Shown here one piece after another: positions 1-64,000 of a stretch of DNA of 64,000 nt. A program made the translations under genes and the position numbers. Numbering within the stretch: position 1 is the stretch's first letter; each line of letters starts with the position of its first letter. Source of the DNA: Verrucomicrobia bacterium LW23 (GTDB lineage Bacteria > Verrucomicrobiota > Verrucomicrobiia > Methylacidiphilales > UBA1321). The notes beneath the pieces were generated by a model, which saw only the letters and a list, made by a program, of their open reading frames with translations, made no database searches and was not told where the DNA came from. The stretch covers positions 62,001-126,000 of the forward strand of contig QAZA01000025.1 in the NCBI GenBank assembly GCA_003054695.1, in the 5' to 3' direction.

Positions 1-1
1 G

Positions 2-139
2 TATTATCGATTAAAGAAGGTAGCTTTTGCAGCAGCCGGCGCATTCAAGGGAAGAAATGTTGCCTTTATCGCAGCTGTGGGTCATGGGCGCGAAGAATCT
101 TCCATTATGAGATTGCGCTTTGGTTTGAAAGCCTTTTAG
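2..139 (+). CDS. C-terminal fragment of an unknown protein (5' end outside window)
   Basis: An open frame enters from the left edge and ends at a TAG at 137-139, giving 45 residues. The last residues read RLRFGLKAF: alternating hydrophobic residues ending in a terminal Phe, as in many outer-membrane beta-barrel proteins. The stretch is more AT-rich than the genes that follow. A barrel or autotransporter C-terminus is possible but cannot be shown from so little sequence, and the frame could be fortuitous. Confidence 0.3.
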   Translation, partial: YYRLKKVAFAAAGAFKGRNVAFIAAVGHGREESSIMRLRFGLKAF

Positions 140-192
140 TCATCAGAATAGATTCGCAGTTCGCGTTCGCCGAACGCCCCACCCCCACTCCC

Positions 193-993
193 ATGTCCCA
201 CGCCTCCCAGAATCCCGGCGAGCCCGCGGCCGCTTCGGATTCCGTACTTGTTGCCGGTGCGCCGGCTATTGTTGTGACATCCACCCCCGGCGAGGAGCCC
301 GAGGCAGGGGCAGGCGTGCTGCAACGTGCTGTGGCCAAAGGATTTGCCGCCGCCTGGGAGAACCGGGTGCCGGCTATCGTTACGCTGGCGTGCATGGCCA
401 CGATGGTGGTGTGCTACTACCTGTGGCCCTCCACCGGCATTGTGCTGCAGATCCTCGCCGGCTGGAAGGAGGCCGGCGGCTTTACGTTTGCGGCACTGGC
501 CAGTGGCTTTACGGGCGGCATTATGGCGCAGGCCGTCAAAGTGGCTCTTATTCAACGCTTTAGGTGGACCTGGCAGAATACGGTGGACGCCGTGTTCTGC
601 TTCATTTTCTTTGCCATTAACGGCATGCTGGTGGTGGTGCTTTACCGCTGGCAGGCCGACTATTTTGGGCACGAGGCGCGGTGGGATATCATCGCCAAAA
701 AGGTGCTTTTCGACCAGTTTGTCTTCAGCTTCTTCTGGTCCGCCCCCTTCGCCTCCATTGCGTTTGCGTGGAAGGATTGCGGCTTTAGCTGGGTTGCGCT
801 GCGCCCCCGGCTCAACCTCGGCTTCGTCGCAGACACCATCCTGCCCATGGTTATCACCAACTGGTGCTTCTGGATTCCGATGGTGTCGCTGGTGTACTCG
901 CTGCCCACCGCGCTGCAATATCCGCTCTTTCTCATCATTATGGCGCTGTGGTCGCTTATCCTTGCCACGCTGGCGGAGAAGCGGACGGCCTGA
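193..993 (+). CDS. Polytopic membrane protein, Mpv17/PMP22-like
   Basis: The 266-residue product starts with a polar, Ala/Pro-rich segment of about 55 residues. It then has four or five hydrophobic segments, roughly residues 60-80, 95-115, 135-155, 175-195 and 220-260. The last third (a Trp/Pro-containing helix followed by a helix ending near LAEKRTA) resembles the C-terminal signature of Mpv17/PMP22 integral membrane proteins, whose bacterial members have no settled function. The ATG at 193 is preceded by C-rich DNA and no Shine-Dalgarno motif, like its neighbours. It lies upstream of dapF on the same strand, 170 bases away. The membrane location is secure; the family assignment is tentative. 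Confidence 0.6.
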   Translation: MSHASQNPGEPAAASDSVLVAGAPAIVVTSTPGEEPEAGAGVLQRAVAKGFAAAWENRVPAIVTLACMATMVVCYYLWPSTGIVLQILAGWKEAGGFTFAALASGFTGGIMAQAVKVALIQRFRWTWQNTVDAVFCFIFFAINGMLVVVLYRWQADYFGHEARWDIIAKKVLFDQFVFSFFWSAPFASIAFAWKDCGFSWVALRPRLNLGFVADTILPMVITNWCFWIPMVSLVYSLPTALQYPLFLIIMALWSLILATLAEKRTA

Positions 994-1163
994 GCCGATG
1001 TGGGGCGGCGGAGGAGGATGAGGAGGAGGGGGTGGCAAGTCGTCACGCTTTTCTTGCTTTGCACAAGCGCAAGATTGTTTTAGCATGTATGGTGCTCGTC
1101 CCTTTGCCAACGCATTTGCAGCGAAGGCAGTTGCGGCGGCACTCCCGTTCCCACCACACCCCG

Positions 1164-1979
1164 ATGAAACTGGCTTTCTCCAAAATGAGCGGTGCCGGCA
1201 ACGATTTTGTTGTCGTCGATAACCGCGACGCCTCCCTTGATCTCAACGCCGATCTCGTCGCCAAACTGTGCGACCGCCATTTCGGCGTGGGCGCGGATGG
1301 CCTTCTGGCCGTGGAACTTACGCCGGATGCCGACTTTCGCATGCGGTACTACAATGCCGATGGCGGCGAGGCCGAAATGTGCGGCAATGGCGCCCGCTGC
1401 TTTGCGCGTTACGTGCAGCCGATGAGCCGGCGCGACAACGCCGTGGTCACCTTTACCACACCCGCCGGCCTCATTCGCGGCGAGTACGTGGGCAGCGACG
1501 TGGCGGTTAATCTGACCGCGCCGACCGGCCTGGCGCTGAACCAGAAGATTGTGCTGCCCATCCCGGGCGAGCCCGAAGTGCTGGTGCACAGCCTCAACAC
1601 CGGCGTGCCGCATGCCGTTGTGTTTGTGGAGGATGTGGAGAATACGCCCATTGTGGAGTGGGGCCGCGCCATCCGCCGCCATACCGCCTTTGCCCCCAGG
1701 GGCACCAACGCCAATTTTGCACAGATAATCGACGGGTCGAGCATTCGCGTACGCACCTATGAGCGCGGCGTGGAGGACGAGACGCTGGCGTGCGGCACGG
1801 GCGTTACGGCGGCGGCCATTCTGGCGCATGTCGTTCATGGCGTGGAGCTTCCGGTGCGCGTGAAAGTGCAGGGCGGCGATTTCCTCGCGGTGCGCTTTAA
1901 ACGCGATGGCGACGCTTTTGCTGATGTAACGCTGCAAGGCCCTGCCACTGTGGTGTTTAAAGGCGAAATCGAAATCTGA
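1164..1979 (+). CDS. dapF: Diaminopimelate epimerase DapF
   Basis: Interconverts LL- and meso-diaminopimelate in the lysine and peptidoglycan pathway, in the cytoplasm. The 271-residue protein begins MKLAFSKMSGAGNDFVVVDN, the family's typical N-terminus with the substrate-binding Asn. The two catalytic cysteines are visible: Cys73 in EMCGNGARC and Cys210 in LACGTGVTAAA. The frame is open further upstream (to 864), but that extension is not conserved in character and the DapF fold starts at 1164, so I place the start there. dapA and dapB follow on the same strand. No Shine-Dalgarno motif is seen (sequence before ATG is CACCCCG). Confidence 0.96.
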   Translation: MKLAFSKMSGAGNDFVVVDNRDASLDLNADLVAKLCDRHFGVGADGLLAVELTPDADFRMRYYNADGGEAEMCGNGARCFARYVQPMSRRDNAVVTFTTPAGLIRGEYVGSDVAVNLTAPTGLALNQKIVLPIPGEPEVLVHSLNTGVPHAVVFVEDVENTPIVEWGRAIRRHTAFAPRGTNANFAQIIDGSSIRVRTYERGVEDETLACGTGVTAAAILAHVVHGVELPVRVKVQGGDFLAVRFKRDGDAFADVTLQGPATVVFKGEIEI

Positions 1980-2004
1980 TTTCCGCCACACCGCCTGAGA
2001 GGCG

Positions 2005-2021
2005 GGGACATGAGATGTCCC
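2005..2021. repeat. Dispersed palindrome GGGACAT-n3-ATGTCCC
   Basis: A perfect 7-bp inverted repeat with a 3-base centre lies between dapF and dapA. The same palindrome family occurs at 7847-7938 and as six tandem units at 12486-12593, so it is a dispersed repeat rather than a dap-specific operator. Confidence 0.75.
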
Positions 2022-2087
2022 TGCCGGCCCGCTTCTCCCTTTTCCTTCACTTCCCCCTTCCTTCCATTTCCGCACGCCCCCACCTTT

Positions 2088-3008
2088 ATGCCAGCCCCTG
2101 AACCGACACCGCTGCCCGGCGGCCCAACTCACGTATTCGCCGGCACTTACACCGCTATCGTCACCCCGTTTCGCGACGACAAAGTGGATGAAAAGGCGCT
2201 TCTCGCACTCATCGAGCGCCAGGTGGCCGGCGGCGTGGACGGCGTGATCCCTGTCGGCACCACCGGGGAGTCCCCGACGCTGACGCACGACGAGCACATG
2301 CGGGTGATCGAGCTGACCATCCAGGCGGCGGCCGGCCGCGTTAAGGTGATTGCCGGCACGGGTAGCAACAGCACGCGCGAGGCGATTGCGATGACTGTGG
2401 CGGCCGCCGGGATGGGCGCCGATGGAGCGCTCCTCGTCGCACCCTACTACAACAAGCCCAGCCAGCCGGGCCTGGTGGCGCACTTCAGCGCCATTGCCAA
2501 CGCGGCGCCCAACCTGCCGATTGTGCTCTACAGCATCCCCGGCCGCTGCGGCATTGAGATCGGCATCGATACCACCGCCACCCTGGCGGCTGCGCACAAG
2601 AACATCGTCGGCATCAAGGAGGCCGGCGGCTCGGTCGATCGCGTCAGCCAGCTGCGCCAGGCGCTGCCGGAGTCGTTCACGATTCTCTCTGGCGATGACT
2701 CGCTGACGCTGCCGTTTATGGCGGTTGGCGCGGTCGGCGTCATCAGCGTGGCCACTAATCTTATTCCGGCGGAAGTCTCGAAGATGGTGGAGTACGCGCG
2801 GCACGGCAACGAGATTGAGGCCGAGCGCATCCATCGCCGCCTTTACCCGCTTTTCCGCGACCTGTTTATCGAGCCCAACCCCGTGCCGATCAAGACGGCG
2901 ATGGCGCGCCGCGGCTGGATGACCGAGGAGGTGCGCCTGCCCCTGGTAGGCATGCAGCCCGCCAAGCGCGCGCAGCTGGAGCAAACGCTGGTGTCGCTCT
3001 CGCTTTAA
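2088..3008 (+). CDS. dapA: 4-hydroxy-tetrahydrodipicolinate synthase DapA
   Basis: Condenses pyruvate with aspartate semialdehyde, the first committed step of the diaminopimelate/lysine pathway. The 306-residue TIM-barrel protein shows the GTTGESPTL substrate loop, the catalytic Tyr148 in LYSIPGRCG and the Schiff-base Lys177 in VGIKEAGG. The N-terminal Ala/Pro-rich leader of about 15 residues precedes the core beginning GTYTAIVTPF. I chose ATG 2088 over an upstream in-frame start at 2010 because the upstream part is low-complexity and overlaps the palindrome at 2005. It sits between dapF and dapB on the same strand. The 70 bases before the start are strikingly pyrimidine-rich and lack a Shine-Dalgarno motif. 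Confidence 0.96.
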   Translation: MPAPEPTPLPGGPTHVFAGTYTAIVTPFRDDKVDEKALLALIERQVAGGVDGVIPVGTTGESPTLTHDEHMRVIELTIQAAAGRVKVIAGTGSNSTREAIAMTVAAAGMGADGALLVAPYYNKPSQPGLVAHFSAIANAAPNLPIVLYSIPGRCGIEIGIDTTATLAAAHKNIVGIKEAGGSVDRVSQLRQALPESFTILSGDDSLTLPFMAVGAVGVISVATNLIPAEVSKMVEYARHGNEIEAERIHRRLYPLFRDLFIEPNPVPIKTAMARRGWMTEEVRLPLVGMQPAKRAQLEQTLVSLSL

Positions 3009-3067
3009 GTCCGGCGGACCTCCCGCAGCCATTACGTTGCTTTAACCCCTTCCCTTTTATTACCAAC

Positions 3068-3805
3068 ATGTTACGCGTCATTATTGTCGGATCCAAAGGC
3101 CGCATGGGCCAGGCCCTTGTTCGGTTAACCCACGAGGACTCCGATCTGCAGCTGGCCGGCGAGATTGATGCCGGCGACGATATCGAACCGCTTCTGGCGC
3201 AGGCAGATACGATTGTGGAGTTTGCGCACCACTCCGTTACCGTCCCCCTGCTGGAGAAGGCGGTGAAGGCGAAGAAGCCGGTCGTGATCGGCACCACCGG
3301 CCACACGGCCGAGGAGCGCGCCGCGATTCACGCCGCCGGCGTACACCTGCCGATTGTGTACGCGCCAAACTATTCGGTGGGCGTCAATGTTCTGTTCCAC
3401 CTTGTGCAAAAAACGGCGCAAATCCTTGGGCCGCACTTTGATCAGGAGGTTTTTGAGATGCACCATCGCCTGAAGGTGGATGCCCCCAGCGGCACCGCCC
3501 GCCGCCTGGGCGAGATCCTGGCCGAGGTAAAGGGCCGCGATTACGACGAGCTGATTCAGAACGGCCGCAGCGGCGAGCCCGGCAAGCGCACCAAGCACGA
3601 GATAGGCATGCACGCCTTCCGCGGCGGCGACGTTGTGGGCGATCACACCGTATTTTTTGCCGGGATAGGCGAGCGTATTGAGCTGACGCACCGCGCCTCC
3701 AGCCGCGACACGTTTGCGTCTGGCGCCCTTCGCGCCGCCAAGTGGCTGGCCACGCAGGGCGACGGCGTGTTTACGATGCAGGACGTGCTGAACCTGCGCG
3801 ACTGA
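3068..3805 (+). CDS. dapB: 4-hydroxy-tetrahydrodipicolinate reductase DapB
   Basis: NAD(P)H-dependent reduction of hydroxytetrahydrodipicolinate, directly after DapA in the pathway. The 245-residue protein has the N-terminal nucleotide-binding motif VGSKGRMGQ and the APNYSVGVN segment. It also has the catalytic block EMHHRLKVDAPSGTA, containing the general-acid His and the Lys. It is somewhat shorter than the E. coli enzyme (273 residues), as in several other phyla. It starts 59 bases after dapA and probably ends the dap unit, since a hairpin follows. No dapD, dapE or dapL lies nearby, so the later pathway variant cannot be told here. Confidence 0.95.
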   Translation: MLRVIIVGSKGRMGQALVRLTHEDSDLQLAGEIDAGDDIEPLLAQADTIVEFAHHSVTVPLLEKAVKAKKPVVIGTTGHTAEERAAIHAAGVHLPIVYAPNYSVGVNVLFHLVQKTAQILGPHFDQEVFEMHHRLKVDAPSGTARRLGEILAEVKGRDYDELIQNGRSGEPGKRTKHEIGMHAFRGGDVVGDHTVFFAGIGERIELTHRASSRDTFASGALRAAKWLATQGDGVFTMQDVLNLRD

Positions 3806-3812
3806 GCGCGAA

Positions 3813-3830
3813 GGGGCGAATTTTCGCCCC
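3813..3830 (+). terminator. Hairpin after dapB, possible terminator
   Basis: GGGGCG and CGCCCC pair around a six-base AATTTT loop (or 8-bp arms with a two-base loop), eight bases after the dapB stop. There is no clear T-run after the stem, so it could be a factor-assisted terminator or an mRNA-stabilising hairpin. Confidence 0.45.
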
Positions 3831-4192
3831 GAACTTCGGTAGAGTGGCACCTGAAATGCTTTACAAAAACAGCTCAGGGCGGTTTGTGATTAACGACAGG
3901 TTCCCTATCTTTCATCTCGCTTTTTGTGCGATACATAGGTAGACTTGATTTCACTAGGCGAATTTGTCATAAATAACGATAGGTCATCGACTTATAAGCC
4001 TTAAGCAGTATAAACCAGCCACAGGGTTACGAAGCTTTTCCTTATCCGCTGTTTATCATTATCATCAACGAGGCGCAAGACTGTCTCGTCAAGAGGTTGT
4101 ACATCATTCAATATTGTTTAGTAAACAGACCGCTTTCTTTCGCTGCCTTTCCTTCACCAGCCTGATCTGACGCCCTCCCGATATCCACTTTT
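3831..4192. other. AT-rich intergenic region upstream of the hybrid kinase
   Basis: About 360 bases with clearly lower GC than the flanking genes and no convincing gene on either strand. It probably carries the promoter of the 4193 kinase gene. I could not single out a -35/-10 pair or an operator with confidence. Confidence 0.5.
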
Positions 4193-7100
4193 ATGGCTAT
4201 GGCTCCACTGCCCCCGGATGAGTCGCAGCGACTGGCGTCGCTCCGCTCTCTCATCAAGTACGGCGTGACTGGTGAGGAGCGCCTCAGCCGTATCACAAGG
4301 CTTGCACGAAGGATTTTTAACGTTCCGGCCGGCGCCATTACCCTGGTGGAGCGCGATGAACAGAAGTTTTACGGCGCCTTTGGGGCCGACTTCGCTTCCA
4401 GCCCGCGCGACAACAGCTTTAACAGCTACACCATACTGCAGGATGATCCGCTGATTGTCCCCGACGCACTTCAGGACGCACGCTTTTGCGATATACCGCA
4501 GGTGACCCAGATGGGCGTGCGCGCCTACGCCGGTTGCGCCCTGCATACGCCCGATGGCAGCCGCGTAGGCGCCCTGTTTGTGGTGGACGACGCGCCCCGC
4601 GCGTTCTCGGTAGACGACGTGCGCGAGTTGGTGGACCTGGCGCGACTGGCCGAGGACGAGCTGTGCCTGCGCATGTGGCAAACCGCATGGGACGAGAGGG
4701 CCGGCTACGAGGCCAGCTACCTGCTTAATCAGCGCCGCTTTCAGGATGTAGCGGACGCGATGGGCGAGTACATCTGGGAGGTGGACGAGAAGGGCCGCTA
4801 CACGTACTTGAGTGATCGCTTTTGCGATATGCTGGGGTACACGCGCGAGGAAGCCCTCGGCCGCCCCCTGTTCGACTTTATGGTTGCCGGCGACGCCGAC
4901 GCCGTCCGCTACTGGTTTTTTGAGCAAGTGGCCGCCCATCGCCACCCGTTCCGCTCGCTGGAGTTCCGCAGCGTCACCAAAAGCGGCCAGCTCATCTGGC
5001 AATCCGTCAGCGGCGTGCCGGTGCTGGACGCGCACGGCGACCTGATGGGCTACCGGGGCGCCGGCCTCGATGTCTCCGACCGCAAACGCACGCAGGAGCG
5101 CACCCGCCTGCTGGAGCAGGCCGTCAACGATGCCATGGAAGGCGTCGTGATTACCGACACGATGCTGAACGCGCCCGGCCCCACTATCATCTACGTTAAC
5201 CGCGCCGCCGAGCGGCTGACCGGTTACTCGCGCGACGAACTTGTCGGCAAAAACCCGCGCATGTTTCAGGGCCCCAGGACGGACCGCGAAATGCTGCGGC
5301 ACCTTCGCGGTGCGCTGGAGGCCGGCCGCGGCTTTGAGGCCGAGACGGTGAACTACCGCAAGGATGGCACCGAGTACTTTGTGGAGCTGCACTTCTCGCC
5401 TATACGCGACTCCCACGGCGTGATTACGCACTGGCTCTCCGTACAGCGCGATATATCCGAGCGCCAGCAGGCGGAGCAGGCCCTGCGCGAGGCCGAGGAA
5501 TCCTACCGCACCATTTACGAGAACGTAAAGGAGGGCATTTTTCAAAGCACGGTGGACGGCCGCTTTTGCAGCGCAAACCCCGCGCTGGCCCATATTTACG
5601 GCTACGACTCGCAGGAAGATTTGCTCGAGTCCATCGAGGACATCTCCACCCAGCTGTACTGCGACCCAGCCCGGCGCGCGCAAATCTGCGATATTCTTGA
5701 CACGCAGGGCGAAGTGCAGGGCCTGGAGTCCCGCGTCTATCGCAAGGATGGATCCAGCATCTGGATCTCCGAGACCTCCCGCGCCGTGCGCGACGAAGAC
5801 GGCACGTTGCTCTACTACGAGGGCACCGTCCAGGACGTAACCGATCGCAAAAAGGCGGACGACGAGCTGCGACGCGCCAAGGAGGCCGCAGAGACGGCCA
5901 ACCAGGCCAAGAGCGAGTTTTTGGCCAACATGAGCCACGAAATTCGCACGCCGATGAACGCCATCGTAGGCCTTACCGGCCTGCTGCTGGATACCGAGCT
6001 GACGCCCGAACAGCGCGAGTACGTGGAGACGGTGCGCCAGAGCGGCGACGCGTTGCTGACGATCATCAACGACATCCTCGACTTCAGCAAGATTGAGAGC
6101 GGCAAGCTGGAGATTGAGCACGCGCCGTTTAACCTGCGCATTATGCTGGAGGAGGCGTTCGACTACGTAAGCTCGCGCGCGGCGGAAAAGAAGCTGGACC
6201 TGGCCTGCCTGGTGGATCCCGCTGTGCCGCAACAGTTTCTGGGGGACGTAACGCGCCTGCGGCAGATCATCGCCAATCTGCTCAGCAACGCCGTCAAGTT
6301 TACGGAAAAAGGTGAAGTTACTGTCACCGTCGGCTGCACCAAACAAAATGACAGCGGCTGGTGGGCCGTACGCTTTGTGGTGCGCGATACCGGTGTCGGC
6401 ATCCCGCAGGACAAGATGGACCGGCTTTTCCGCTCCTTCAGCCAGGTGGATGCCTCGACAACCCGCAAGTACGGCGGCAGCGGCCTCGGCCTGGCCATCA
6501 GCAAAAAGCTCAGCGAGCTGATGGGCGGCGAGATCCGCGTATCCAGCACCGTAGGCCGTGGCTCGGAGTTCAGCATTACCGTGCCGCTGGAGGGGAGCTC
6601 CGCCAAAACCAGCCAGCTGCCGCTTCCCGCGGTACGCCCCAACCTCAACGGCAAAACGCTGCTCGTTGTCGACGACAACGCGAACGTGCGGCAAATGGTG
6701 GCCAACCTGGGCGAGATGTGGAACATGAACGTGGTGCAGTCCACCGACAGCCGTCATGCGTTACAGCTTGTGCAGCGGGGACTTACGTTCGACATCGCCC
6801 TGATTGAGCTGGAGCTGCCCAACATCGACGGCGTGCGCCTGGGCCACGAGATGGCGCGCCATCGCGGCCCGGAGACACCGCCGCTGATCCTGACGACGAC
6901 CATCTCCAACCACGCGGAGCTCGTCAAGCGCATGCCCCAGGGTTTCATTGCCAGCATTGCCAAACCGATGCATATGGAGCAGCTGCAAGAGATTCTGGAT
7001 CAAGGCATTACGGGGCGGCGCGTTACGAAGAAATCGCTGCGCAGCACCGGCAAGATCGATCCGCTCTTCGGCAAGCGCCGCCCCATGCGCATCCTGCTGG

Positions 7101-7828
7101 CCGAGGATAACCCCGTCAATCAAAAGGTCGCCATGCGCATCCTCTCCCAGATGAGCTACCGCCCCGACGTGGCGCAAAACGGCCTGGAAGCGCTGCAAGC
7201 CGTTGAGCGCCAGAGCTATGACGTGATTCTGATGGACGTGCAGATGCCCGAAATGGATGGCCTGGAGGCAACACGCCAAATCCGCAGGCTTAAGGGCAAA
7301 AAGCAGCCCTACATTATTGCGATGACCGCCAACGCCATGCCCGGCGACAGCGACCGCTGCCTCAACGCCGGTATGGACGCCTACATGAGCAAACCGGTGC
7401 GCGTGGAGCAGCTGCAGACAGAGCTTGCCAAGTGCAGCGACAGCATGAAGCAGGTTGTGGATCTCTCTGCGCTGGAGCACTTTAGCCACCTGGGCGGCGA
7501 AAGCGATGAGGAGGGGCTGCTGGAAATCATCACCCTGTTTCTCTCCGACTCACCCCGCACCATCAACGCGCTCAGCACCTCCCTGCAAAAGGAGGACGCG
7601 AACGGCATTTACTACCACGCCCACACCCTCAAAGGCAGCTGCAGTAACTTCGGCGCCAAGCAGATGCAGATGGTGTGCACCAACATAGAAGAGTTTGCAC
7701 GCAAACAGGATTTCTCCAGCGTCGGCGATCTGCTCGAAGCTTTGCAGGCGGAGTACACGGAAGTCAAAAACGCGCTGGAAGAGAAGCGGCGCGACTTGCA
7801 GAGCCGAGTGGCTTCGTCCGGACGATAA
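4193..7828 (+). CDS. Hybrid sensor histidine kinase with GAF, three PAS, two receivers and HPt
   Basis: A 1211-residue multistep phosphorelay protein without transmembrane segments, so probably cytoplasmic. Domain order: GAF (about 30-140), PAS (180-292), PAS/PAC (305-425), PAS/PAC (435-552), HisKA (575-643, phosphoacceptor His582 in SHEIRTPMN), HATPase (690-800, with DTGVGIP and GGSGLGLAI), receiver 1 (about 822-940), receiver 2 (965-1080, Asp1015 in [10 protein letters not shown]), HPt (1090-1200, His1144 in HTLKGSC). Receiver 1 has Glu872 where the phosphoacceptor Asp is expected ([10 protein letters not shown]), so it is probably not phosphorylated. A likely relay is His582 to Asp1015 to His1144 and on to an unseen response regulator. 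The signal is unknown; GAF and PAS suggest a small ligand or redox cue. No cognate regulator lies beside it. Confidence 0.95.
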
Positions 7829-7846
7829 CGGAAGCGGTGAGGGGAA

Positions 7847-7938
7847 GGACATGCCATGTCCCAGGGACACGGAATGTCCCTGTCATGAGAAGCTTCTCGC
7901 TTCTGGCAAAAGGGAGCCCCAGGGACATGCTGTGTCCC
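7847..7938. repeat. Three copies of the GGGACAT palindrome family
   Basis: Units at 7847-7861 (GGACAT-gcc-ATGTCC), 7864-7880 (imperfect) and 7922-7938 (GGGACA...TGTCCC) follow the kinase stop at 7828. The first two are adjacent and the third lies about 40 bases on. They belong to the same family as 2005-2021 and 12486-12593. As stem-loops between the kinase gene and the convergent 7990-8448 gene they might also act on transcript ends. Confidence 0.7.
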
Positions 7939-7989
7939 TGAGGCGAGCCAAATGTTTGATATGAAGAAACTTGTGGGATGGACAAGCTC

Positions 7990-8448
7990 TTACTTCGTCG
8001 CTTCTTCCTTCTTGTCTCCATCCGCAGCAGGGCAGTCCATCGGCACGGAGTGATGCTCGTGCGTCACCTCCCAGGCGCCAGCCTCGTTGCGACGAAAACC
8101 CATAGTGCTGCGACACTGGCAATCCATCGGCTCGGCGCCCTCCGCACAGGCGCCGTGCACGCCCATCACAAAGTGACAGAACGCAACGTCCTCGCCCGGG
8201 ATGATGCGCAGCTCATTCACCGTAATCTTCCAGTCGCCGGCCATGTGGCCCAGGCAGTTTACCCAGTGCTGGCGATAGTCCGCAGCGGATGTAAACTGAA
8301 ACGGCTTGGGTACATCAAAAGCCACCATGTCGGTGGAGCGTCCGGCCATAATGGCGTCGAGGTCCTTGCGGGCCACGGCCTCTACCCAGGCGGCCAGCAG
8401 GGCCTGAATTTCCGCCTCGGTCTTGCTCAGCTTCGCGGTCGTTGTCAT
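7990..8448 (-). CDS. SnoaL-like / NTF2-fold protein (DUF4440 type)
   Basis: A 152-residue soluble protein with the pattern of the SnoaL/ketosteroid-isomerase-like superfamily: an N-terminal helix (AEIQALLAAWVEAVARKDLD), the segment DMVAFDVPKPF, and later strands GEDVAFCHFVMGV and GAWEVTHEHHSVP. Members of this fold bind small hydrophobic molecules or act as isomerases or hydrolases; the substrate here cannot be told. The C-terminal tail is charged (DGDKKEEATK) and there are several Cys and His residues. It is transcribed convergently to the hybrid kinase and divergently from gdhA, so it is probably monocistronic. Confidence 0.8.
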   Translation of the reverse strand: MTTTAKLSKTEAEIQALLAAWVEAVARKDLDAIMAGRSTDMVAFDVPKPFQFTSAADYRQHWVNCLGHMAGDWKITVNELRIIPGEDVAFCHFVMGVHGACAEGAEPMDCQCRSTMGFRRNEAGAWEVTHEHHSVPMDCPAADGDKKEEATK

Positions 8449-8821
8449 ATACGTAATGTGTTGTTGGGGTGATGCTTACATGCGTTGTTAAAACGTGTTC
8501 CGACGCCTGGGCGGCATTGTGCCGCTGCGCCCTGTTCACAGATACGACGAATACCAGCGTTCATCCAGGACACCAAAATGCAAAGAAAACAAGGGCCCAT
8601 AAACGCATCGAAGTTATCGCGCTTATCTACTGTACAGGCGAAAATTGTTGCTCGCAATCCTTTGCACTTCGCACGGGTATGGAGTACATTCCCTTTTCCT
8701 TTGGCGGCGTCCCTCAATCGGACGCCGTTATTTGCTTCTACGGCCTGCTAACATCAGGCGGTCAGCCGTCTCATCCGGGTTAACCTGAATCGGAGCCAGT
8801 GCAGTTACAGATCTCCCTCTT
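8449..8821. other. Divergent intergenic region with hairpin upstream of gdhA
   Basis: About 370 bases between the divergent SnoaL-like gene and gdhA. No credible gene is seen. A 7-bp perfect stem (GGCGTCC/GGACGCC, 8706-8726) followed by GTTATTT lies about 95 bases before the gdhA start. It could be an attenuator-like hairpin in the gdhA leader or a spurious palindrome. Promoters for both genes should lie here, but none is clear enough to place. Confidence 0.45.
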
Positions 8822-10078
8822 ATGAAAGGACTTACCGAGAACCCCATCTTTCAGATGGCTTGTCAGCAGTTCGATGCCGCCGCCGACCACCTGCAAATTC
8901 CACAGGGCGAGCGCGAGCGCACCAAGTGGCCCAAGCGCCTCATCACCGTCACCGTCCCGGTACAGATGGACACGGGCGAAACAAAGGTGTTTTACGGTTA
9001 CCGCGTTCAGCATCACCTGACACTCGGCCCCACCAAGGGCGGATTGCGCTTCCACCCCGCGGTGGATATCGGCGAGGTTGCAGCGCTGGCTATGTGGATG
9101 AGCTGGAAATGCGCGCTTGTGGGCCTGCCGTACGGCGGTGCCAAAGGCGGCATCACGTGCGACCCCAACAAGCTTAGTGTCGGCGAAACAGAACGCCTGA
9201 CCCGCCGCTACACGATGGAAATGATCCCCTTCATCGGCTCGCACGTCGACGTGATGGCGCCCGACATGGGCACCAACGAGCAAACCATGGCGTGGATGAT
9301 GGACACCTACTCCGCCCAGGTGGGCCGCGCCGAGCCCAGCATCGTCACGGGCAAACCGGTAAGCATCGGCGGCAGCCTCGGCCGCCGCGAGAGCACGGGC
9401 CGCGGCGTCTCGTTCCTGGCCGACCGCGCGGCGGATATCCTGAAGCTGCCCAACGACAGCCGTGTCATTATTCAGGGCTTCGGCAACGTCGGCAGCGTGG
9501 CGGCCTACTCGCTGGCGAAATACGGCAACAAGATCATTGGCGTCGGCGACCGCTCCGGGGCCATATACAACGCCGGCGGCCTGAATATCGTGACGCTGCA
9601 CGCCCATTTTCAGACGCACGGCACGCTGGAAGGCTATAGCGAGGGCGATTTTATCACCAACGACGACCTTCTCATCCAGGAGTGCGAAATTCTCGTACCC
9701 GCTGCGCTGGAACGAGTTATCACCGAAAAGAACGCCGGCAAACTCAAATGCCGCATCCTGGCCGAAGGCGCCAACGGACCCACGACACCCGCCGCCGATG
9801 CGATTCTGCGTCAGCGCGACGATGTGTATATTATCCCCGACATCTTGTGCAACGCCGGCGGCGTCATCGTCTCCTACTTCGAGTGGGTGCAGGATCTCCA
9901 GAACTTCTTCTGGAGCGAAGTGGAGGTGTTCGACAAGCTCTACCGCATCCTCACACACTCCTTCGACCAGGTGCTCAAAGAGGCGAAAGTCCGCAAGGTC
10001 GATCACCGAACGGCCGCGCTCTCGCTGGGTATTCAGAAGGTAGTGGAAGCCAAGAAGATACGCGGGCTTTTCCCCTGA
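8822..10078 (+). CDS. gdhA: Glutamate dehydrogenase (Glu/Leu/Phe/Val family)
   Basis: Oxidative deamination of glutamate to 2-oxoglutarate or the reverse ammonia assimilation, in the cytoplasm. The 418-residue protein has the usual length for hexameric GDH. It carries the substrate/catalytic motif PYGGAKGGI (catalytic Lys108), the KGGLRFHP segment and the Rossmann motif QGFGNVGSVAA. The C-terminal helix includes SYFEWVQDLQNFFW, typical of the family. Whether it uses NAD or NADP cannot be decided by eye. It appears monocistronic: 109 bases separate it from the next gene. No Shine-Dalgarno motif precedes ATG 8822 (CTCCCTCTT). Confidence 0.94.
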   Translation: MKGLTENPIFQMACQQFDAAADHLQIPQGERERTKWPKRLITVTVPVQMDTGETKVFYGYRVQHHLTLGPTKGGLRFHPAVDIGEVAALAMWMSWKCALVGLPYGGAKGGITCDPNKLSVGETERLTRRYTMEMIPFIGSHVDVMAPDMGTNEQTMAWMMDTYSAQVGRAEPSIVTGKPVSIGGSLGRRESTGRGVSFLADRAADILKLPNDSRVIIQGFGNVGSVAAYSLAKYGNKIIGVGDRSGAIYNAGGLNIVTLHAHFQTHGTLEGYSEGDFITNDDLLIQECEILVPAALERVITEKNAGKLKCRILAEGANGPTTPAADAILRQRDDVYIIPDILCNAGGVIVSYFEWVQDLQNFFWSEVEVFDKLYRILTHSFDQVLKEAKVRKVDHRTAALSLGIQKVVEAKKIRGLFP

Positions 10079-10187
10079 TAAACACGGATGATGATGTACA
10101 GCGGCGCTACTTTTACGGGGCAAAACGGGATCGCGTTCTCAACACTTTGCACGTGACAAGGATACGCCGCTGGTACAGGCTTTTACG

Positions 10188-11609
10188 ATGATCGATTGGC
10201 TCAAGAAACTATTGGCCGATCCCGCACCGCCGCCGCAGGCCCCGCAAGCCGCGGCGGCGACGGAAACGGCAGATTCCGTCGCACCCGACGATGCTCCCGC
10301 TCCCGCGCCCCTCACGCTCGCGGATATCGGCCCCGCCAGCCACGCGCCTCGCCCGCCGGCTTGGCCCAAAGGGGTGCCGGTGCTCTATCCCGGGCAGTCG
10401 CAGCTGCAGCAGTGCCAGTTCTTAACCGAGGCGGAGTACGACCGCATCTGGGCATTGCCGCGTGCCCTGGTGCTGCCTTTCGTCGATGACGCGTCCGACG
10501 AGGACGAGACGTTGATGGGCATTGGCCTGCAACTGCTGTTTATCCGCGATTTGCGCGTGCACCCCGGCCTGAGCCTGCTCGGCCCGGAGGACTCGACGGA
10601 CATCCCGTTGCAGGACCTCGACGTGCAATCGCAAGAGTTTGCAGATCAATACATTATGGGCGGACGCATCCGCCTGGGCAAGGATTACCAGGCACGCGTT
10701 TCCGTGGGCATAAACGGGCAGTTTACCACGGAGGAAATTGCGGAGCGCGATTTCCATCGGTTCCTGACGCTGTGCGTCGAATCGTTGTTGCGCCAGGCCG
10801 GGCTGGACATAGACGATGCGCTGCGCGAAAAGTGGAAAACCGGCCGGCCGGGCAGTCCGATGGATCTCATCAACCTTGGCAAACTGGCCGCAATTGAGGC
10901 TGGGCTACGGGATATCAAAGGCGAGTACGAGCGCATCAATGAGTTCTATTCCGCCCGCAAATACTTTACGCTACATCTGCACGTTCGCGAGGATGATACG
11001 GTAAGTGTGGAGGATTGTATTGCTGCGTTAGAGGTAGACCCGTATGATGTGCAGACTCTCTTTATACTAAGCAACAAACTTAGACAACTTACCAATGGGG
11101 AGGCTGCTTCCTTTCAGTACCTGCGGCGCGCTATGGAGATAGCGCCCGGCTTTGGGAAAGCCCACATGCTGGCAAACGACACAGCGCCGCTTGAGGCCAA
11201 CCTCTACCTGCACTCCGAGCTGGGGCGTCGCCTGCTGCCTAACAACGCCTACGCCGTGCAACGCCATATCGAGTTCCACGTAAAAAGGGGGCTGGTACCG
11301 CAGGATCCGAACCTTGCGTATGAACCTATACGCATAGATTCGCAAGACGCAGCCGCGTACTGGACGAGTATATCTCTGCTGCAAAGCTCCGGCCGTATGG
11401 ATGAAGCCATGGAGATGTTGCTGAAGCTGAAGAAACTGGTAACGCCCCCCATGTCCGAGCGTACACTGCAGTGCTACCGTCGCGATCCCGTGGTGGCGAT
11501 ACACATACAGGCCGGCAGCTTCAACCCGGTGGCGGATGTCGACAGCGCTATCGAAGCGCTTAAGGCTCGCATGAATCCGCCGGGTGAGGCGGAGGACGAC
11601 GTGCCGTAA
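10188..11609 (+). CDS. Uncharacterised protein with TPR-like C-terminal half
   Basis: I do not recognise this 473-residue protein. It starts MIDWLKKLLADP, followed by an Ala/Pro-rich linker to about residue 60. A globular region then contains many acidic residues. From about residue 225 it is mostly helical, with TPR-like segments (EDCIAALEVDPYDVQTLFILSNKL and later helices). There is no signal peptide or transmembrane segment, so it is probably cytoplasmic. It ends with an acidic tail. It stands alone between gdhA and a convergent hydrolase gene. The codon pattern over the whole length supports real coding. Confidence 0.75.
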   Translation: MIDWLKKLLADPAPPPQAPQAAAATETADSVAPDDAPAPAPLTLADIGPASHAPRPPAWPKGVPVLYPGQSQLQQCQFLTEAEYDRIWALPRALVLPFVDDASDEDETLMGIGLQLLFIRDLRVHPGLSLLGPEDSTDIPLQDLDVQSQEFADQYIMGGRIRLGKDYQARVSVGINGQFTTEEIAERDFHRFLTLCVESLLRQAGLDIDDALREKWKTGRPGSPMDLINLGKLAAIEAGLRDIKGEYERINEFYSARKYFTLHLHVREDDTVSVEDCIAALEVDPYDVQTLFILSNKLRQLTNGEAASFQYLRRAMEIAPGFGKAHMLANDTAPLEANLYLHSELGRRLLPNNAYAVQRHIEFHVKRGLVPQDPNLAYEPIRIDSQDAAAYWTSISLLQSSGRMDEAMEMLLKLKKLVTPPMSERTLQCYRRDPVVAIHIQAGSFNPVADVDSAIEALKARMNPPGEAEDDVP

Positions 11610-11635
11610 GCCTGCGCTGCAACGCTGGGCTGGCC

Positions 11636-12634
11636 TTAATCCTTGGGCTGCAAGCTCTTGCGCATCTCCAGCCGCAGCCCGTCGTAGGCGGGCGCGTTGC
11701 CGGGTGGCAGCTCCGCGGCGCGATCCACGTGCTTTTTCTCGTGCGTCAGGTGGGTCAGATAGACCTCGCCGGCCTGCATGGTGCGGCCGGCTTCCAGGGC
11801 ATCGGCCACGCACATGTGCGTGGGGTGGGGCTTATCTCTAAGTCCATCCACAATAAGCACATCGGATCGAAAAGCCGCGGTCATCGCGGGTTCGGGAATC
11901 GATTTGCAATCGCTCATGTACGTAAGCCTGGGGCCGTTCTCCACGTCAGCACGCTCAAAAATAAAGCCCAGCGATCCCATGCGGCCGTGCGGCAACGACA
12001 CCGGTGTTATCCGCATATCGCCCAGAATGAAAGGCACTTGCGGCTCAATAACATGTGGCCGCACGTTTACGTATGTAAAGAACTCGGGATTTGCTGTAAA
12101 CGCCCACGGAAAGCACCGCTGAAGGCTGGCCACCGTCTCCACCGTACCGTAAATCGGCATCGGCCGCGAGGCCATCTCACAAAAGCGACGCAAGTCGTCA
12201 AAGCCCATCACGTGATCGGCATGCGCATGCGTAAACAGCACAACATCAACGACTGCTACTCGTTCGCGGCACGCCTGCAGGCGCAGCTCCGGTGTGGTGT
12301 CGACCAGGATACGGATGCCTGGCGATTGCACATAGATCGACGACCGGGTGCGCTTGTCGCGTGGATCATCCGATACGCACACGGGGCACGTGCATCCTAC
12401 CATGGGAACACCCTGCGAGGTGCCGGAGCCCAGCACCGTTACGGCAAAGGCAACATCCTGCGGCAGAGGATGTAGCAGCGGCTCGGGGACATGCATTGTC
12501 CCAGGAACATGCGTTGTCCCAGGGACATGCGTTGTCCCAGGGACATGCGTTGTCCCAGGGACATGCGTTGTCCCAGGGACATGATATGTACCTGGCGCTG
12601 CGGGGCGGGGTACGGATTCAGGTGCAACACTCAT
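11636..12634 (-). CDS. PhnP-like metallo-beta-lactamase-fold hydrolase with repeat-derived N-terminus
   Basis: The core (VTVLGSGTSQGVPMVGC, then CPVC, HAHADHVMGFDD, LPHGRMGSLGF, SDCKSIP and HLTHEKKH) matches MBL-fold phosphodiesterases of the PhnP type, which hydrolyse cyclic phosphate esters using a binuclear metal centre. The HxHxDH motif and the later His residues are intact. The two N-terminal Cys may bind the structural zinc seen in PhnP. The 332-residue reading frame starts at 12634, but its first 50 residues include six GT-x-HVP units encoded by an 18-bp tandem repeat. ATG 12496 is an alternative start giving 286 residues with the full catalytic core. No phn genes are near, so the physiological substrate is open. 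Confidence 0.85.
   Translation of the reverse strand: MSVAPESVPRPAAPGTYHVPGTTHVPGTTHVPGTTHVPGTTHVPGTMHVPEPLLHPLPQDVAFAVTVLGSGTSQGVPMVGCTCPVCVSDDPRDKRTRSSIYVQSPGIRILVDTTPELRLQACRERVAVVDVVLFTHAHADHVMGFDDLRRFCEMASRPMPIYGTVETVASLQRCFPWAFTANPEFFTYVNVRPHVIEPQVPFILGDMRITPVSLPHGRMGSLGFIFERADVENGPRLTYMSDCKSIPEPAMTAAFRSDVLIVDGLRDKPHPTHMCVADALEAGRTMQAGEVYLTHLTHEKKHVDRAAELPPGNAPAYDGLRLEMRKSLQPKD
12486..12593. repeat. Six tandem 18-bp units containing the GGGACAT palindrome
   Basis: Six contiguous units of GGGACATGCGTTGTCCCA follow one another without spacers. The first, second and last are variants (GCATT; GGAACAT; ATGATATGTACCT), while the three middle units are identical. Each unit is itself an imperfect palindrome. 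On the minus strand the array reads in frame as GT-T-HVP hexapeptides at the N-terminus of the PhnP-like gene. Since 18 is a multiple of three, copy number can vary without a frameshift. Confidence 0.95.
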
Positions 12635-12755
12635 ACGCAGGGGGACGCCGAGGATGCCCCGTTTCGGCGCTTAGCGCCAGCCCATTTTCCGTGGCTCGAT
12701 CCCATGCTCGTTGTCGTTGCAGGCTGTTATCGCAGGCTGTTACGCTGAGATGAGC

Positions 12756-15700
12756 TTAGTTCCCCAGCTTCTGCAGCTCCGTGCGGGAGGCGGAGTGGCC
12801 CTTGTCGGCGGCCTGCTTGTAATAGTCGCGGGCGGTCGCAACGCTGCGCGTAACGCCCAGGCCGTTGGCGTACATGCCGCCCAGGTAGTAATAGGCATCC
12901 AGGTCGCCCTTGGCGACGCCTTTGAGGTACCACTCACGCGCCTTGGCGTAATCGCGGGCAACGCCAACACCGTTGGAGTAGCAATAACCTACGTTGGTCA
13001 TGCCGCTTCCGTCGCCGCCGTCCGCGGCTTTCTGGTACCACTCCAGCGCCTTTGCCGCGTTTTGCTGAACGCCCTGACCGTTGCGGTAGCAGTAGCCCAG
13101 GTTGTTCATCGCGCTAAAGTGCCCTCGCTCCGCGGCCTTCTGGTACCACTCCACGGCTTTGGAGTAGTTAACGCTGACGCCGTAGCCGTTGTGATACATA
13201 AAGCCGAGGTTGTTCATCGCACTCGCGTCATTATTGTTGGCGGCCTTTTGGTACCAGTCCATCGCCTTGGCGTAATCCTGCGGCACACCATTGCCATGCT
13301 GGTAGGCGTAGCCCAGATTGTTCTGGCTGGCGGGGTGGCCCAGGTTGGCCGCCCTGGTGTAAAGCTCAAATGCTTTCGCCATATCCTTATTGCCGCCCAT
13401 ACCACTGCGCAGCAAAAAGGCAAGGTTGTACATGGCGGCGGCGTTACCCTGGTCGGCGGCCTTTTGATACCACTCGCGCGCTTTGGCGTAGTCGCGGTCG
13501 CCGCCCTTGCCTTCCTCGTAAAGGCTGGCCAGGTTTTTCTGCGCCACGGCGTGCCCCTTCAGGGCCGCCTTTTCGTACCACTCGCGCGCGGCGGAGGTAT
13601 CGCGATAGACGCCCTGACCCTGCTCGTACTGGCTGCCGATGCGGTTCATCGCGTCGATGTCGCCCTGATCCGCCGCTTTACGGAACCACTCCAGCGCTTT
13701 CGCGTAGTCGCGCGTTACGCCCACGCCGTCAAAGTAGCAGGTGCCCAGGTTATACTGGGCAATGGTATTGCCCTGATTGGCCGACTTGGTGTAGTACGCA
13801 AACGCCTTCGCCGCATCCTGTGCCACGCCGTTGCCGTACTGGAAGTTATACCCCGCCATCGACTGCGCCGGAGCGTGCCCCTGCTCGGCGGCCTTGATGT
13901 ACCACTCCTGCGCCAGCTTAAAGTTCTTATCCGTGCCGGCGCCCTTTTGATAGCAGTTGGCCACGTTGTATTGCCCCAGCGCAAGCCCGCCATTCGCCGC
14001 CTTAAGGTACCAGTTAAACGCCTTGATCGGGTCCTTCGTTACCCCTGCAAAGCCGTTGGCGTAGAGGGTGCCCAGGTTGTTTTGGCTGGGCGCATGTCCC
14101 TGGTTGGCGGCCTTTTCGTAATGCGCGGCGGCCTTCGCATAGTCTTGCGTCACGCCACCGCGGCCGTAGTAGTAGCTCTCCGCTGTCTCAAACAGCGCTT
14201 CGGGGGTGGACGCCTCGGCCTCTTTTCGCTTGCGACGCTCCTCTTCCTCCTTCGCCCGGGCCTCGCGCTCTTTGCGCACCGTTTCGGCGGCGGCAAATTC
14301 GTCGCGCTTTTTCTTCTCCAAACCAGGCAGGTAGACGCCGTAATAGTAGCCAGCGGCCGCGCCGAGTGTCGCCAGAATCATCAGCACAAAGGCAATAGCC
14401 GCGTACTTGACGACCTTGAGCAGGCCGCTTCCACCGCCACCACCACCAGCCACAGGAGCCGGCTGCGCGGCATGCGGGTAACCCCCATGCTGTTGCAAAT
14501 GAGCAGGTTGCGCGTACGGGACATATCCCGCAGGCGGCTGCTGCACGTAAGCGCCGGCGTACCCGGGTTGCACCGAAGCCGGCGGTGGTGGCGGCGGTGG
14601 TGGCGGAGGCGGCAATGGCGTCATTACCGTGGAGTTCGGGTTAATCCAGATATCCTCCACAGGCGCCGGCGGCTTTGGAACGGCAATGGGTTGCGACGCG
14701 CGCGGCCCGACCGCCTGCGGCGTATAAGGTGCCACCGCGGGCCCCTGAAACGGCCCCTGGACAGGGGCGGGAGTGCGCTCCAGTTGCCCGCTCCACACCG
14801 GCAGAGCCGGCGACGCGGCAGGGGCGATGGCAGGTTGTTGCTGATACTGAACGGGTTGCGCAGGAAGCGCGGGCGATGCTCCGGCAATGCCGCCGGCTTC
14901 CGCCGTCACAACGGGCCCGATCGGATTGGATGCAGGCCGTATCGTCGGCAGCTCCAGCCGCATACGAGCGTCCCAGCGCATCAGCTGGTTTAGGCTAAGT
15001 AGTTGGTAGGAAAACAGTTGCGCTTTGCATATGTCCACCATCAGCCGCGCGTTGCGTTGCAGTTGCGTGCTCTCCGCGTTGATCAGGATGTCGAAAAGTT
15101 TGCTCTTGTCCGGCTCAAGAAAGTCCGATTCGCGGAAAAGGAACTCGTTCTCGCCCTGCGCTTTACCGCCAAACTCCTCCCAAAGGCCGGGGTTCTCGAT
15201 CAGCCCCTCCAGCGCAATATGCGTGGCAAAACCGCTGAAATAGTCGTCGCTGTCGGCGGACTCCAGAGTGGCGTTGTGAATCTGCTCGTCCGTCGCGTCA
15301 AACGGATTGCGATAGCCGCCAATGCTGCCCGTAACCTTGGGCGGATGCACCAGGGTAGGAACATAGATGCTGTCATAATCCAGCAACACGCAGCGCAGCG
15401 AGCCGTCGGGTTGAGTGACAAACCGTATATTATCGTTCCATAAATCGCCGTGCGCGGTACTGTGCTTTTGCAGGGTGGCCAGCATGCTTCGCCAGGCCTG
15501 CAGGCACTGAGTCAGTTGCGCTGTGCGCTCGTCGGGCCCAAGTGCAAGTGCTTGCACAACAAGGTCTTTCGGAGATATGCCCCCAATCCAGTCCATGCGA
15601 AGCATGGGGTAGGTCTCCATCTGCCCCTGCATCAGCACCTGCACGCCCTCGTCAAAGTACTGAAAATCGGTAAAGTGCGCGGCAAGATCCGGCTTATCAA

Positions 15701-16091
15701 CAAGATAGCTCTTCAGGCTCTGGTAGCGGTCCCGCGTATTGCCGGGCACGCGCTGCGTCCAGAAACGCACCGCATAGCGCGAGCTTCCATCGTCCCCCAG
15801 CAGCGGAAACGCCACGGCAAACGCGCCGGAATAGTGCAACGGCTTTTTGAACTTGCTCAGCTTGGGCGCGCACGCCAAGCTCTCGGGATCCAGAAAATGA
15901 CGGCCGCGCACGGCAGCCTGATATTGAGCGATATCCGGAAACTTGCGGATGCCCTCGCTGGGGTTAAATGGTTTACGCGCAGAGGCTTGCGCCGGTGCAC
16001 CGCTTCCCGCGCCACTCGTCAGCGGCGGGCTGCCTGCTGCGGTGGTGCCGGCAATTTGCGGCGAGCCGGCGGGCTGGGGAGGGGTGCTCAT
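12756..16091 (-). CDS. Transmembrane Ser/Thr-kinase-like protein with 13 Sel1 repeats
   Basis: A 1111-residue protein. Residues about 40-340 form a kinase-like domain of the YegI/TerY-associated type: RYAVRFWTQRV (Arg at the usual beta-3 Lys position), catalytic loop HGDLWNDN (His214, Asp216, Asn221) and DYD (Asp238) in place of DFG. A Pro/Gln-rich linker (about 400-550, with a polyproline run near 490-500) leads to one transmembrane helix (about 555-583). A charged coiled segment (590-625) and 13 Sel1 repeats (about 630-1105) follow. The kinase is expected inside and the Sel1 array outside the cytoplasmic membrane. The N-terminal 340 residues are clearly paralogous to the protein at 27387-30521. 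It is the last gene of the minus-strand block. Confidence 0.88.
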   Translation of the reverse strand: MSTPPQPAGSPQIAGTTAAGSPPLTSGAGSGAPAQASARKPFNPSEGIRKFPDIAQYQAAVRGRHFLDPESLACAPKLSKFKKPLHYSGAFAVAFPLLGDDGSSRYAVRFWTQRVPGNTRDRYQSLKSYLVDKPDLAAHFTDFQYFDEGVQVLMQGQMETYPMLRMDWIGGISPKDLVVQALALGPDERTAQLTQCLQAWRSMLATLQKHSTAHGDLWNDNIRFVTQPDGSLRCVLLDYDSIYVPTLVHPPKVTGSIGGYRNPFDATDEQIHNATLESADSDDYFSGFATHIALEGLIENPGLWEEFGGKAQGENEFLFRESDFLEPDKSKLFDILINAESTQLQRNARLMVDICKAQLFSYQLLSLNQLMRWDARMRLELPTIRPASNPIGPVVTAEAGGIAGASPALPAQPVQYQQQPAIAPAASPALPVWSGQLERTPAPVQGPFQGPAVAPYTPQAVGPRASQPIAVPKPPAPVEDIWINPNSTVMTPLPPPPPPPPPPPASVQPGYAGAYVQQPPAGYVPYAQPAHLQQHGGYPHAAQPAPVAGGGGGGSGLLKVVKYAAIAFVLMILATLGAAAGYYYGVYLPGLEKKKRDEFAAAETVRKEREARAKEEEERRKRKEAEASTPEALFETAESYYYGRGGVTQDYAKAAAHYEKAANQGHAPSQNNLGTLYANGFAGVTKDPIKAFNWYLKAANGGLALGQYNVANCYQKGAGTDKNFKLAQEWYIKAAEQGHAPAQSMAGYNFQYGNGVAQDAAKAFAYYTKSANQGNTIAQYNLGTCYFDGVGVTRDYAKALEWFRKAADQGDIDAMNRIGSQYEQGQGVYRDTSAAREWYEKAALKGHAVAQKNLASLYEEGKGGDRDYAKAREWYQKAADQGNAAAMYNLAFLLRSGMGGNKDMAKAFELYTRAANLGHPASQNNLGYAYQHGNGVPQDYAKAMDWYQKAANNNDASAMNNLGFMYHNGYGVSVNYSKAVEWYQKAAERGHFSAMNNLGYCYRNGQGVQQNAAKALEWYQKAADGGDGSGMTNVGYCYSNGVGVARDYAKAREWYLKGVAKGDLDAYYYLGGMYANGLGVTRSVATARDYYKQAADKGHSASRTELQKLGN

Positions 16092-16321
16092 GGGCGATAT
16101 GCGTTGCGGGTGCGAATGGCGGAATGGCGAAATGGCGGACCTGGGATTGTGGCAGCGGCGCGGTGTGTGCGGCGCCCTTAAGCTTAAGCAGGGCCAATGG
16201 TGTATGGCCCGTGGAATAAACAGTTCTTTCGGCTCGTTCCCTTATAGAAGTTAAGACGCGCCTTGTCGCGAAAATTGGGCCGATTTGCGAGGAGAAATTG
16301 CGCTGGGGCAACGCGCGCGCG

Positions 16322-18454
16322 TCAGCCAGTCGCCTTGGACGCCCCGTCGCGCGGCGTTCCTGGGCCGAGCTTCATCGCAAGCAGGGGTGGGGCGGCGGGG
16401 TCGTCCGGGCCGGCCGATTCAACGCCGGACGGGGGCATGCCGGCCCGCGCGGCGACGGCGGCGCCCCCCTGCACGGCGCGCGCGATGGGGGCGGGGGCGG
16501 CGCCGCCAACAGCAAGGCCGCCGCGCATCGCCTCCAGGTACATCTCGCGAAACGGCCCTTGTCCCGCCATCAGTTCGGCTTTGGGTCCCTGGTCGACAAC
16601 GCGCCCGCGATCAAGCACCACAACGTGTTCGCACAGAGCAGTTTGCCACAAGATATCGTGATCGACAACGATAACGGTGCGACCCGTGCACGCCTGGGTC
16701 AGCGGCCCTGTTAGGGCGCTCTTTTCGAGGGGGTCGATGCCCGTCGTCGGTTCGTCCAGCAACAAGACGTGGGGGGAGTTGAGCAGCCCGCGCACCAGGG
16801 CAAACCGCTTTTCCTGCCCGCCGGAGAGGCGGCTGACGCTACCACTAAAGAACTGGGCATCAAGTGGTTGCGGACCATACGCGGCCGTGAGGATGCCCCA
16901 CAGCCCGTAGCGCTCGCACTCGGTGCGCAACTCGGTGTCGGTAACATCCGGCCGCCCGGCCAGAAAGTTGGTCCGCACCGTGCCCTGGAAAAAAGCGGGC
17001 CGCTGCGAGATAAGCATGCATCGGCTCCGGACTTCCGGAATCGGAAAGCCAGAAAGCGGTGTTTCATCCAGCAAGATGTTGCCGCTCTGCGGATTATAAA
17101 AGCGCAGCAACAACCGGAACAGCGTGGTTTTGCCCATGCCCGATGGCGCCACAAGCGCGGTAATTTTGCCCGCGGGAAAAAGGGCGGAGGCTCCGTCCAG
17201 AACCGGGTAAGGTGTTGCGTGCAAGGGGGATAGAGGAGTGGCGACCGACGCCGGCGGATAAGCGAAGCAGACGTCGTCCAGCCGCACCTGCGGTTGGGGC
17301 CCTATCGTGAGGGCCGGAGAGGCTGGGGCGCCGGAATCCCGCGCTTCTTCCGCTATCGCATCTCGTTCCGTATCAAGGAGTTCGCGCACAGCAAGGACTG
17401 CGGGGCTACAGATGGCAGCCTCCGCGCGCCAGCCGGCGATGGCTTCCAGGATCATCATGAATTGTGGCGTAAGTCCCACGATAACAACGAGAACGCCCGG
17501 CCTCAGGGCCGAATCCGCAGGGGAGAGCAGCACGATCGCGATGGCGGCGCCAATAAGGCAGGCCTGGACGAGGTCCGCCGGGATTCCCCGAAGCGTGTTC
17601 GCGGCTTCGATTTTTGCGGCTAGTGCAAGGCGTTGTTGCGCAAGATGTTGCGAGATTTCTGCGTGCTGCTGGGCAAAAAGGGCTTCTGCGCGCAGTACTT
17701 TCACCTCGTCCGGCGACGTCATGACGGACGTGAGGAGCGTATTCATCCGCTGCATCGCCGTCTGGACGCTGCTGCTAGCCGCATGCAGATCCGGCCCGCG
17801 CCGGTTGATCCACCACGACGCACCCGCGCCCAGCAGCGCCACGGCGCCAAACAGCAGCCAAAGCTGCGCCGGGGCGACGCCCTCGCCCGTACGTGCGGCC
17901 AGCTCGGCCAGACTCCACACGAGAACGCCCACAATCACCACAAAGGCAAGCACTTGCGCAGCGCCATCCACCAGCAGGGCGCGGGCGGAAACCTGCACCT
18001 GCGTGGTCAGCTGGCTGACGAGCATAACCAGCTCCCCGGGCGAGTTACCCTGTGCGTGAAACCATGCGGGATCGCGCCGCAACAGCGCCGTAAAGACTTG
18101 TCGTTGCAAGTCCATGGCCAGTCGGCTATCCAGCGCCGCGGCACAATATTTGTGCGCGTAGCCTAGCCACGTGCCCGCGGCCAGCACCCCCAGCCACCCG
18201 GCGAAGAGGGGTAGCAGCGAGGCCTTGCCGCCGGAGGCAGCGGCCTCGGAGGCGGATGCGGGGCCTGCGGCGGAAATCGTATCCGTAAGCCGCGCAAGTA
18301 ACAGCGTGGCAGCACCTTGCACAACGGCCAGGGTGAGGACGCTTAGCAAAAGATACAGCGCAATCAGCCCGCGTTGCTTCGCAAAAAGAGGGCGTGCAAT
18401 TGCCCACAGCATGGCCGCTGTGCGTCTTACCCCGGGATCTCCTGCCGCCTCCAT
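16322..18454 (-). CDS. ABC exporter, fused permease and ATPase
   Basis: A 710-residue half-transporter of the type I exporter architecture. A membrane domain with about six helices lies at residues 15-330. The nucleotide-binding domain has Walker A SGMGKTT near 435, the signature LSGGQEKR near 541, Walker B LLLDEPTTGIDP near 565 and a switch His in VVDHD. The permease part is divergent and I cannot name the substrate. The start lies 2 bases from the stop of the upstream FHA-like/ABC gene, so the two are probably translationally coupled and may act together. The C-terminus has an Ala/Pro-rich tail of about 80 residues beyond the ATPase. Confidence 0.88.
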   Translation of the reverse strand: MEAAGDPGVRRTAAMLWAIARPLFAKQRGLIALYLLLSVLTLAVVQGAATLLLARLTDTISAAGPASASEAAASGGKASLLPLFAGWLGVLAAGTWLGYAHKYCAAALDSRLAMDLQRQVFTALLRRDPAWFHAQGNSPGELVMLVSQLTTQVQVSARALLVDGAAQVLAFVVIVGVLVWSLAELAARTGEGVAPAQLWLLFGAVALLGAGASWWINRRGPDLHAASSSVQTAMQRMNTLLTSVMTSPDEVKVLRAEALFAQQHAEISQHLAQQRLALAAKIEAANTLRGIPADLVQACLIGAAIAIVLLSPADSALRPGVLVVIVGLTPQFMMILEAIAGWRAEAAICSPAVLAVRELLDTERDAIAEEARDSGAPASPALTIGPQPQVRLDDVCFAYPPASVATPLSPLHATPYPVLDGASALFPAGKITALVAPSGMGKTTLFRLLLRFYNPQSGNILLDETPLSGFPIPEVRSRCMLISQRPAFFQGTVRTNFLAGRPDVTDTELRTECERYGLWGILTAAYGPQPLDAQFFSGSVSRLSGGQEKRFALVRGLLNSPHVLLLDEPTTGIDPLEKSALTGPLTQACTGRTVIVVDHDILWQTALCEHVVVLDRGRVVDQGPKAELMAGQGPFREMYLEAMRGGLAVGGAAPAPIARAVQGGAAVAARAGMPPSGVESAGPDDPAAPPLLAMKLGPGTPRDGASKATG

Positions 18455-18456
18455 AA

Positions 18457-21153
18457 CTACCCGGCGCTGATGGACTTACGCAGGCCCATGTACGCCGCGC
18501 TCAGGCAAATACCCATCCAGCCGGCGATGATCAGCGTGCTGGTAAACGCGTAGCCCCAGATGACGCCGCCGCGCTCGGTGCGCGTCAGCACGTCCTCGCG
18601 GCCGATGTAGACGGCGCGGCTGAGGACCTGCTGGCGGCGCTCCGGGCTGAAATTGACGACCCACTGGCGCTTGCGGTTCTTTTCCACCTTTATGGGATCG
18701 TCGTAAATCAGTTTGAGAGAAGAGGTTGTGGCGACGCCGACCGGGATGGTGCCGCCGTCAATCGTTGTCTCCCACCGCAGCGCGCGCTGGCCCATGTAGT
18801 CGAAATCGACCGTAATGTTTTGCCACGCCAGCCCATTGGGGTGGGTGCGCAGCACCATGTGGTCCTTATTAAAAAAGCCCTCAATCGACGGCTTGGCGGT
18901 GGTGGTAAACGGGTTTTGCTCGACCGTCAGCCCGGGCAGGCGAAAGGGGTCTTCCTCCAGGAACTGGGGCACGCGGCTCTGGTTGCTCAGGAGCGGCAGG
19001 TCGGAGTCGGTGGTGAGGGGGGCGATGGGTTCCGACGGTTTATCGCCGTCGGCCCTGTTCAGGAACTGCTGTTGTTCGTAGTGGCGCAAGTCGTTGGTGC
19101 GGGTAAGGAGGTTGATGTGTGTTACCTCCATAAGTCGTTGCGCTGCAGCGCTTGGCATCAGCGCGACAACATGGCGCACCCACGGTTCCATCTCGGCCAG
19201 GCCCACCACAACGCCACCGCCCAGCAATTGCGGGATGAGGATGATCGGAATAAGAAATTGCGCTTGTGTTGCGGAACTGGACAGGGCCGAAACCGCCAGA
19301 CCGATCGTCACGGCGCCCACGCTAATCGCCACAAGCACAACAAGTTGCACGGCAACCTGCTCGGCGGCGGCGCGGCGCATGGCAAAGGCGTCGGACTGCG
19401 CGGACGGGTCGGGTTCGGCGTTCGGATCGCTGTTCGGCTTTGCAGGCTCGCCGGCAAGGAGGGTGAAGATAGGGAAGTGCTTTTGGTTGGGGAAGGTTTC
19501 ACCCGCTGCCTTCGGATGCACCGCGGCAATCGTACAAAGCACAACCACCACAAGCAGAAGGCTTTGCATCGACGTAATTATGCTCCAGAAAAACGTCTTG
19601 CTGGCCAGGTAGGTGGCGCATCCCAGCCCCGCAATCGCCTCGCGCCGGAAGATGTCGATTTCCTTTACGATCTCCTGCGCCGCATTGCTGCAGCCAAACC
19701 AGAGGGCGGAAATGACAGCAAGGAACGAGGCGAGGATGGGGTTGGCTGTCATTACGCCAATCATAAAGCCAATGACAAGTGCCTGGCCAACAAGCACTAA
19801 CAGCGTCATCGGGCTGGCGAACAGCAGTTTGGTGCATCGCATTAGCAGTGTGACAAAATTTCGCACTGCGGAAGTCCGCCGTCGCACCGGCGCGGTGCGC
19901 TTTCGCCCGGCCGCCTCTGGCTCCGGCGGGGGAGGGGGCGGCGGAAAGAACCCGGGCGGTCCTCCGGCAGGCGCAGGAGGCTGGGGCGCAGTGGGTTGCG
20001 CCGCGCCGGCTCCCAGCGCTTCGTCCATCCACGAGCGTGCGCGGGTGGGGCCGGCCGGGCGGGCGGGGGCGGAGGTGCCGGAGGGCGCAAGGTCGACCGG
20101 TGGAGGCGGGATCTCGTTTTTGAGGAGCAGGCTGTAGATCTTGTCCACGCTGTCCACGCCAAAGCGTCGGCGCGAGTCCGACGGGGTGCCCGCGTAGAGG
20201 ATTCCGCCCTTGTGCACAAACCATAACTGGCTGAACAAGTGCACGTTATAGAGAACGTGGGTGGTGCAGATAATCGTGCAGCCGCCGGCGGTGAGGCGTG
20301 CCAGGAGCATCATCAGCTCCGCCTCGCGGGAGGGGTCGAGGCCGGAGGACGGCTCGTCGAGCAGCAGTACTTTGGGCTGATCGATAAGCTGCAAGGCAAT
20401 GCTGGCGCGTTTGCGCTGGCCGCCGGAGAGGTTGCCGACGCGGCGGTTGGCTTGCTCCGTAAGTCCCACGCGCTCAATGGTATGGTCCACCAGGCGCATC
20501 AGCGCCTCGCGACGGTCGCCGCGGCTGCGGCGCAGCTGGGCGGAGTAGATCAGGGCCTGGCGCACGGTCAGCTCGTGGTGCAGCAGATCCTCCTGCGGCA
20601 CGTAGCCGAGGGTGCCGGGCGGGATCGACATGACGTCGTCGCCATTGATGAGCACGCGCCCCGTTTCGGTGCCCCACTGTCCGCATAAGAGCTTGAGCAG
20701 TGTGGACTTACCCATGCCGGAGAGGCCCAGCACGCCAATAAACTCGCCCTGGCCCGCGCGCAGTGTGGCGGGGCTGAAAACGGGCGGCGTTTTGCGGCTG
20801 ATGCTTTCGGCAAGGATGGCGGGAATCGACGCGTCGACGTGGTCCGCGCGTTCCTCCAGCTGGTCGCCCTGATAGATGTAAACCGCTCCGGGCGCAAGAG
20901 TTATGCGGTCGCCCAGGTTAAGCAGAATGCCAGCCTGGGGGCAGGGCGCGTTGTTGACGATGCAGCGCGCGAGGGGCACGGCGCGGTGGACGCTGCCTTC
21001 TGGCTCCAGCCACAGGTGCTCCTGGTAAACGGCGCGCGTGTCGTCGGCAATGTCGGCGCGGCGCACGCCTGTGGTGTTGCGGAGCGTCTGCTGATGATTA
21101 TCCCCCGTGGGGCAACCGATAACGATAGGCGAGCCGTGGGACAGGTAGATCAT
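18457..21153 (-). CDS. FHA-like/ABC ATPase/ABC-2 permease fusion (ABCG-type)
   Basis: The 898-residue protein begins with about 100 residues that look like a forkhead-associated fold: VIG near the start, a QEHLWLEPEG strand, then NNAP and LGDRITLAPG before VYIYQ. The canonical phosphothreonine-contacting Arg and Ser are not obvious. An ABC domain follows: Walker A GLSGMGKSTLL (about 139), LSGGQRKR (about 241), Walker B LLLDEPSSGLDP (about 265). After a Pro-rich linker (about 360-425) comes an ABC-2 permease with about six helices and a large loop near residues 670-850. FHA-ABC-ABC2 fusions are known and usually sit beside Ser/Thr kinases, as here. The substrate is unknown. Confidence 0.88.
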   Translation of the reverse strand: MIYLSHGSPIVIGCPTGDNHQQTLRNTTGVRRADIADDTRAVYQEHLWLEPEGSVHRAVPLARCIVNNAPCPQAGILLNLGDRITLAPGAVYIYQGDQLEERADHVDASIPAILAESISRKTPPVFSPATLRAGQGEFIGVLGLSGMGKSTLLKLLCGQWGTETGRVLINGDDVMSIPPGTLGYVPQEDLLHHELTVRQALIYSAQLRRSRGDRREALMRLVDHTIERVGLTEQANRRVGNLSGGQRKRASIALQLIDQPKVLLLDEPSSGLDPSREAELMMLLARLTAGGCTIICTTHVLYNVHLFSQLWFVHKGGILYAGTPSDSRRRFGVDSVDKIYSLLLKNEIPPPPVDLAPSGTSAPARPAGPTRARSWMDEALGAGAAQPTAPQPPAPAGGPPGFFPPPPPPPEPEAAGRKRTAPVRRRTSAVRNFVTLLMRCTKLLFASPMTLLVLVGQALVIGFMIGVMTANPILASFLAVISALWFGCSNAAQEIVKEIDIFRREAIAGLGCATYLASKTFFWSIITSMQSLLLVVVVLCTIAAVHPKAAGETFPNQKHFPIFTLLAGEPAKPNSDPNAEPDPSAQSDAFAMRRAAAEQVAVQLVVLVAISVGAVTIGLAVSALSSSATQAQFLIPIILIPQLLGGGVVVGLAEMEPWVRHVVALMPSAAAQRLMEVTHINLLTRTNDLRHYEQQQFLNRADGDKPSEPIAPLTTDSDLPLLSNQSRVPQFLEEDPFRLPGLTVEQNPFTTTAKPSIEGFFNKDHMVLRTHPNGLAWQNITVDFDYMGQRALRWETTIDGGTIPVGVATTSSLKLIYDDPIKVEKNRKRQWVVNFSPERRQQVLSRAVYIGREDVLTRTERGGVIWGYAFTSTLIIAGWMGICLSAAYMGLRKSISAG

Positions 21154-21250
21154 GTGGTCCGTGTCGGGATGGTGTGTTGTCGCGAGCGCGGCGATGTATG
21201 GAAGATGTTGGTGATGAAGAAGATGTGCTGATCTGAAGTTTCGGCTTGGA

Positions 21251-23632
21251 TCAGTCGGCGCTGGTCCACTCCTCCCAGTAATGCTCGGTCATCATCTTGA
21301 CGCGGGGCTGGGGCAGCTGGTCCGCCGCGTAGAGGCGCTCGGAGCGGCTCCAGGTGCCTTCGGTTACCCGCGGGCCCTGGCCGGATTTGCTCGCGCCTTC
21401 GCGCAAGTTCTTGTCGCGCTGCTGCTTATAAAGGGTGGCGTAGGATGGCTTGTCAGCGCGGGTCGGCCCGCTTTCGTAGTGGGGCGAGGCCGGAGTGTGG
21501 GGAGCGCGAATCGGCACCGCCGGGCGGCCACCGGGCGCGCGGGGCAGGATATTGCGGAGCCGGTTGCGCGGCGTATCGGCGGGTTGCGCGGGGGTGGCGC
21601 TGGAACCACTCCGCGTGGTGGGCTGTGTGGGTTGGGCGGTGGGAGCCGATGCGGCGGGCGCGTCCGAGGAGGTGCGTGGCGACTCTGAATCGGCCGGGGA
21701 GGTGGAGGAAGTGGAGGGGGCGGAAGCCGGAGTCGTAACGGGCGCGCCGCTGTTGGAGGGGGATGCGGGCGTTGCGGATGCCGGGGCCGGGCTATCTGCC
21801 TGCGCATGTGCGGGTTGCGCGGAAGTCGGTGCGGGGGGATTTACGTCGTTGATCTCCCAGACAATCTTGCTGTTTCCATCGTTGCCCGTGGCGGTTATGA
21901 CAATCTGGCGTCGCTGTTGCTCGCCTTTCACTTCCAGCTCCATTGTTACGGCGCCGGCGTCCTTGCCGGCGGTTTGGCGGATTCTCTCCTGGGCGCCCAT
22001 GCGCATCAGGTCGGGCAGCTTCAGGGTTTTGCTCTGTGTGACGGGGGGCGCTGGCTGCGGCTGGGGGGCGCTGGACCGGGTTTGCTGCTGGGCCTGGCGG
22101 CGTTCCTCGGCGGCGGCCGCTTCCCGCTCGCGTTCTCTGAGGCGGTCTTCCGCCTCCTGGCGATGCTTCAGAGTTTGCTCGGCAAGACGCTCGTCGGCTT
22201 CGGATTTTTCTTTGCGAAGCTTCTCTAACTCGTTGCCAACGGCCATTTTACCCATCAGGCTCCAGCCCAGCAGCGCGGCCATGGCCAGCATGGCCAGGCA
22301 TGCGGCCACGATTCCTCCCGCTAACCAGTAGCGCCAACCTGTTGCGGTGGAGGGGGATGCAGCCTGAGGAGGGGCGGCGTCGATCGCATCGTCGTCGGAG
22401 TCGGCCTCGGGCGCTGCGTTCCGCGCATTGGCCGGAGGCGCCGCGGCTGCCTTGCCCTGGGTTGTGCGTAGCGATGCCGCGAGGGCGGTAGCGGTAGGGA
22501 GGGGCGCCGAGGCCGCGTTGGCGAGAGAAATTGGACCGGATGCATGTCCTGGCGCGCCTGGCCTTGGCTGGGGCACAGGCGCGTGGGCGGCGGCCGGGCG
22601 GGGCGGGATGGCCGCTGCTCCGGAGGCGTGCGCGGTGCGGGGCGCCGTGCCCCAGCGCAGGCTGGCGGGTGCGGGGCTGGACGTAAGCACAAGCGCCCCG
22701 GCGGCGGCCGGGGAGGGGGCGTCGGGCGGCGCGGCATCCACCTGCACTATCACCATGGTGGTGTCGTCGTCGTCCAGCACGATGGGGGATTTGGGGCCGC
22801 GATAGCGCTGCACAAAGTCCACAAAGTCAGCCTGTTGCGTGATGGCGAGCAGGCTGTTCCAGGCTTTGCCGTGCATCTCGGTGCGCTCCTCCCAGCAGGT
22901 GGCTATCCACTTGGCCAGGGCGTCGGTGGCCAGCAAAAAGAGGTCGCCCGGCTGCACGTCGCCGTGCACGGGCACGGCTTCGGGCAGTTTGCTGAGGTTC
23001 TCGACCGGGTAGCTGCGCAGGGCCTGGGTAAACTTGCCAAACTCGGCGGCGGACATCGCGGGGTGCGACGTAAGCTTTTGCTGCCGAAGGACAAACATAC
23101 AGGAGTCCCCTACAATGGTGGCTTCCCAGCGGGGTTGGGGCGCCTCAAAAAACTCCACGGCAACCAGGGTGGATGCCGCGGGGCGGCGCTCCATAATGTT
23201 GTTGTTGTACACCCAGGAGAGGTTGCTGCCGGCGGCGCGCAGGCTTTGCTGCAGGGCGTCGATGCCGGCCTTCCAGCGTTGTTGCGGCACCTCCAGCCAC
23301 TCGGCCCAGTCTCGCGCGGTGACGACCCGGGTAGTGCCGCCGGGCTGCGTGCCGGTGGGGGGCGGCGGGCCGGCTTCCAGAAATTTATCGGCCAGCGCCT
23401 GGGCCCATATCCACGGCACAAAGCTGCTGCCGGAGCCATCAGCCACGCAGGCCCGCACGGTCGCCTCGCCGGGCGTGGCGGCGGAGGGGCCGGCGCCGCG
23501 CTGCGCCACCACGTAGGCGTCCTGCGTTTTGTCCTCGGCGGTGTCCGGGCTGGGCACGCGGAAGGCGCGGAACCGGTAGACGAGCCGCTGCCCGGGCGTG
23601 GCAGGCGCCTGCGTGGGGGTGGGGGATGTCAT
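21251..23632 (-). CDS. Membrane-anchored PP2C-like protein phosphatase
   Basis: Residues 1-300 look like a divergent PP2C (PPM) phosphatase: TQDAYVV, CVADGSGSS (for DGxGG), GDSCMFVLR, GDLFLLATDALAKWI and DDDDTTMVIVQVD. These supply the usual metal-binding aspartates. An Ala/Pro-rich linker (310-430), one transmembrane helix (434-459), a charged coiled coil (465-520) and a long Ser/Pro/Thr-rich C-terminal region with a folded patch near 540-600 follow, to residue 793. It is the expected partner that would reverse phosphorylation by the nearby kinases. The vWA gene is 28 bases upstream, so they are probably co-transcribed. E. coli YegK is a smaller relative by context. Confidence 0.8.
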   Translation of the reverse strand: MTSPTPTQAPATPGQRLVYRFRAFRVPSPDTAEDKTQDAYVVAQRGAGPSAATPGEATVRACVADGSGSSFVPWIWAQALADKFLEAGPPPPTGTQPGGTTRVVTARDWAEWLEVPQQRWKAGIDALQQSLRAAGSNLSWVYNNNIMERRPAASTLVAVEFFEAPQPRWEATIVGDSCMFVLRQQKLTSHPAMSAAEFGKFTQALRSYPVENLSKLPEAVPVHGDVQPGDLFLLATDALAKWIATCWEERTEMHGKAWNSLLAITQQADFVDFVQRYRGPKSPIVLDDDDTTMVIVQVDAAPPDAPSPAAAGALVLTSSPAPASLRWGTAPRTAHASGAAAIPPRPAAAHAPVPQPRPGAPGHASGPISLANAASAPLPTATALAASLRTTQGKAAAAPPANARNAAPEADSDDDAIDAAPPQAASPSTATGWRYWLAGGIVAACLAMLAMAALLGWSLMGKMAVGNELEKLRKEKSEADERLAEQTLKHRQEAEDRLREREREAAAAEERRQAQQQTRSSAPQPQPAPPVTQSKTLKLPDLMRMGAQERIRQTAGKDAGAVTMELEVKGEQQRRQIVITATGNDGNSKIVWEINDVNPPAPTSAQPAHAQADSPAPASATPASPSNSGAPVTTPASAPSTSSTSPADSESPRTSSDAPAASAPTAQPTQPTTRSGSSATPAQPADTPRNRLRNILPRAPGGRPAVPIRAPHTPASPHYESGPTRADKPSYATLYKQQRDKNLREGASKSGQGPRVTEGTWSRSERLYAADQLPQPRVKMMTEHYWEEWTSAD

Positions 23633-23660
23633 GAGGCAGTGCGGTGGCGGGTGGACGTAC

Positions 23661-24458
23661 TTACTGAGGCGTTGAGGCGAAGATGAGGAGCTTAAGGAAC
23701 TCCGAAGGCGACGCGTTGAACAGAAAGCCGCGCGCGCCCGGCTGCGGATCGCAGTCCGCCTGCCGGGCGCTGCGCATCAGCGGCGGGGGCAGGGGGCTGC
23801 TGATGCTGAAGAGAAAGCTGGCAAACTGGTTGTGGCGAAACAGGTCGTCGGAGGCCGGGTAGAGGATCTCCTTGCCCTCCGTGGCGGCGGCGATGTGCAC
23901 GTTAAAGAGCAGCACGTTGCCGTCGTTGGTGCCCAGGTTGCGAAGGCGCTCGGCCGCTTTGGATGCGGCGGCGTAACTGTTTGGCGCGCCGTCGGTTATG
24001 TTAACGACGATGGGCGGAAAAGCGTTCTCCATGCCTTCCTCGCTCAGCTTGAGTTTGCATAGGTCGTAGATGGCGTCGAACGCTTTATCCATAGGCGTGC
24101 GCCCGCGGGCGCGGGGCTTGACCCACACGGGCTGTTCCTCCTGCCAGGAGCCCATGCTAAATACTTGAATCTCAACGGTATCGCCCACTTTGGCAGCCAC
24201 ATCGCTCACCAGGCCGTGCACGTGCTCGTTCAGGAAGGCTTCCTGCCCGCGGTCGCTCTCGCCGTAGGAGATGACGCTGAGAAAGCAGCGGTCGCGGATC
24301 TCGTCTCCGTTGATGCAGCGGTTGATGAGCTCCGCAATAGCTTTGTTGATGCCCTGCGCCGCAAATTCTGCCTTGGATGTGCCTTCAAAATAGGGCTCGG
24401 CCATCGAGAGGGATGTGTCGAGAAGAAAGCAGATAAGCCCGGGGCACCGGGCGCTCAT
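23661..24458 (-). CDS. TerY-like von Willebrand factor A domain protein
   Basis: A 265-residue cytoplasmic protein consisting of one vWA domain. The metal-ion-dependent adhesion site is intact: DTSLS (Asp14, Ser16, Ser18) and a later Asp in VNITDGAPNS. The LICFLLDTSLSM start and the SYGESDRG and TPMDKAFDAI segments are typical of TerY/YegL proteins. I prefer the ATG at 24458 (MSARCPGL) because the fold starts at once; an in-frame ATG at 24479 would add seven residues. vWA-PP2C-kinase neighbourhoods define the TerY-P triad, thought to form a metal-dependent scaffold for phosphorylation signalling. Confidence 0.88.
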   Translation of the reverse strand: MSARCPGLICFLLDTSLSMAEPYFEGTSKAEFAAQGINKAIAELINRCINGDEIRDRCFLSVISYGESDRGQEAFLNEHVHGLVSDVAAKVGDTVEIQVFSMGSWQEEQPVWVKPRARGRTPMDKAFDAIYDLCKLKLSEEGMENAFPPIVVNITDGAPNSYAAASKAAERLRNLGTNDGNVLLFNVHIAAATEGKEILYPASDDLFRHNQFASFLFSISSPLPPPLMRSARQADCDPQPGARGFLFNASPSEFLKLLIFASTPQ

Positions 24459-24583
24459 AGTTGCGGAGTAATTGTGCATAAGGTGCGATGTGATAGGGCT
24501 TTAAGCTTAAGTGACGTAGTTTGTAGACGGTTGGCAAAGAAAAGTTGCTGGAAAAAGCGCCGCGTCGCAGGCGATGCGGGGCG

Positions 24584-26125
24584 CTATTTATACATCCGTG
24601 CGAATTCCTCCATCACCTGATCGAACGACGAGGCTTTTTGTGCGCCGGCGCCGCCCGGGGCCTTGTAGGGCGGTGGTGGCGGCGGTACTTTGCGTGGCGC
24701 GGCGGGGCTTGCTGCTACCGGCGCCGGTTTTGCAGGAGGCTGGGCGGGAACGGGTTGCGTTTGCACCGGCGCCGGCGCGGGGGGTGGAGCGGCTGCCGGC
24801 TTTGCGGGACCGGCAGGCGCGGGCGTGGGTGTGGGAGCGGCGGCAGACGTCGCCGGCGCCACAGGCGCAGCAGCGCCGAACTTCGCGGCCCATTCGTCGG
24901 CCTTCTGCTTGAAGTTGCCTGTCTTGGGCTTGATCTTGCCCTTTAGCGGCCAGGCGTCGATTGGCTTGTCGCGCACGACGGGCTGTGCCGGCGTGGGCGC
25001 GACGGGCGGCTCCTGTGTCGGAAGCTCCGCGGCAGGCGCAGCAGCCGGTGCCGTGGGCGTGTGGATGGGCGTCGGATGTGTCGGCGCAACCTGCTGCGCA
25101 ACAATAGGTTCGGCCTCCATGGGCGGTGGGGGCGGCGGGGGGAAGAACGAATCTGCCTCGGCGGGGGCGCTTGCGGCGGGCACAGCGGCGGGCGCAGCCA
25201 CAGGCACCGGAGGCGGCGTGGCGCCCCGCGTGCGGGGGGTGAGCTGCGCGGGCGGCGCCGCAGGTGCCAGCTCGCTTGCCGCCGCGCCGGCACCTGCCGA
25301 GGCGTAGACGGTGGGGTGGGCCATTCGCTCAACGGACATCTCCAGTACGCCGGCCAGAAAGTCCGTCCACGGCATCGCCTCCGCGTGAGAGGCGCGGGCA
25401 AAGGTGGTGTCGAGCAGCTCCTTCTCTTTCTCGCCAAACTCGGGCGGGATGGAGACGTGCTCCGTTTCGCCGCCGGTGACTTTGCAGAAAAGCTCGGCGA
25501 TAGGCGCGGAATAGTCGTTGAGCGCGGCGCCCATGGGCGCGGTAAACATGGGGCGAAAGCCGGCGTTGTGCGAGCTGGGGCAGAGGTCCGGGCTCAGCCG
25601 CAGCAGCAGGGTGCCGTCCGGCGCTGCGTCCACCTGAATGTCCGACGCGCACAGTTGCAGGGCGGGGCATTGCTTTTGCCCGGCGGCCTCCATGGTGGCG
25701 CAATAGCGTATGGCCAGCTGCGCCACCTGTTGCATCAGCCGGCGGCCGGTGGGGATGTCGAAACGGCCGTTGGGTTGCTCGCCGCGAACGTCCCACAGGC
25801 TGCGGCCCACGGGGCGTTGCACGCGCAGGGCCACGCAGTCCTCGGTGCTTTGCACGGCGATGGGGCAGAGGAAATGGGGATCGCCGGCCATGGGGGCCAT
25901 GTGGCGCACCATGTCGCTCAGCACGCGCTCCCACAGGGCAATGCGGGGCTCGCCCCTCGCAAAGCGCATCAGCCACACCTGCTCGGGGGGCTCCGAGGCA
26001 GCGCCGGAGACGACGCGGAATGTCTCCCACCCGGTAAGGCACGTGGGGTGCACGCGCTCAAAGTGATGGTCCCGAGGCCGGTAGCGAAACGCCTCCTTAA
26101 GTGCGGGAGGAAATACGTTGTTCAT
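24584..26125 (-). CDS. Pseudokinase-like protein with Pro/Ala-rich C-terminus
   Basis: The 513-residue protein has a protein-kinase-like N-terminal half by overall pattern: a beta-rich lobe to about residue 95, then RPVGRSLWD, a helix GRRLMQQVAQLAIRY and a segment LQLCASDIQVD where HGDLxxxN is expected. The catalytic Asp/Asn and the DFG-type Asp are not recognisable (RLSPDL follows), so catalysis is unlikely. From about residue 285 it is very Pro/Ala-rich, with a short conserved-looking KGKIKPKTGNFKQKADEW patch near 400 and a C-terminal helix ASSFDQVMEEFARMYK. It is cytoplasmic. It is next to the vWA gene in the minus-strand block. The kinase relation is inferred by eye. Confidence 0.7.
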   Translation of the reverse strand: MNNVFPPALKEAFRYRPRDHHFERVHPTCLTGWETFRVVSGAASEPPEQVWLMRFARGEPRIALWERVLSDMVRHMAPMAGDPHFLCPIAVQSTEDCVALRVQRPVGRSLWDVRGEQPNGRFDIPTGRRLMQQVAQLAIRYCATMEAAGQKQCPALQLCASDIQVDAAPDGTLLLRLSPDLCPSSHNAGFRPMFTAPMGAALNDYSAPIAELFCKVTGGETEHVSIPPEFGEKEKELLDTTFARASHAEAMPWTDFLAGVLEMSVERMAHPTVYASAGAGAAASELAPAAPPAQLTPRTRGATPPPVPVAAPAAVPAASAPAEADSFFPPPPPPPMEAEPIVAQQVAPTHPTPIHTPTAPAAAPAAELPTQEPPVAPTPAQPVVRDKPIDAWPLKGKIKPKTGNFKQKADEWAAKFGAAAPVAPATSAAAPTPTPAPAGPAKPAAAPPPAPAPVQTQPVPAQPPAKPAPVAASPAAPRKVPPPPPPYKAPGGAGAQKASSFDQVMEEFARMYK

Positions 26126-26280
26126 GGCGACGGGTAGAATGATGGAGCGAAAGGGAAGGTGTGGAAAGGAGAAACAACCACGAAGAACACGATCGCAACG
26201 CGCAATCTGGCAAAGAAATGCGGGGCTGGGCGAGGCCCGGCGCTGGCCAACGTATTTCTCGCCGCTTTCTCCCCCTTTGT

Positions 26281-26316
26281 CCCCCCTCAGAGGCTTATAT
26301 CCCCCTTAGAGCGAGA
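26281..26316. repeat. Half copy related to the inverted repeat at 32143-32271
   Basis: This stretch (CCCTCAGAGGCTTATATCCC then CCTTAGAGCG) aligns with one arm of the 32143-32271 inverted repeat, sharing GGCTT, TCCCCCTTAG and the C-rich start. It lies in the 251-base gap upstream of the pseudokinase-like gene. Confidence 0.5.
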
Positions 26317-26376
26317 CATTCCGTGAAGACGCATAGCATGCGGAGGGATATGGCGAAAGTGGAGGCTTGTCAGCGG

Positions 26377-27369
26377 TCAGCGCGCTTGTTCGGGCAAGCT
26401 GGGCTTTCTGCTTTTCTCTTTTCCGCCCGGTGCGGCCGGCTTTTCCACTTTCTGCGCGTTGCGCACATCGGGCGCCGCGTCGAGATGGGCCGGCATCTTT
26501 GGCGCTACGCTGGGGGGATCCTTGACGCCGGTGAGGCGGTAGACTTCGGCTTCCGTCGTGCGTGTCGTCAGCAGCCCGGCCAGGTATTTGTCGGTTTTGG
26601 GAAGGTCCAGCACGGATTGCAGGGCCTCGACATTCTCCAGGCGGCTGAACAGAACGCGTTGCACCTTATAGAATTCCACCTCTTTTTCCCCATACCCCAT
26701 CTTCAGGTTCGAGGACCAGAACCGCACCATCCTCACCGGCTCGCCGCCGCCCTCGGGCCGCACCACGCGGGTGCCCAGGTACACCACGCTGTGGCCGGAT
26801 TCCTTGCCGCCGATCTCCCGCGTCCACCAGATCTTCATGAAGTCGCCGGGGCGCGCCTCTTTCCAGGCGCTGAAGTTGCGGCCCAGGCGAAGCTCGTGGA
26901 ACAGGCGCGCGGTGCCCGGGCCGTTGGCGTTCCAGCGGCCCCACACGCCCGTACCGTCGGGCTGCGCGCGCACGGGCAGGGCGTTCAGCTGCTCGCGCGT
27001 CAGCGTCAGGCGCCCCGCGGCGATGCATTGCTGCACGACGTCCAGAAACACGTGGTACGTGGCGCCGGAGCAGAAGCTGGGCTGCGCCGTCTCGGGCCGC
27101 AGCTCCAGCTGGGGCAGCGCGGTGCCGTCCGTCAGGGTTATGGAGCCGCGCAACGCCATCGCGCCCGGCTTGCGCGCATCGTACCCGCCGCCGGACGGCA
27201 TGCGCCGCACAGCGGCCAGAATCATCGCGTTGTAATCCGTTGCGGTTTCCCCCATCGGGGCCTGCGTCTGCGCATGCAGCTGCAGCGGCGCGGCAACGGC
27301 AAAAAGCGCTCCGCCCAAGGCGGCGGCAGTGACGACGAGTCGGAGGAGTCGGCAGAGGATTATTGACAT
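26377..27369 (-). CDS. Secreted NlpC/P60- or CHAP-like cysteine enzyme
   Basis: The 330-residue product has an N-terminal signal peptide (hydrophobic 8-28, likely cleavage near LHAQ, residue 34). The mature part shows a papain-like Cys/His pattern: Cys100 in PSFCSGATYHVF, RPGDFMKIWW, then His193 in SGHSVVYLG and a polar residue in RFWSSN. That order (Cys, RPGD, GHxxxYLG) is characteristic of NlpC/P60 and CHAP amidases/peptidases that cut cell-wall peptides, but the sequence is divergent. The C-terminus is Pro/Lys-rich. It lies 17 bases downstream of the Ig-like kinase gene and is probably co-transcribed with it. It would act in the periplasm or at the cell wall. Confidence 0.65.
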   Translation of the reverse strand: MSIILCRLLRLVVTAAALGGALFAVAAPLQLHAQTQAPMGETATDYNAMILAAVRRMPSGGGYDARKPGAMALRGSITLTDGTALPQLELRPETAQPSFCSGATYHVFLDVVQQCIAAGRLTLTREQLNALPVRAQPDGTGVWGRWNANGPGTARLFHELRLGRNFSAWKEARPGDFMKIWWTREIGGKESGHSVVYLGTRVVRPEGGGEPVRMVRFWSSNLKMGYGEKEVEFYKVQRVLFSRLENVEALQSVLDLPKTDKYLAGLLTTRTTEAEVYRLTGVKDPPSVAPKMPAHLDAAPDVRNAQKVEKPAAPGGKEKSRKPSLPEQAR

Positions 27370-27386
27370 GGGTGGTGCAGAGAGAG

Positions 27387-30300
27387 CTATCGGAGCGACA
27401 TCACGGTTTCCTCAAAGGAGGCAATATACCAGACGTCGTCGGACTTCACCAGCTTAAGCAGCATAACGGAGGTGCCTTGCGTTGTTTTGTTGTTATAGTC
27501 GTACGACATGGTTATCTTTACCGTGGCATCATTCTGTTGATAACTTTCCACTTCCAGCTTTGTTATGGTATAGTTGCGGGATTTGTATGTGTTGATCAGC
27601 TTTTGCCTGTCGGCCTGTATTTGTTCCCGCTTCACCGTCGCCATCACGTTTTCCGATCCATAATAGGCCTCCGGCGCAAACATGGCCGCCCAGTCCGCGG
27701 CCCGATTGGAGCCTTGAACCAGCGCCCACTCCCGCAAAAACGTGTTGAACGTGGAGTCCCGCCCCGCGCGTTGCTCGGCTGTCAGAGGAAGATTCTTTGC
27801 GTTCTCCGGGGTTATCGGCCCGCTGCTGCTGCCGGCACCGCCGGGCGGGGCGGTCGCCTCCACGTTAAAGTGCAGCACAACGCGGCGGCGCTCTTCGCCA
27901 AGTTGCATCTCCACAACGCTTTGCGTGGTGCCGGCGGCTGTTGGCGTGCCGGTAATTGTGCCCCGCGCATCCATGGATAGCCCCGGTGGCAGCGGGTTGT
28001 CGGCGGCGATGGCGTAGCTGAAGGCTGTGATGGGGTAGGGGCTGGAGGCTTCCAGTTGAGGGGAGAGCAGGATCGCGGATTTGTTCTGCCTGATGTTGAT
28101 CCGCGTAACATAAGCAGGGAACCTGGGTTGTGGTACCTTAAAGGGGATTTCCACTTGATGCATATCCCCCGCGCGATTGACAACAATCACTGCATTATCG
28201 TTGCCGGAGCGTAGGATTGTTCCAGTAATCGTACCGGACAACGGGTCCAGCCGTATCCCGGGCGGAAAATCCTGTTGCCGGAAGATATCGCCCTCCTTCA
28301 CGCCCCGCGGCGTCAGTCGTATGCTGCTGCCTATCAGCAGGTTGCCGAGCGCCGTTGCGGCCTCGGGGTAGGTGACGCGCGACAGCGCGGGCGCGGGCTC
28401 CACGTGAAAGTAAAGCGTGTGCGTTACCGGCGGCGCAATCCCGCGCGCCACACTCACCAGCACCTTGTACTCGCCGGCATGCGTCCGGCCGCTGATTACC
28501 CCGGTCGACTCATGGATACGCGTGCCCGGCGGCAGCGCTTTGGCGGTAAAGCGGTCCCCCGCGGTGGCGCCTTCCGGCCGCGTCTCAAAGTACTCGCCGG
28601 CGGTAACCTGGATGTTGGCGTTGGAATAGGTGGCCGGCCGAGCTGAGCCCGGTGCAAGCAGCTTGTTGGCCGCCGTAAACTGCGGCACAAACAGCACCGC
28701 CGCGCCAATAGCCACTACCACCACCGTCGTGAGAGCCAGCGCCCCGGCAATCAGCGTTACCGTCATGCCCCGGCCACGCGGGACCGGTGGCATGGGCGTA
28801 GTTGCCGGCTGATAGGGCGTAACCGGCGCAACGGCCGCGGTGCCGGGGGGCGAGGCAAACGTGGCGGTGCCCGGCCGTAGCGGCGCCACAGCAGCGTGCG
28901 GCGCGGGGGCAACCGGGGCTACGCCGGGGCATATCAGCTCGTACCGCTGCGCCACGGGCAGGTGGCTCTGCGCGCACTTTTGCTGGGCCATGCGCACCTG
29001 CTCCTGCGAGTACACGGGGCCGACGACCGCCCAGCCGGACTCCTGGCGCACAACCGCAAGCTCGCGCAGGCCCGCGGCGTGCAGTGATTCGGCCAGCGCG
29101 GCGTAGGCGGCCGGCTGCACGGAGAGCTCGTCGGTAAAGGGTGACTCCGTCTCGAGGCACTTCTCCAGGGCCAGCGCCCGCTGGTCGCCATCGCGCACCA
29201 GGCCGCCGATGGCGAAGGAGTTGCCGGGGCGCGGCGTAATGAGCACTTCCGTCATCCCCTGCTTGTGCAGGTGCGATTGCAGCTTCAGCCGCCAATCCAC
29301 CGGTGGGGCGGCCCGCGCGGCCAGTGGGGAGCCCAGGCTGCGGCCGGGCGCCTGGTCGGACCCGGTAGAGGGCAGGCCCAGGCGCGTGCGAGCATCCCAG
29401 CGGACGATGTCGCTTAGCGGCAAAAGGCTGGTGCTGAGCATTTTGCGACGGCAGATATCCGTCAGCAACTGCGCGTTGCGCCGCAGGTTGGTGCCCTCGC
29501 TGGAGGCCAGGCGGATGAAGATCTTGCTGGAGTCCGGCGCGAGAAAATCGGCTTCGCGGAACAGGAAGGCGTTATCGCCTTCATCGTTGGCGCCAAACTC
29601 GCCCCACAGCTCGGGATCCTCCGCCAGCGCCTCCAGGGAGACGAGCATGGCCAGGCCGCTGAAGTAGTCGTCCGTGGCGGCTGACTCCAGGCTTTCGGCA
29701 TTCTCCGCCAGCGCCTCCCTGGAGGTGGCGGCGGCCACGGCGGCGGCGGCGTCGAACGGGTTGCGATAGCCGGCCACGCTTGCCGTAACTCGCGGTGGAT
29801 GAATGAGATCCGGCACGAAAATGCTGTCGTAATCCAGCAGCACGCATCGCATATCGCCCCCTACCAGGCTGGGGACAAAGCGGATGTTGTCGTTCCACAA
29901 ATCGCCGTGGGCCACGCCGTGGTGCTGCATGGTAATCAGCATCTTGCGCCAGGCTTGCCGCGCTTTGTCCAGGGAGGGGCCGCGCTCGGCGGGGGGGAGG
30001 GTGAGACAGCGTCGCACGTACTCCTTGGGGGATTCGCCGGCAATCCACTCCATGCGCAGCATTGGGTAGGTTTGCATCTGCCCGGCCATCAACACGTTAG
30101 CGCCGGCTTCCACGTACTCAAACTCCGAGAAGTGGGGGCGCAGGTCTACGCACTCGCGCATGTGTTGCGCAAAGCGGTTGTAACGGCGCACCGTGTCGCC
30201 CGGCACGCGCTGAATCCAGAAACGCACCGCATAGCGGGTGATGCCTCCCGCGTCCTCCAGGGGAAACGCCACCGCAAACGCGCCGGAGTAGTGCAGCGGC

Positions 30301-30521
30301 CGGCGCATTTTGCTGAGCCTGGGCGTGCACGCGCGCGCCAGCGGATCCAGCAGGTGCCCGCCCTGAACCGCGGCGCGGTACTGCGCGATATCCGGGTACT
30401 TGCGGATGCCGGCCGCCGCTGCGGACGCCGAAGCGAACGCCTTCGCGGCGTCGGACTGGGGGGAGTCCGGCGCGGGCTCGGGCGCGGGCGAAGGCATGGG
30501 GGCTGCGGGCGCGTTGGTCAT
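27387..30521 (-). CDS. Transmembrane Ser/Thr-kinase-like protein with putative-Ig and NTF2-like domains
   Basis: A 1044-residue paralogue of the 12756-16091 kinase over its first ~340 residues: both share RKxPDIAQY and PLHYSGAFAVAFPL. Kinase motifs are RYAVRFWIQRV, HGDLWNDN (His205, Asp207, Asn212) and DYD (Asp230). A small alpha/beta region lies near 400-530. One transmembrane helix at about 580-610 separates it from the outer part. That part holds putative-Ig (He_PIG-like) modules at about 635-910, marked by LPPGTRIHESTGVISG, FPPGIRLDPLSGTITG and LPPGLSMDARGTITG. A C-terminal SnoaL/NTF2-like domain follows (about 925-1044). The distal half replaces the Sel1 array of its paralogue, suggesting a different sensed ligand. 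Confidence 0.87.
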   Translation of the reverse strand: MTNAPAAPMPSPAPEPAPDSPQSDAAKAFASASAAAAGIRKYPDIAQYRAAVQGGHLLDPLARACTPRLSKMRRPLHYSGAFAVAFPLEDAGGITRYAVRFWIQRVPGDTVRRYNRFAQHMRECVDLRPHFSEFEYVEAGANVLMAGQMQTYPMLRMEWIAGESPKEYVRRCLTLPPAERGPSLDKARQAWRKMLITMQHHGVAHGDLWNDNIRFVPSLVGGDMRCVLLDYDSIFVPDLIHPPRVTASVAGYRNPFDAAAAVAAATSREALAENAESLESAATDDYFSGLAMLVSLEALAEDPELWGEFGANDEGDNAFLFREADFLAPDSSKIFIRLASSEGTNLRRNAQLLTDICRRKMLSTSLLPLSDIVRWDARTRLGLPSTGSDQAPGRSLGSPLAARAAPPVDWRLKLQSHLHKQGMTEVLITPRPGNSFAIGGLVRDGDQRALALEKCLETESPFTDELSVQPAAYAALAESLHAAGLRELAVVRQESGWAVVGPVYSQEQVRMAQQKCAQSHLPVAQRYELICPGVAPVAPAPHAAVAPLRPGTATFASPPGTAAVAPVTPYQPATTPMPPVPRGRGMTVTLIAGALALTTVVVVAIGAAVLFVPQFTAANKLLAPGSARPATYSNANIQVTAGEYFETRPEGATAGDRFTAKALPPGTRIHESTGVISGRTHAGEYKVLVSVARGIAPPVTHTLYFHVEPAPALSRVTYPEAATALGNLLIGSSIRLTPRGVKEGDIFRQQDFPPGIRLDPLSGTITGTILRSGNDNAVIVVNRAGDMHQVEIPFKVPQPRFPAYVTRINIRQNKSAILLSPQLEASSPYPITAFSYAIAADNPLPPGLSMDARGTITGTPTAAGTTQSVVEMQLGEERRRVVLHFNVEATAPPGGAGSSSGPITPENAKNLPLTAEQRAGRDSTFNTFLREWALVQGSNRAADWAAMFAPEAYYGSENVMATVKREQIQADRQKLINTYKSRNYTITKLEVESYQQNDATVKITMSYDYNNKTTQGTSVMLLKLVKSDDVWYIASFEETVMSLR

Positions 30522-30684
30522 GGCGACGGCGCCGGCTGTCGTGTGCGGAATCGCGCGGCGCTTTCAAATCATAAACAGGGCGGAAGGAAATGGGAAGAGC
30601 AGAGGCACAGGCAGAGCCAGACGCACCACGCCCGGCCAGGCGCGGACGGATTGCGGCGTGGTGCCGCATGTATCAGTGCGTCTA

Positions 30685-31563
30685 TCAGTGCACGTCCATC
30701 TCTTTGGATCCACGGCGCGGCGCCTTGGGGGTCTGTGGCTGCGGCGTCTTGGGCGAAGTGGTGCTCTCCACGGGTTTGGATTGAGGCGCGGGCGTCGGCG
30801 GTGTCGTTGCCGGGGCGTTGGTGTTGGCGGCGCCGGAGGAGGGAGGCTGCGCGACGGATGGCGCGGACGCAGGCGGCGAGCTATCGGAAGTAGTTGTGGG
30901 GGAGGAAGTTGAGCCGGTCCCTGGCGCAACGGGAAGGCTGCCCGGCGCCACCGCCTCCGCACGCGGAATTTTAGGGAAGAACGCGGCCTCCACCTCGGCC
31001 ATCGTCGGGAACACCCATGTTCCGGTCGAGTCGGCGCGCACCTTCATATCCAGCACCAGGTTGACGTTGGTAAGTTGTACGGAGACGCGTACGATGGACT
31101 CGAAAGGGAACGAGCGAACCTTGTCCGACATCAGCCTCACGATCTCCCCCTCCGGCGCGGTGGCCACTTCGGCGCCGTTAAAGCCCAGAGCGGTGGAGGG
31201 GGGAACGGGGGCAAGCAGGGCGGCGACTTTCTCCTTGGTAAAGTAGGCTTTCACCTCTTCGTCCAGCTTTTTGGCGGCCGCCGCAAAGTTGGCCTTGAGG
31301 TCGGCCTCGCTGATAGGTGGGGCTTCGCGGACAACGGGCTTGCTCTCCAGCTTGTCCTTCAGCTCGGTAATCTCGGCTTTGGTGGAGGCTTTCAGCGCTT
31401 CCAGGTCGGCTTCCGCCTTCTTTTTGTCCGCCTCGGCCTTCTCGGCCTGGGTGGTGAGGGCCTGGACTTTGTCCTCCAGCCGCTTCACGGCGTCGCCCGT
31501 GCAGCCGGTGAGGGCGAAGGTGGCCAGGAGAAGGGCGGAACTCCATGTGGTGATTGTCTTCAT
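30685..31563 (-). CDS. Lipoprotein with N-terminal coiled coil
   Basis: From ATG 31563 the product has 292 residues with a lipoprotein signal: MKTITTWSSALLLATFALTGC, lipobox Cys21. A charged coiled coil follows at about 28-85 (KRLEDKVQALTTQAEKAEAD and similar). A globular region with mixed strands lies at 90-215, and a Pro/Ser/Thr-rich low-complexity tail runs to the end. An in-frame start nine codons upstream (31590) would spoil the signal peptide, so I reject it. I do not recognise the globular part. It is likely anchored to the outer or inner membrane. It lies between the Ig-like kinase and a small secreted protein in the minus-strand block. Confidence 0.75.
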   Translation of the reverse strand: MKTITTWSSALLLATFALTGCTGDAVKRLEDKVQALTTQAEKAEADKKKAEADLEALKASTKAEITELKDKLESKPVVREAPPISEADLKANFAAAAKKLDEEVKAYFTKEKVAALLAPVPPSTALGFNGAEVATAPEGEIVRLMSDKVRSFPFESIVRVSVQLTNVNLVLDMKVRADSTGTWVFPTMAEVEAAFFPKIPRAEAVAPGSLPVAPGTGSTSSPTTTSDSSPPASAPSVAQPPSSGAANTNAPATTPPTPAPQSKPVESTTSPKTPQPQTPKAPRRGSKEMDVH

Positions 31564-31602
31564 ACGCGTTGCGGCTTCAGTCGGCTTCATCAGGTTTCAG
31601 TA

Positions 31603-32028
31603 TTAGCGATGTCCCGTAACCACACATACGGAGCCGGCGCCGCGTGCGGCGTGTACACGTACGAGGATGTACCCCGTCCACCGCGCCCGCTTGCTTACCG
31701 CGCCAAAGGAGCGATCGGTGGTGTCAAACGCCCAGCGGTCGCCGTCTTCGTCGTAGCTGTACATATCCACGTCGATGACTTTGGAATCCCCCACGGCGGC
31801 AAAGATATACGTATTGCCTTTAAATACAGGTATCCGGATTATCGCTTCTTCACCTTCGGCAAGCGTAGATGTGTAGTAGCGCGGATGCAGGAAGTAACGA
31901 TTGCTGAAGTTTTGTTTAAAGAATTTAAGCGCCGCCGAACGTGCTTCCGGCACATCCGCACGGGATTGCTGCGGAACAGATATGGAAAGCATTGCTGCGA
32001 TAAGGAGGTAAGCAATGTATTTATACAT
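31603..32028 (-). CDS. Small secreted protein of unknown function
   Basis: A 141-residue protein with a clear signal peptide (MYKYIAYLLIAAMLSISVP, cleavage near SRA-DVPE). The mature domain is beta-rich with aromatic residues (YFLHPRYYTSTL, GNTYIFAAVGDSKVIDVDMY) and DxDxD-like acidic stretches (DEDGDRW). This is loosely like pre-peptidase C-terminal (PPC) beta-sandwich modules. No enzyme motif is visible. It starts downstream of a long inverted repeat and is 39 bases from the lipoprotein gene, so it is likely in the same transcript. It would act in the periplasm. Confidence 0.7.
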   Translation of the reverse strand: MYKYIAYLLIAAMLSISVPQQSRADVPEARSAALKFFKQNFSNRYFLHPRYYTSTLAEGEEAIIRIPVFKGNTYIFAAVGDSKVIDVDMYSYDEDGDRWAFDTTDRSFGAVSKRARWTGYILVRVHAARGAGSVCVVTGHR

Positions 32029-32142
32029 AACAAGATAAAAGCGGTTCGTCCGGACACCCTTCTTCTTGCAGCTTAACGGTCAGGACGAATAGATAAGAGT
32101 TAATACGAATAGATTCAATACGGCCAAATCCTTGATTCCTGC

Positions 32143-32271
32143 CTTTCTGTTACTCCCTCCTTAGCGGCTTCGTCCCCCTTAGCGTGATAATCTCTGTTTC
32201 TGATATCGGGAAGAACAGAATTTGATCACGCTAAGGGGGATAAAGCCGCTAAGGAGGGAGTAACAGAAAGG
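32143..32271. repeat. Long inverted repeat, 47-bp arms
   Basis: Arms 32143-32189 and 32225-32271 are reverse complements with 45 of 47 positions matching; the loop is 35 bases. Within each arm CCTTAG/CTAAGG-type words recur. The element sits in the 318-base gap between two minus-strand genes of the island, and a related single arm occurs at 26281-26316. It could be a miniature mobile palindromic element or a strong transcript structure. Confidence 0.9.
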
Positions 32272-32287
32272 TAAGTATCTCTTCGCT

Positions 32288-32325
32288 TCCGCACTCCCCG
32301 CGATTCGCTGCTTCGAGAGTGCGGA
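32288..32325 (-). terminator. Hairpin after the 32347-33231 gene, possible terminator
   Basis: TCCGCACTC and GAGTGCGGA form a perfect 9-bp stem with a 20-base loop, just downstream (minus strand) of the stop of the secreted helical protein. There is no strong T-run, so termination would be weak or factor-dependent. Confidence 0.4.
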
Positions 32326-32346
32326 CGGGACAGACATAGAGGCGCC

Positions 32347-33231
32347 TTACTTGATCGCCGTGACGATCTTGTCGGTCGCGGCCTTGATCTTCAGCACTTC
32401 GTCGCGCGTAAAGGTGGCGTCCTTGTCTTTCTTGCCTGTCATAATGTCATTCAGGGCGGTGATCTGCTCAGTAATCAGCACGACAGTGGGCAGCTTTTTC
32501 AGGTCGGCCGGCAGAGATTCAATGCGCTTGGAGATGCCCTTGAGGGTGTTGGCCTGGCGGAAGACTTTGCTGCGCTCGGCGGTATAGTTGGCCTCAGTGC
32601 TCAGCGCGGTGGCGGTGGTGCGCAGGCCCTGAAAATAGGCGGCGATGGCCATCAGGTTGCCCAGGCCCTTCTCTTCTTCGGTGCCCTCTTCCAGGCGAAT
32701 CTGCACCATAATGGCAAGCTCGTTGAGCTTGAAAACCACGCCGAGCACGTTGCCTTTCAGCAGTTCCTCGGAGAGTTTTGTCGCTTCGTCCAGGTCCTCC
32801 TGCTTGGCGCCGATGGTCTGCGCCATCTTCATGACGACGGGGGCGGTGCGGGCGACGGTCTGGTTATCCTTGGCGTAGCTGGCGATGATGGCATCGCTTA
32901 CCTTGACGCCGAGCAGCAGTGCGGTATCGCCGCTTTTGGTAAACGTGCGGGTGGCGGGCACATCGGGGGCGCAGGCCTGGCCGGCCGTCTGCCACTCGGT
33001 AAGGGGAAGTTTGGTGGCGTTGACCGCGGTCACCATCTCGATGGCCGAGGCGATGCCCATGTCGACATCCTTATCCTCCACCTTGGTGGGCTCGGCGTTT
33101 TCCTTCTTGTTTGGCGCCACATCGGTGCCGGTGCTGGGGGTGGCCTGCGCAAAGGTGGTGACGGGCGCAAGGGCCAGCGTGGTGCCGCACGCGGCGGCAA
33201 GCAGACATGCAAGTGAGCGTGATTTGGACAT
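32347..33231 (-). CDS. Secreted helical protein of unknown function
   Basis: The 294-residue protein carries a signal peptide (about residues 1-29, ending TTFAQA). The mature part is almost entirely alpha-helical, with no transmembrane segment after the signal. A conserved-looking stretch is TEWQTAGQACAPDVPATRTF near residues 80-98. No known domain is apparent to me. Helical regions such as LDEATKLSEELLKGNVLGV and ESLPADLKKLPTVVLITEQ suggest a bundle. It lies between the zinc ribbon gene and the long inverted repeat, on the strand of the island. Confidence 0.75.
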   Translation of the reverse strand: MSKSRSLACLLAAACGTTLALAPVTTFAQATPSTGTDVAPNKKENAEPTKVEDKDVDMGIASAIEMVTAVNATKLPLTEWQTAGQACAPDVPATRTFTKSGDTALLLGVKVSDAIIASYAKDNQTVARTAPVVMKMAQTIGAKQEDLDEATKLSEELLKGNVLGVVFKLNELAIMVQIRLEEGTEEEKGLGNLMAIAAYFQGLRTTATALSTEANYTAERSKVFRQANTLKGISKRIESLPADLKKLPTVVLITEQITALNDIMTGKKDKDATFTRDEVLKIKAATDKIVTAIK

Positions 33232-33383
33232 GATAAAGTGGGTTAAACAGGGGATCTTACAGCTTGAGCAGGGTGATGGCTATGCATAGAGAGCGAGACA
33301 CAGATATTGACCCTCTAAATGCAAAGCCAGTCGATATCGTTTATAAAAACGAACGCACAAGGCCGCGAATGAAGCGGCGCTTA

Positions 33384-33665
33384 CTAGATGCAGAAGACGC
33401 TGCCGCAATACCAGCAGGAGTAATAGTAATAGCGGTAACGGCTAACCCAACAGATGTTGACGCGACCGCAGTACGGGCAGCGCACACGGCGGCGGCCGCG
33501 GGCACCGGTTTGAGGCTCTTCGTCCGCAGTCTCTTCGGCGCCCTCGGCGGCGATAGCGGAGAAGAACGCGGGCGCGCCGGCGGCCTGAACCGGTCCGGAT
33601 TTTTCGGCCTCCTCGCGGGTGACGCGAGTGGCGGTGCAGCTTGCTTTAAATGAACGCACTTTCAT
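33384..33665 (-). CDS. Small protein with C-terminal zinc ribbon
   Basis: A 93-residue protein: an acidic, Ala/Glu-rich N-terminal half, then a basic patch (GARGRRRVR) and a C-terminal zinc ribbon in which CPYCGRVN and CWYCG supply two CxxC knuckles separated by a Tyr-rich linker. Zinc ribbons often accompany vWA/PP2C/kinase triads as protein- or nucleic-acid-binding modules. Nothing indicates secretion. The ATG at 33665 gives a sensible protein. The location between two genes of the same strand and the intact CxxC pairs argue that it is real despite its size. Confidence 0.65.
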   Translation of the reverse strand: MKVRSFKASCTATRVTREEAEKSGPVQAAGAPAFFSAIAAEGAEETADEEPQTGARGRRRVRCPYCGRVNICWVSRYRYYYYSCWYCGSVFCI

Positions 33666-33746
33666 GGGGTGAGCTGGTTTTTTGGTGGTCTGAGTTTCTT
33701 TTGCTATGGTTGAGACGATTCGACTGAAAAAGTTGAAGCAATTACC

Positions 33747-34613
33747 TCACGCAACCGCACATTTTTGCGCTTCCGCCCCGCTCTCGTCCTCGGCGGGGGT
33801 TGCGGCGGAGAAGATCAGCGCGGTCGCGTCGGCTGGCGGCATTGGCCCGCGTGTGCCCAGCAAAAGCGCCAGAGCGGCGGTAACGCGCGCGGTGGCCAGG
33901 CTGGCGCAGGCTTCGGAGTCCCCGGGCTCCGCTTCGGCCTCGCCCTGCACAACGTCGCTCCCCGCACCGGGTTTGAGCGCGGAGGCGTCCGGGATCGGCG
34001 CGAGCATGCCGGATGCCGCCAGGCGGGGGGGATCGGCCAGGCGCAGCAACGCCGTTGGGGTGCTTTCCGGCACCACGTGCTCGGCCGCCACGACAGCAAT
34101 AGCGCCCGGCGCCATGGCGGGGAACTGCGGGCGCCGTGCATCCACGTTGCTGCCGGCCGCGACGACGTGGACGCCCAGCGTTACGGCCTGCGCAACCCAC
34201 TGCGTGTGAAGGAGTTCGGCGCCTTCAGATCCGTCGGCCAGGCTAAGGTTGAGGATCTCATAGCCCAGCGCCACGGCATGCAGCGCGGCGGCGCGGATCG
34301 CCTCGGGCTGCGCGCTCAGGTCCGGCGCCAGCACGCGGAAGCTCCCGAGCTGGCAATGCGGGGCCAGCGTGCGGATAATCGCGGCGACCTCGGTGCCATG
34401 GCCGCATACATCCCCAAAGGGAGCCGGCGCGGTGTCCCACGCCAGATCGTGCAGCAGCTGGGTGCCGGCCAGCAGTGGGTGGGTGGTGTCGATACCCGAA
34501 TCGATGACGGCGACGCGCACCGGGCGCAGGCCCGCCGTACCCGGTAAGGCGTTGGCCTGGGGCTCCCCATTGCGCGGCGGGAGGTGTGGGGTCGTCGGAT
34601 TCGCCTGGTTCAT
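33747..34613 (-). CDS. Subtilisin-like (S8) serine protease without signal peptide
   Basis: A 288-residue protease domain with the catalytic triad Asp38 (VAVIDSGID), His72 (CGHGTEVAA) and Ser238 (CASLATARV, replacing the usual GTSMATP). The oxyanion-hole segment is AAGSN rather than AAGN, so Asn156 is shifted by one. There is no signal peptide, pro-domain or transmembrane helix; the N-terminus is a Pro/Asn-rich stretch of 25 residues. It is therefore expected in the cytoplasm, unlike most subtilases. I chose ATG 34613; an in-frame TTG at 34622 is less likely. It is the first gene of the minus-strand island, 81 bases upstream of the zinc ribbon gene. Substrate unknown. Confidence 0.85.
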   Translation of the reverse strand: MNQANPTTPHLPPRNGEPQANALPGTAGLRPVRVAVIDSGIDTTHPLLAGTQLLHDLAWDTAPAPFGDVCGHGTEVAAIIRTLAPHCQLGSFRVLAPDLSAQPEAIRAAALHAVALGYEILNLSLADGSEGAELLHTQWVAQAVTLGVHVVAAGSNVDARRPQFPAMAPGAIAVVAAEHVVPESTPTALLRLADPPRLAASGMLAPIPDASALKPGAGSDVVQGEAEAEPGDSEACASLATARVTAALALLLGTRGPMPPADATALIFSAATPAEDESGAEAQKCAVA

Positions 34614-34802
34614 CAGCGTCAAGGGGATGAGCTCAGGCGTAGGGGATCACGTCGATCGGATCTGACACGCCTGGCGCTTTCCTGCTGCTGCGGAGTCGGG
34701 ATTCATCTGAATAGGTAGAGTCGCATTGTTACTCTGTATCGGCCTTTAGTCGATGCGAATATAACGCGGGATAAAGAATTGTTGGACGGGAAACTCCAAC
34801 CC

Positions 34803-35537
34803 CTATGTGGCCGCGCGAATCACCTTGATGTTGCGGATGGTGATAAACGTGCGCGACAGCGAGACGTTGCCCTTGCCGGGTACGGTGGTCGCAATCACTA
34901 ACTCCTTAAACATCACCATGTTCTTGATCTGCGTCACGGCCATCACTTCCTCCCGCTTGATCACTTCGCCCTTCGCATTCATGCCCTCCAGCTTGAGAAA
35001 GGCGCACTCGCGCGCGGTGAGCCAGTAGCGCACCTTGCTAAACTGGCTGGGCCCGGCGGGCACGGCGTCGAAGACAAAGCAATCCACGGTTTTGACGTTG
35101 TCGGTGCCGTAGGGCGTTACCTTGGGCCAGCGCAAAAAGTCGAGGCTCAGGTCCTCGTAGGTCACGTCGGTGCCCAGCACGCTTTTCAGCCGCGCCGCGC
35201 CGGTTACGTCGGCCCATTTGTCGGTGGAGGAGGCGCGCGTTTGCACGATGGACTGGGTGGGGCTGGCGACGACGCGGATCTGCAGCGGCTGTTTCAGGAA
35301 GGTGTAGATCATCTCGTTGCCGTTGGTGTGCAGCGTGATGGGGTGGGTAGCCTTGCTGGCGCGAAACTCGCCGGTCATCTCGAAGCTGCCCATTTGCAGG
35401 CACTTCCACATGTGTGCCTTAACGGCGTCGATCGGCGGGATGGTGCCGGCTTTGGAGGTATCGGGCGCGGCGGCGGCGGGGGCAAGGGCGATCAGAAACG
35501 CCGCGGCGGTGGCGGCCAGGGGGCGGAGAAGCTTCAT
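34803..35537 (-). CDS. LolA-like periplasmic outer-membrane lipoprotein-sorting-type protein
   Basis: A 244-residue protein with an N-terminal signal peptide (about 1-23, Ala-rich). The mature part resembles the LolA-like family of uncharacterised outer-membrane lipoprotein-sorting proteins: repeated strands ending with YEDLSLDFLRWP and later KVRYWLTARECAFLKLEGMNAKGEV and FKELVIATTVPGKGNVS, the half-barrel pattern. The family is thought to bind acyl chains or lipoproteins in the periplasm. It starts 38 bases downstream of cydB on the same strand and may be co-transcribed with the oxidase genes. No ABC or LolB-like partner is adjacent. Confidence 0.75.
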   Translation of the reverse strand: MKLLRPLAATAAAFLIALAPAAAAPDTSKAGTIPPIDAVKAHMWKCLQMGSFEMTGEFRASKATHPITLHTNGNEMIYTFLKQPLQIRVVASPTQSIVQTRASSTDKWADVTGAARLKSVLGTDVTYEDLSLDFLRWPKVTPYGTDNVKTVDCFVFDAVPAGPSQFSKVRYWLTARECAFLKLEGMNAKGEVIKREEVMAVTQIKNMVMFKELVIATTVPGKGNVSLSRTFITIRNIKVIRAAT

Positions 35538-35575
35538 AGCGTAGGGTTAAAGACGCGGAACGAACGAACGGGCTT

Positions 35576-36592
35576 TCAATAATTGTGCGCGGTCAGCTTG
35601 GATTTGCCGCGGAAAATGTAGTAGATACACGCCGTGTAGGACAGAACCAACGGTATACCGATAATCGTAATAATCAACATGATGTGCATGGTGCCCGGGC
35701 TGGAGGCGGCGTTGTAGATCGTCAGGCTGTTTTCCAGATTGGGATGCGAGCGCACCATGTAGGGGTAGTACGTCAGGCCAAAGGTGGCCATCAGTAATAT
35801 CATGCCCAGGCAGCTGCAGAGGAAGGCGTTAAACTCGCGGCCCAGGGAGATCTCGCGCGGGATGTTCAGCATGACCAGAACGTCCACGGCCATAATAAAC
35901 ATGATGAACGGGCGCTGCTTCACCATCTCCAGCACGTACGGGCACTCTATAATGGTGTAGAAATTGAAGAAGATGTAGGCCGCCAGCTGGATGCCGATGA
36001 GCGTGGGGATCCAGCTGCGCACCTGCGCCTGCAAGTCGCCCTCCGTCTTCAGCGCCAGGTAAATGGCGCCGTGCAGGGAGAACATGGTGACGGTGGTGAT
36101 GCCCAGCAACACCGAGTAGCTGTTGAAAAGCGTGCCCAGCCCGCCCGCGTACTCGTTGTCCGCATCCAGCGGAATGCCCCGCACAATGTTGCCCATGGAG
36201 ACGCCAATGAGAAACGCCGCGAGGATGCTGCTGAGGCAAAACGCCACGTCCCACATCTGCCGCCACCACCGCCACGGCTCCTTGCTGCGGAACTCGATGG
36301 CTACCGCGCGGAAGATAAGGCAGCAGAGCAGCAGCTTGAAGGGGATGTAGAAGCCGGAAAACACCGTGGCGTACGCCTCGGGAAATGCCGCAAACAGCGC
36401 GCCGCCGCCCACAACCAGCCACACCTCGTTGCCATCCCACACCGGGCCGATGGCGTTGAGGAACAGGCGGCGCTCGTCATCCTTCTTGACAAGCAGGTGC
36501 AACGCGCCGACGCCCAGGTCAAAGCCGTCCAGGATGGCGTAGCCGGTCAGCAATATGCCCACGATGAGGAACCAGATGGTCGGGTAGTCCAT
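35576..36592 (-). CDS. cydB: Cytochrome bd ubiquinol oxidase subunit II
   Basis: The 338-residue integral membrane protein has the CydB hallmark start MDYPTIWFLIVGILLTGYAI followed by DGFDLGVGALH, then GPVWDGNEVWLVVGGGALFAAFP and about nine transmembrane helices. With CydA it forms the high-affinity quinol oxidase that reduces oxygen to water in the cytoplasmic membrane, typical of microaerobic life. It is slightly shorter than E. coli CydB (379 residues). It lies 317 bases downstream of cydA, unusually far for a cydAB pair; the gap holds the hairpin element at 36650-36874. Confidence 0.95.
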   Translation of the reverse strand: MDYPTIWFLIVGILLTGYAILDGFDLGVGALHLLVKKDDERRLFLNAIGPVWDGNEVWLVVGGGALFAAFPEAYATVFSGFYIPFKLLLCCLIFRAVAIEFRSKEPWRWWRQMWDVAFCLSSILAAFLIGVSMGNIVRGIPLDADNEYAGGLGTLFNSYSVLLGITTVTMFSLHGAIYLALKTEGDLQAQVRSWIPTLIGIQLAAYIFFNFYTIIECPYVLEMVKQRPFIMFIMAVDVLVMLNIPREISLGREFNAFLCSCLGMILLMATFGLTYYPYMVRSHPNLENSLTIYNAASSPGTMHIMLIITIIGIPLVLSYTACIYYIFRGKSKLTAHNY

Positions 36593-36649
36593 GGCGTTGG
36601 GGGAGGGGAGGTTGTGCGGGGTTGAGAGTTTGGAGCGGTTTCAATTCTG

Positions 36650-36874
36650 AGAACCTCGAAGAGGTTCTATATCTTAGCCCAGGGTTCCCCGAGTAAAGCG
36701 AGGGAACCCTGGGAAAACGGCGTTATCCGGACAACCCCAACGCGGGTTGTATCCCTTGGCGCAAGAGCGGGATACGACCCACGTTGGGGTCGTTCTTCTC
36801 TCGCGATATTCCCAGGGTTCCCTCGCTTTACTCGGGGAACCCTGGGCTAGGTTATACAACCTCTTTGAGGTTGT
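36650..36874. repeat. Nested palindromic element of six hairpins between cydA and cydB
   Basis: The element is symmetric. The outer hairpins are 36650-36668 (AGAACCTC/GAGGTTCT) and 36856-36874 (ACAACCTC/GAGGTTGT). The middle hairpins lie within 36675-36714 and 36810-36849, which are perfect 40-bp reverse complements, each itself a hairpin with 12-bp stems (CCCAGGGTTCCC/GGGAACCCTGGG). The inner hairpins are 36731-36750 (ACAACCC/GGGTTGT) and 36774-36793 (ACGACCC/GGGTCGT). The outer pair and the inner pair differ by compensatory base-pair changes, so the stems themselves seem to be kept. Confidence 0.95.
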
Positions 36875-36909
36875 TAGAAAAAATTGTCCACCCCCATATT
36901 GAAAACGCT

Positions 36910-38433
36910 TTAGGCGCGAGGCTGTTGTTCGCTGCTTACGATGATGGCTTTCCAGCTTTCCGGCATCTCTTCGCTCTCCTCGCCGTCATCGGGCCCGTGC
37001 TGGATCTTGCGAGTCAGCAGGTAGATAAACACGGCAAAGAGAAGCACATACACAAAGGCAAAGGTGATGAGTGAGAAGAGGATTTGCTCCGCGCTCACCA
37101 CGCGGCTAAGGCCCTGCGAGGTTTTGAGGATCTCGTACACAACCCACGGCTGGCGCCCCAGCTCGGCCGTCAGCCAGCCGGCCTGGTTGGCTACCTGGGG
37201 CAGGATAACCGACCACACGAGCGCGAACAGGTACCAGCGGGTAACGGCGCGGCTGGTGTCAAAGAGCCAGCCCATCCACCACAGGCCGATACCCACCACC
37301 ACCAGGCCCAGGAGGATCATCCCCAGGCCGATCATGAGGTGGTACGTCTGGAAAACGAGCGGCACGCGGGGCCAGTACTGTTTGCGGATCTGCACCAGCT
37401 CCTCCGGCGTGGCGCCGGGGTGGCGGGCCAGCAGAAACTCGTCGCTGGGCATCTCGTGCAGCCCCTTCACGGGCTTCTGAAAGTCCATGTAGCAGAGGAA
37501 GCTGAGCATGCCGGGGATCTGCGGGCCGTGCACTTTTTCCGTTACCGGGTCGACCCAGCCGAAGAGGGTGAGGGGAGTGTAGGGCTCCGTTTTGTACACG
37601 CCCTCGATCGCGGCGAGCTTGATGGGCTGGTTCTTGACGACGCCTTTGGCCGTCGCATCGCCACTGAGCATTTGGGCAAAGGTGGCCACCGTCGCAAACG
37701 CCAGGCCCACCTTCAGCGAGGCGATCGCAAAGGGGATGTGCCGGTTGCGCAGCAGGTAAAACGCGCTGATGCTGAGCACGAGAAACGCGCCGGCCATCCA
37801 CGCGCCCAGGATGGTGTGGGTGAGGCGATCGATCGACGAGGGGTTAAACACCATGGCCCAGAAGTCATCCACAATGGCGCGCACGTTATGCACGTCGGCC
37901 TGCTGCAGAATGTAGTCCGCCGGCAGCCGCTCCCACACGCCCTCCTTGTTCAGCCGGACGAGGTGGTAGCCGGCGGGCGTCTGCATCCAGCTGTTGGCCA
38001 CCACAATCCACACCGCGCTAAAGTGCGAGCCCAGGCACACCATGCACGTGGCAAAAAAGTGCATCTTGGGGCCCACTTTATTCCAGCCAAAGAGAAGGAC
38101 CGCGAGGAAGCCGCTCTCCAGAAAGAACGCGAAGATGCCCTCCGCCGCCAGGGCGCTGCCAAAGATATCGCCGACAAACCGCGAGTAGGTGGCCCAGTTG
38201 GTGCCAAACTCGAACTCCATGACAATGCCCGTGGCCACGCCGATGGAGAAGGTGAGAGCAAAGATGCGCGTCCAGAACCGCGCCATGTTGTGATAGAGCA
38301 CGTTGCCGGTGCGCAGCCAGATGCCCTCCATTATCACCAGCGCCACACCCAGGCCGATGCTGAGGGGCGGGTAGATGTAGTGGAACATGATCGTGAACGC
38401 AAACTGCAGGCGTGCAAGAACTTCTGTATCCAT
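36910..38433 (-). CDS. cydA: Cytochrome bd ubiquinol oxidase subunit I
   Basis: The 507-residue protein begins [20 protein letters not shown]. It contains the N-terminal His of FHYIYPP (heme ligand region), the [19 protein letters not shown] segment and the strongly conserved [13 protein letters not shown]. About nine transmembrane helices can be drawn. The quinol-binding Q-loop appears of the short type. The frame is open upstream to 38676, but the extra 81 residues are low-complexity and unlike any CydA, so I start at 38433. A homologous length of 500-525 residues supports this. It is the upstream gene of the cydA-cydB pair and is divergent from the large adhesin gene. Confidence 0.95.
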
Positions 38434-39061
38434 AGGGTGCTCCGGCGCAAGGGGGATTGGGGGGGAAGACGAAATCGCCGCGTAACGACTAACACGCGCC
38501 GGCGCGGGCGTCGACTCCGAAAGCTGGCCGCGTCGCAAGTATAACGCGGGCGTATGCCATGAATGGGCGTCTGATCGTGCCTTACAAGGGCAGATTTTAC
38601 CGTTGTTAAAGGAAGGTAAAACATCGCCTCCTCTATCTTTTACCGAGCAAGGCCGCACGCCGCGGAATGGTGGCAAATGAAACCTTGTAAATACGTAGAA
38701 TATTGCAAGATAAAGAGATGGATGTGTGACATTGGGGCAACGCCGTCCTTGTTTATTTGCTAAAGTAAAAGAATGCTCTTTATAAAGAATGTGACGTTAA
38801 GCGAATATTTTGCTTGGCACTTGTTCAATTCCCAAAAAAGTGCAAAGTTTTTTGAAAATCAGGGGCATTTCGTTCGTAATAAGTTTGCCACACCCGAATT
38901 GTCGTGCTTATTTGGGCTTGTTCTACACTTTTGTGTAAAAAGGCGGGAGTTGTTTCGCGTCCACGCGCGAGCCCGCCGTGCAGCCGCAGGTGCTTCGCTT
39001 TGCCCACCCCGTTCCCTCACTCACTCCCCTCTGATAACGCTTAATTACATCGAGCCACGTT
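38434..39061. other. AT-rich divergent intergenic region, cydA and adhesin promoters
   Basis: This stretch of about 630 bases separates cydA (minus) from the adhesin gene (plus). Its middle part (38640-38960) is much lower in GC than the surroundings, as expected for promoters. No open frame here looks real. I looked for FNR-like (TTGAT-n4-ATCAA) and Rex-like palindromes that often regulate cyd genes and found no convincing match. No assignable -35/-10 pair. Confidence 0.5.
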
Positions 39062-42000
39062 ATGTTATCCCGCCTCGCCTGCTATCCGACGGTGCGTTTG
39101 ATGGTTATTATCTGGCTTGTCGCCTGGATAGCGTTGCCCCCTGCGGCCTGGAGCAATCCGTCCGGCGGCACCGTGCGCACGGGTTCGGCGACAGTGAGCG
39201 GCGGGCCGGGCAACCTCACCGTCCATCAGTCCAGCGGGCGGGCGATTATCCACTGGAACGACTTCAGCATCAACAAGGGGGAGACGACCACCTTTGTGCA
39301 GCCGGGTGTAAACTCCGCCACGCTTAACCGCGTTACGGGCGGCGCCACGTCCAACATCAACGGCATGCTTAATGCCAACGGCAAGCTTTACCTGGTCAAC
39401 CCCAACGGCGTGGTGATTGGCACGTCGGGCCGCGTGAATGCCGCCGGCTTTACGGCATCCACGCACGACGTGACGGACAGCGAGTTTATGGCCGGCGGCA
39501 ACATGAGGTTCCGCGGTACAAGCCGGGCGTCGGTCATCAACCACGGCAAAATCCGCGCGACGGAAGGCGATGTGACGCTGATTGCGCGCCAAGTGGAGAA
39601 TCACGGCAAGATCCGCGCGCCCAAGGGGAGCGTGAACCTGGCCGGCGCGATGGAGGTGCTGGTGAAGCCGAGCGGCGAGCAGCGCGTGTACATCAAGTCG
39701 GGGGACGGCTCCGTGGCCAACAGCGGCAGCATCCACGCCGCCGCCGCCGAGCTTCGCGCCGCGGGCGGCAACGAGTACGCGCTGGCGATCAACAACAGCG
39801 GCACCATCCGCGCCACGGCCGTGGACCGCAGCGGCGGCCGCATTGTGCTGCGCGCGGGCAGCGGCATTACGCAAAACTCCGGCAGCCTTATCGCCAAATC
39901 CGACGCCCCCGGCAAAAACGGCGGGCGCATTGACGTGACGGGCCAGAAAGTGTGGCTGACAAAAACCTCACGCATCGACGCCAGCAGCAAATACGCCAAA
40001 GGCGGCACGGTTAACGTAGGCGGCGGTTACCAGGGCAAGGATGCCACGATACTGAACGCGCAGGTTACCGCGGTGGAAAAGGGCTCCACCATCAAGGCAA
40101 CCGGCGGCACCCAGGGCGGCACGGCCATTGTGTGGAGCGATGAGACGACCCGCTTTTACGGAGATATTAATGTGGAAGGCGCCGCCGGCGCCACGCCCGG
40201 CAGCTACCTCCCCGGCACCGGCGGCTTTGCGGAAATCAGCTCCAAAGGCTACCTGGACTTTAACGGCACGGTGACGACGGGCGGAGGCAAGATTCTGCTG
40301 GATCCCAGCAATATCTACATTGGTACTGTCGACTCCAACATGACGCCCACACCTGGCTCCACCCTCCTTCTGGAGTCAAGCGCCGCTGTGTCTTCCATCG
40401 ATGTGGCAACGCTCGAGCTCCTCTTGGCCAGCAGCGATGTCGAGGTGCGGACAAGTGGCGACTTCCATGGGGATAGCGGTATTTACGGAACACTCCGGGG
40501 CGATAATGCCAGCGGCAATATTTTTGTCGTGAACGACCTGATGTATACGTCGGACTTTAAGCTTACGCTCACCGCGCACAATGATATCGTCGTCGTCGCC
40601 AGGCTGGAGAATCTGGGATCCGGCGACATCGATCTGGTCGCCGGTATCGGCGGCGGCCCTCTCCCGTACGGCAATAATGGCAGCCTGCAAACGGATACCG
40701 GCTTTGGCATTTGGTTTGTACCCTCCCATGGCGGCTCCGTTTTCGTCGGTGGCGGCCCTATGGCCGGGCCCGACGCCTACGTCGCCACCAACGGGGCGCT
40801 CAGTGTCTACGGCTACAATGTGTCCGTTCAAGCCAGCGCCATTGACGACAGCTTTGCCCAGCTTGGCGGCCCCAATACAACGGGCTCGATCAACGTGGTG
40901 GCCGTCAACGACATCATTGTGGCCGGCAGCGAACGCGAAAGCGGCTACGCGCAGATTGGCAATGGAGGCATGTCGGCCACTGCCGGAGCCACCATCGACG
41001 GCACGATTATGCTCAGCGCCAATGGCACGCTCAGCGTCACCGCCGGTAGCGGCCCGGGGGCGTACGCGCAGGTGGGGCACGGGGGCTCCGGCTTTAATAC
41101 GGGAGCGGGGGGCGTCGGAATCGCCGCGACAATGTTCATCTCCGCCACCAATGTCGTCGTCTCCACCGTGGGCGGCGGCCAGAACTCCTATGCGCAGATT
41201 GGCCATGGCGGCTACTCAAGCAATGTCGTTTTCAACCCGGCTGATCCGGGCTTCATCTACGGGGATATCCTCTTCAGCAACCTTACCAACCTTAGCTTGA
41301 CAACCGGCGTTGCTGTTGCCGGGTACGCTCAGGTGGGCCATGGCGGTTTCATGGCGCAAATGGCACAAACGTCGGGCAACATCAGCGTGCCTGCGCAGGG
41401 GGGAGTGCATCTCACTACCAGCGCTTTCTCCGAGTCCAACTACGCGCAGATCGGCCATGGCGGTACCAGTAGCTCCAGCACCCATATCGATGGCAACATT
41501 CAGGTAGGCACGGCCGGCACCACGGCGGTTGTACTCACGGCCAACGAGTACGCTTCCGCGCAGATCGGCCATGGCGGCGATTCGGCCCTCAATAGCGTGT
41601 ACACGCACGGCAACATCACTGTCAGCGGCCAGAGCATCGTGCTAACCGCGCCGACGTCGGCAACGCCCGGTCTTGGGTTGGGATCGAACTACGCGCAGAT
41701 CGGCCACGGCGGCATCTACTTTGCCTCCAAAGGGGACGTCCCTGACATCGTAGGCAACATCAACATTGCGGCCGGTTCCTTAACGCTTACTGGCGGCAAC
41801 ACATCCGGCGCGGACTACGCGATGATTGGCCACGGCGGTATGTTTGCCGGCGCCAACAGTATTCTCGGTAACATTACGGTAACGCACAACGGCACAGTCC
41901 GCCTGGACGGCGGCGGCACGTTCTATCTCTCCTTCGCGCAGATCGGCCACGGCGGCGGCGCCACGGTGGGGGGATGCGTCTGCGGCTCCACCGGCACCAT

Positions 42001-43897
42001 CCGGGGCAACATCTCCGTCACGGGCACTGGCGATATCTACCTGACCGGCGGCTTCGACCCCACCGGCGTTGGCGATGCCGAAGGCTCCAACGCGCTGATC
42101 GGCCATGGCGGCGGCGGCCTGTACGGAACGCCGGCCTCCGAGCTAAGCGGCAACATCACCGTCTCTGGCACAGCCATCACGCTGACGGGAGGCCAGGACG
42201 GCGTAACCTATGCGCAGATCGGCCACTCGTCCACCGGCTTCGCATCCTCCGCCGGCATGCCCGTTCTCAGTGGCAACATCTCCGTCACCTTCGACACCGC
42301 CCTGCTGCTGTTTGCGGGCACCGGCGCCGGCTCCAGCTCCGGCGGCTCCTACGCGCAAATCGGGCACGGCGGTGACCCCGCGACCGGCTTCGACTTTGAC
42401 CCGATTGCCCACAACATCAGCGGCGATATCACCATCACAGGTACCTCGCCCTCCAGCTTCGTCTCCGTGGTGGCCGGCAACGGCTGCGGCTGCTACGGCG
42501 CCAACTATGCGCTGATAGGCCACGGCGGCAACGGCTTCCTGGCGGATCCCGCCACCTTTGGCGAAGTTTCTGGCGCCATCACCGGCAACATCACCGTGCG
42601 TGCCGGCAGCCTGTTTATCCAGGGCGGCACCTACGAGGGTGCGTTTGCCCAGGTGGGCCACCATACCGCGGCGTACGATCTCAGCCTGCTGCTCTCTCCC
42701 CTCCCGCCCACTTTCACCGGCACGTCGATCACAGGCAACATCGTCGTCAGCCTCGCGGGCGACCTGACTATGCGCGGGGGAACTGCGGATTTCACCTCCG
42801 TACACGTCGGCCACGGATCATTTGCCGATGAATTCTCCCTCGGGAGCCGCAACGGCCAGATTGTCGTGCAGGTGGGCGGCGAAACGTCGCTCGTTAACGG
42901 CACAGGCACCGACGCCGTGTGGTGGATAGGCCACCTGGCCGCCGATCGCAGCCTCATTACCAACGCGGAGATTCTCTTCCAGACCGACACGCTGGACTAC
43001 GACGCGGGCGCGCTCTCCGCCAACAGCCTCATTAACCAGCAGTTTGCGGACATGCTTGCGGCCAACCTGGCGCGCGGCACCTTCACGTTCCTCTCCACCA
43101 ACACGGGGGGCGGGCTGCAGTTTAACGGCGGCGTCAGCGGCACCTCGCTGTTCGACCTGAACGTGCTTAGCTCGGGCAACCTGGCCATCAGCGCGCCGCT
43201 GGCCAACGGCGGCTCGCTCTTCCTCGCATCTGGCTTCGATGGCACAAGCGGCATCCTGGCCGCGCCCGGCGCCCCGCTGGTAGATGCGGCCCGCTTTACC
43301 GCGCCCTCGGCCGATCTGTTCGACATCAACGTCAACGCCGGGCTCGTCTTCGGCAACGACATCAGCATGGTGGCCGGCCGATCCACCACCATTTCGGCTG
43401 GCAGCACCGTCTCCGCGGGCGACCACTTCCTGGCCATTGTGGATAACTTTAACGCCATGCGTCCCGACTACGGTGCATCCTCGGTCTTCTACAACTTCGG
43501 CAGCATCCGCGCTACAACGGCGGAGCTGTTTGCGGTCGATCCCACGCAGGTGATCCTGGGCGACTTCCCCGCGCTGCAGGGCGAGCTGCGCGGCATCTGG
43601 TATGGCGACGCCAACTCCATCCGCGGCGCCAACTACAAACTGCGGCTGCCCGTGCCGCCGATGCCCGTGGTGCCCGACATGAATCCCGACACCATCCCCG
43701 GCCTGGCGTTTGAGGATAACTCCGACGACCGCCTGCGCAAGCCGCTCAAGCAGCGCATCAACCAGCAGTTCTCCATCTTCTACGCGGATACCGCCCAGCT
43801 ACCCGCCGCCGATCGCGCCCGCCTGTGGCTGAGCAGCTACCAGGTGGTGCCCAAAACCACGGTGGATATGTCCACCACAGTCTTTATGGGCGAATAG
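39062..43897 (+). CDS. Filamentous-haemagglutinin-type exoprotein with GHGG repeats
   Basis: A 1611-residue secreted protein. An N-terminal signal segment (hydrophobic to about residue 32, ending AAWSN) is followed by the TPS secretion domain typical of FHA/HMW proteins: NLTVHQSSGRAIIHWNDFSI, QPGVNSATLNRVTGG, NGMLNANGKLYLVNPNGV, VIGTSGRVNAAGFTAST. From about residue 593 to 1287 a motif close to YAQIGHGG recurs about 17 times, at spacings of roughly 35-60 residues. This repeat is consistent with a beta-helix rod. The C-terminus (after about 1290) has further beta-rich sequence and ends without an anchor. Export should need a TpsB/FhaC-type pore, but none lies in this window. Likely role: surface adhesion or matrix. 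The ATG 39062 has no Shine-Dalgarno motif. Confidence 0.93.
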   Translation: MLSRLACYPTVRLMVIIWLVAWIALPPAAWSNPSGGTVRTGSATVSGGPGNLTVHQSSGRAIIHWNDFSINKGETTTFVQPGVNSATLNRVTGGATSNINGMLNANGKLYLVNPNGVVIGTSGRVNAAGFTASTHDVTDSEFMAGGNMRFRGTSRASVINHGKIRATEGDVTLIARQVENHGKIRAPKGSVNLAGAMEVLVKPSGEQRVYIKSGDGSVANSGSIHAAAAELRAAGGNEYALAINNSGTIRATAVDRSGGRIVLRAGSGITQNSGSLIAKSDAPGKNGGRIDVTGQKVWLTKTSRIDASSKYAKGGTVNVGGGYQGKDATILNAQVTAVEKGSTIKATGGTQGGTAIVWSDETTRFYGDINVEGAAGATPGSYLPGTGGFAEISSKGYLDFNGTVTTGGGKILLDPSNIYIGTVDSNMTPTPGSTLLLESSAAVSSIDVATLELLLASSDVEVRTSGDFHGDSGIYGTLRGDNASGNIFVVNDLMYTSDFKLTLTAHNDIVVVARLENLGSGDIDLVAGIGGGPLPYGNNGSLQTDTGFGIWFVPSHGGSVFVGGGPMAGPDAYVATNGALSVYGYNVSVQASAIDDSFAQLGGPNTTGSINVVAVNDIIVAGSERESGYAQIGNGGMSATAGATIDGTIMLSANGTLSVTAGSGPGAYAQVGHGGSGFNTGAGGVGIAATMFISATNVVVSTVGGGQNSYAQIGHGGYSSNVVFNPADPGFIYGDILFSNLTNLSLTTGVAVAGYAQVGHGGFMAQMAQTSGNISVPAQGGVHLTTSAFSESNYAQIGHGGTSSSSTHIDGNIQVGTAGTTAVVLTANEYASAQIGHGGDSALNSVYTHGNITVSGQSIVLTAPTSATPGLGLGSNYAQIGHGGIYFASKGDVPDIVGNINIAAGSLTLTGGNTSGADYAMIGHGGMFAGANSILGNITVTHNGTVRLDGGGTFYLSFAQIGHGGGATVGGCVCGSTGTIRGNISVTGTGDIYLTGGFDPTGVGDAEGSNALIGHGGGGLYGTPASELSGNITVSGTAITLTGGQDGVTYAQIGHSSTGFASSAGMPVLSGNISVTFDTALLLFAGTGAGSSSGGSYAQIGHGGDPATGFDFDPIAHNISGDITITGTSPSSFVSVVAGNGCGCYGANYALIGHGGNGFLADPATFGEVSGAITGNITVRAGSLFIQGGTYEGAFAQVGHHTAAYDLSLLLSPLPPTFTGTSITGNIVVSLAGDLTMRGGTADFTSVHVGHGSFADEFSLGSRNGQIVVQVGGETSLVNGTGTDAVWWIGHLAADRSLITNAEILFQTDTLDYDAGALSANSLINQQFADMLAANLARGTFTFLSTNTGGGLQFNGGVSGTSLFDLNVLSSGNLAISAPLANGGSLFLASGFDGTSGILAAPGAPLVDAARFTAPSADLFDINVNAGLVFGNDISMVAGRSTTISAGSTVSAGDHFLAIVDNFNAMRPDYGASSVFYNFGSIRATTAELFAVDPTQVILGDFPALQGELRGIWYGDANSIRGANYKLRLPVPPMPVVPDMNPDTIPGLAFEDNSDDRLRKPLKQRINQQFSIFYADTAQLPAADRARLWLSSYQVVPKTTVDMSTTVFMGE

Positions 43898-43962
43898 CGG
43901 CGGAAAGGGGATACACCCGATGTTGACGAGGCGTAGCAAATGGATAGCATAGGGATGCCCCC

Positions 43963-44301
43963 ATGCGAATCACGCCTCTCATCCGCCTCATCATCTCCTA
44001 CGCCATTGCCGCGTGGCTGCACTACCTGTGGGTGTGGAACCAGGCCGGGCAGGCGGTGCCGCGCGACGCGATCGAGTTCATGACGTTCATCTTCAGCCTC
44101 ACCTTCGCGCCCGTCCTGTTCCCGATCTGGACGCTCCTGATGATGGCCCCCCATGTTGCCGCGCAGGTGGGCGGCCCGCAGGCGGCCATCACCCCGGTCA
44201 ACTGGCTGGTCTCCTTCGCCATCTGCATGCTCCTCTCCCAGCTGGTCTTCTCCATAGTCGGCATCGCCCGCGGCGTAAAAAGCCCGGAGGAGGAGGCGTA
44301 G
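43963..44301 (+). CDS. Small polytopic membrane protein, unknown
   Basis: A 112-residue protein with about three hydrophobic segments (residues 5-25, 38-62 and 80-102) and a short charged C-terminus (KSPEEEA). The sequence after the first helix, WLHYLWVWNQAGQAV, is aromatic-rich. I do not recognise a family. It lies 65 bases after the adhesin gene on the same strand and is convergent with mnmE. It might be co-transcribed with the adhesin, but a role in its export is speculation. Confidence 0.65.
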   Translation: MRITPLIRLIISYAIAAWLHYLWVWNQAGQAVPRDAIEFMTFIFSLTFAPVLFPIWTLLMMAPHVAAQVGGPQAAITPVNWLVSFAICMLLSQLVFSIVGIARGVKSPEEEA

Positions 44302-44405
44302 AAACCGTCGACCTTCGACCACCTCGGAGAAAGTTCCCCTTTTCCCCGCCGTGTGTTCCGTGGTTAATACCTCCCTTCTGAACGGGATCCTCAGCCTCTG
44401 GCTCT

Positions 44406-46007
44406 CTACTTGCCGATGCAGAAATTCTTGAAGAGCCGATCCAGAATATCCTCCGTCGTCGCCAGGCCTACAACCTCGCCGATGGCATGGAGGGCGCCGC
44501 GCAGATCGACGCTTACCAGCTCCGGCGGGGCACCCTCGCGCATGGCGGCTTCGGCTTCCTGTAGCGCGGCGTCGGCGCGGGCCAGAGCGGCCTCCTGCCT
44601 GGCGTTGACGGTGAGCCAGCCCTGGTCATCGTCGGGCTTTGCGGCGCCAAGCGCCTGTTCGATGGCGCTTTCCAGCGCAGGCAGCCCTTCGCCGGAGGTG
44701 GCGCTGATATAGAGAGTCGTCGTGCCCGTATCTCCAGCAGCTGCCGCCTCATGGCTGGGGTGGCGGCCGAGGTCCGCCTTGTTGGCCACGCGAATGTAAG
44801 CCTTTGCATGGGGGAAATCCGCAGCGCTCAGACGCACCGCCGCGCCCCCGTCCGCGGCCCCGCCCTGCCCGTCCGCCGGCAGGTGCGCCTCCACCACATG
44901 GAGAATCACATCCGCCTTCGCCGCAATCTCCCGCGCGCGCCTTACTCCTTCCGCCTCAACGGGATCCACCGTATCGCGATCGCCCGCCGTGTCCACCAGC
45001 CGCACGGCAATGCCGCCAATATTGCACTCGCTCTCCAGATAGTCGCGCGTAGTGCCGGGGGTAGGGGAGATGATCGCGCGATTCTCCCGCAACAACGCAT
45101 TGAGGAGCGAGCTTTTGCCCGCGTTGGGCGCGCCCACAATGGCAATCAGCGCACCCTCGCGCAGCACACGCCCCAGCGGCGCGGTGGCCAGCAGGCTTCG
45201 TATCTCGCTGCGGGCCAGGGCTATGCGGCTAAAAAAGTGGTCGCCCGTGTCCGGCGCAATGTCCTCTTCGGGGAAATCGATGTAAGCCTCCAGGTGGGCC
45301 AGCAGGTCGATCAGCGCGGTGCGCATCTCCTGCATGCGGCGGCCCAGGCGGCCTTCTTTCATCGCGCGGGCACCCGTCAGCGCGCGCTCCGTGCCGGCGT
45401 GGATCAGGTCCAGCACCGCCTCGGCCTGCGTCAGGTCCATGCGGCCGTTCAGAAACGCGCGCTGCGTAAACTCTCCCGGCTCCGCCGCCCGCGCGCCAAG
45501 CTCCAGCAGCGCGGTTACGATGTTCTTGATAATCAAAGGGTTGCCATGGCAGGAGATCTCCGCCACGTCCTCGCCCGTAGGCGAATGGGGCCGCAACCAC
45601 ATCACCGCCACCACATCGTCCAGCAGCCGGCCCTTGTGACGCAGCGTCACATGCCGCACCCGTTGCGCCGGCCACGGTTTGCGCACGGGGGCAGCCCCGC
45701 TCTCTGCCGCCGACGGCGCCGCCGCCTCCTCCGTATCCGCCGAAACGCTCAGCACGGGGTTAACCGCTGTCGCCTGCGACGTCAGCACGCCCAACAGCCG
45801 CGCCGCGTCCGGCCCGCTGATGCGAATCACCGCCAGTGCGCTCACGCCGGGCGGCGTGGCCAGCGCTACAATCGTGTCGCCGCTCGGCGCAGTCGCTGCG
45901 CCGCGGCGGATCTCGGCCGCCTCCCGACGGGTCGGCCGTCCCGTGTAAATCTGCCCCATAGTTGTATGTAAGTGCTTGTCGCCCGGAGACGTACCATTGC
46001 TGTGCAT
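44406..46007 (-). CDS. mnmE: tRNA uridine-5-carboxymethylaminomethyl modification GTPase MnmE
   Basis: Works with MnmG to modify U34 of tRNAs, using GTP and a folate one-carbon unit. The N-terminal folate domain starts with DTIVALATPPG. The long helical domain contains AEPGEFTQRAFLNGRMDLTQ. The G domain shows GAPNAGKSSLLNALL (G1), TPGTTRDYLE (G2), DTAGDR (G3) and NKAD (G4). The C-terminus is the invariant FCIGK. The 533-residue length is above the usual 450-460. About 35 extra residues rich in Ala/Pro/Glu lie in the N-terminal domain, and more low-complexity residues lie between G3 and G4. ATG 45959 (MGQIYTGRP) is an alternative start that would shorten it by 16 residues. Confidence 0.95.
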   Translation of the reverse strand: MHSNGTSPGDKHLHTTMGQIYTGRPTRREAAEIRRGAATAPSGDTIVALATPPGVSALAVIRISGPDAARLLGVLTSQATAVNPVLSVSADTEEAAAPSAAESGAAPVRKPWPAQRVRHVTLRHKGRLLDDVVAVMWLRPHSPTGEDVAEISCHGNPLIIKNIVTALLELGARAAEPGEFTQRAFLNGRMDLTQAEAVLDLIHAGTERALTGARAMKEGRLGRRMQEMRTALIDLLAHLEAYIDFPEEDIAPDTGDHFFSRIALARSEIRSLLATAPLGRVLREGALIAIVGAPNAGKSSLLNALLRENRAIISPTPGTTRDYLESECNIGGIAVRLVDTAGDRDTVDPVEAEGVRRAREIAAKADVILHVVEAHLPADGQGGAADGGAAVRLSAADFPHAKAYIRVANKADLGRHPSHEAAAAGDTGTTTLYISATSGEGLPALESAIEQALGAAKPDDDQGWLTVNARQEAALARADAALQEAEAAMREGAPPELVSVDLRGALHAIGEVVGLATTEDILDRLFKNFCIGK

Positions 46008-46468
46008 GCGGAGAAGTAAAGGAGAGGATCAGCCATATCCGATCGCGGCGCCGGCAATAACCGGGGCGGCGATGCCGATCCCACAGCGTGCAATTGACGC
46101 AAGTTTCGGGCCAGCGCAAAAGCTTATTTTTCTACGCTTGTATACGATCGGTGCGGCAACGAACCTCTGCCCGGTTCTGGCGCAGATTGGATGGCGATCC
46201 TGTAAATCTTTTCGGCCATGTCCTAAAAGGCATGTATACTATCCATTAGCTGCATCATTTAACGCCAAAAGCATGATGGTCGGCAGGCGCTGCGACGTCC
46301 AAACAACTCGCCCCAGCCTTCCGCCCCGCTGTGCTTTAGCTTAAAGATTTAGGCAAATATCTGGCAATCAATACTCAGAGCAATGATTTTATCTAAATAT
46401 CAGTAAATAAATCTCGATCTTTGCTCTCCATTCATCCAAACCTATTACGATAAAAAGGACGTGCGGCC
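46008..46468. other. Divergent intergenic region between mnmE and the penicillin-binding protein gene
   Basis: About 460 bases, AT-rich towards 46350-46460. Short frames exist but none has the look of a gene. A TATACT sequence at 46235-46240 is a possible -10 box, without a good -35. An AAAAAGGA sequence at 46452-46459, about nine bases before ATG 46469, is one of the few Shine-Dalgarno-like motifs in the window. Confidence 0.45.
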
Positions 46469-48721
46469 ATGAGTTTTATCCATCCAGCACAGCAACGGCG
46501 TCGCGCATTGGCGCCCCAAAAGCGAGCCATGCCCCCGGCGCTCCCCCAGCCGCAACGCCCGCCGCCGCTCCCCCCGCAATGGCCCATGAGTATGATTCGC
46601 TCCCGCAGCTGGATCGGCTTTTTCTTTAAGCAGGCGTGCCTCCTCTTCATCCTGGGCACCCTGGCCGGCGCCGCGCTTTTCGCCTTCTATTTTGTGCGCG
46701 CCTCGCGGGTCGATCTCGTGGTGGTGGAGGAGATGGCGCAGGCCTCCATTGTGTATGATGCCCGTGGCAAGCCCATCGGCCGCTTCTCGCTGGAAAACCG
46801 TATCAATATCCCCACGGATAAGCCTCTGCCGCAGAATCTTGTGCACGCCGTGGTGGCCAAGGAGGACCGCCGCTTCTACTCCCATGGCGGCGTCGATTTC
46901 TACGGCGTGGCCCGCGCTGTCGTCGCCGCCATTATGCCCGGCGGCGTGCAGCAGGGCGCCAGCACCATTACGCAGCAGCTGGCCCGCAATTCCATCCAGC
47001 GCTTTGATAAGAACATGGATCGCAAGCTGTTAGAGATGTTTCTGGCCTGGCGGATTGAGCGCCAGTACACCAAGGAGGAGATCCTCCGCTTCTACCTCAA
47101 CCGCATCTTTTTCAGCCATGGCATGTACGGGGTGGAGACCGCGTCCCGCGCGTTCTTTGGCAAAAGCGTGGACAAATTGTCCCTGGGCGAGTGCGCCATG
47201 CTCGCCGGCATGATCGCCAGCCCCAACTCCTACTCCCCCTGGAGCGACTACAAGAAAGCCATCGCCGCCCGCAACCGCGCGCTACGCCAGATGGAACGCT
47301 CCGGCTACATCACCGCCAAACAGCGCGAAGCCATTGAGAAAGAACAGATTGCGCTGCGCCCCCGCCTGGCCATGCCCGATGGCTCCTACGAGCTCGATAC
47401 CATCCGCCGCGAGATGGAAGCCATCTTCTCCTCGCACGAGATCAAGACCAGCGGCCTGCGCATCTTCACCACCCTTGACCCTGCGGTGCAAGAGGTTGCG
47501 CAGAATTCCCTGAACGCTCACCTTAAAGAGCTGGAGGAAAGCGCCGGCAGCAAAAAGCTACGCGCCCAGGAGGCCGAAGCCGCCGCCAAAGCCCGCGAAA
47601 AAGCCGCCGCCTCCAAACCCGCCGCCGATCCCGAAACGCCTGCCGACCACGCCGATACCCCGCCCGAGCAAGCCCCGCTGCAAGGCGCGGTCGTCGTCGT
47701 GGATCCCCTGACCGGCGCCATCCGCGCCGTGGTGGGCGGGCGCGACTACAAGTCCAGCCCCCTCAATCGCGCCGTCAACACCAAGCGCCAGGTCGGTTCC
47801 ACGCTCAAGCCTCTCATCTACGCCTGCGCGTTTGCGGAGGGCAAACTGAACCCGGCCAGCTGGATCGAGAACAGCGCCTTTAACCTGGCCAAGCCCATCC
47901 CCACCATGTCGTCCAACCCGCGCGCCATCCGCGTAAACGAGGCGCTGGCCAGGAGCGATAACTACGCGGCCGTGCGCGCGGGCGCCCTGGTGGGGCCGGA
48001 GACGCTCGTGTACTACGCGCAACGCGCCGGCATCACCAGCGGCATGCCGCCCTACAACTCCACCTACCTGGGCGCGTGCGATATCTCCGTGCTGGAGATG
48101 GCGGGCGTCTACTGCACCCTGGCGGCCGGCGGCGTCTACAACAAGCCCTTCCTGGTAACGGAGGTGAAGGACGCCGAAGGCACCACCCTCTACCGCCACG
48201 AGGCCGACCCGGTCGCCGTCTTCACCCCCCAGGTGGCACGGCAGGTAACCGGCATGATGGAAAACGGCGTCGACTCCGGCACGGGCGCCACACTGCGTTC
48301 GCAATTCAAATTCAAAAGCCACGCGGCCGGCAAAACCGGCACCACCAACGACTACAAGGACGCCTGGTTCATCGGCTACACCTCGTCTCTTGTTACCGCT
48401 GTGTGGACCGGCTACGACAGGCCGAAAACCATCGTGCCCGGTGGCTATGGCGCCAAAGTCTCCCTGCCCGTGTGGGCGGACGTGATGCTGTACGCGGAGA
48501 AAATCTACCCCAACGCCGCGTTCTACACCCCGCCGGACCTGCAGCAATACACCATCGACGGCGGGCCGTACGGCTCCATGGCGCGCCAGTACGTCTACCT
48601 GTCCGGCACCGACTACGCGCCCGCCGACCCCAACATGACCGCCCTGCGCCCCGGCGACGTGCCCGAGCGCCGCGAGGCCCCGCCCCGCAAACGCAACTGG
48701 TTTCAGCGGCTGTTTGATTAG
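46469..48721 (+). CDS. Class A penicillin-binding protein (PBP1A type)
   Basis: A bifunctional peptidoglycan synthase of 750 residues. A Pro-rich cytoplasmic tail of about 45 residues and one transmembrane helix (about 55-75) are followed by the GT51 glycosyltransferase domain: catalytic Glu132 in EDRRFYSHGG, QGASTITQQLARN and RKLLEMFLAWRIE. The transpeptidase domain has Ser444 in VGSTLKP (SxxK), SDN (in ARSDNYAAV) and KTGTT. A charged helical insert (about 360-400, EEAEAAAKAREKAAA-like and Pro-rich) lies between the two domains. It acts outside the cytoplasmic membrane. A purine-rich ribosome site precedes this ATG, unlike most neighbours. A DUF6941-like gene follows. Confidence 0.93.
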   Translation: MSFIHPAQQRRRALAPQKRAMPPALPQPQRPPPLPPQWPMSMIRSRSWIGFFFKQACLLFILGTLAGAALFAFYFVRASRVDLVVVEEMAQASIVYDARGKPIGRFSLENRINIPTDKPLPQNLVHAVVAKEDRRFYSHGGVDFYGVARAVVAAIMPGGVQQGASTITQQLARNSIQRFDKNMDRKLLEMFLAWRIERQYTKEEILRFYLNRIFFSHGMYGVETASRAFFGKSVDKLSLGECAMLAGMIASPNSYSPWSDYKKAIAARNRALRQMERSGYITAKQREAIEKEQIALRPRLAMPDGSYELDTIRREMEAIFSSHEIKTSGLRIFTTLDPAVQEVAQNSLNAHLKELEESAGSKKLRAQEAEAAAKAREKAAASKPAADPETPADHADTPPEQAPLQGAVVVVDPLTGAIRAVVGGRDYKSSPLNRAVNTKRQVGSTLKPLIYACAFAEGKLNPASWIENSAFNLAKPIPTMSSNPRAIRVNEALARSDNYAAVRAGALVGPETLVYYAQRAGITSGMPPYNSTYLGACDISVLEMAGVYCTLAAGGVYNKPFLVTEVKDAEGTTLYRHEADPVAVFTPQVARQVTGMMENGVDSGTGATLRSQFKFKSHAAGKTGTTNDYKDAWFIGYTSSLVTAVWTGYDRPKTIVPGGYGAKVSLPVWADVMLYAEKIYPNAAFYTPPDLQQYTIDGGPYGSMARQYVYLSGTDYAPADPNMTALRPGDVPERREAPPRKRNWFQRLFD

Positions 48722-48819
48722 CGCGCGGCGACGGAGGCGAGGCGAGGGGGAATATGGCAGTTTGTGGCCGCGCCGCCTTCGCGCTTGACCGCCTCCCGGC
48801 CTTCACCATAACTTCACAC

Positions 48820-49230
48820 ATGGTTATCACCCCCGACTTACAGGCCTCGTTTGCGTGCGAAGACGTGCGCGTGGAAGCCGCTGGCCCGCACACTGTCGTG
48901 GGAATCATCAACGGGATCGGCACCCACACCCTCCCGTTCCAGGTCTTTAAACTGTGCATATGGACGCGCTGGTGCAGCGGAGAAGGCGAGTTCCGCCAGA
49001 CGACCCGGCTGCTGGCACCGGACGAAGCGACCGTGCTGGCCGTGGCCACCACCGATTTTCAGCTGCCCGACGAAGACAGCCACACCACCAACGTCAACAT
49101 CTTTGGCGGCGTGCAGTTTAGCGAGGAAGGCGTGCACCACGTGGAGATTCTCCTGGACGAGGAGCTGGTGCTGCGCTACCCGTTGCGCGTGCTCAAGCGC
49201 GAGGTAGTGGATCAATCCAGGCGGGACTAA
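48820..49230 (+). CDS. DUF6941-like small protein
   Basis: The 136-residue product from ATG 48820 (MVITPDLQASFACEDVRVE) has the beta-rich pattern of the DUF6941 family: an early acidic strand, VGIINGIGTHTLPFQVFKLCIW, and a C-terminal strand set ending HVEILLDEELVLRYPLRVLK. Its function is unknown. An in-frame start at 48754 would add 22 residues that look like untranslated leader, so I prefer 48820. It has no signal peptide. It overlaps the convergent membrane-protein gene by four bases at the stop codons. Confidence 0.75.
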   Translation: MVITPDLQASFACEDVRVEAAGPHTVVGIINGIGTHTLPFQVFKLCIWTRWCSGEGEFRQTTRLLAPDEATVLAVATTDFQLPDEDSHTTNVNIFGGVQFSEEGVHHVEILLDEELVLRYPLRVLKREVVDQSRRD

Positions 49231-51152
49231 CCCCGGCCGAGACGCGGCGGCGGGGCGGCGAAAAGCGGGTGCCCCACCCTGCACTTCCGCACAACAACCC
49301 ACAGGTAGACGCCGGCCCAGGCCAGCAGCACCAGCCACGACACGCCCTGAAGGAACACCCATTTGCTGTTGGGCTCAAACCGGTAGGCCAGCGTGTACTC
49401 CCCCGCGGGGAGCTGCAGCCCATACACAAACGCTGTGTACGTTGCGTAGTTATCATACGGCGCAGCGTACAACTCTTTGGGGTTGACCGGATTGCCATTA
49501 ATAAGCAGCTGATTCCAGGGAAATGGTGCAATGTTGGTAATAACAAACGAAGGCTTATCAAGCCTGACTTGCAGAGGCAACGTCTTGTCAAATGAGGAAG
49601 GATCAAGCGCCACCTGTGCGGTTACCGCCGTCAGAGAATCAATGTTCTCGGGCATGGGTTGTACATGATCGGTAATGAGATACGTATACTGCGCATAATA
49701 CGTGCGGGGCAGCTGGCCGGGGTTGGAGATGTAGTCAATACGTGCCAGATATTCTTCATTACCAGGATCCGCCACACCCTGCAGATAACGGGCATAAATC
49801 ATCGCCTCCGCATGCACAAGCTTCTCATACAAAGAGACGCCGGAGACTGAAAGGCAACCCACCATAACGTAGGTAAGGATCTGCGTCCTTCGCTCATCCA
49901 GCCCCCCGTTTGCATGAAACCACGCCAGTAACGCAAAAGCCATGGCAATGAGGGAAAGGTTGACATAGGTAATCATCCGATAGCTGAACTGCATGATGTC
50001 AAATAACCCGCCAAAAACCACGGAAGCGACCGGGTAGATGCATATAATGAAAAATGCGGAGAAAAGCAGAAGAAAAAGATACATCAGAACCTGAAGAAAG
50101 CGATTCTCCGATGTAACAGGAAAGAAGACAGGAAGAGATGTCACATGCGCCCGTAAGCCCTGCCAGGAAATGCGGGATCGAAAGACATAGAGAAAAGCAA
50201 CAAGCACCAGCAGAGGCATCAGAATCTGGGCATCCTGGTGAGGTGTAGGTATCTTGGTGCCGTCCATCAGCGCGCGAAACTCAATGGGGAAAGGGGATGT
50301 GCGCGTTAAAAAGTTTGTAAAGGCATCATACGGCCATCCTACATAACGGAAGTTCCTTGCATTCGCAACTGGATCAGTAATTGGCATCCTGCTGCGAAAC
50401 AGGAGGACTGCGTAGATCCACGGCGAAAGTACAAGGATGGCCAGTAATGTATTCACCAGCACAAACCAGACGTATCGAGCCCGCGGCAACATAAAGAAGA
50501 TGCCGACAACCGTAAATGCAAAGAAAAAGCCCCCTGCAAGCGCGGTAAGTGAGTGCGCAGCCGCCGCCAGCGTCGAGAAGAGTCCCGCCACAACGAAATC
50601 GTACAGGCTGAACTGGTTGCGATGAAGATGCCACGCAAAGAGAAGCAAACTGGCAAACGCAATAGTAAAAAGCATGGCCGCCACAAATTCCGTAAGCGCC
50701 GAGCGATTATACAGGTTGGTAAGCGGGTAGATACTCCACGTTACCAGCGTAGCCACACATAAAGGCAATCCGCGGACAGTAGTGACTTGAGTAAAGAGCC
50801 TCTCTATATGGAAAAGCTGAGCAAACAGGAGGGAAAGGAAACATAGCCGCAACACCAGCTCCGGCCCAATAAACAGGCTGGCCACACCTAGTATGGCATA
50901 AAACTTCTCAGAATAAAAGAGAGGTCCTGGAATACCGACAATAGTTGTTGTATTATAAACAGCGGGCGATGCCAGCTGATCGCATAATGTATAACCCTGG
51001 TACTGGATCATCCAGAGATTATTCACCCAGTCGCCATCAAAATAGGTGGAAGTATTGACAGAAGGAAGAAGCGGAAGCGCAACAATGAACAGGCGTAGGA
51101 GCAGGGCACGAAGAGAAAGAGGATATAAGTATAGAATCGATCCTTTCTCCAT
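49227..51152 (-). CDS. Polytopic membrane protein, possible GT-C-type glycosyltransferase or YfhO-like
   Basis: A 641-residue integral membrane protein with about 11-13 transmembrane helices. An early loop contains YFDGDWVNNLWMIQYQGYTL and acidic residues facing outside. The segment NRSALTEFVAAMLFTIAF resembles large uncharacterised membrane proteins related to GT-C glycosyltransferases and YfhO. A beta-rich external domain (about 500-605) precedes a last helix near the C-terminus. This gene is visibly more AT-rich than its neighbours, especially its middle, and might have been acquired. It converges on the DUF6941-like gene and is divergent from uvrA. Enzymatic function is inferred only from topology. 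Confidence 0.7.
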   Translation of the reverse strand: MEKGSILYLYPLSLRALLLRLFIVALPLLPSVNTSTYFDGDWVNNLWMIQYQGYTLCDQLASPAVYNTTTIVGIPGPLFYSEKFYAILGVASLFIGPELVLRLCFLSLLFAQLFHIERLFTQVTTVRGLPLCVATLVTWSIYPLTNLYNRSALTEFVAAMLFTIAFASLLLFAWHLHRNQFSLYDFVVAGLFSTLAAAAHSLTALAGGFFFAFTVVGIFFMLPRARYVWFVLVNTLLAILVLSPWIYAVLLFRSRMPITDPVANARNFRYVGWPYDAFTNFLTRTSPFPIEFRALMDGTKIPTPHQDAQILMPLLVLVAFLYVFRSRISWQGLRAHVTSLPVFFPVTSENRFLQVLMYLFLLLFSAFFIICIYPVASVVFGGLFDIMQFSYRMITYVNLSLIAMAFALLAWFHANGGLDERRTQILTYVMVGCLSVSGVSLYEKLVHAEAMIYARYLQGVADPGNEEYLARIDYISNPGQLPRTYYAQYTYLITDHVQPMPENIDSLTAVTAQVALDPSSFDKTLPLQVRLDKPSFVITNIAPFPWNQLLINGNPVNPKELYAAPYDNYATYTAFVYGLQLPAGEYTLAYRFEPNSKWVFLQGVSWLVLLAWAGVYLWVVVRKCRVGHPLFAAPPPRLGRG

Positions 51153-51283
51153 GGTTGCAGTCCATTAAACGTTCTATTCACCCGGGTTGCAACCCTTTCA
51201 TGCCGCGATTGCCGTTTTATACCCGCAATTCCCCGCGTCGTTCTCCTTTTCGACACGTGCGCCGTGTGATAGGCTAGGACGCT

Positions 51284-54163
51284 ATGGCTTTGGAGGAAAT
51301 CCGGATTAGTGGCGCCCGCCAGCACAACCTCAAAAACGTTTCGCTCACGTTTCCTCGCAACAAGCTTGTTGTGTTTACCGGGTTGAGCGGCTCGGGCAAG
51401 TCGTCGCTTGCGTTCGATACGCTCTACGCGGAGGGGCAGCGCCGCTATGTCGAAAGCCTCTCCACCTACGCCCGGCAGTTTTTGGAGCAGATGGAAAAGC
51501 CGGACGTTGACGCGATTGACGGATTGTCGCCTGCCATTGCCATCGAGCAACGTACCGCCGGCGGCAACCCCCGTTCCACGATCGCGACAACCACGGAAAT
51601 TTACGACTTTATGCGGCTGCTTTTCGCCCACCTGGGCCAGCCGCACCATCCCGTTACCGGCCGGCCGTTGCAGCGTTACAGCGTGCAGCAAATGGTGGAT
51701 CGCGTGCTGGCCTTGCCCGAGGGCTCGCGCGTACAAGTACTGTCGCCGGTGGTTCGCGGGCAAAAGGGCGAGTTTCGCGACGTGCTGGAAAGGCTTAAGC
51801 GCGAGGGCTTTGTGCGAGCGCGTGTGGACGGGCAAATGGTGGAACTGGAACGCGTAACCAGGCTGGACAAGAACCGCGAGCATGCGATCGACTCGGTCGT
51901 CGACCGCCTGAAAGTTGCGGAATCGAGCAAAGGGCGCCTGACCGAATCGATCGAGCTGTCGCTTCGCAACAGCGGCGGCGTGGTGATTTTTCTGATCGAA
52001 ACACCGACCGGGGCCATGCACGAATGGAAGCTGAGTAATGAGAATTTTGACCCGGAAACGGGCTATAGCTTTGGCGGTGTGACGCCGCGTCACTTTTCCT
52101 TCAACAGCCCGCAGGGCGCCTGCCCCGCCTGCCACGGGCTTGGCACGGAGACGTTTTTCGACCCCGCGCTGGTGGTGCCGAACGAGGATGTGAAGCTGGA
52201 GGACATGCCGATTGCCGCGTGGAACACCGAAAATGCCGCGTTGCAGTCGCTGTATCGCTCTCAGCTGGAGGCGCTTGCGGCGCATTTCAGGCAGCCGCTT
52301 ACCTTGCGCTGGCGGGACACAACGGACGAGTTTCGACGCGTGGTTTTGCACGGCTCGGGCGAAGAGGAGATCCCGATGCCCGTGCCGCGCAAGGGCAAAA
52401 CCGGCCCGGCCAAGGCGGCGCGGCCGTTTGAGGGCGTGCTGGCGCAGTTGACGAAGCTCTCTGAGTCGACGGACAGCCAGATGACGCTGCGACGTTTGCA
52501 ACATTATATGGGCCGGCAAGTGTGCCGCACGTGCCACGGCGCCCGGCTTAAGCCGGAGGTGCTGGCCGTAACGCTGGGCGGCGCACCCGGCACGGGGGTG
52601 AGCATCGCGGAGTACTGCCGCCTTTCTATCTCCAAGGCGTGCAAGTGGTTACGCGAGTTGCCGTTGACGCCCTTTCAGGAGAAAATCGGCGGCGAGGTGC
52701 GGCGGGAAATCCTCGCGCGCCTGGGCTTTTTGGAGGAGGTGGGGCTGGGTTATCTGAGCCTGAGCCGCGAAAGCGGAACGCTTTCGGGAGGCGAGGCGCA
52801 GCGAATACGGTTGGCGACGCAGATCGGCTCCAAGCTCACGGGTGTGCTCTACATTCTCGACGAGCCGAGCATTGGCCTCCATCAACGCGATAACGAGCGC
52901 CTGCTGGGCACGCTGCGGCAACTGCGGGACCTGGGAAATAGTGTGGTAGTGGTTGAGCACGACGAAGATACGATTTTTGCGGCGGATCACCTGGTCGACA
53001 TGGGGCCTGGCGCCGGGGCGCGGGGCGGCAACGTGGTTGCCGAGGGCACGGTGTCGCAGGTTATGGCCAATCCTAAATCCCTTACTGGCAAGTACTTGAG
53101 TGGTGAGGTGAAGATTGCGGTTCCCCGCGCGCGCAAGTTGCCGCTGGATGGAGATATTGACATCGGCTGGTTGCGAGTACTGGGCGCGCGCGAGAATAAT
53201 CTGAAGGATGTGGACGCTGCCTTTCCGCTCGGCCTGATGACGTGCGTTACCGGCGTAAGTGGCTCCGGCAAAAGCACTTTGGTTAATGATGTGTTGTGTG
53301 CCGCGTTGCATCGGCACTTGCATCAGTCGCGGGAAAAGCCCGGCGCGCATCGGGAGATTCGCGGGCTGAACGAGGTGGACAAGGTGATTGTGATTGATCA
53401 GTCGCCAATTGGTCGCACGCCGCGATCCAACCCGCTGACCTACACGGGCGCGTTCAATGTCATCCGCGACCTGTTTGCGCAGTTGCCGGCGTCTCGGGTG
53501 CGGGGGTACGGGGCCGGGCGCTTCAGCTTTAACGTTAAAGGCGGGCGCTGCGAGCATTGCGAGGGGGATGGTGTTATCAAGATTGAGATGAATTTTCTGC
53601 CTGCGGTTTACGTGACTTGCGAGGTTTGCCAGGGCAAGCGCTTTAACCGGGAAACGCTGGAGATAACCTATAATGGCGTAAATATTGCCGACGTGCTGGA
53701 AATGACTGTGGATGACGGACTTACATTCTTTCGCAATGTGCCGGGCCTGCACGATAAACTGGACGCGTTGACGCAGGTTGGCCTGGGCTATCTGCGGTTG
53801 GGGCAGCAGGCCACGACTCTCTCGGGGGGCGAGGCCCAGCGTATCAAGCTGGCGGCGGAGCTGGCGAAGAGGGCGACGGGGCGCACCGTTTACATTCTGG
53901 ATGAGCCGACGACGGGCCTGCATTTTGCAGATATCGACCAGCTGCTGCAGGTGCTGATGAAGCTACGCAACAGCGGTAACACGTTGATTATCATCGAGCA
54001 TCAGCTGGATGTCATCAAGTGTGCGGACTGGGTGGTGGACCTGGGGCCCGAGGGCGGTGATGGGGGCGGCACGATTCTCGTGTCCGGCCCGCCGGAGAAA
54101 ATTGCGGCGTTTCCCGGCAGCCACACGGGGCGTTTTCTGGCGCCGCTCTTGAAGAAAGGGTGA
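51284..54163 (+). CDS. uvrA: Excinuclease ABC subunit A (UvrA)
   Basis: DNA-damage recognition ATPase of nucleotide excision repair; acts with UvrB and UvrC. The 959-residue protein has both ABC modules: Walker A GLSGSGKSSL (about 33-42) with LSGGEAQRIRLATQIG, and Walker A GVSGSGKSTL (about 658) with LSGGEAQRIKLAAELA. Both Walker B Asp-Glu pairs are present in YILDEPSIGL and YILDEPTTGL. Zinc-binding cysteine pairs occur at about 280 (CPACHG), 415 (CRTCHG) and 755-780 (CEHCEG, CEVCQG). The UvrB-interaction region (130-245) is present, so it is the UvrA1 type. A TAGGCT sequence 8 bases before the ATG may be a -10 box, implying a very short leader. A terminator follows. Confidence 0.97.
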   Translation: MALEEIRISGARQHNLKNVSLTFPRNKLVVFTGLSGSGKSSLAFDTLYAEGQRRYVESLSTYARQFLEQMEKPDVDAIDGLSPAIAIEQRTAGGNPRSTIATTTEIYDFMRLLFAHLGQPHHPVTGRPLQRYSVQQMVDRVLALPEGSRVQVLSPVVRGQKGEFRDVLERLKREGFVRARVDGQMVELERVTRLDKNREHAIDSVVDRLKVAESSKGRLTESIELSLRNSGGVVIFLIETPTGAMHEWKLSNENFDPETGYSFGGVTPRHFSFNSPQGACPACHGLGTETFFDPALVVPNEDVKLEDMPIAAWNTENAALQSLYRSQLEALAAHFRQPLTLRWRDTTDEFRRVVLHGSGEEEIPMPVPRKGKTGPAKAARPFEGVLAQLTKLSESTDSQMTLRRLQHYMGRQVCRTCHGARLKPEVLAVTLGGAPGTGVSIAEYCRLSISKACKWLRELPLTPFQEKIGGEVRREILARLGFLEEVGLGYLSLSRESGTLSGGEAQRIRLATQIGSKLTGVLYILDEPSIGLHQRDNERLLGTLRQLRDLGNSVVVVEHDEDTIFAADHLVDMGPGAGARGGNVVAEGTVSQVMANPKSLTGKYLSGEVKIAVPRARKLPLDGDIDIGWLRVLGARENNLKDVDAAFPLGLMTCVTGVSGSGKSTLVNDVLCAALHRHLHQSREKPGAHREIRGLNEVDKVIVIDQSPIGRTPRSNPLTYTGAFNVIRDLFAQLPASRVRGYGAGRFSFNVKGGRCEHCEGDGVIKIEMNFLPAVYVTCEVCQGKRFNRETLEITYNGVNIADVLEMTVDDGLTFFRNVPGLHDKLDALTQVGLGYLRLGQQATTLSGGEAQRIKLAAELAKRATGRTVYILDEPTTGLHFADIDQLLQVLMKLRNSGNTLIIIEHQLDVIKCADWVVDLGPEGGDGGGTILVSGPPEKIAAFPGSHTGRFLAPLLKKG

Positions 54164-54226
54164 GGAGCGAGCACCGTTCTCCGGTTCCGGTTCGTACGCC
54201 CTGGATTTCCCTCAGTTAGTAAGCAC

Positions 54227-54256
54227 AAAAGCCCGCATCGTGTGATGCGGGCTTTT
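54227..54256. terminator. Bidirectional Rho-independent terminator
   Basis: AAAAGCCCGCATC and GATGCGGGCTTTT form a perfect 13-bp stem around a GTGT loop. A-run and T-run flanks make it work in both directions, ending uvrA (plus) and the 54300-54953 gene (minus). Confidence 0.92.
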
Positions 54257-54299
54257 AAGAATCGGAACGCCTGGGGTGATCCTTTCGGATCGATTTGGC

Positions 54300-54953
54300 T
54301 TAGTACCAGTTGTCCAGGTCGCCGGGAGGGTAGTCGCGGACGACCATGGAGTCGTAGGGGGGCTGCTTCATGGTGCCGTAGGTGCCCCAGCGGCACGGGC
54401 CGTAGCGCTTTTTGATGACGACGCGCTCCTCGGTGTAGCCGTAGTAGACGGAGGCGCCCTGGCCGCGGGAGGAGTAGGTGCACATGGCCTTGGGGTCGGG
54501 TGCGCCGACGTCGCCGGTGACGGTGGTTTGGCAGAGGGTCTGGTTATCCAGGCGCTTGCGGTTGCCGCCGGTGCCGCAGGCTTTGGTCATGTAGACGGGC
54601 TCGCGGCGGGTGCGGACGTAGCGGCGCTCCACCACCATTTCTTCATATTCCTCGGCGGGGGGAACGTTGGTGATGGGGAAGGGTGCGGTGGCGACGTCAA
54701 CAACGCCCAGCGCCATGTCCTGGAGCATGCGGCTGGGGCCCTGTACCAGGAGGCCTTTGAAGAAAGCGACGGTTTCGCCTTCGGTCTGGAGCAACGTATA
54801 GTGCGAGTCCAGAATTTCCGCCGGCGCCACAAAAATGTTCGCCAGTCCGCGACCGAGCTTGTCGTAAAAATTGTCCTTACGGGGAAGGCTGATATCCGCC
54901 CGCGCCGAGAGGAGGCTTGCGGCCAACAGGATCAGGAGTAGCGTTCGTTTCAT
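54300..54953 (-). CDS. Secreted protein, exosortase-system-associated TIGR04073-like
   Basis: The 217-residue protein has a signal peptide (MKRTLLLILLAASLLSARA). The segment RKDNFYDKLGRGLANIFVAP followed by AEI and a hydrophobic stretch GLLVQGPSRMLQDMALGVVDVATAPFP matches the core of the exosortase-associated TIGR04073 family. The remaining half is Tyr/Arg-rich with four Cys and ends PPGDLDNWY. Members are known mainly by genomic co-occurrence with exosortase systems; no exosortase or PEP-CTERM tail is visible in this window. It converges with uvrA at a shared terminator. Confidence 0.7.
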   Translation of the reverse strand: MKRTLLLILLAASLLSARADISLPRKDNFYDKLGRGLANIFVAPAEILDSHYTLLQTEGETVAFFKGLLVQGPSRMLQDMALGVVDVATAPFPITNVPPAEEYEEMVVERRYVRTRREPVYMTKACGTGGNRKRLDNQTLCQTTVTGDVGAPDPKAMCTYSSRGQGASVYYGYTEERVVIKKRYGPCRWGTYGTMKQPPYDSMVVRDYPPGDLDNWY

Positions 54954-55200
54954 GCGATGTGAAATCTGTCGATAGCGTGGAAAAATTGCAAGGGAAAAAT
55001 AGCGTTATTCTTTATTTAAGAGGATTATTTGCAGTGAGTTGCGCAGATGTATAGTTACCGATAGTATATGCATGTTTAACTGTAATAAGTCGCCATCACG
55101 GTATTCACTTCCAAGGCCCCGCTCTGTATATAAAAGTGGCCATTATAACGAGATGCCGATTGACACCATGCAGGGCATCGTGGCTTATGTGGGGGTAGTG

Positions 55201-56607
55201 ATGATGATCCGAGCTCATGCTTTGCAGGCCCACCGGTTTTGTCGTATAAGCCGGTTCCTCCTTTTTGTGGCCTGCGCCCTCGTCGCCCTTAGCCCCCTTG
55301 CCTGGGGCGAAGAGGCGCCGCCCCCACCCGCCGCGCCAGCGCCCGCTTCCACCAACGGGGCGGATGCGCCGCCAGCGCCCGCGCCCGCATCCGACGCCCC
55401 GGCAACGCCCAAAGCCACCAAGACGTATACGCTAGAGGAGCTGAAGGAAAATGAGGAGATTGCGGAGCTGTACCAGGCAAACATTGCCGAGATCGGCATG
55501 GCGACGGTCGAGAACCTCACGCGCAATCTTTTACCTTCTGTCGCGCTGATTTCGGCCATCGGATCGTGGATCGGCTTTACCATTGTCGCGCACGTCATTG
55601 CCATGATGATCGCGCCCCTGCGCGCCGGTCTGGCCCGGGCCATTGCCTTTGGCGGCGCTCAGGCGATCGTAACCGCGGTGCTGGTGGTGGTGACGTTCTT
55701 TGTCGCCACGGACCTTGTGCTGTTTGCGGTTACGGGCGGCAGCAGCGGTTCGTTCAGCTCCAACATTGTGGTGTTGCTGGGGATGGTTCCGTTTTGCTTT
55801 GTATGCTACGTCGTGGTGTCATTGCTGGTTTATGAGATTCCCTTTGGCCGCGCGATGCTCTTTGGCGTTCTTGTCTTCTTTGCCGGCGGCATAGTGGTGG
55901 TGCCTGTTAATATTGTGTTGTTCCATATAGGCGCGCCCATGCTGAAGGCGGACACGGCCGCGGAGGCGCCTGTGCTGGATATTCTGGCTGCGGCGCTTGC
56001 CAAAAAGAATACGACGCTGCGCGAGCAGGTGGCCGCGAAGGAGCAGGAGCTGGAGAAGATCAAGACGGAAAGCGACGATTTGTTGACGCAAAAGGCTGCG
56101 GTGGAGAAAGATCTGGAAGGAAAAAAGGCCAAGCTGGCAGAGGCGCAAAAGGCCGACAAGATTGCCTTTGCACTGATTGGCAAGCTGCTGGACGAGGGCA
56201 AACGGGCCGAAGCGCTGGCCGCCTACAAGACGTTTGCCGCCACCCGCACCAGCGAGTTCGCCACGTTTGCACAGCAGCGTGTGGCGGAGCTGGAGGCGGA
56301 GGACGCCGAGCGTATTGCCGCGGCCGAGAAGGCGAAGGCCGACGCCGAGCGTGCCAGGGCCGAGGCGGAGGCGCGCTTCCGCAGCCGGCTGGCCAGTGGG
56401 GAGGCTACGATTTCGGAGATCCGCAACAAGATTCTGGGCCTGAGCCGCGAGGAAGTAGTGGGTGTGCTTGGGGAGCCCACGGAGCGCCGGGCGGACACGT
56501 TTATTTACAACAGGATACGGCTTGCAGATCCGTTAACGGGCGACCGGAAATACCTGGGCGTGCGGTTTCACGCGGGCGTGGTGCAGACGGTGATCTATGT
56601 GGATTAA
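55201..56607 (+). CDS. Membrane protein with coiled coil and BamE/SmpA-like C-terminal domain
   Basis: From ATG 55201 the product has 468 residues: an N-terminal signal-like helix (about 15-37, ending WGEE), a Pro/Ala-rich linker, and a membrane region with four hydrophobic helices (about 110-250). A charged coiled coil (about 280-330) and a short helical tetratricopeptide-like segment (TFAATRTSEFATFAQQRVAELEA) follow. The C-terminal domain runs ISEIRNKILGLSREEVVGVL to GEPTERR, then strands, resembling the BamE/SmpA fold. In-frame starts further upstream (to 55039) exist, but only from about 55153-55201 does the sequence look coding. The function is unknown. The next gene is a smaller relative with the same C-terminal domain, 18 bases downstream. 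Confidence 0.7.
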   Translation: MMIRAHALQAHRFCRISRFLLFVACALVALSPLAWGEEAPPPPAAPAPASTNGADAPPAPAPASDAPATPKATKTYTLEELKENEEIAELYQANIAEIGMATVENLTRNLLPSVALISAIGSWIGFTIVAHVIAMMIAPLRAGLARAIAFGGAQAIVTAVLVVVTFFVATDLVLFAVTGGSSGSFSSNIVVLLGMVPFCFVCYVVVSLLVYEIPFGRAMLFGVLVFFAGGIVVVPVNIVLFHIGAPMLKADTAAEAPVLDILAAALAKKNTTLREQVAAKEQELEKIKTESDDLLTQKAAVEKDLEGKKAKLAEAQKADKIAFALIGKLLDEGKRAEALAAYKTFAATRTSEFATFAQQRVAELEAEDAERIAAAEKAKADAERARAEAEARFRSRLASGEATISEIRNKILGLSREEVVGVLGEPTERRADTFIYNRIRLADPLTGDRKYLGVRFHAGVVQTVIYVD

Positions 56608-56625
56608 GGACCGGGAATATTGCGT

Positions 56626-57354
56626 ATGACTACCGATAACATGCTTGAGATCAACTGCTTGCGTACATGGTCGCTGGCCCGGAGCGTTGTGGCGGCGATG
56701 TGTGTGGCGGTGGCCTTTGCCGGCCTGGCCGGCGAGGCGCGCGCGGAAGACAAGCCCGTGTTTGCCGATGAATATGAGGCGTATAACCAGCTCAAGAAGA
56801 AGCTGGCGGACCTGGAGAAAGCGGTAAAGGACGCGGCCGCGAAAGCGCCGGAGATCAAGCAGCAGACCGAGGCCATCAAGGAGCAGGACGCGAAAATTGA
56901 CTCGCAGATTGCCAACCTGCAGTACATGGACAAGATGGCGTTTGAGAAGCTGGGTAAAGGTGCGGATGTGCCTGCCAATGTGGCGCTTGCACGTGCGTTT
57001 ATTCGCGACTACCCCACCAGCGAGTACCGGCCCAAAGCGGAGGAACAACTGGCCAAACTGACGAGCGTCATCGAAGACGAGACCGCACGCCGGGCCAGGG
57101 CTGAGGAAGAGGCGCGCGCCGCCAAAAAGGCGCTGGAGGACAAGTTTACGCGTCGCGAGATGTCGCTGGATGAAATACGCTCGTACCTGCGTGGCAAGAG
57201 CCAGATTGAAATCGTGAAGCTGATGGGCGAGCCAATTGAGCGAAAGCTCAACTACTGGGACTATCGCGGCTCGTTTATCGTGGATGGCGGCAAGCGCAAG
57301 GCCGTTACGCTGATGTTTGACGCGGGGCGGGTAACCAACGTATTGGCGCGGTAA
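56626..57354 (+). CDS. Secreted coiled-coil protein with BamE/SmpA-like C-terminal domain
   Basis: The 242-residue product has a signal peptide (cleavage near ARAEDK, about residue 42). It then has a coiled coil (about 55-110, NQLKKKLADLEKAVKDAAAK-like), a TPR-like stretch (ALARAFIRDYPTSEYRPKAE) and a C-terminal domain (MSLDEIRSYLRGKSQIEIVK, LMGEPIERK, YRGSFIVDGGKRKAVTLMFD) like the BamE/SmpA fold. This C-terminal domain parallels that of the gene 18 bases upstream, so they are likely co-transcribed and related by duplication. I chose ATG 56626; a TTG at 56620 is also in frame. Periplasmic location expected. Role unknown. Confidence 0.72.
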   Translation: MTTDNMLEINCLRTWSLARSVVAAMCVAVAFAGLAGEARAEDKPVFADEYEAYNQLKKKLADLEKAVKDAAAKAPEIKQQTEAIKEQDAKIDSQIANLQYMDKMAFEKLGKGADVPANVALARAFIRDYPTSEYRPKAEEQLAKLTSVIEDETARRARAEEEARAAKKALEDKFTRREMSLDEIRSYLRGKSQIEIVKLMGEPIERKLNYWDYRGSFIVDGGKRKAVTLMFDAGRVTNVLAR

Positions 57355-57428
57355 ACCGGGTTTGCCCGTGGGAAGGGGAGGCTGCTTGCTAAAGCGGAGG
57401 ATTTTTGTCTTCTTTCACGGTTTCCCCG

Positions 57429-57456
57429 TTGACACACCGCCCTTTCCCAACATAAT
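57429..57456 (+). promoter_or_regulatory. Sigma-70-type promoter of the A-type Fe-S carrier gene
   Basis: TTGACA (57429-57434), a 16-base spacer and CATAAT (57451-57456) form a near-consensus promoter. Transcription would begin around 57463, leaving a leader of only about five bases before ATG 57468, so the mRNA is essentially leaderless. Confidence 0.7.
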
Positions 57457-57467
57457 TTATCCTTATT

Positions 57468-57806
57468 ATGAGCACCGCTACTGAGCCCCGAGTCGACCTG
57501 ACCGAAGCCGCCGCACAGGCCATCCGTGGCATTCTGGGAGAAGCCGCGGACTCCAAAGGTCTGCGCATTTATGTGGAAGCGGGCGGCTGTTCCGGAATGT
57601 CGTACGCCATGGAGATGAGCGGGAAGAAGGAGGGTGACGTGGAGTTTGTCAGCCACGGCACGCGCCTGTTTGTGGACGAAACGGCGCTGACTTACCTCAA
57701 GGGCTCCGTCATCGACTACCAGGATACGCTTACGGCCTCGGGCTTCCGCATTCAGAATCCCAACGCGCGCCATACATGCGGTTGCGGCACCTCGTTTGAG
57801 GCGTAA
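57468..57806 (+). CDS. A-type iron-sulfur cluster carrier (IscA/ErpA/HesB family)
   Basis: A 112-residue protein with the family's three conserved cysteines: Cys41 in GGCSGM, Cys104 and Cys106 in CGCGTSFEA. The spacing fits IscA/ErpA/SufA, which bind and transfer Fe-S clusters to apoproteins. The N-terminal VDLTEAAAQAIRGIL and the middle DVEFVSHGTRLFVDETAL are also typical. It is not next to isc or suf genes, so which paralogue it is (ErpA-like or SufA-like) is unresolved. It seems monocistronic, with its own promoter and a strong terminator. Confidence 0.92.
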   Translation: MSTATEPRVDLTEAAAQAIRGILGEAADSKGLRIYVEAGGCSGMSYAMEMSGKKEGDVEFVSHGTRLFVDETALTYLKGSVIDYQDTLTASGFRIQNPNARHTCGCGTSFEA

Positions 57807-57860
57807 GTTGTTGTCGGACAAAGGGAAAGCGTGAGCAGCACGCAGGCAGGGTTGTGATTG

Positions 57861-57890
57861 CGCGCGAAGCATTATTCGCGCGTATTTTTT
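57861..57890 (+). terminator. Rho-independent terminator
   Basis: CGCGCGAA and TTCGCGCG form a perfect 8-bp stem around GCATTA, followed by TATTTTTTT. It ends the A-type Fe-S carrier transcript. Confidence 0.92.
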
Positions 57891-58020
57891 TGATAAAGAA
57901 ATGCGTGCAAACTTGGCGAGGATTACTATTATACGGGCTTTCCACGCCAACGCCCGCCGCTGATCGCACGCCGATCCGCACCATGACCGATCGGGCGCTG
58001 GCATCCTAACCCTACCTTCC

Positions 58021-58770
58021 ATGACGACTTCCTCGACCCGTCCTTCCCACCGTGCAAGCTCGGGATTTCTGGTTCCGGCATTGCAACTTGTTGGCGCTTT
58101 TGCGGTTGCCGCCGCGTGCGTGATCTTTGTCTCCGGCTGTCAGTCCATCCCCGCCAAGGGCTCCGCCTCCACCGGCCGCGATGACTACGACGCCGTGGCC
58201 TACAAGCCCAAAAATCCCGATCGCGTTACCGTCAAGGTGTCGATCGACAAGCAGATGATTTACGTGCTGGAAGACGGTCAGCCCCTGCTGGTTACGGCCA
58301 CGTGCGTCGGCACCGCCGCCAAGCCCACCCCGCTGGGCAACTTCCGCGTTACGGGCAAGATTATCGACAAGCGCTCCAATACTTACGGCTTCTGGAAGAA
58401 CAACGACACCGGCCAGATTATCGGTGGTGAATCCCGCAACCGCCCGGCCGGCAACTGGTCCTACAAGGGGTACCCCATGGGCTACTGGGTGGAGTTTCAC
58501 CCCGGCTACGGTTTCCATCAGGGCTATGTGTGGCCGCAGCCCCGCACGCACGGTTGCCTGCGTCTGCACCATCGCGTAGCGCCCAAGTTCTACCAGCTGG
58601 TTAAGGTCGGCACGCCGATCAACATTGCGCACAGCCAGCCCGAGGACGCGACACTTGGCGCCGCCCACACGGCCCGCCCTACCGACTACCTGCTGCCTGA
58701 TCCCCCCATGTCGGTGATGATCAGCCCCGAGGCTTTCTCGGGCGGTCACACTGTGCTGCAGGATCGCTAA
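58021..58770 (+). CDS. L,D-transpeptidase (YkuD) lipoprotein
   Basis: The 249-residue protein has an N-terminal signal with a lipobox (VIFVSGC, Cys at about residue 40). The YkuD domain starts VTVKVSIDKQMIYVLEDG and includes TPLGNFRVTGK and HPGYGFHQG. The catalytic block is RTHGCLRLHH with nucleophile Cys179. It forms or edits 3-3 cross-links in peptidoglycan or attaches proteins to it, in the periplasm. The motif reads HGCLRL where SHGCIRL is usual. About 60 residues follow the active-site block. The start is preceded by TACCTTCC, without a Shine-Dalgarno motif. It stands alone between two terminator-like hairpins. Confidence 0.9.
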   Translation: MTTSSTRPSHRASSGFLVPALQLVGAFAVAAACVIFVSGCQSIPAKGSASTGRDDYDAVAYKPKNPDRVTVKVSIDKQMIYVLEDGQPLLVTATCVGTAAKPTPLGNFRVTGKIIDKRSNTYGFWKNNDTGQIIGGESRNRPAGNWSYKGYPMGYWVEFHPGYGFHQGYVWPQPRTHGCLRLHHRVAPKFYQLVKVGTPINIAHSQPEDATLGAAHTARPTDYLLPDPPMSVMISPEAFSGGHTVLQDR

Positions 58771-58789
58771 GGCACGCACCTTCCCGCTC

Positions 58790-58819
58790 GCCCCTTCCTC
58801 ACCAGCGTGCGGAAGGGGC
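58790..58819 (+). terminator. GC-rich hairpin after the L,D-transpeptidase gene
   Basis: GCCCCTTCC and GGAAGGGGC form a perfect 9-bp stem with a 12-base loop, followed by TTGCATTG. It lies 20 bases after the stop codon and is probably a moderately strong terminator. Confidence 0.6.
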
Positions 58820-58959
58820 TTGCATTGTGCAGTAGTATCGCTGTTAACTTGCTTACTTGATGTGACCTGTAGGGCAGAGCAGGGCGCCGCACGATGCTGC
58901 AACGGCCGCCCGCCCGGCCTGCCCGCCGGCACGCAGCTAACCCAGCACGGCAATCGGCA

Positions 58960-60264
58960 ATGGCCCACAACCACAACGTGTCGGACGAGCCCCGCTCCGC
59001 CCCCCATCACCCGGGGCCGCTGGTGACTGAGGAGTACCCCACCACGCAGCAAAAAGCGGTGATATGGGGGGCAGCCACCGCGCTGAGCTGGGTCGTCATC
59101 CTTGCCATCATCGGGGCCGGCGTGTATCTGGGGCTCATGTTTGTCGGCCTCATGTGGCCTGTCCTGCTTCCCGTGGGCGTCGCCGGTGTTGTCGCCTTTT
59201 TGCTCGATCCCGCGGTGGAGGCCCTGGTCAAGCGCGGCTACTCCCGCGCCGCGTCCATCTGGATACTCCTGGCCCTGGTGGCCCTGGTCGGCTCTCTGCT
59301 GCTCCTCTACATCGTTCCGCCTCTGGTCAAGCAGATCATGGAGATGTCCGAGGGCGTCCCCAAAGTGGTGGAGTTTGCCAAGCGCCAGGCGGCCGACTAC
59401 CTGGCCATTCCGGAGCTCAACAAATGGGTGGCCGATCACTCAAACGACATCCAGACCTACGCCCTTAAGGTGGGCGACACCGTCTTCAAAACACTGGGCA
59501 ACCAGGTGCAGCAAATCATCGGCTGGTTCGGCTTCGCGATCGGCTTTCTCTTCGTCCCCATCCTCGTCTTCTACTTCCTGATTGAGAAGGAGGCGATCAG
59601 CGAAAACTGGACAACCTACCTCCCGCTTCATCGATCGTGGTGGCGCGAGGAGGTCGTCATTGTCCTGCGGGAGATCAACTACTACCTGGTTATCTTCTTT
59701 CGCGGCCAGGTGGTTGTGGCCATTATTGTCGGCCTGCTGACGGCGCTCGGCCTGCAGATTATTGGCCTGAAGTACGCGCTTATTGTCGGCATGATGGCCG
59801 GCATCCTGGGCATCATCCCGTTTTTTGGCATCGCCACCAGCCTCATCGCCGGCCTGGCCATAGCCTACCTCACCACCGCACCGGGCGACGCCCTGTGGCT
59901 GATGCCGCTCAAAGTCATCATCGTCTTCAGCGTGGTGCAGTTTGCGGAGGGCTTCTTTATTACCCCGCGCATTATGGGCGAGGCCACCGGCCTCCACCCC
60001 GCGGCGGTCATGATCAGCATCCTTGTCTGGAGCATCATCCTGCCAGGCTTCCTCGGCCCCATCCTGGCCATCCCATTTACCGCCACCCTGCGCGTCCTCA
60101 TGTTCCGCTACATCTGGCTGCACGGCACCCACGACGGCGAGGATGCTGACGGGAAGAACGCGCCCCCCGCTGTCGTCCTGGCCGACGGCTCCCCCGCCAC
60201 CCAGCGCGTCGCCCTCGTCCCCGTCAAAAAAGCGCTGAAAAAGGATGGCGCGACCGGCGCCTAG
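58960..60264 (+). CDS. AI-2E family transporter (YdiK/PerM-like membrane protein)
   Basis: From ATG 58960 a 434-residue polytopic protein: two early helices (about 32-70), a third at about 85-110, then the long helical loop with PPLVKQIMEMSEGVPKVVEF that marks the family. After it come FLFVPILVFYFLIEKE, REINYYLVIFFRGQV, LKYALIVGMMAGILGIIPFFG and the C-terminal helices. About eight transmembrane helices fit the family. Members export diverse small molecules or act as Na+/H+ antiporters; the AI-2 link is historical and cannot be inferred here. An open frame begins at 58894, but the extra 22 residues are Arg/Pro-rich and look untranslated. Confidence 0.9.
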   Translation: MAHNHNVSDEPRSAPHHPGPLVTEEYPTTQQKAVIWGAATALSWVVILAIIGAGVYLGLMFVGLMWPVLLPVGVAGVVAFLLDPAVEALVKRGYSRAASIWILLALVALVGSLLLLYIVPPLVKQIMEMSEGVPKVVEFAKRQAADYLAIPELNKWVADHSNDIQTYALKVGDTVFKTLGNQVQQIIGWFGFAIGFLFVPILVFYFLIEKEAISENWTTYLPLHRSWWREEVVIVLREINYYLVIFFRGQVVVAIIVGLLTALGLQIIGLKYALIVGMMAGILGIIPFFGIATSLIAGLAIAYLTTAPGDALWLMPLKVIIVFSVVQFAEGFFITPRIMGEATGLHPAAVMISILVWSIILPGFLGPILAIPFTATLRVLMFRYIWLHGTHDGEDADGKNAPPAVVLADGSPATQRVALVPVKKALKKDGATGA

Positions 60265-60287
60265 CGGCCCGCATTCATTGCCGCCCG

Positions 60288-63200
60288 CTACCCTTTTGCC
60301 GCCAGCAGATACTCCAGCACGCGCAGGCGCAGGTCGTCGATGCCCAGCGCCCAGGTGGCGTTCCACGATTCGCCCAGGGCTATGCCGGCGCGGAGGCCCT
60401 CGCACAGGCCGGTGAGACGGGCGCCTTCGGGCTCGCCCGCAATGCCGGCGATCATTTGCGAGATGCGCGCCGATTCCTCCGCCGAAAGCGAAGTGAGCGC
60501 ATGTACAAGCTCCACGCCTAACATCCTGTGGTGTAACGGTATGGACCAGGAAGTCGTACCGCAGCCATCCCCCGGGGCTTCGCGACGCAGCAGCGTCAGC
60601 AGGAGATTCGCGACCTGCTGCGCTGAGACAGCCGCGCTTGCCGGCGTGCCGGCGTTCGGCCCCGCTGCCCCCTCCGAGGCCTTGCGCTGAAGCACCGCGC
60701 GGATGGGCGGAACGCTCTCCTGGAGGCCAATCGCCACCTTCTTCCAGGACGTAATGGAGCGCAGCACCTCCTCCAGGGGTGCGAAAATGCCGGAGATATC
60801 AGGCAAAGGCGCCGTGCCTGCGGTGGCGATTGCCGGGTCGCTCAGCCAGCTCTCCAGCGTAGCGCTTACTTTGGCCAAACGCTCCGGCAGATCCTTGGTG
60901 GTGTTGTCCGACGCAAGAGTAAGTGATGCAGCCGCAATCAGTTGCAAGGCGGGGGCGGATAACCGGCCCGCCGCGCCGCAACTACCGCGCGCAATAGCGT
61001 CGATAGCCAGAAGCGTGGAGAACGCCTGTTGCCATGCATTCTCCTCCACCGGCAGCGGGCTGAAGACGGGTGCGGAGCCCGGAATGTGATGACTTGCAAA
61101 TACCTTGCGCGCAACAGGTTGCAGGGCGGCAAAGTGGGTGCCGGCAGTTTCCGACTCCGCCAGCCACGTCGCCGCCGCGCGGCGGGTCTCGGGCGAGCAC
61201 GGCAGCCCTGCCGCCTCATCGCGCAGCGCGCGAAAGAGGGGGACGATCAGCGAGGCATGTAACTTGCTCTGCGGCAGCAGCTTCTCCAACGTAAAGCGGG
61301 TGATCTCCAGCCGGGCCACCGTCTCGCACGTGCCGGCAAGGATATCGGCCGCGCCACGCACATGCGCCGCGGCGGCGCCACGCAGGAAGTCGGGATCAAT
61401 ATAGTGCGCGGGGTCCGGCGCGCCCGGTTCAGCCGTTTCCTTCGCCTGCCCTGCGTTGTCGGAGAGGCGGCGGACGGCGGCCTCAGCCAGCGGAACGGCC
61501 AGGCTGCGGAGCTCGACAGCGGCGATAGCTTGCCTCTGGAAGTCGCGGTACGCCTGCAAATAAGCGGTAATGCGCAAGCGCTCGGAAATCTCTGGAAGCG
61601 AAGCAGTTGCGAGGATGAGCCCAGCCAGGTAGCGGTCCAGCACCCCGGTGGTACCCGCCGCGGCCGGCGGCGCCAGAGCGGCCAGGCTGCTCCACGCCTG
61701 CGTAATCTCCGCGCTGAGGCATCCCGCCCACTCAAAGTAGGCCAGCCCGCGCGGCAAAACGTTGGCGAGAAACTCTACGTTGCTCTCCAGGAAGGAGTTA
61801 GCGGCCTCCCGTGCATCGTCCGCTGTCTCCGGCGCAATGGCAAAGGCGAGTGCGCCGGGCGCCGCGGTGCGGTAAAACGTGGCGATATCCGGGAACGCCG
61901 AGGCCTCCGCGGCCTGGCCTGTGGGCGCGGACCAGCCGGTGAGGGGGAGGCGGCGCAGCTCCTCGTAGAGCGGAAACGTGGCGCGCAGGGGCGCGAAGGG
62001 CGTTGGCTCCTGCTCGCCGGCCTGCGCGTCGGTACGCACGCCATAAAGCACGGGGCGCAGTACGGACTCCACCAGGCGGGCGGCCTCGGGGCCATGCGCA
62101 AGGTGCACGGCTTCAGCGATTTGTGCGCACATGGCTCGGAACAGGCCGTGCGGGCGTTTGAGCAAAAGCGGTTCGATCAGCGCGGCCCACCAGGTACTAA
62201 GGAACTCGGCGCGGCTCTCGATATCAGGCCCCAGAGCCAAAGCGGCGCGGCTGAGCAGGCGGCGCAGCATGCGGCGCGTGGCGGCGGCTTCGGCCTCGGA
62301 CTCGCGCAGGCCGGCAAAGTTAAGGCTAAGGCGCGAGACGATGCGGCCGGCCAGCGTCGGTGCGGCAGCCCAGATCTCGGAGCGCAATGCTGCCGCGGGG
62401 GCAAGCTCCGCCGCGATGGCCCACGACGAGGCAAGGCCGGCGGGCACCGAGGGGGTTGCCAGCAGGCGGCGGCCGGCAAGCTCCCACTCGCGCTGCACGT
62501 CCTCCAGGCGCAGGGCCGCTGGGCGGGCGGCGGCCGAGGCGACAGGGGACAGTGTGTAAAGCGTTGTCAGAGTGAGGTTAGCGGCTTCTCTGGGGCTTGT
62601 CGCAACGGGGTAGGCGTCCAACATCGCAGCCATGCTTTGCGGCACCAGTTCGGTGCCCTGGCCGGCGGCAAGCGCGGCTTCGGCGGCCTGCACCGTGGCC
62701 GGCAGGTCATCGAGAAGGCAGCAGGCTGTGCCGGCCGTGGTGTGGGGCTGCCAATAGGCGCGGTGTTGCCAGTCCAGGCGCATCTGGCCGCGCAATGCAC
62801 TGATAATCGTGCGTGCAAAGTGCCAGCTGGAGGCCTCCCGCGATGCACCTGCGGGGTGAGTGGCCAGGAACCAGCGCCGCCAGGCGCCGCGCGCCGCAAG
62901 CTCCCCGGCGTACAGGGCGGAGATGCGCTGCGCCATGTGCACGCACAGGCACAGGTCGTCCTCCATAAAGGGCGTGTTGGCAAATACTTCCATGCCCTGG
63001 CGAAGATTGGCGGCCGCGCCGGTTTCGCCGCGCACAATGGCTTGCACCCGGGCGATGCCGATGGAGCGCTCCTCCTCCACAAAGGCGATGGCGGCGCCGG
63101 TCTTGCCCAGCGCCTGCTCCAGCCAGGCCAGGGCGTCGGGGTTGGCGGCTTCCGTCGCATCGGTGCCGCGCAGGGTGGTCAGGATGATCTCCGAAAACGC

Positions 63201-64000
63201 GTCGAAGGAGACGGCTGTGGCTTCGCGGGTAAGGGTGGAATCCTGCAGGGCCAGCCAGCGCAGGCAAAAGCCGGGGCCGTCGCCGGAATCGCCGCCGGCT
63301 TGCAGCAGGGCGTCGCTGAGCAGGAAGGAGACGATCTCGCGCCAGGGGAAGGACGTTTCCGCCGGCTTGGCCAGGGAGTCGGGGTTGGAGAGCTCAGCTT
63401 CCGCATCTTCCTGAGTATCAACGGCTGCCGGGGCGGGGAAGAGCTCGGTCAACTGCCCTTCAATAGCGCCGGCGAGCTCGCCCAGCAGGCGGTGGAGGCT
63501 GCCGCAGCCGGAGAGGGCCTGCCGGGCGCCGGTGAGCAGTTGGAAATAAGGGGGCAGGGGAGCGGCGGCTGCCGGCTCCAGGGCATCGCCGATGTGCAGC
63601 TCCAGGGCGCCGAAGAGGTGGTGCCATTCGCGCTCTGTTGCAACAAGCTGGGCGGCAAGTACTTCGATGGCGCCGCGGCACAGGTTGAGGCGGATTTCCG
63701 CCTCGCTGCCCAGCGCGATGATCTGCACAAACTGCCGCAGGAATTCCGTAACCAGCTCGCGCACATCATCCTGAGAGACAGCAGGTTCGGCATCCGCGTC
63801 GCCGGCTTGCAGTTGCGCAAAGGTGGCGGCTGCCCCGGCGGCGATCTCATCGAGGGCGGCCTCGATGGCCAGCGAGGCACGGTTTAGCGCCAGGATGTGG
63901 TGCGTCTCCTTAATGCGTTGCTGCAGAAGGGGATATGCGTGAGTATCCAGGGTGGCGGCAGCCGTTCCATCCAGGCGGCGCAGCAGGCGTTGCCAGGCCA
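60288..64000 (-). CDS. Very large protein of unknown function (start beyond window)
   Basis: The frame is open from its stop at 60288 to the right edge, at least 1237 residues. A GTG at 63764 is in frame, but the coding continues beyond it without a stop (AWQRLLRRLDGTAAATL at the edge), so the true start lies outside. The protein is almost wholly helical, rich in Ala, Leu, Glu and Arg, with many amphipathic helices and no transmembrane segment, signal peptide or recognised catalytic motif. It resembles a large HEAT/TPR-like scaffold more than an enzyme. Opposite-strand frames over the same stretch are GC-bias shadows. It converges on the AI-2E transporter gene, 23 bases apart. Confidence 0.8.
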   Translation of the reverse strand, partial: AWQRLLRRLDGTAAATLDTHAYPLLQQRIKETHHILALNRASLAIEAALDEIAAGAAATFAQLQAGDADAEPAVSQDDVRELVTEFLRQFVQIIALGSEAEIRLNLCRGAIEVLAAQLVATEREWHHLFGALELHIGDALEPAAAAPLPPYFQLLTGARQALSGCGSLHRLLGELAGAIEGQLTELFPAPAAVDTQEDAEAELSNPDSLAKPAETSFPWREIVSFLLSDALLQAGGDSGDGPGFCLRWLALQDSTLTREATAVSFDAFSEIILTTLRGTDATEAANPDALAWLEQALGKTGAAIAFVEEERSIGIARVQAIVRGETGAAANLRQGMEVFANTPFMEDDLCLCVHMAQRISALYAGELAARGAWRRWFLATHPAGASREASSWHFARTIISALRGQMRLDWQHRAYWQPHTTAGTACCLLDDLPATVQAAEAALAAGQGTELVPQSMAAMLDAYPVATSPREAANLTLTTLYTLSPVASAAARPAALRLEDVQREWELAGRRLLATPSVPAGLASSWAIAAELAPAAALRSEIWAAAPTLAGRIVSRLSLNFAGLRESEAEAAATRRMLRRLLSRAALALGPDIESRAEFLSTWWAALIEPLLLKRPHGLFRAMCAQIAEAVHLAHGPEAARLVESVLRPVLYGVRTDAQAGEQEPTPFAPLRATFPLYEELRRLPLTGWSAPTGQAAEASAFPDIATFYRTAAPGALAFAIAPETADDAREAANSFLESNVEFLANVLPRGLAYFEWAGCLSAEITQAWSSLAALAPPAAAGTTGVLDRYLAGLILATASLPEISERLRITAYLQAYRDFQRQAIAAVELRSLAVPLAEAAVRRLSDNAGQAKETAEPGAPDPAHYIDPDFLRGAAAAHVRGAADILAGTCETVARLEITRFTLEKLLPQSKLHASLIVPLFRALRDEAAGLPCSPETRRAAATWLAESETAGTHFAALQPVARKVFASHHIPGSAPVFSPLPVEENAWQQAFSTLLAIDAIARGSCGAAGRLSAPALQLIAAASLTLASDNTTKDLPERLAKVSATLESWLSDPAIATAGTAPLPDISGIFAPLEEVLRSITSWKKVAIGLQESVPPIRAVLQRKASEGAAGPNAGTPASAAVSAQQVANLLLTLLRREAPGDGCGTTSWSIPLHHRMLGVELVHALTSLSAEESARISQMIAGIAGEPEGARLTGLCEGLRAGIALGESWNATWALGIDDLRLRVLEYLLAAKG

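Follow-up and report, generated by a model that had tools for sequence, protein, structure and literature searches.

A TerY-P-type kinase–phosphatase locus with predicted membrane helices beside an FHA-ABC exporter pair in Verrucomicrobia bacterium LW23

Introduction

The TerY-P triad consists of a vWA protein, a PP2C phosphatase and a Ser/Thr kinase, with the YegL/YegK/YegI-like proteins of E. coli as representatives. The literature presents TerY-P both as a switch that senses metals and as a module for defence, with kinases that carry zinc-ribbon or OB-fold tails (PMC11090510; PMC7699616). Ser/Thr kinases are also encoded next to FHA-ABC exporters: in Mycobacterium tuberculosis, pknF shares an operon with Rv1747, the gene of an FHA-ABC exporter, and PknF positively modulates this transporter (PMC3908365).

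Here, we analyzed a 64,000-nucleotide stretch of the Verrucomicrobia bacterium LW23 genome (hereafter, the window), in which genes resembling both systems lie side by side. Our results partly support a joint system built on a variant form of TerY-P; TerY-P itself and the pairing of kinases with FHA-ABC exporters were already known.

Results

Gene order and spacing of the island

The ORF coordinates place thirteen ORFs one after another on the minus strand (12756–34622), in the order and on the single strand described in a first-pass annotation. From 5′ to 3′, the island encodes a subtilase, a 93-amino acid zinc-ribbon-like protein, sec294, s141, a lipoprotein, the kinase K2, an NlpC-like protein, psK, a vWA protein, PP2C, an FHA-ABC-2 protein, an ABC exporter and the kinase K1. 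A LolA-like gene and cydB/cydA flank the island upstream, and a gene with a metallo-beta-lactamase fold flanks it downstream. From the subtilase to the lipoprotein, the intergenic gaps measure 81, 152, 318 and 12 bases; those that follow measure 163 (lipoprotein to K2), 17 (K2 to NlpC-like), 251 (NlpC-like to psK), 104 (psK to vWA), 28 (vWA to PP2C), 97 (PP2C to FHA-ABC-2) and 230 bases (ABC exporter to K1). The 2-base spacer reported between the two ABC genes was confirmed at 18455–18456. The 318-base gap between sec294 and s141 contains an inverted repeat of 55 nt (32134–32279), whose arms are 91% complementary and separated by a 36-nt spacer; it is possibly a MITE- or REP-like element. Promoter and terminator scans of the island gave signals not clearly above chance.

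The first-pass annotation had treated the genes as one unit, a view that finds no support here: gaps of 152, 318, 163, 251 and 230 bases and the inverted repeat break up the run. The main rival to a joint function is that independent units stand in a row by chance, with joint function limited to the core. These units would be the diverged TerY-P core, the pair of FHA-ABC and exporter genes, envelope genes that stand alone, and a subtilase/zinc-ribbon pair unrelated to the rest. We regard this as a substantial possibility, on the doubtful side of even. The spacings of 150–318 bases and the repeat are what it would lead one to expect, whereas the short gaps of 28, 97 and 2 bases in the core are not.

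A diverged TerY-P core with intact catalytic residues

PADLOC models matched all components of a TerY-P system: the TerY model matched the vWA protein (23661–24479; 1.3e-40), the PP2C model matched the phosphatase (21251–23632; 3e-14), and the STK_OB model matched both K2 (27387–30521; 9e-30) and K1 (12756–16091; 5e-27). Pfam by itself did not detect the kinase or PP2C domains, and profiles that we made from other TerY-P loci agreed with PADLOC on the vWA protein, PP2C and both kinases, so that their earlier assignment to TerY-P stands. We then compared residues at columns conserved at ≥85% among TerY-P relatives. K1 and K2 keep the HGD, N and DYD positions, the MIDAS of the vWA protein (DxSxS, T, D) is intact (D21, S23, S25, T128 and D163), and the metal-site Asp residues of PP2C are kept (D176 and D237). 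Elsewhere, K1 and K2 share departures from conserved columns (W in place of Q after HGDL, and changes at the G, YQHP and R positions). The vWA protein lacks the conserved DGAGG stretch. The core has thus diverged, with its catalytic residues intact. The vWA and PP2C genes are adjacent, yet two genes separate K1, and two others K2, from that pair. Both kinases lack a zinc-ribbon or OB-fold tail and carry instead a TM helix with Sel1 repeats (K1) or He_PIG domains (K2).

We scanned genome contigs with a kinase alignment and obtained 79 TerY-P loci, taken from the best 80 of 559. The vWA protein alone, used as query, returned no relative in the first genome-contig scan, and in the vWA tree its placement, beside another long branch, is unreliable. 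In the same genome, L016 (7949–10477) holds another TerY-like vWA protein, 842 amino acids long and with a C-terminal TM helix, apparently without a kinase or PP2C alongside. A genome of the same order (G032) carries a canonical vWA-PP2C-kinase triad (L015, 8627–11946).

K1 and K2 share 59% identity in their kinase domains and are sisters in the kinase tree (support 100/100), with a branch length of 2.68. Their best relatives reach just 33% identity among the matches listed in the genome-contig scan. As judged from their sequences, K1 and K2 are duplicates on a long branch.

Predicted membrane helices in both kinases and the phosphatase

In K1, the kinase domain (approximately residues 45–370) is followed by a Pro-rich linker, a predicted TM helix (residues 560–578) and Sel1 repeats (Pfam, 8.6e-131). 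K2 combines its kinase domain with a predicted TM helix (residues 594–612), He_PIG Ig-like domains recognized by Pfam and a weak SnoaL/NTF2-like C-terminus. In PP2C, a predicted TM helix (residues 437–455) precedes a charged, Pro-rich tail. Each of the three proteins thus has one strong helix, C-terminal to its kinase or phosphatase domain. The kinase-helix-Sel1 and kinase-helix-Ig/NTF2-like orders suggest that the sensor domains are extracytoplasmic. We infer this topology, since the helices were called from hydropathy only and the charges flanking them in K1, K2 and PP2C showed no positive-inside bias.

A helix after the kinase domain is common in TerY-P kinases (36 of 98 ORFs); a TM helix was present in only 4 of the 42 TerY-P phosphatases found (L020, L025, L034 and L037). 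One supported clade (100/95) unites the kinases from these four with the L026 kinase, and it sits within the same larger clade as K1 and K2. The kinase of L025 (3549–5999) also bears a C-terminal FGE-sulfatase domain (7.6e-65).

These architectures bear on the idea of an anti-phage TerY-P defence module with decorations, whose kinases answer infection and whose exporters are passengers. TerY-P-like modules do protect against T7-like phages (PMC7699616; PMC11090510), and the PADLOC matches are in keeping with such a role. However, the defence-tested kinases have OB-fold tails (PMC11090510), which are not seen in K1 or K2, the helices and likely extracytoplasmic domains better fit envelope sensing, and none of the thirteen proteins was identified as a nuclease or a restriction partner. 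We consider a defence role improbable.

The FHA-ABC exporter and its relatives near kinases

Pfam identified an ABC ATPase fused to an ABC-2 membrane domain in the FHA-ABC-2 protein (18457–21153). It likewise upheld the first-pass calls of a second ABC exporter, a half-transporter with a membrane domain and an ATPase that resembles MsbA/CydCD (16322–18454), and of a subtilisin-like protease. Using the membrane part of the FHA-ABC-2 protein as query, we found relatives at 38–45% identity in five genomes (G152, G201, G186, G176 and G121) and weaker ones in two (G380 and G214). Three of the relatives (L178, L179 and L182) are Pfam-positive for FHA. The window protein itself had no Pfam FHA hit, and the earlier FHA-like label is kept here because its N-terminus aligns with these Pfam-positive domains. 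This N-terminus aligns with the second FHA domain of the two-FHA relatives, the first copy being missing, so that the window protein appears to have a single degenerate FHA domain. In its pThr pocket, IGC replaces IGR and the Ser of SxxH is replaced; both the Arg and the Ser are kept in L179, L180, L181 and L183. Without these phosphothreonine-reading residues, a simple step in which a kinase phosphorylates and the FHA domain binds is doubtful. A predicted structure of the N-terminus was set aside, as the model was too poor to use.

Hanks-type kinases were present at 4 of the 7 FHA-ABC loci in the phylum versus 2 of 19 control loci (one-sided Fisher approximately 0.03, calculated by hand, for loci that are not fully independent). 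Together with the PknF-Rv1747 precedent, this agrees with the earlier statement that FHA-ABC genes occur near Ser/Thr kinases. One locus, L178, brings together a kinase with Sel1 repeats, a relative of sec294 (1.7e-5) that lies between a kinase and the FHA-ABC gene, a second kinase and a relative of s141 (2e-8). The joint recurrence of FHA-ABC, kinase, sec294-like and s141-like genes in L178 argues against a chance row of independent units. Given L178 and the Hanks-type kinases near FHA-ABC relatives, the island resembles an FHA-ABC/kinase locus with kinases of another family.

psK and the envelope genes

psK (24584–26125), an orphan with a Pro-rich tail, had been called pseudokinase-like. It matched no kinase profile, and hhalign results were weak or non-significant. 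Its single-sequence model (pLDDT 41) shows a strand-helix order resembling a kinase N-lobe. Protein kinases make up nearly all of the 50 Foldseek matches listed, but no match is significant, and because kinases are abundant in the PDB we take this list as suggestive only. A pseudokinase fold is therefore plausible but unproven on this low-confidence model. No psK relatives were found in 241 genomes of the phylum.

The predicted secreted NlpC-like protein (26377–27369) was named by eye, and the name gained no backing from Pfam or the PDB, neither of which gave a match. An alignment of its nine-member family shows a conserved Cys and a conserved His. Counting the genome studied here, the family is present in 24 of the 241, and most of the members sampled from one genus have it. 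An in-frame TGA flagged in its homologs proved to be the terminal stop in the two checked (G090 and G076).

Signal peptides and the LTGC lipobox of the small envelope proteins were likewise seen by eye only, so these calls stay putative. The coiled-coil lipoprotein (30685–31590) is weakly similar to a lipoprotein upstream of the L179 FHA-ABC gene (E 0.008, six-protein set). Weak relatives of the small predicted secreted protein s141 (31603–32028) occur in 24 further genomes of the class, in one case near an FHA-ABC gene; sec294 (32347–33231) is also predicted to be secreted.

At the 5′ end (33384–34622), the subtilase-family protease (33747–34622), QhpE-like below the cut-off, and the 93-amino acid orphan with two CxxC motifs at its C-terminus (33384–33665) seemingly form a separate pair, and their membership in the system is doubtful. 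The zinc ribbon named earlier was recovered only as a weak match (0.0015, below the cut-off), and the protein has no relatives in 188 genomes of the class. Both this end of the island and the NlpC-like gene seem to have been recruited separately. The subtilase's resemblance to QhpE, its small Cys-rich neighbour, the two ABC exporters and the several predicted secreted proteins would also suit an export and maturation cluster, in which the subtilase and exporters process and export small proteins under kinase regulation. We judge this improbable, because none of the thirteen proteins was identified as a radical-SAM or other maturase and the zinc-ribbon peptide is an orphan located approximately 12 kb from the ABC genes.

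Conservation of the gene set

Lack of joint conservation in relatives, which the first-pass annotation named as grounds for refutation, holds in part: none of the other genomes searched, a sample without same-genus members, carried the full set. At the 79 TerY-P loci, psK, the NlpC-like protein, the lipoprotein, s141, sec294, the zinc ribbon and the subtilase had no match, and ABC matches appeared at few loci and look like unrelated ATPases. As many of these loci are short and all come from the best-scoring portion of the scan, this absence does not amount to absence everywhere. Relatives of the vWA protein were not found in 11 same-family genomes; the orthologous cydA-cydB flanks were found in such genomes, yet the loci there lack the island genes. 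No TerY-P-type kinase was present at the nine NlpC-like homolog loci examined. This lack of conservation allows for chance juxtaposition, as does the NlpC-like family standing alone elsewhere.

Discussion

The reading that we favour, tentatively and at a little short of an even chance, is a lineage-specific membrane-spanning TerY-P relay that acts on the exporter pair. K1, with its Sel1 repeats, and K2, with Ig/NTF2-like domains outside, would be duplicated receptor kinases that monitor the state of the envelope or the extracytoplasmic space and phosphorylate targets in the cytoplasm. A role as adaptor or substrate would fall to the vWA protein, and resetting the signal would be the task of the membrane-anchored PP2C. 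Output would likely run through the FHA-ABC-2 protein and its neighbouring ABC exporter; the lipoprotein and the small secreted proteins would act on the envelope side. The PADLOC matches, the conserved catalytic residues and the single helix in each of K1, K2 and PP2C support this relay, as do the rare PP2C helix with its related kinase clade, the kinase proximity of FHA-ABC loci, L178 and the PknF-Rv1747 precedent. It is weakened by a gene set that occurs together nowhere else, the replaced Arg and Ser of the FHA domain, kinases that are not beside vWA-PP2C, several gaps above 150 bases and a topology drawn from hydropathy. The earlier proposal of one phosphorylation-controlled system therefore retains its TerY-P core and its kinase/FHA-ABC precedent, and loses conservation of the set and the phosphothreonine-reading FHA residues.

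A bolder version, which we consider less likely than not, is that TerY-P here took on a transmembrane receptor form, its sensor kinases duplicated and its phosphatase anchored, that supplanted the Hanks-type kinases of an FHA-ABC exporter system and governs export through the envelope. If TerY-P does span the membrane here, this would suggest an envelope-receptor role besides metal sensing and defence, and pairing with FHA-ABC exporters, if true, would give TerY-P a testable output. Triads with helix-bearing PP2C in other phyla open the question to comparison beyond one genome.

Such triads occur in Poribacteria (L020 and L025), a member of Thiotrichaceae (L034) and the cyanobacterium Dolichospermum (L037). 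They share the PP2C helix with the window; the kinases of L020, L025 and L034 also have a TM helix, and those of L020 and L025 carry TPR repeats. Unlike the window, they lack matching FHA-ABC or envelope genes, and the window kinases lie on a much longer branch. Compared with the TerY-P triad in general, the three components match the PADLOC models and keep their catalytic residues, whereas the window has two kinases, neither adjoining PP2C, TM helices with Sel1 or Ig/NTF2-like domains in place of zinc-ribbon or OB-fold tails, a helix in PP2C and joined ABC genes. As in PknF-Rv1747, a Ser/Thr kinase neighbours an FHA-ABC exporter, but the window kinases are of TerY-P rather than Hanks type, the exporter has one apparent, degenerate FHA domain instead of two, and the locus adds a phosphatase and a vWA protein.
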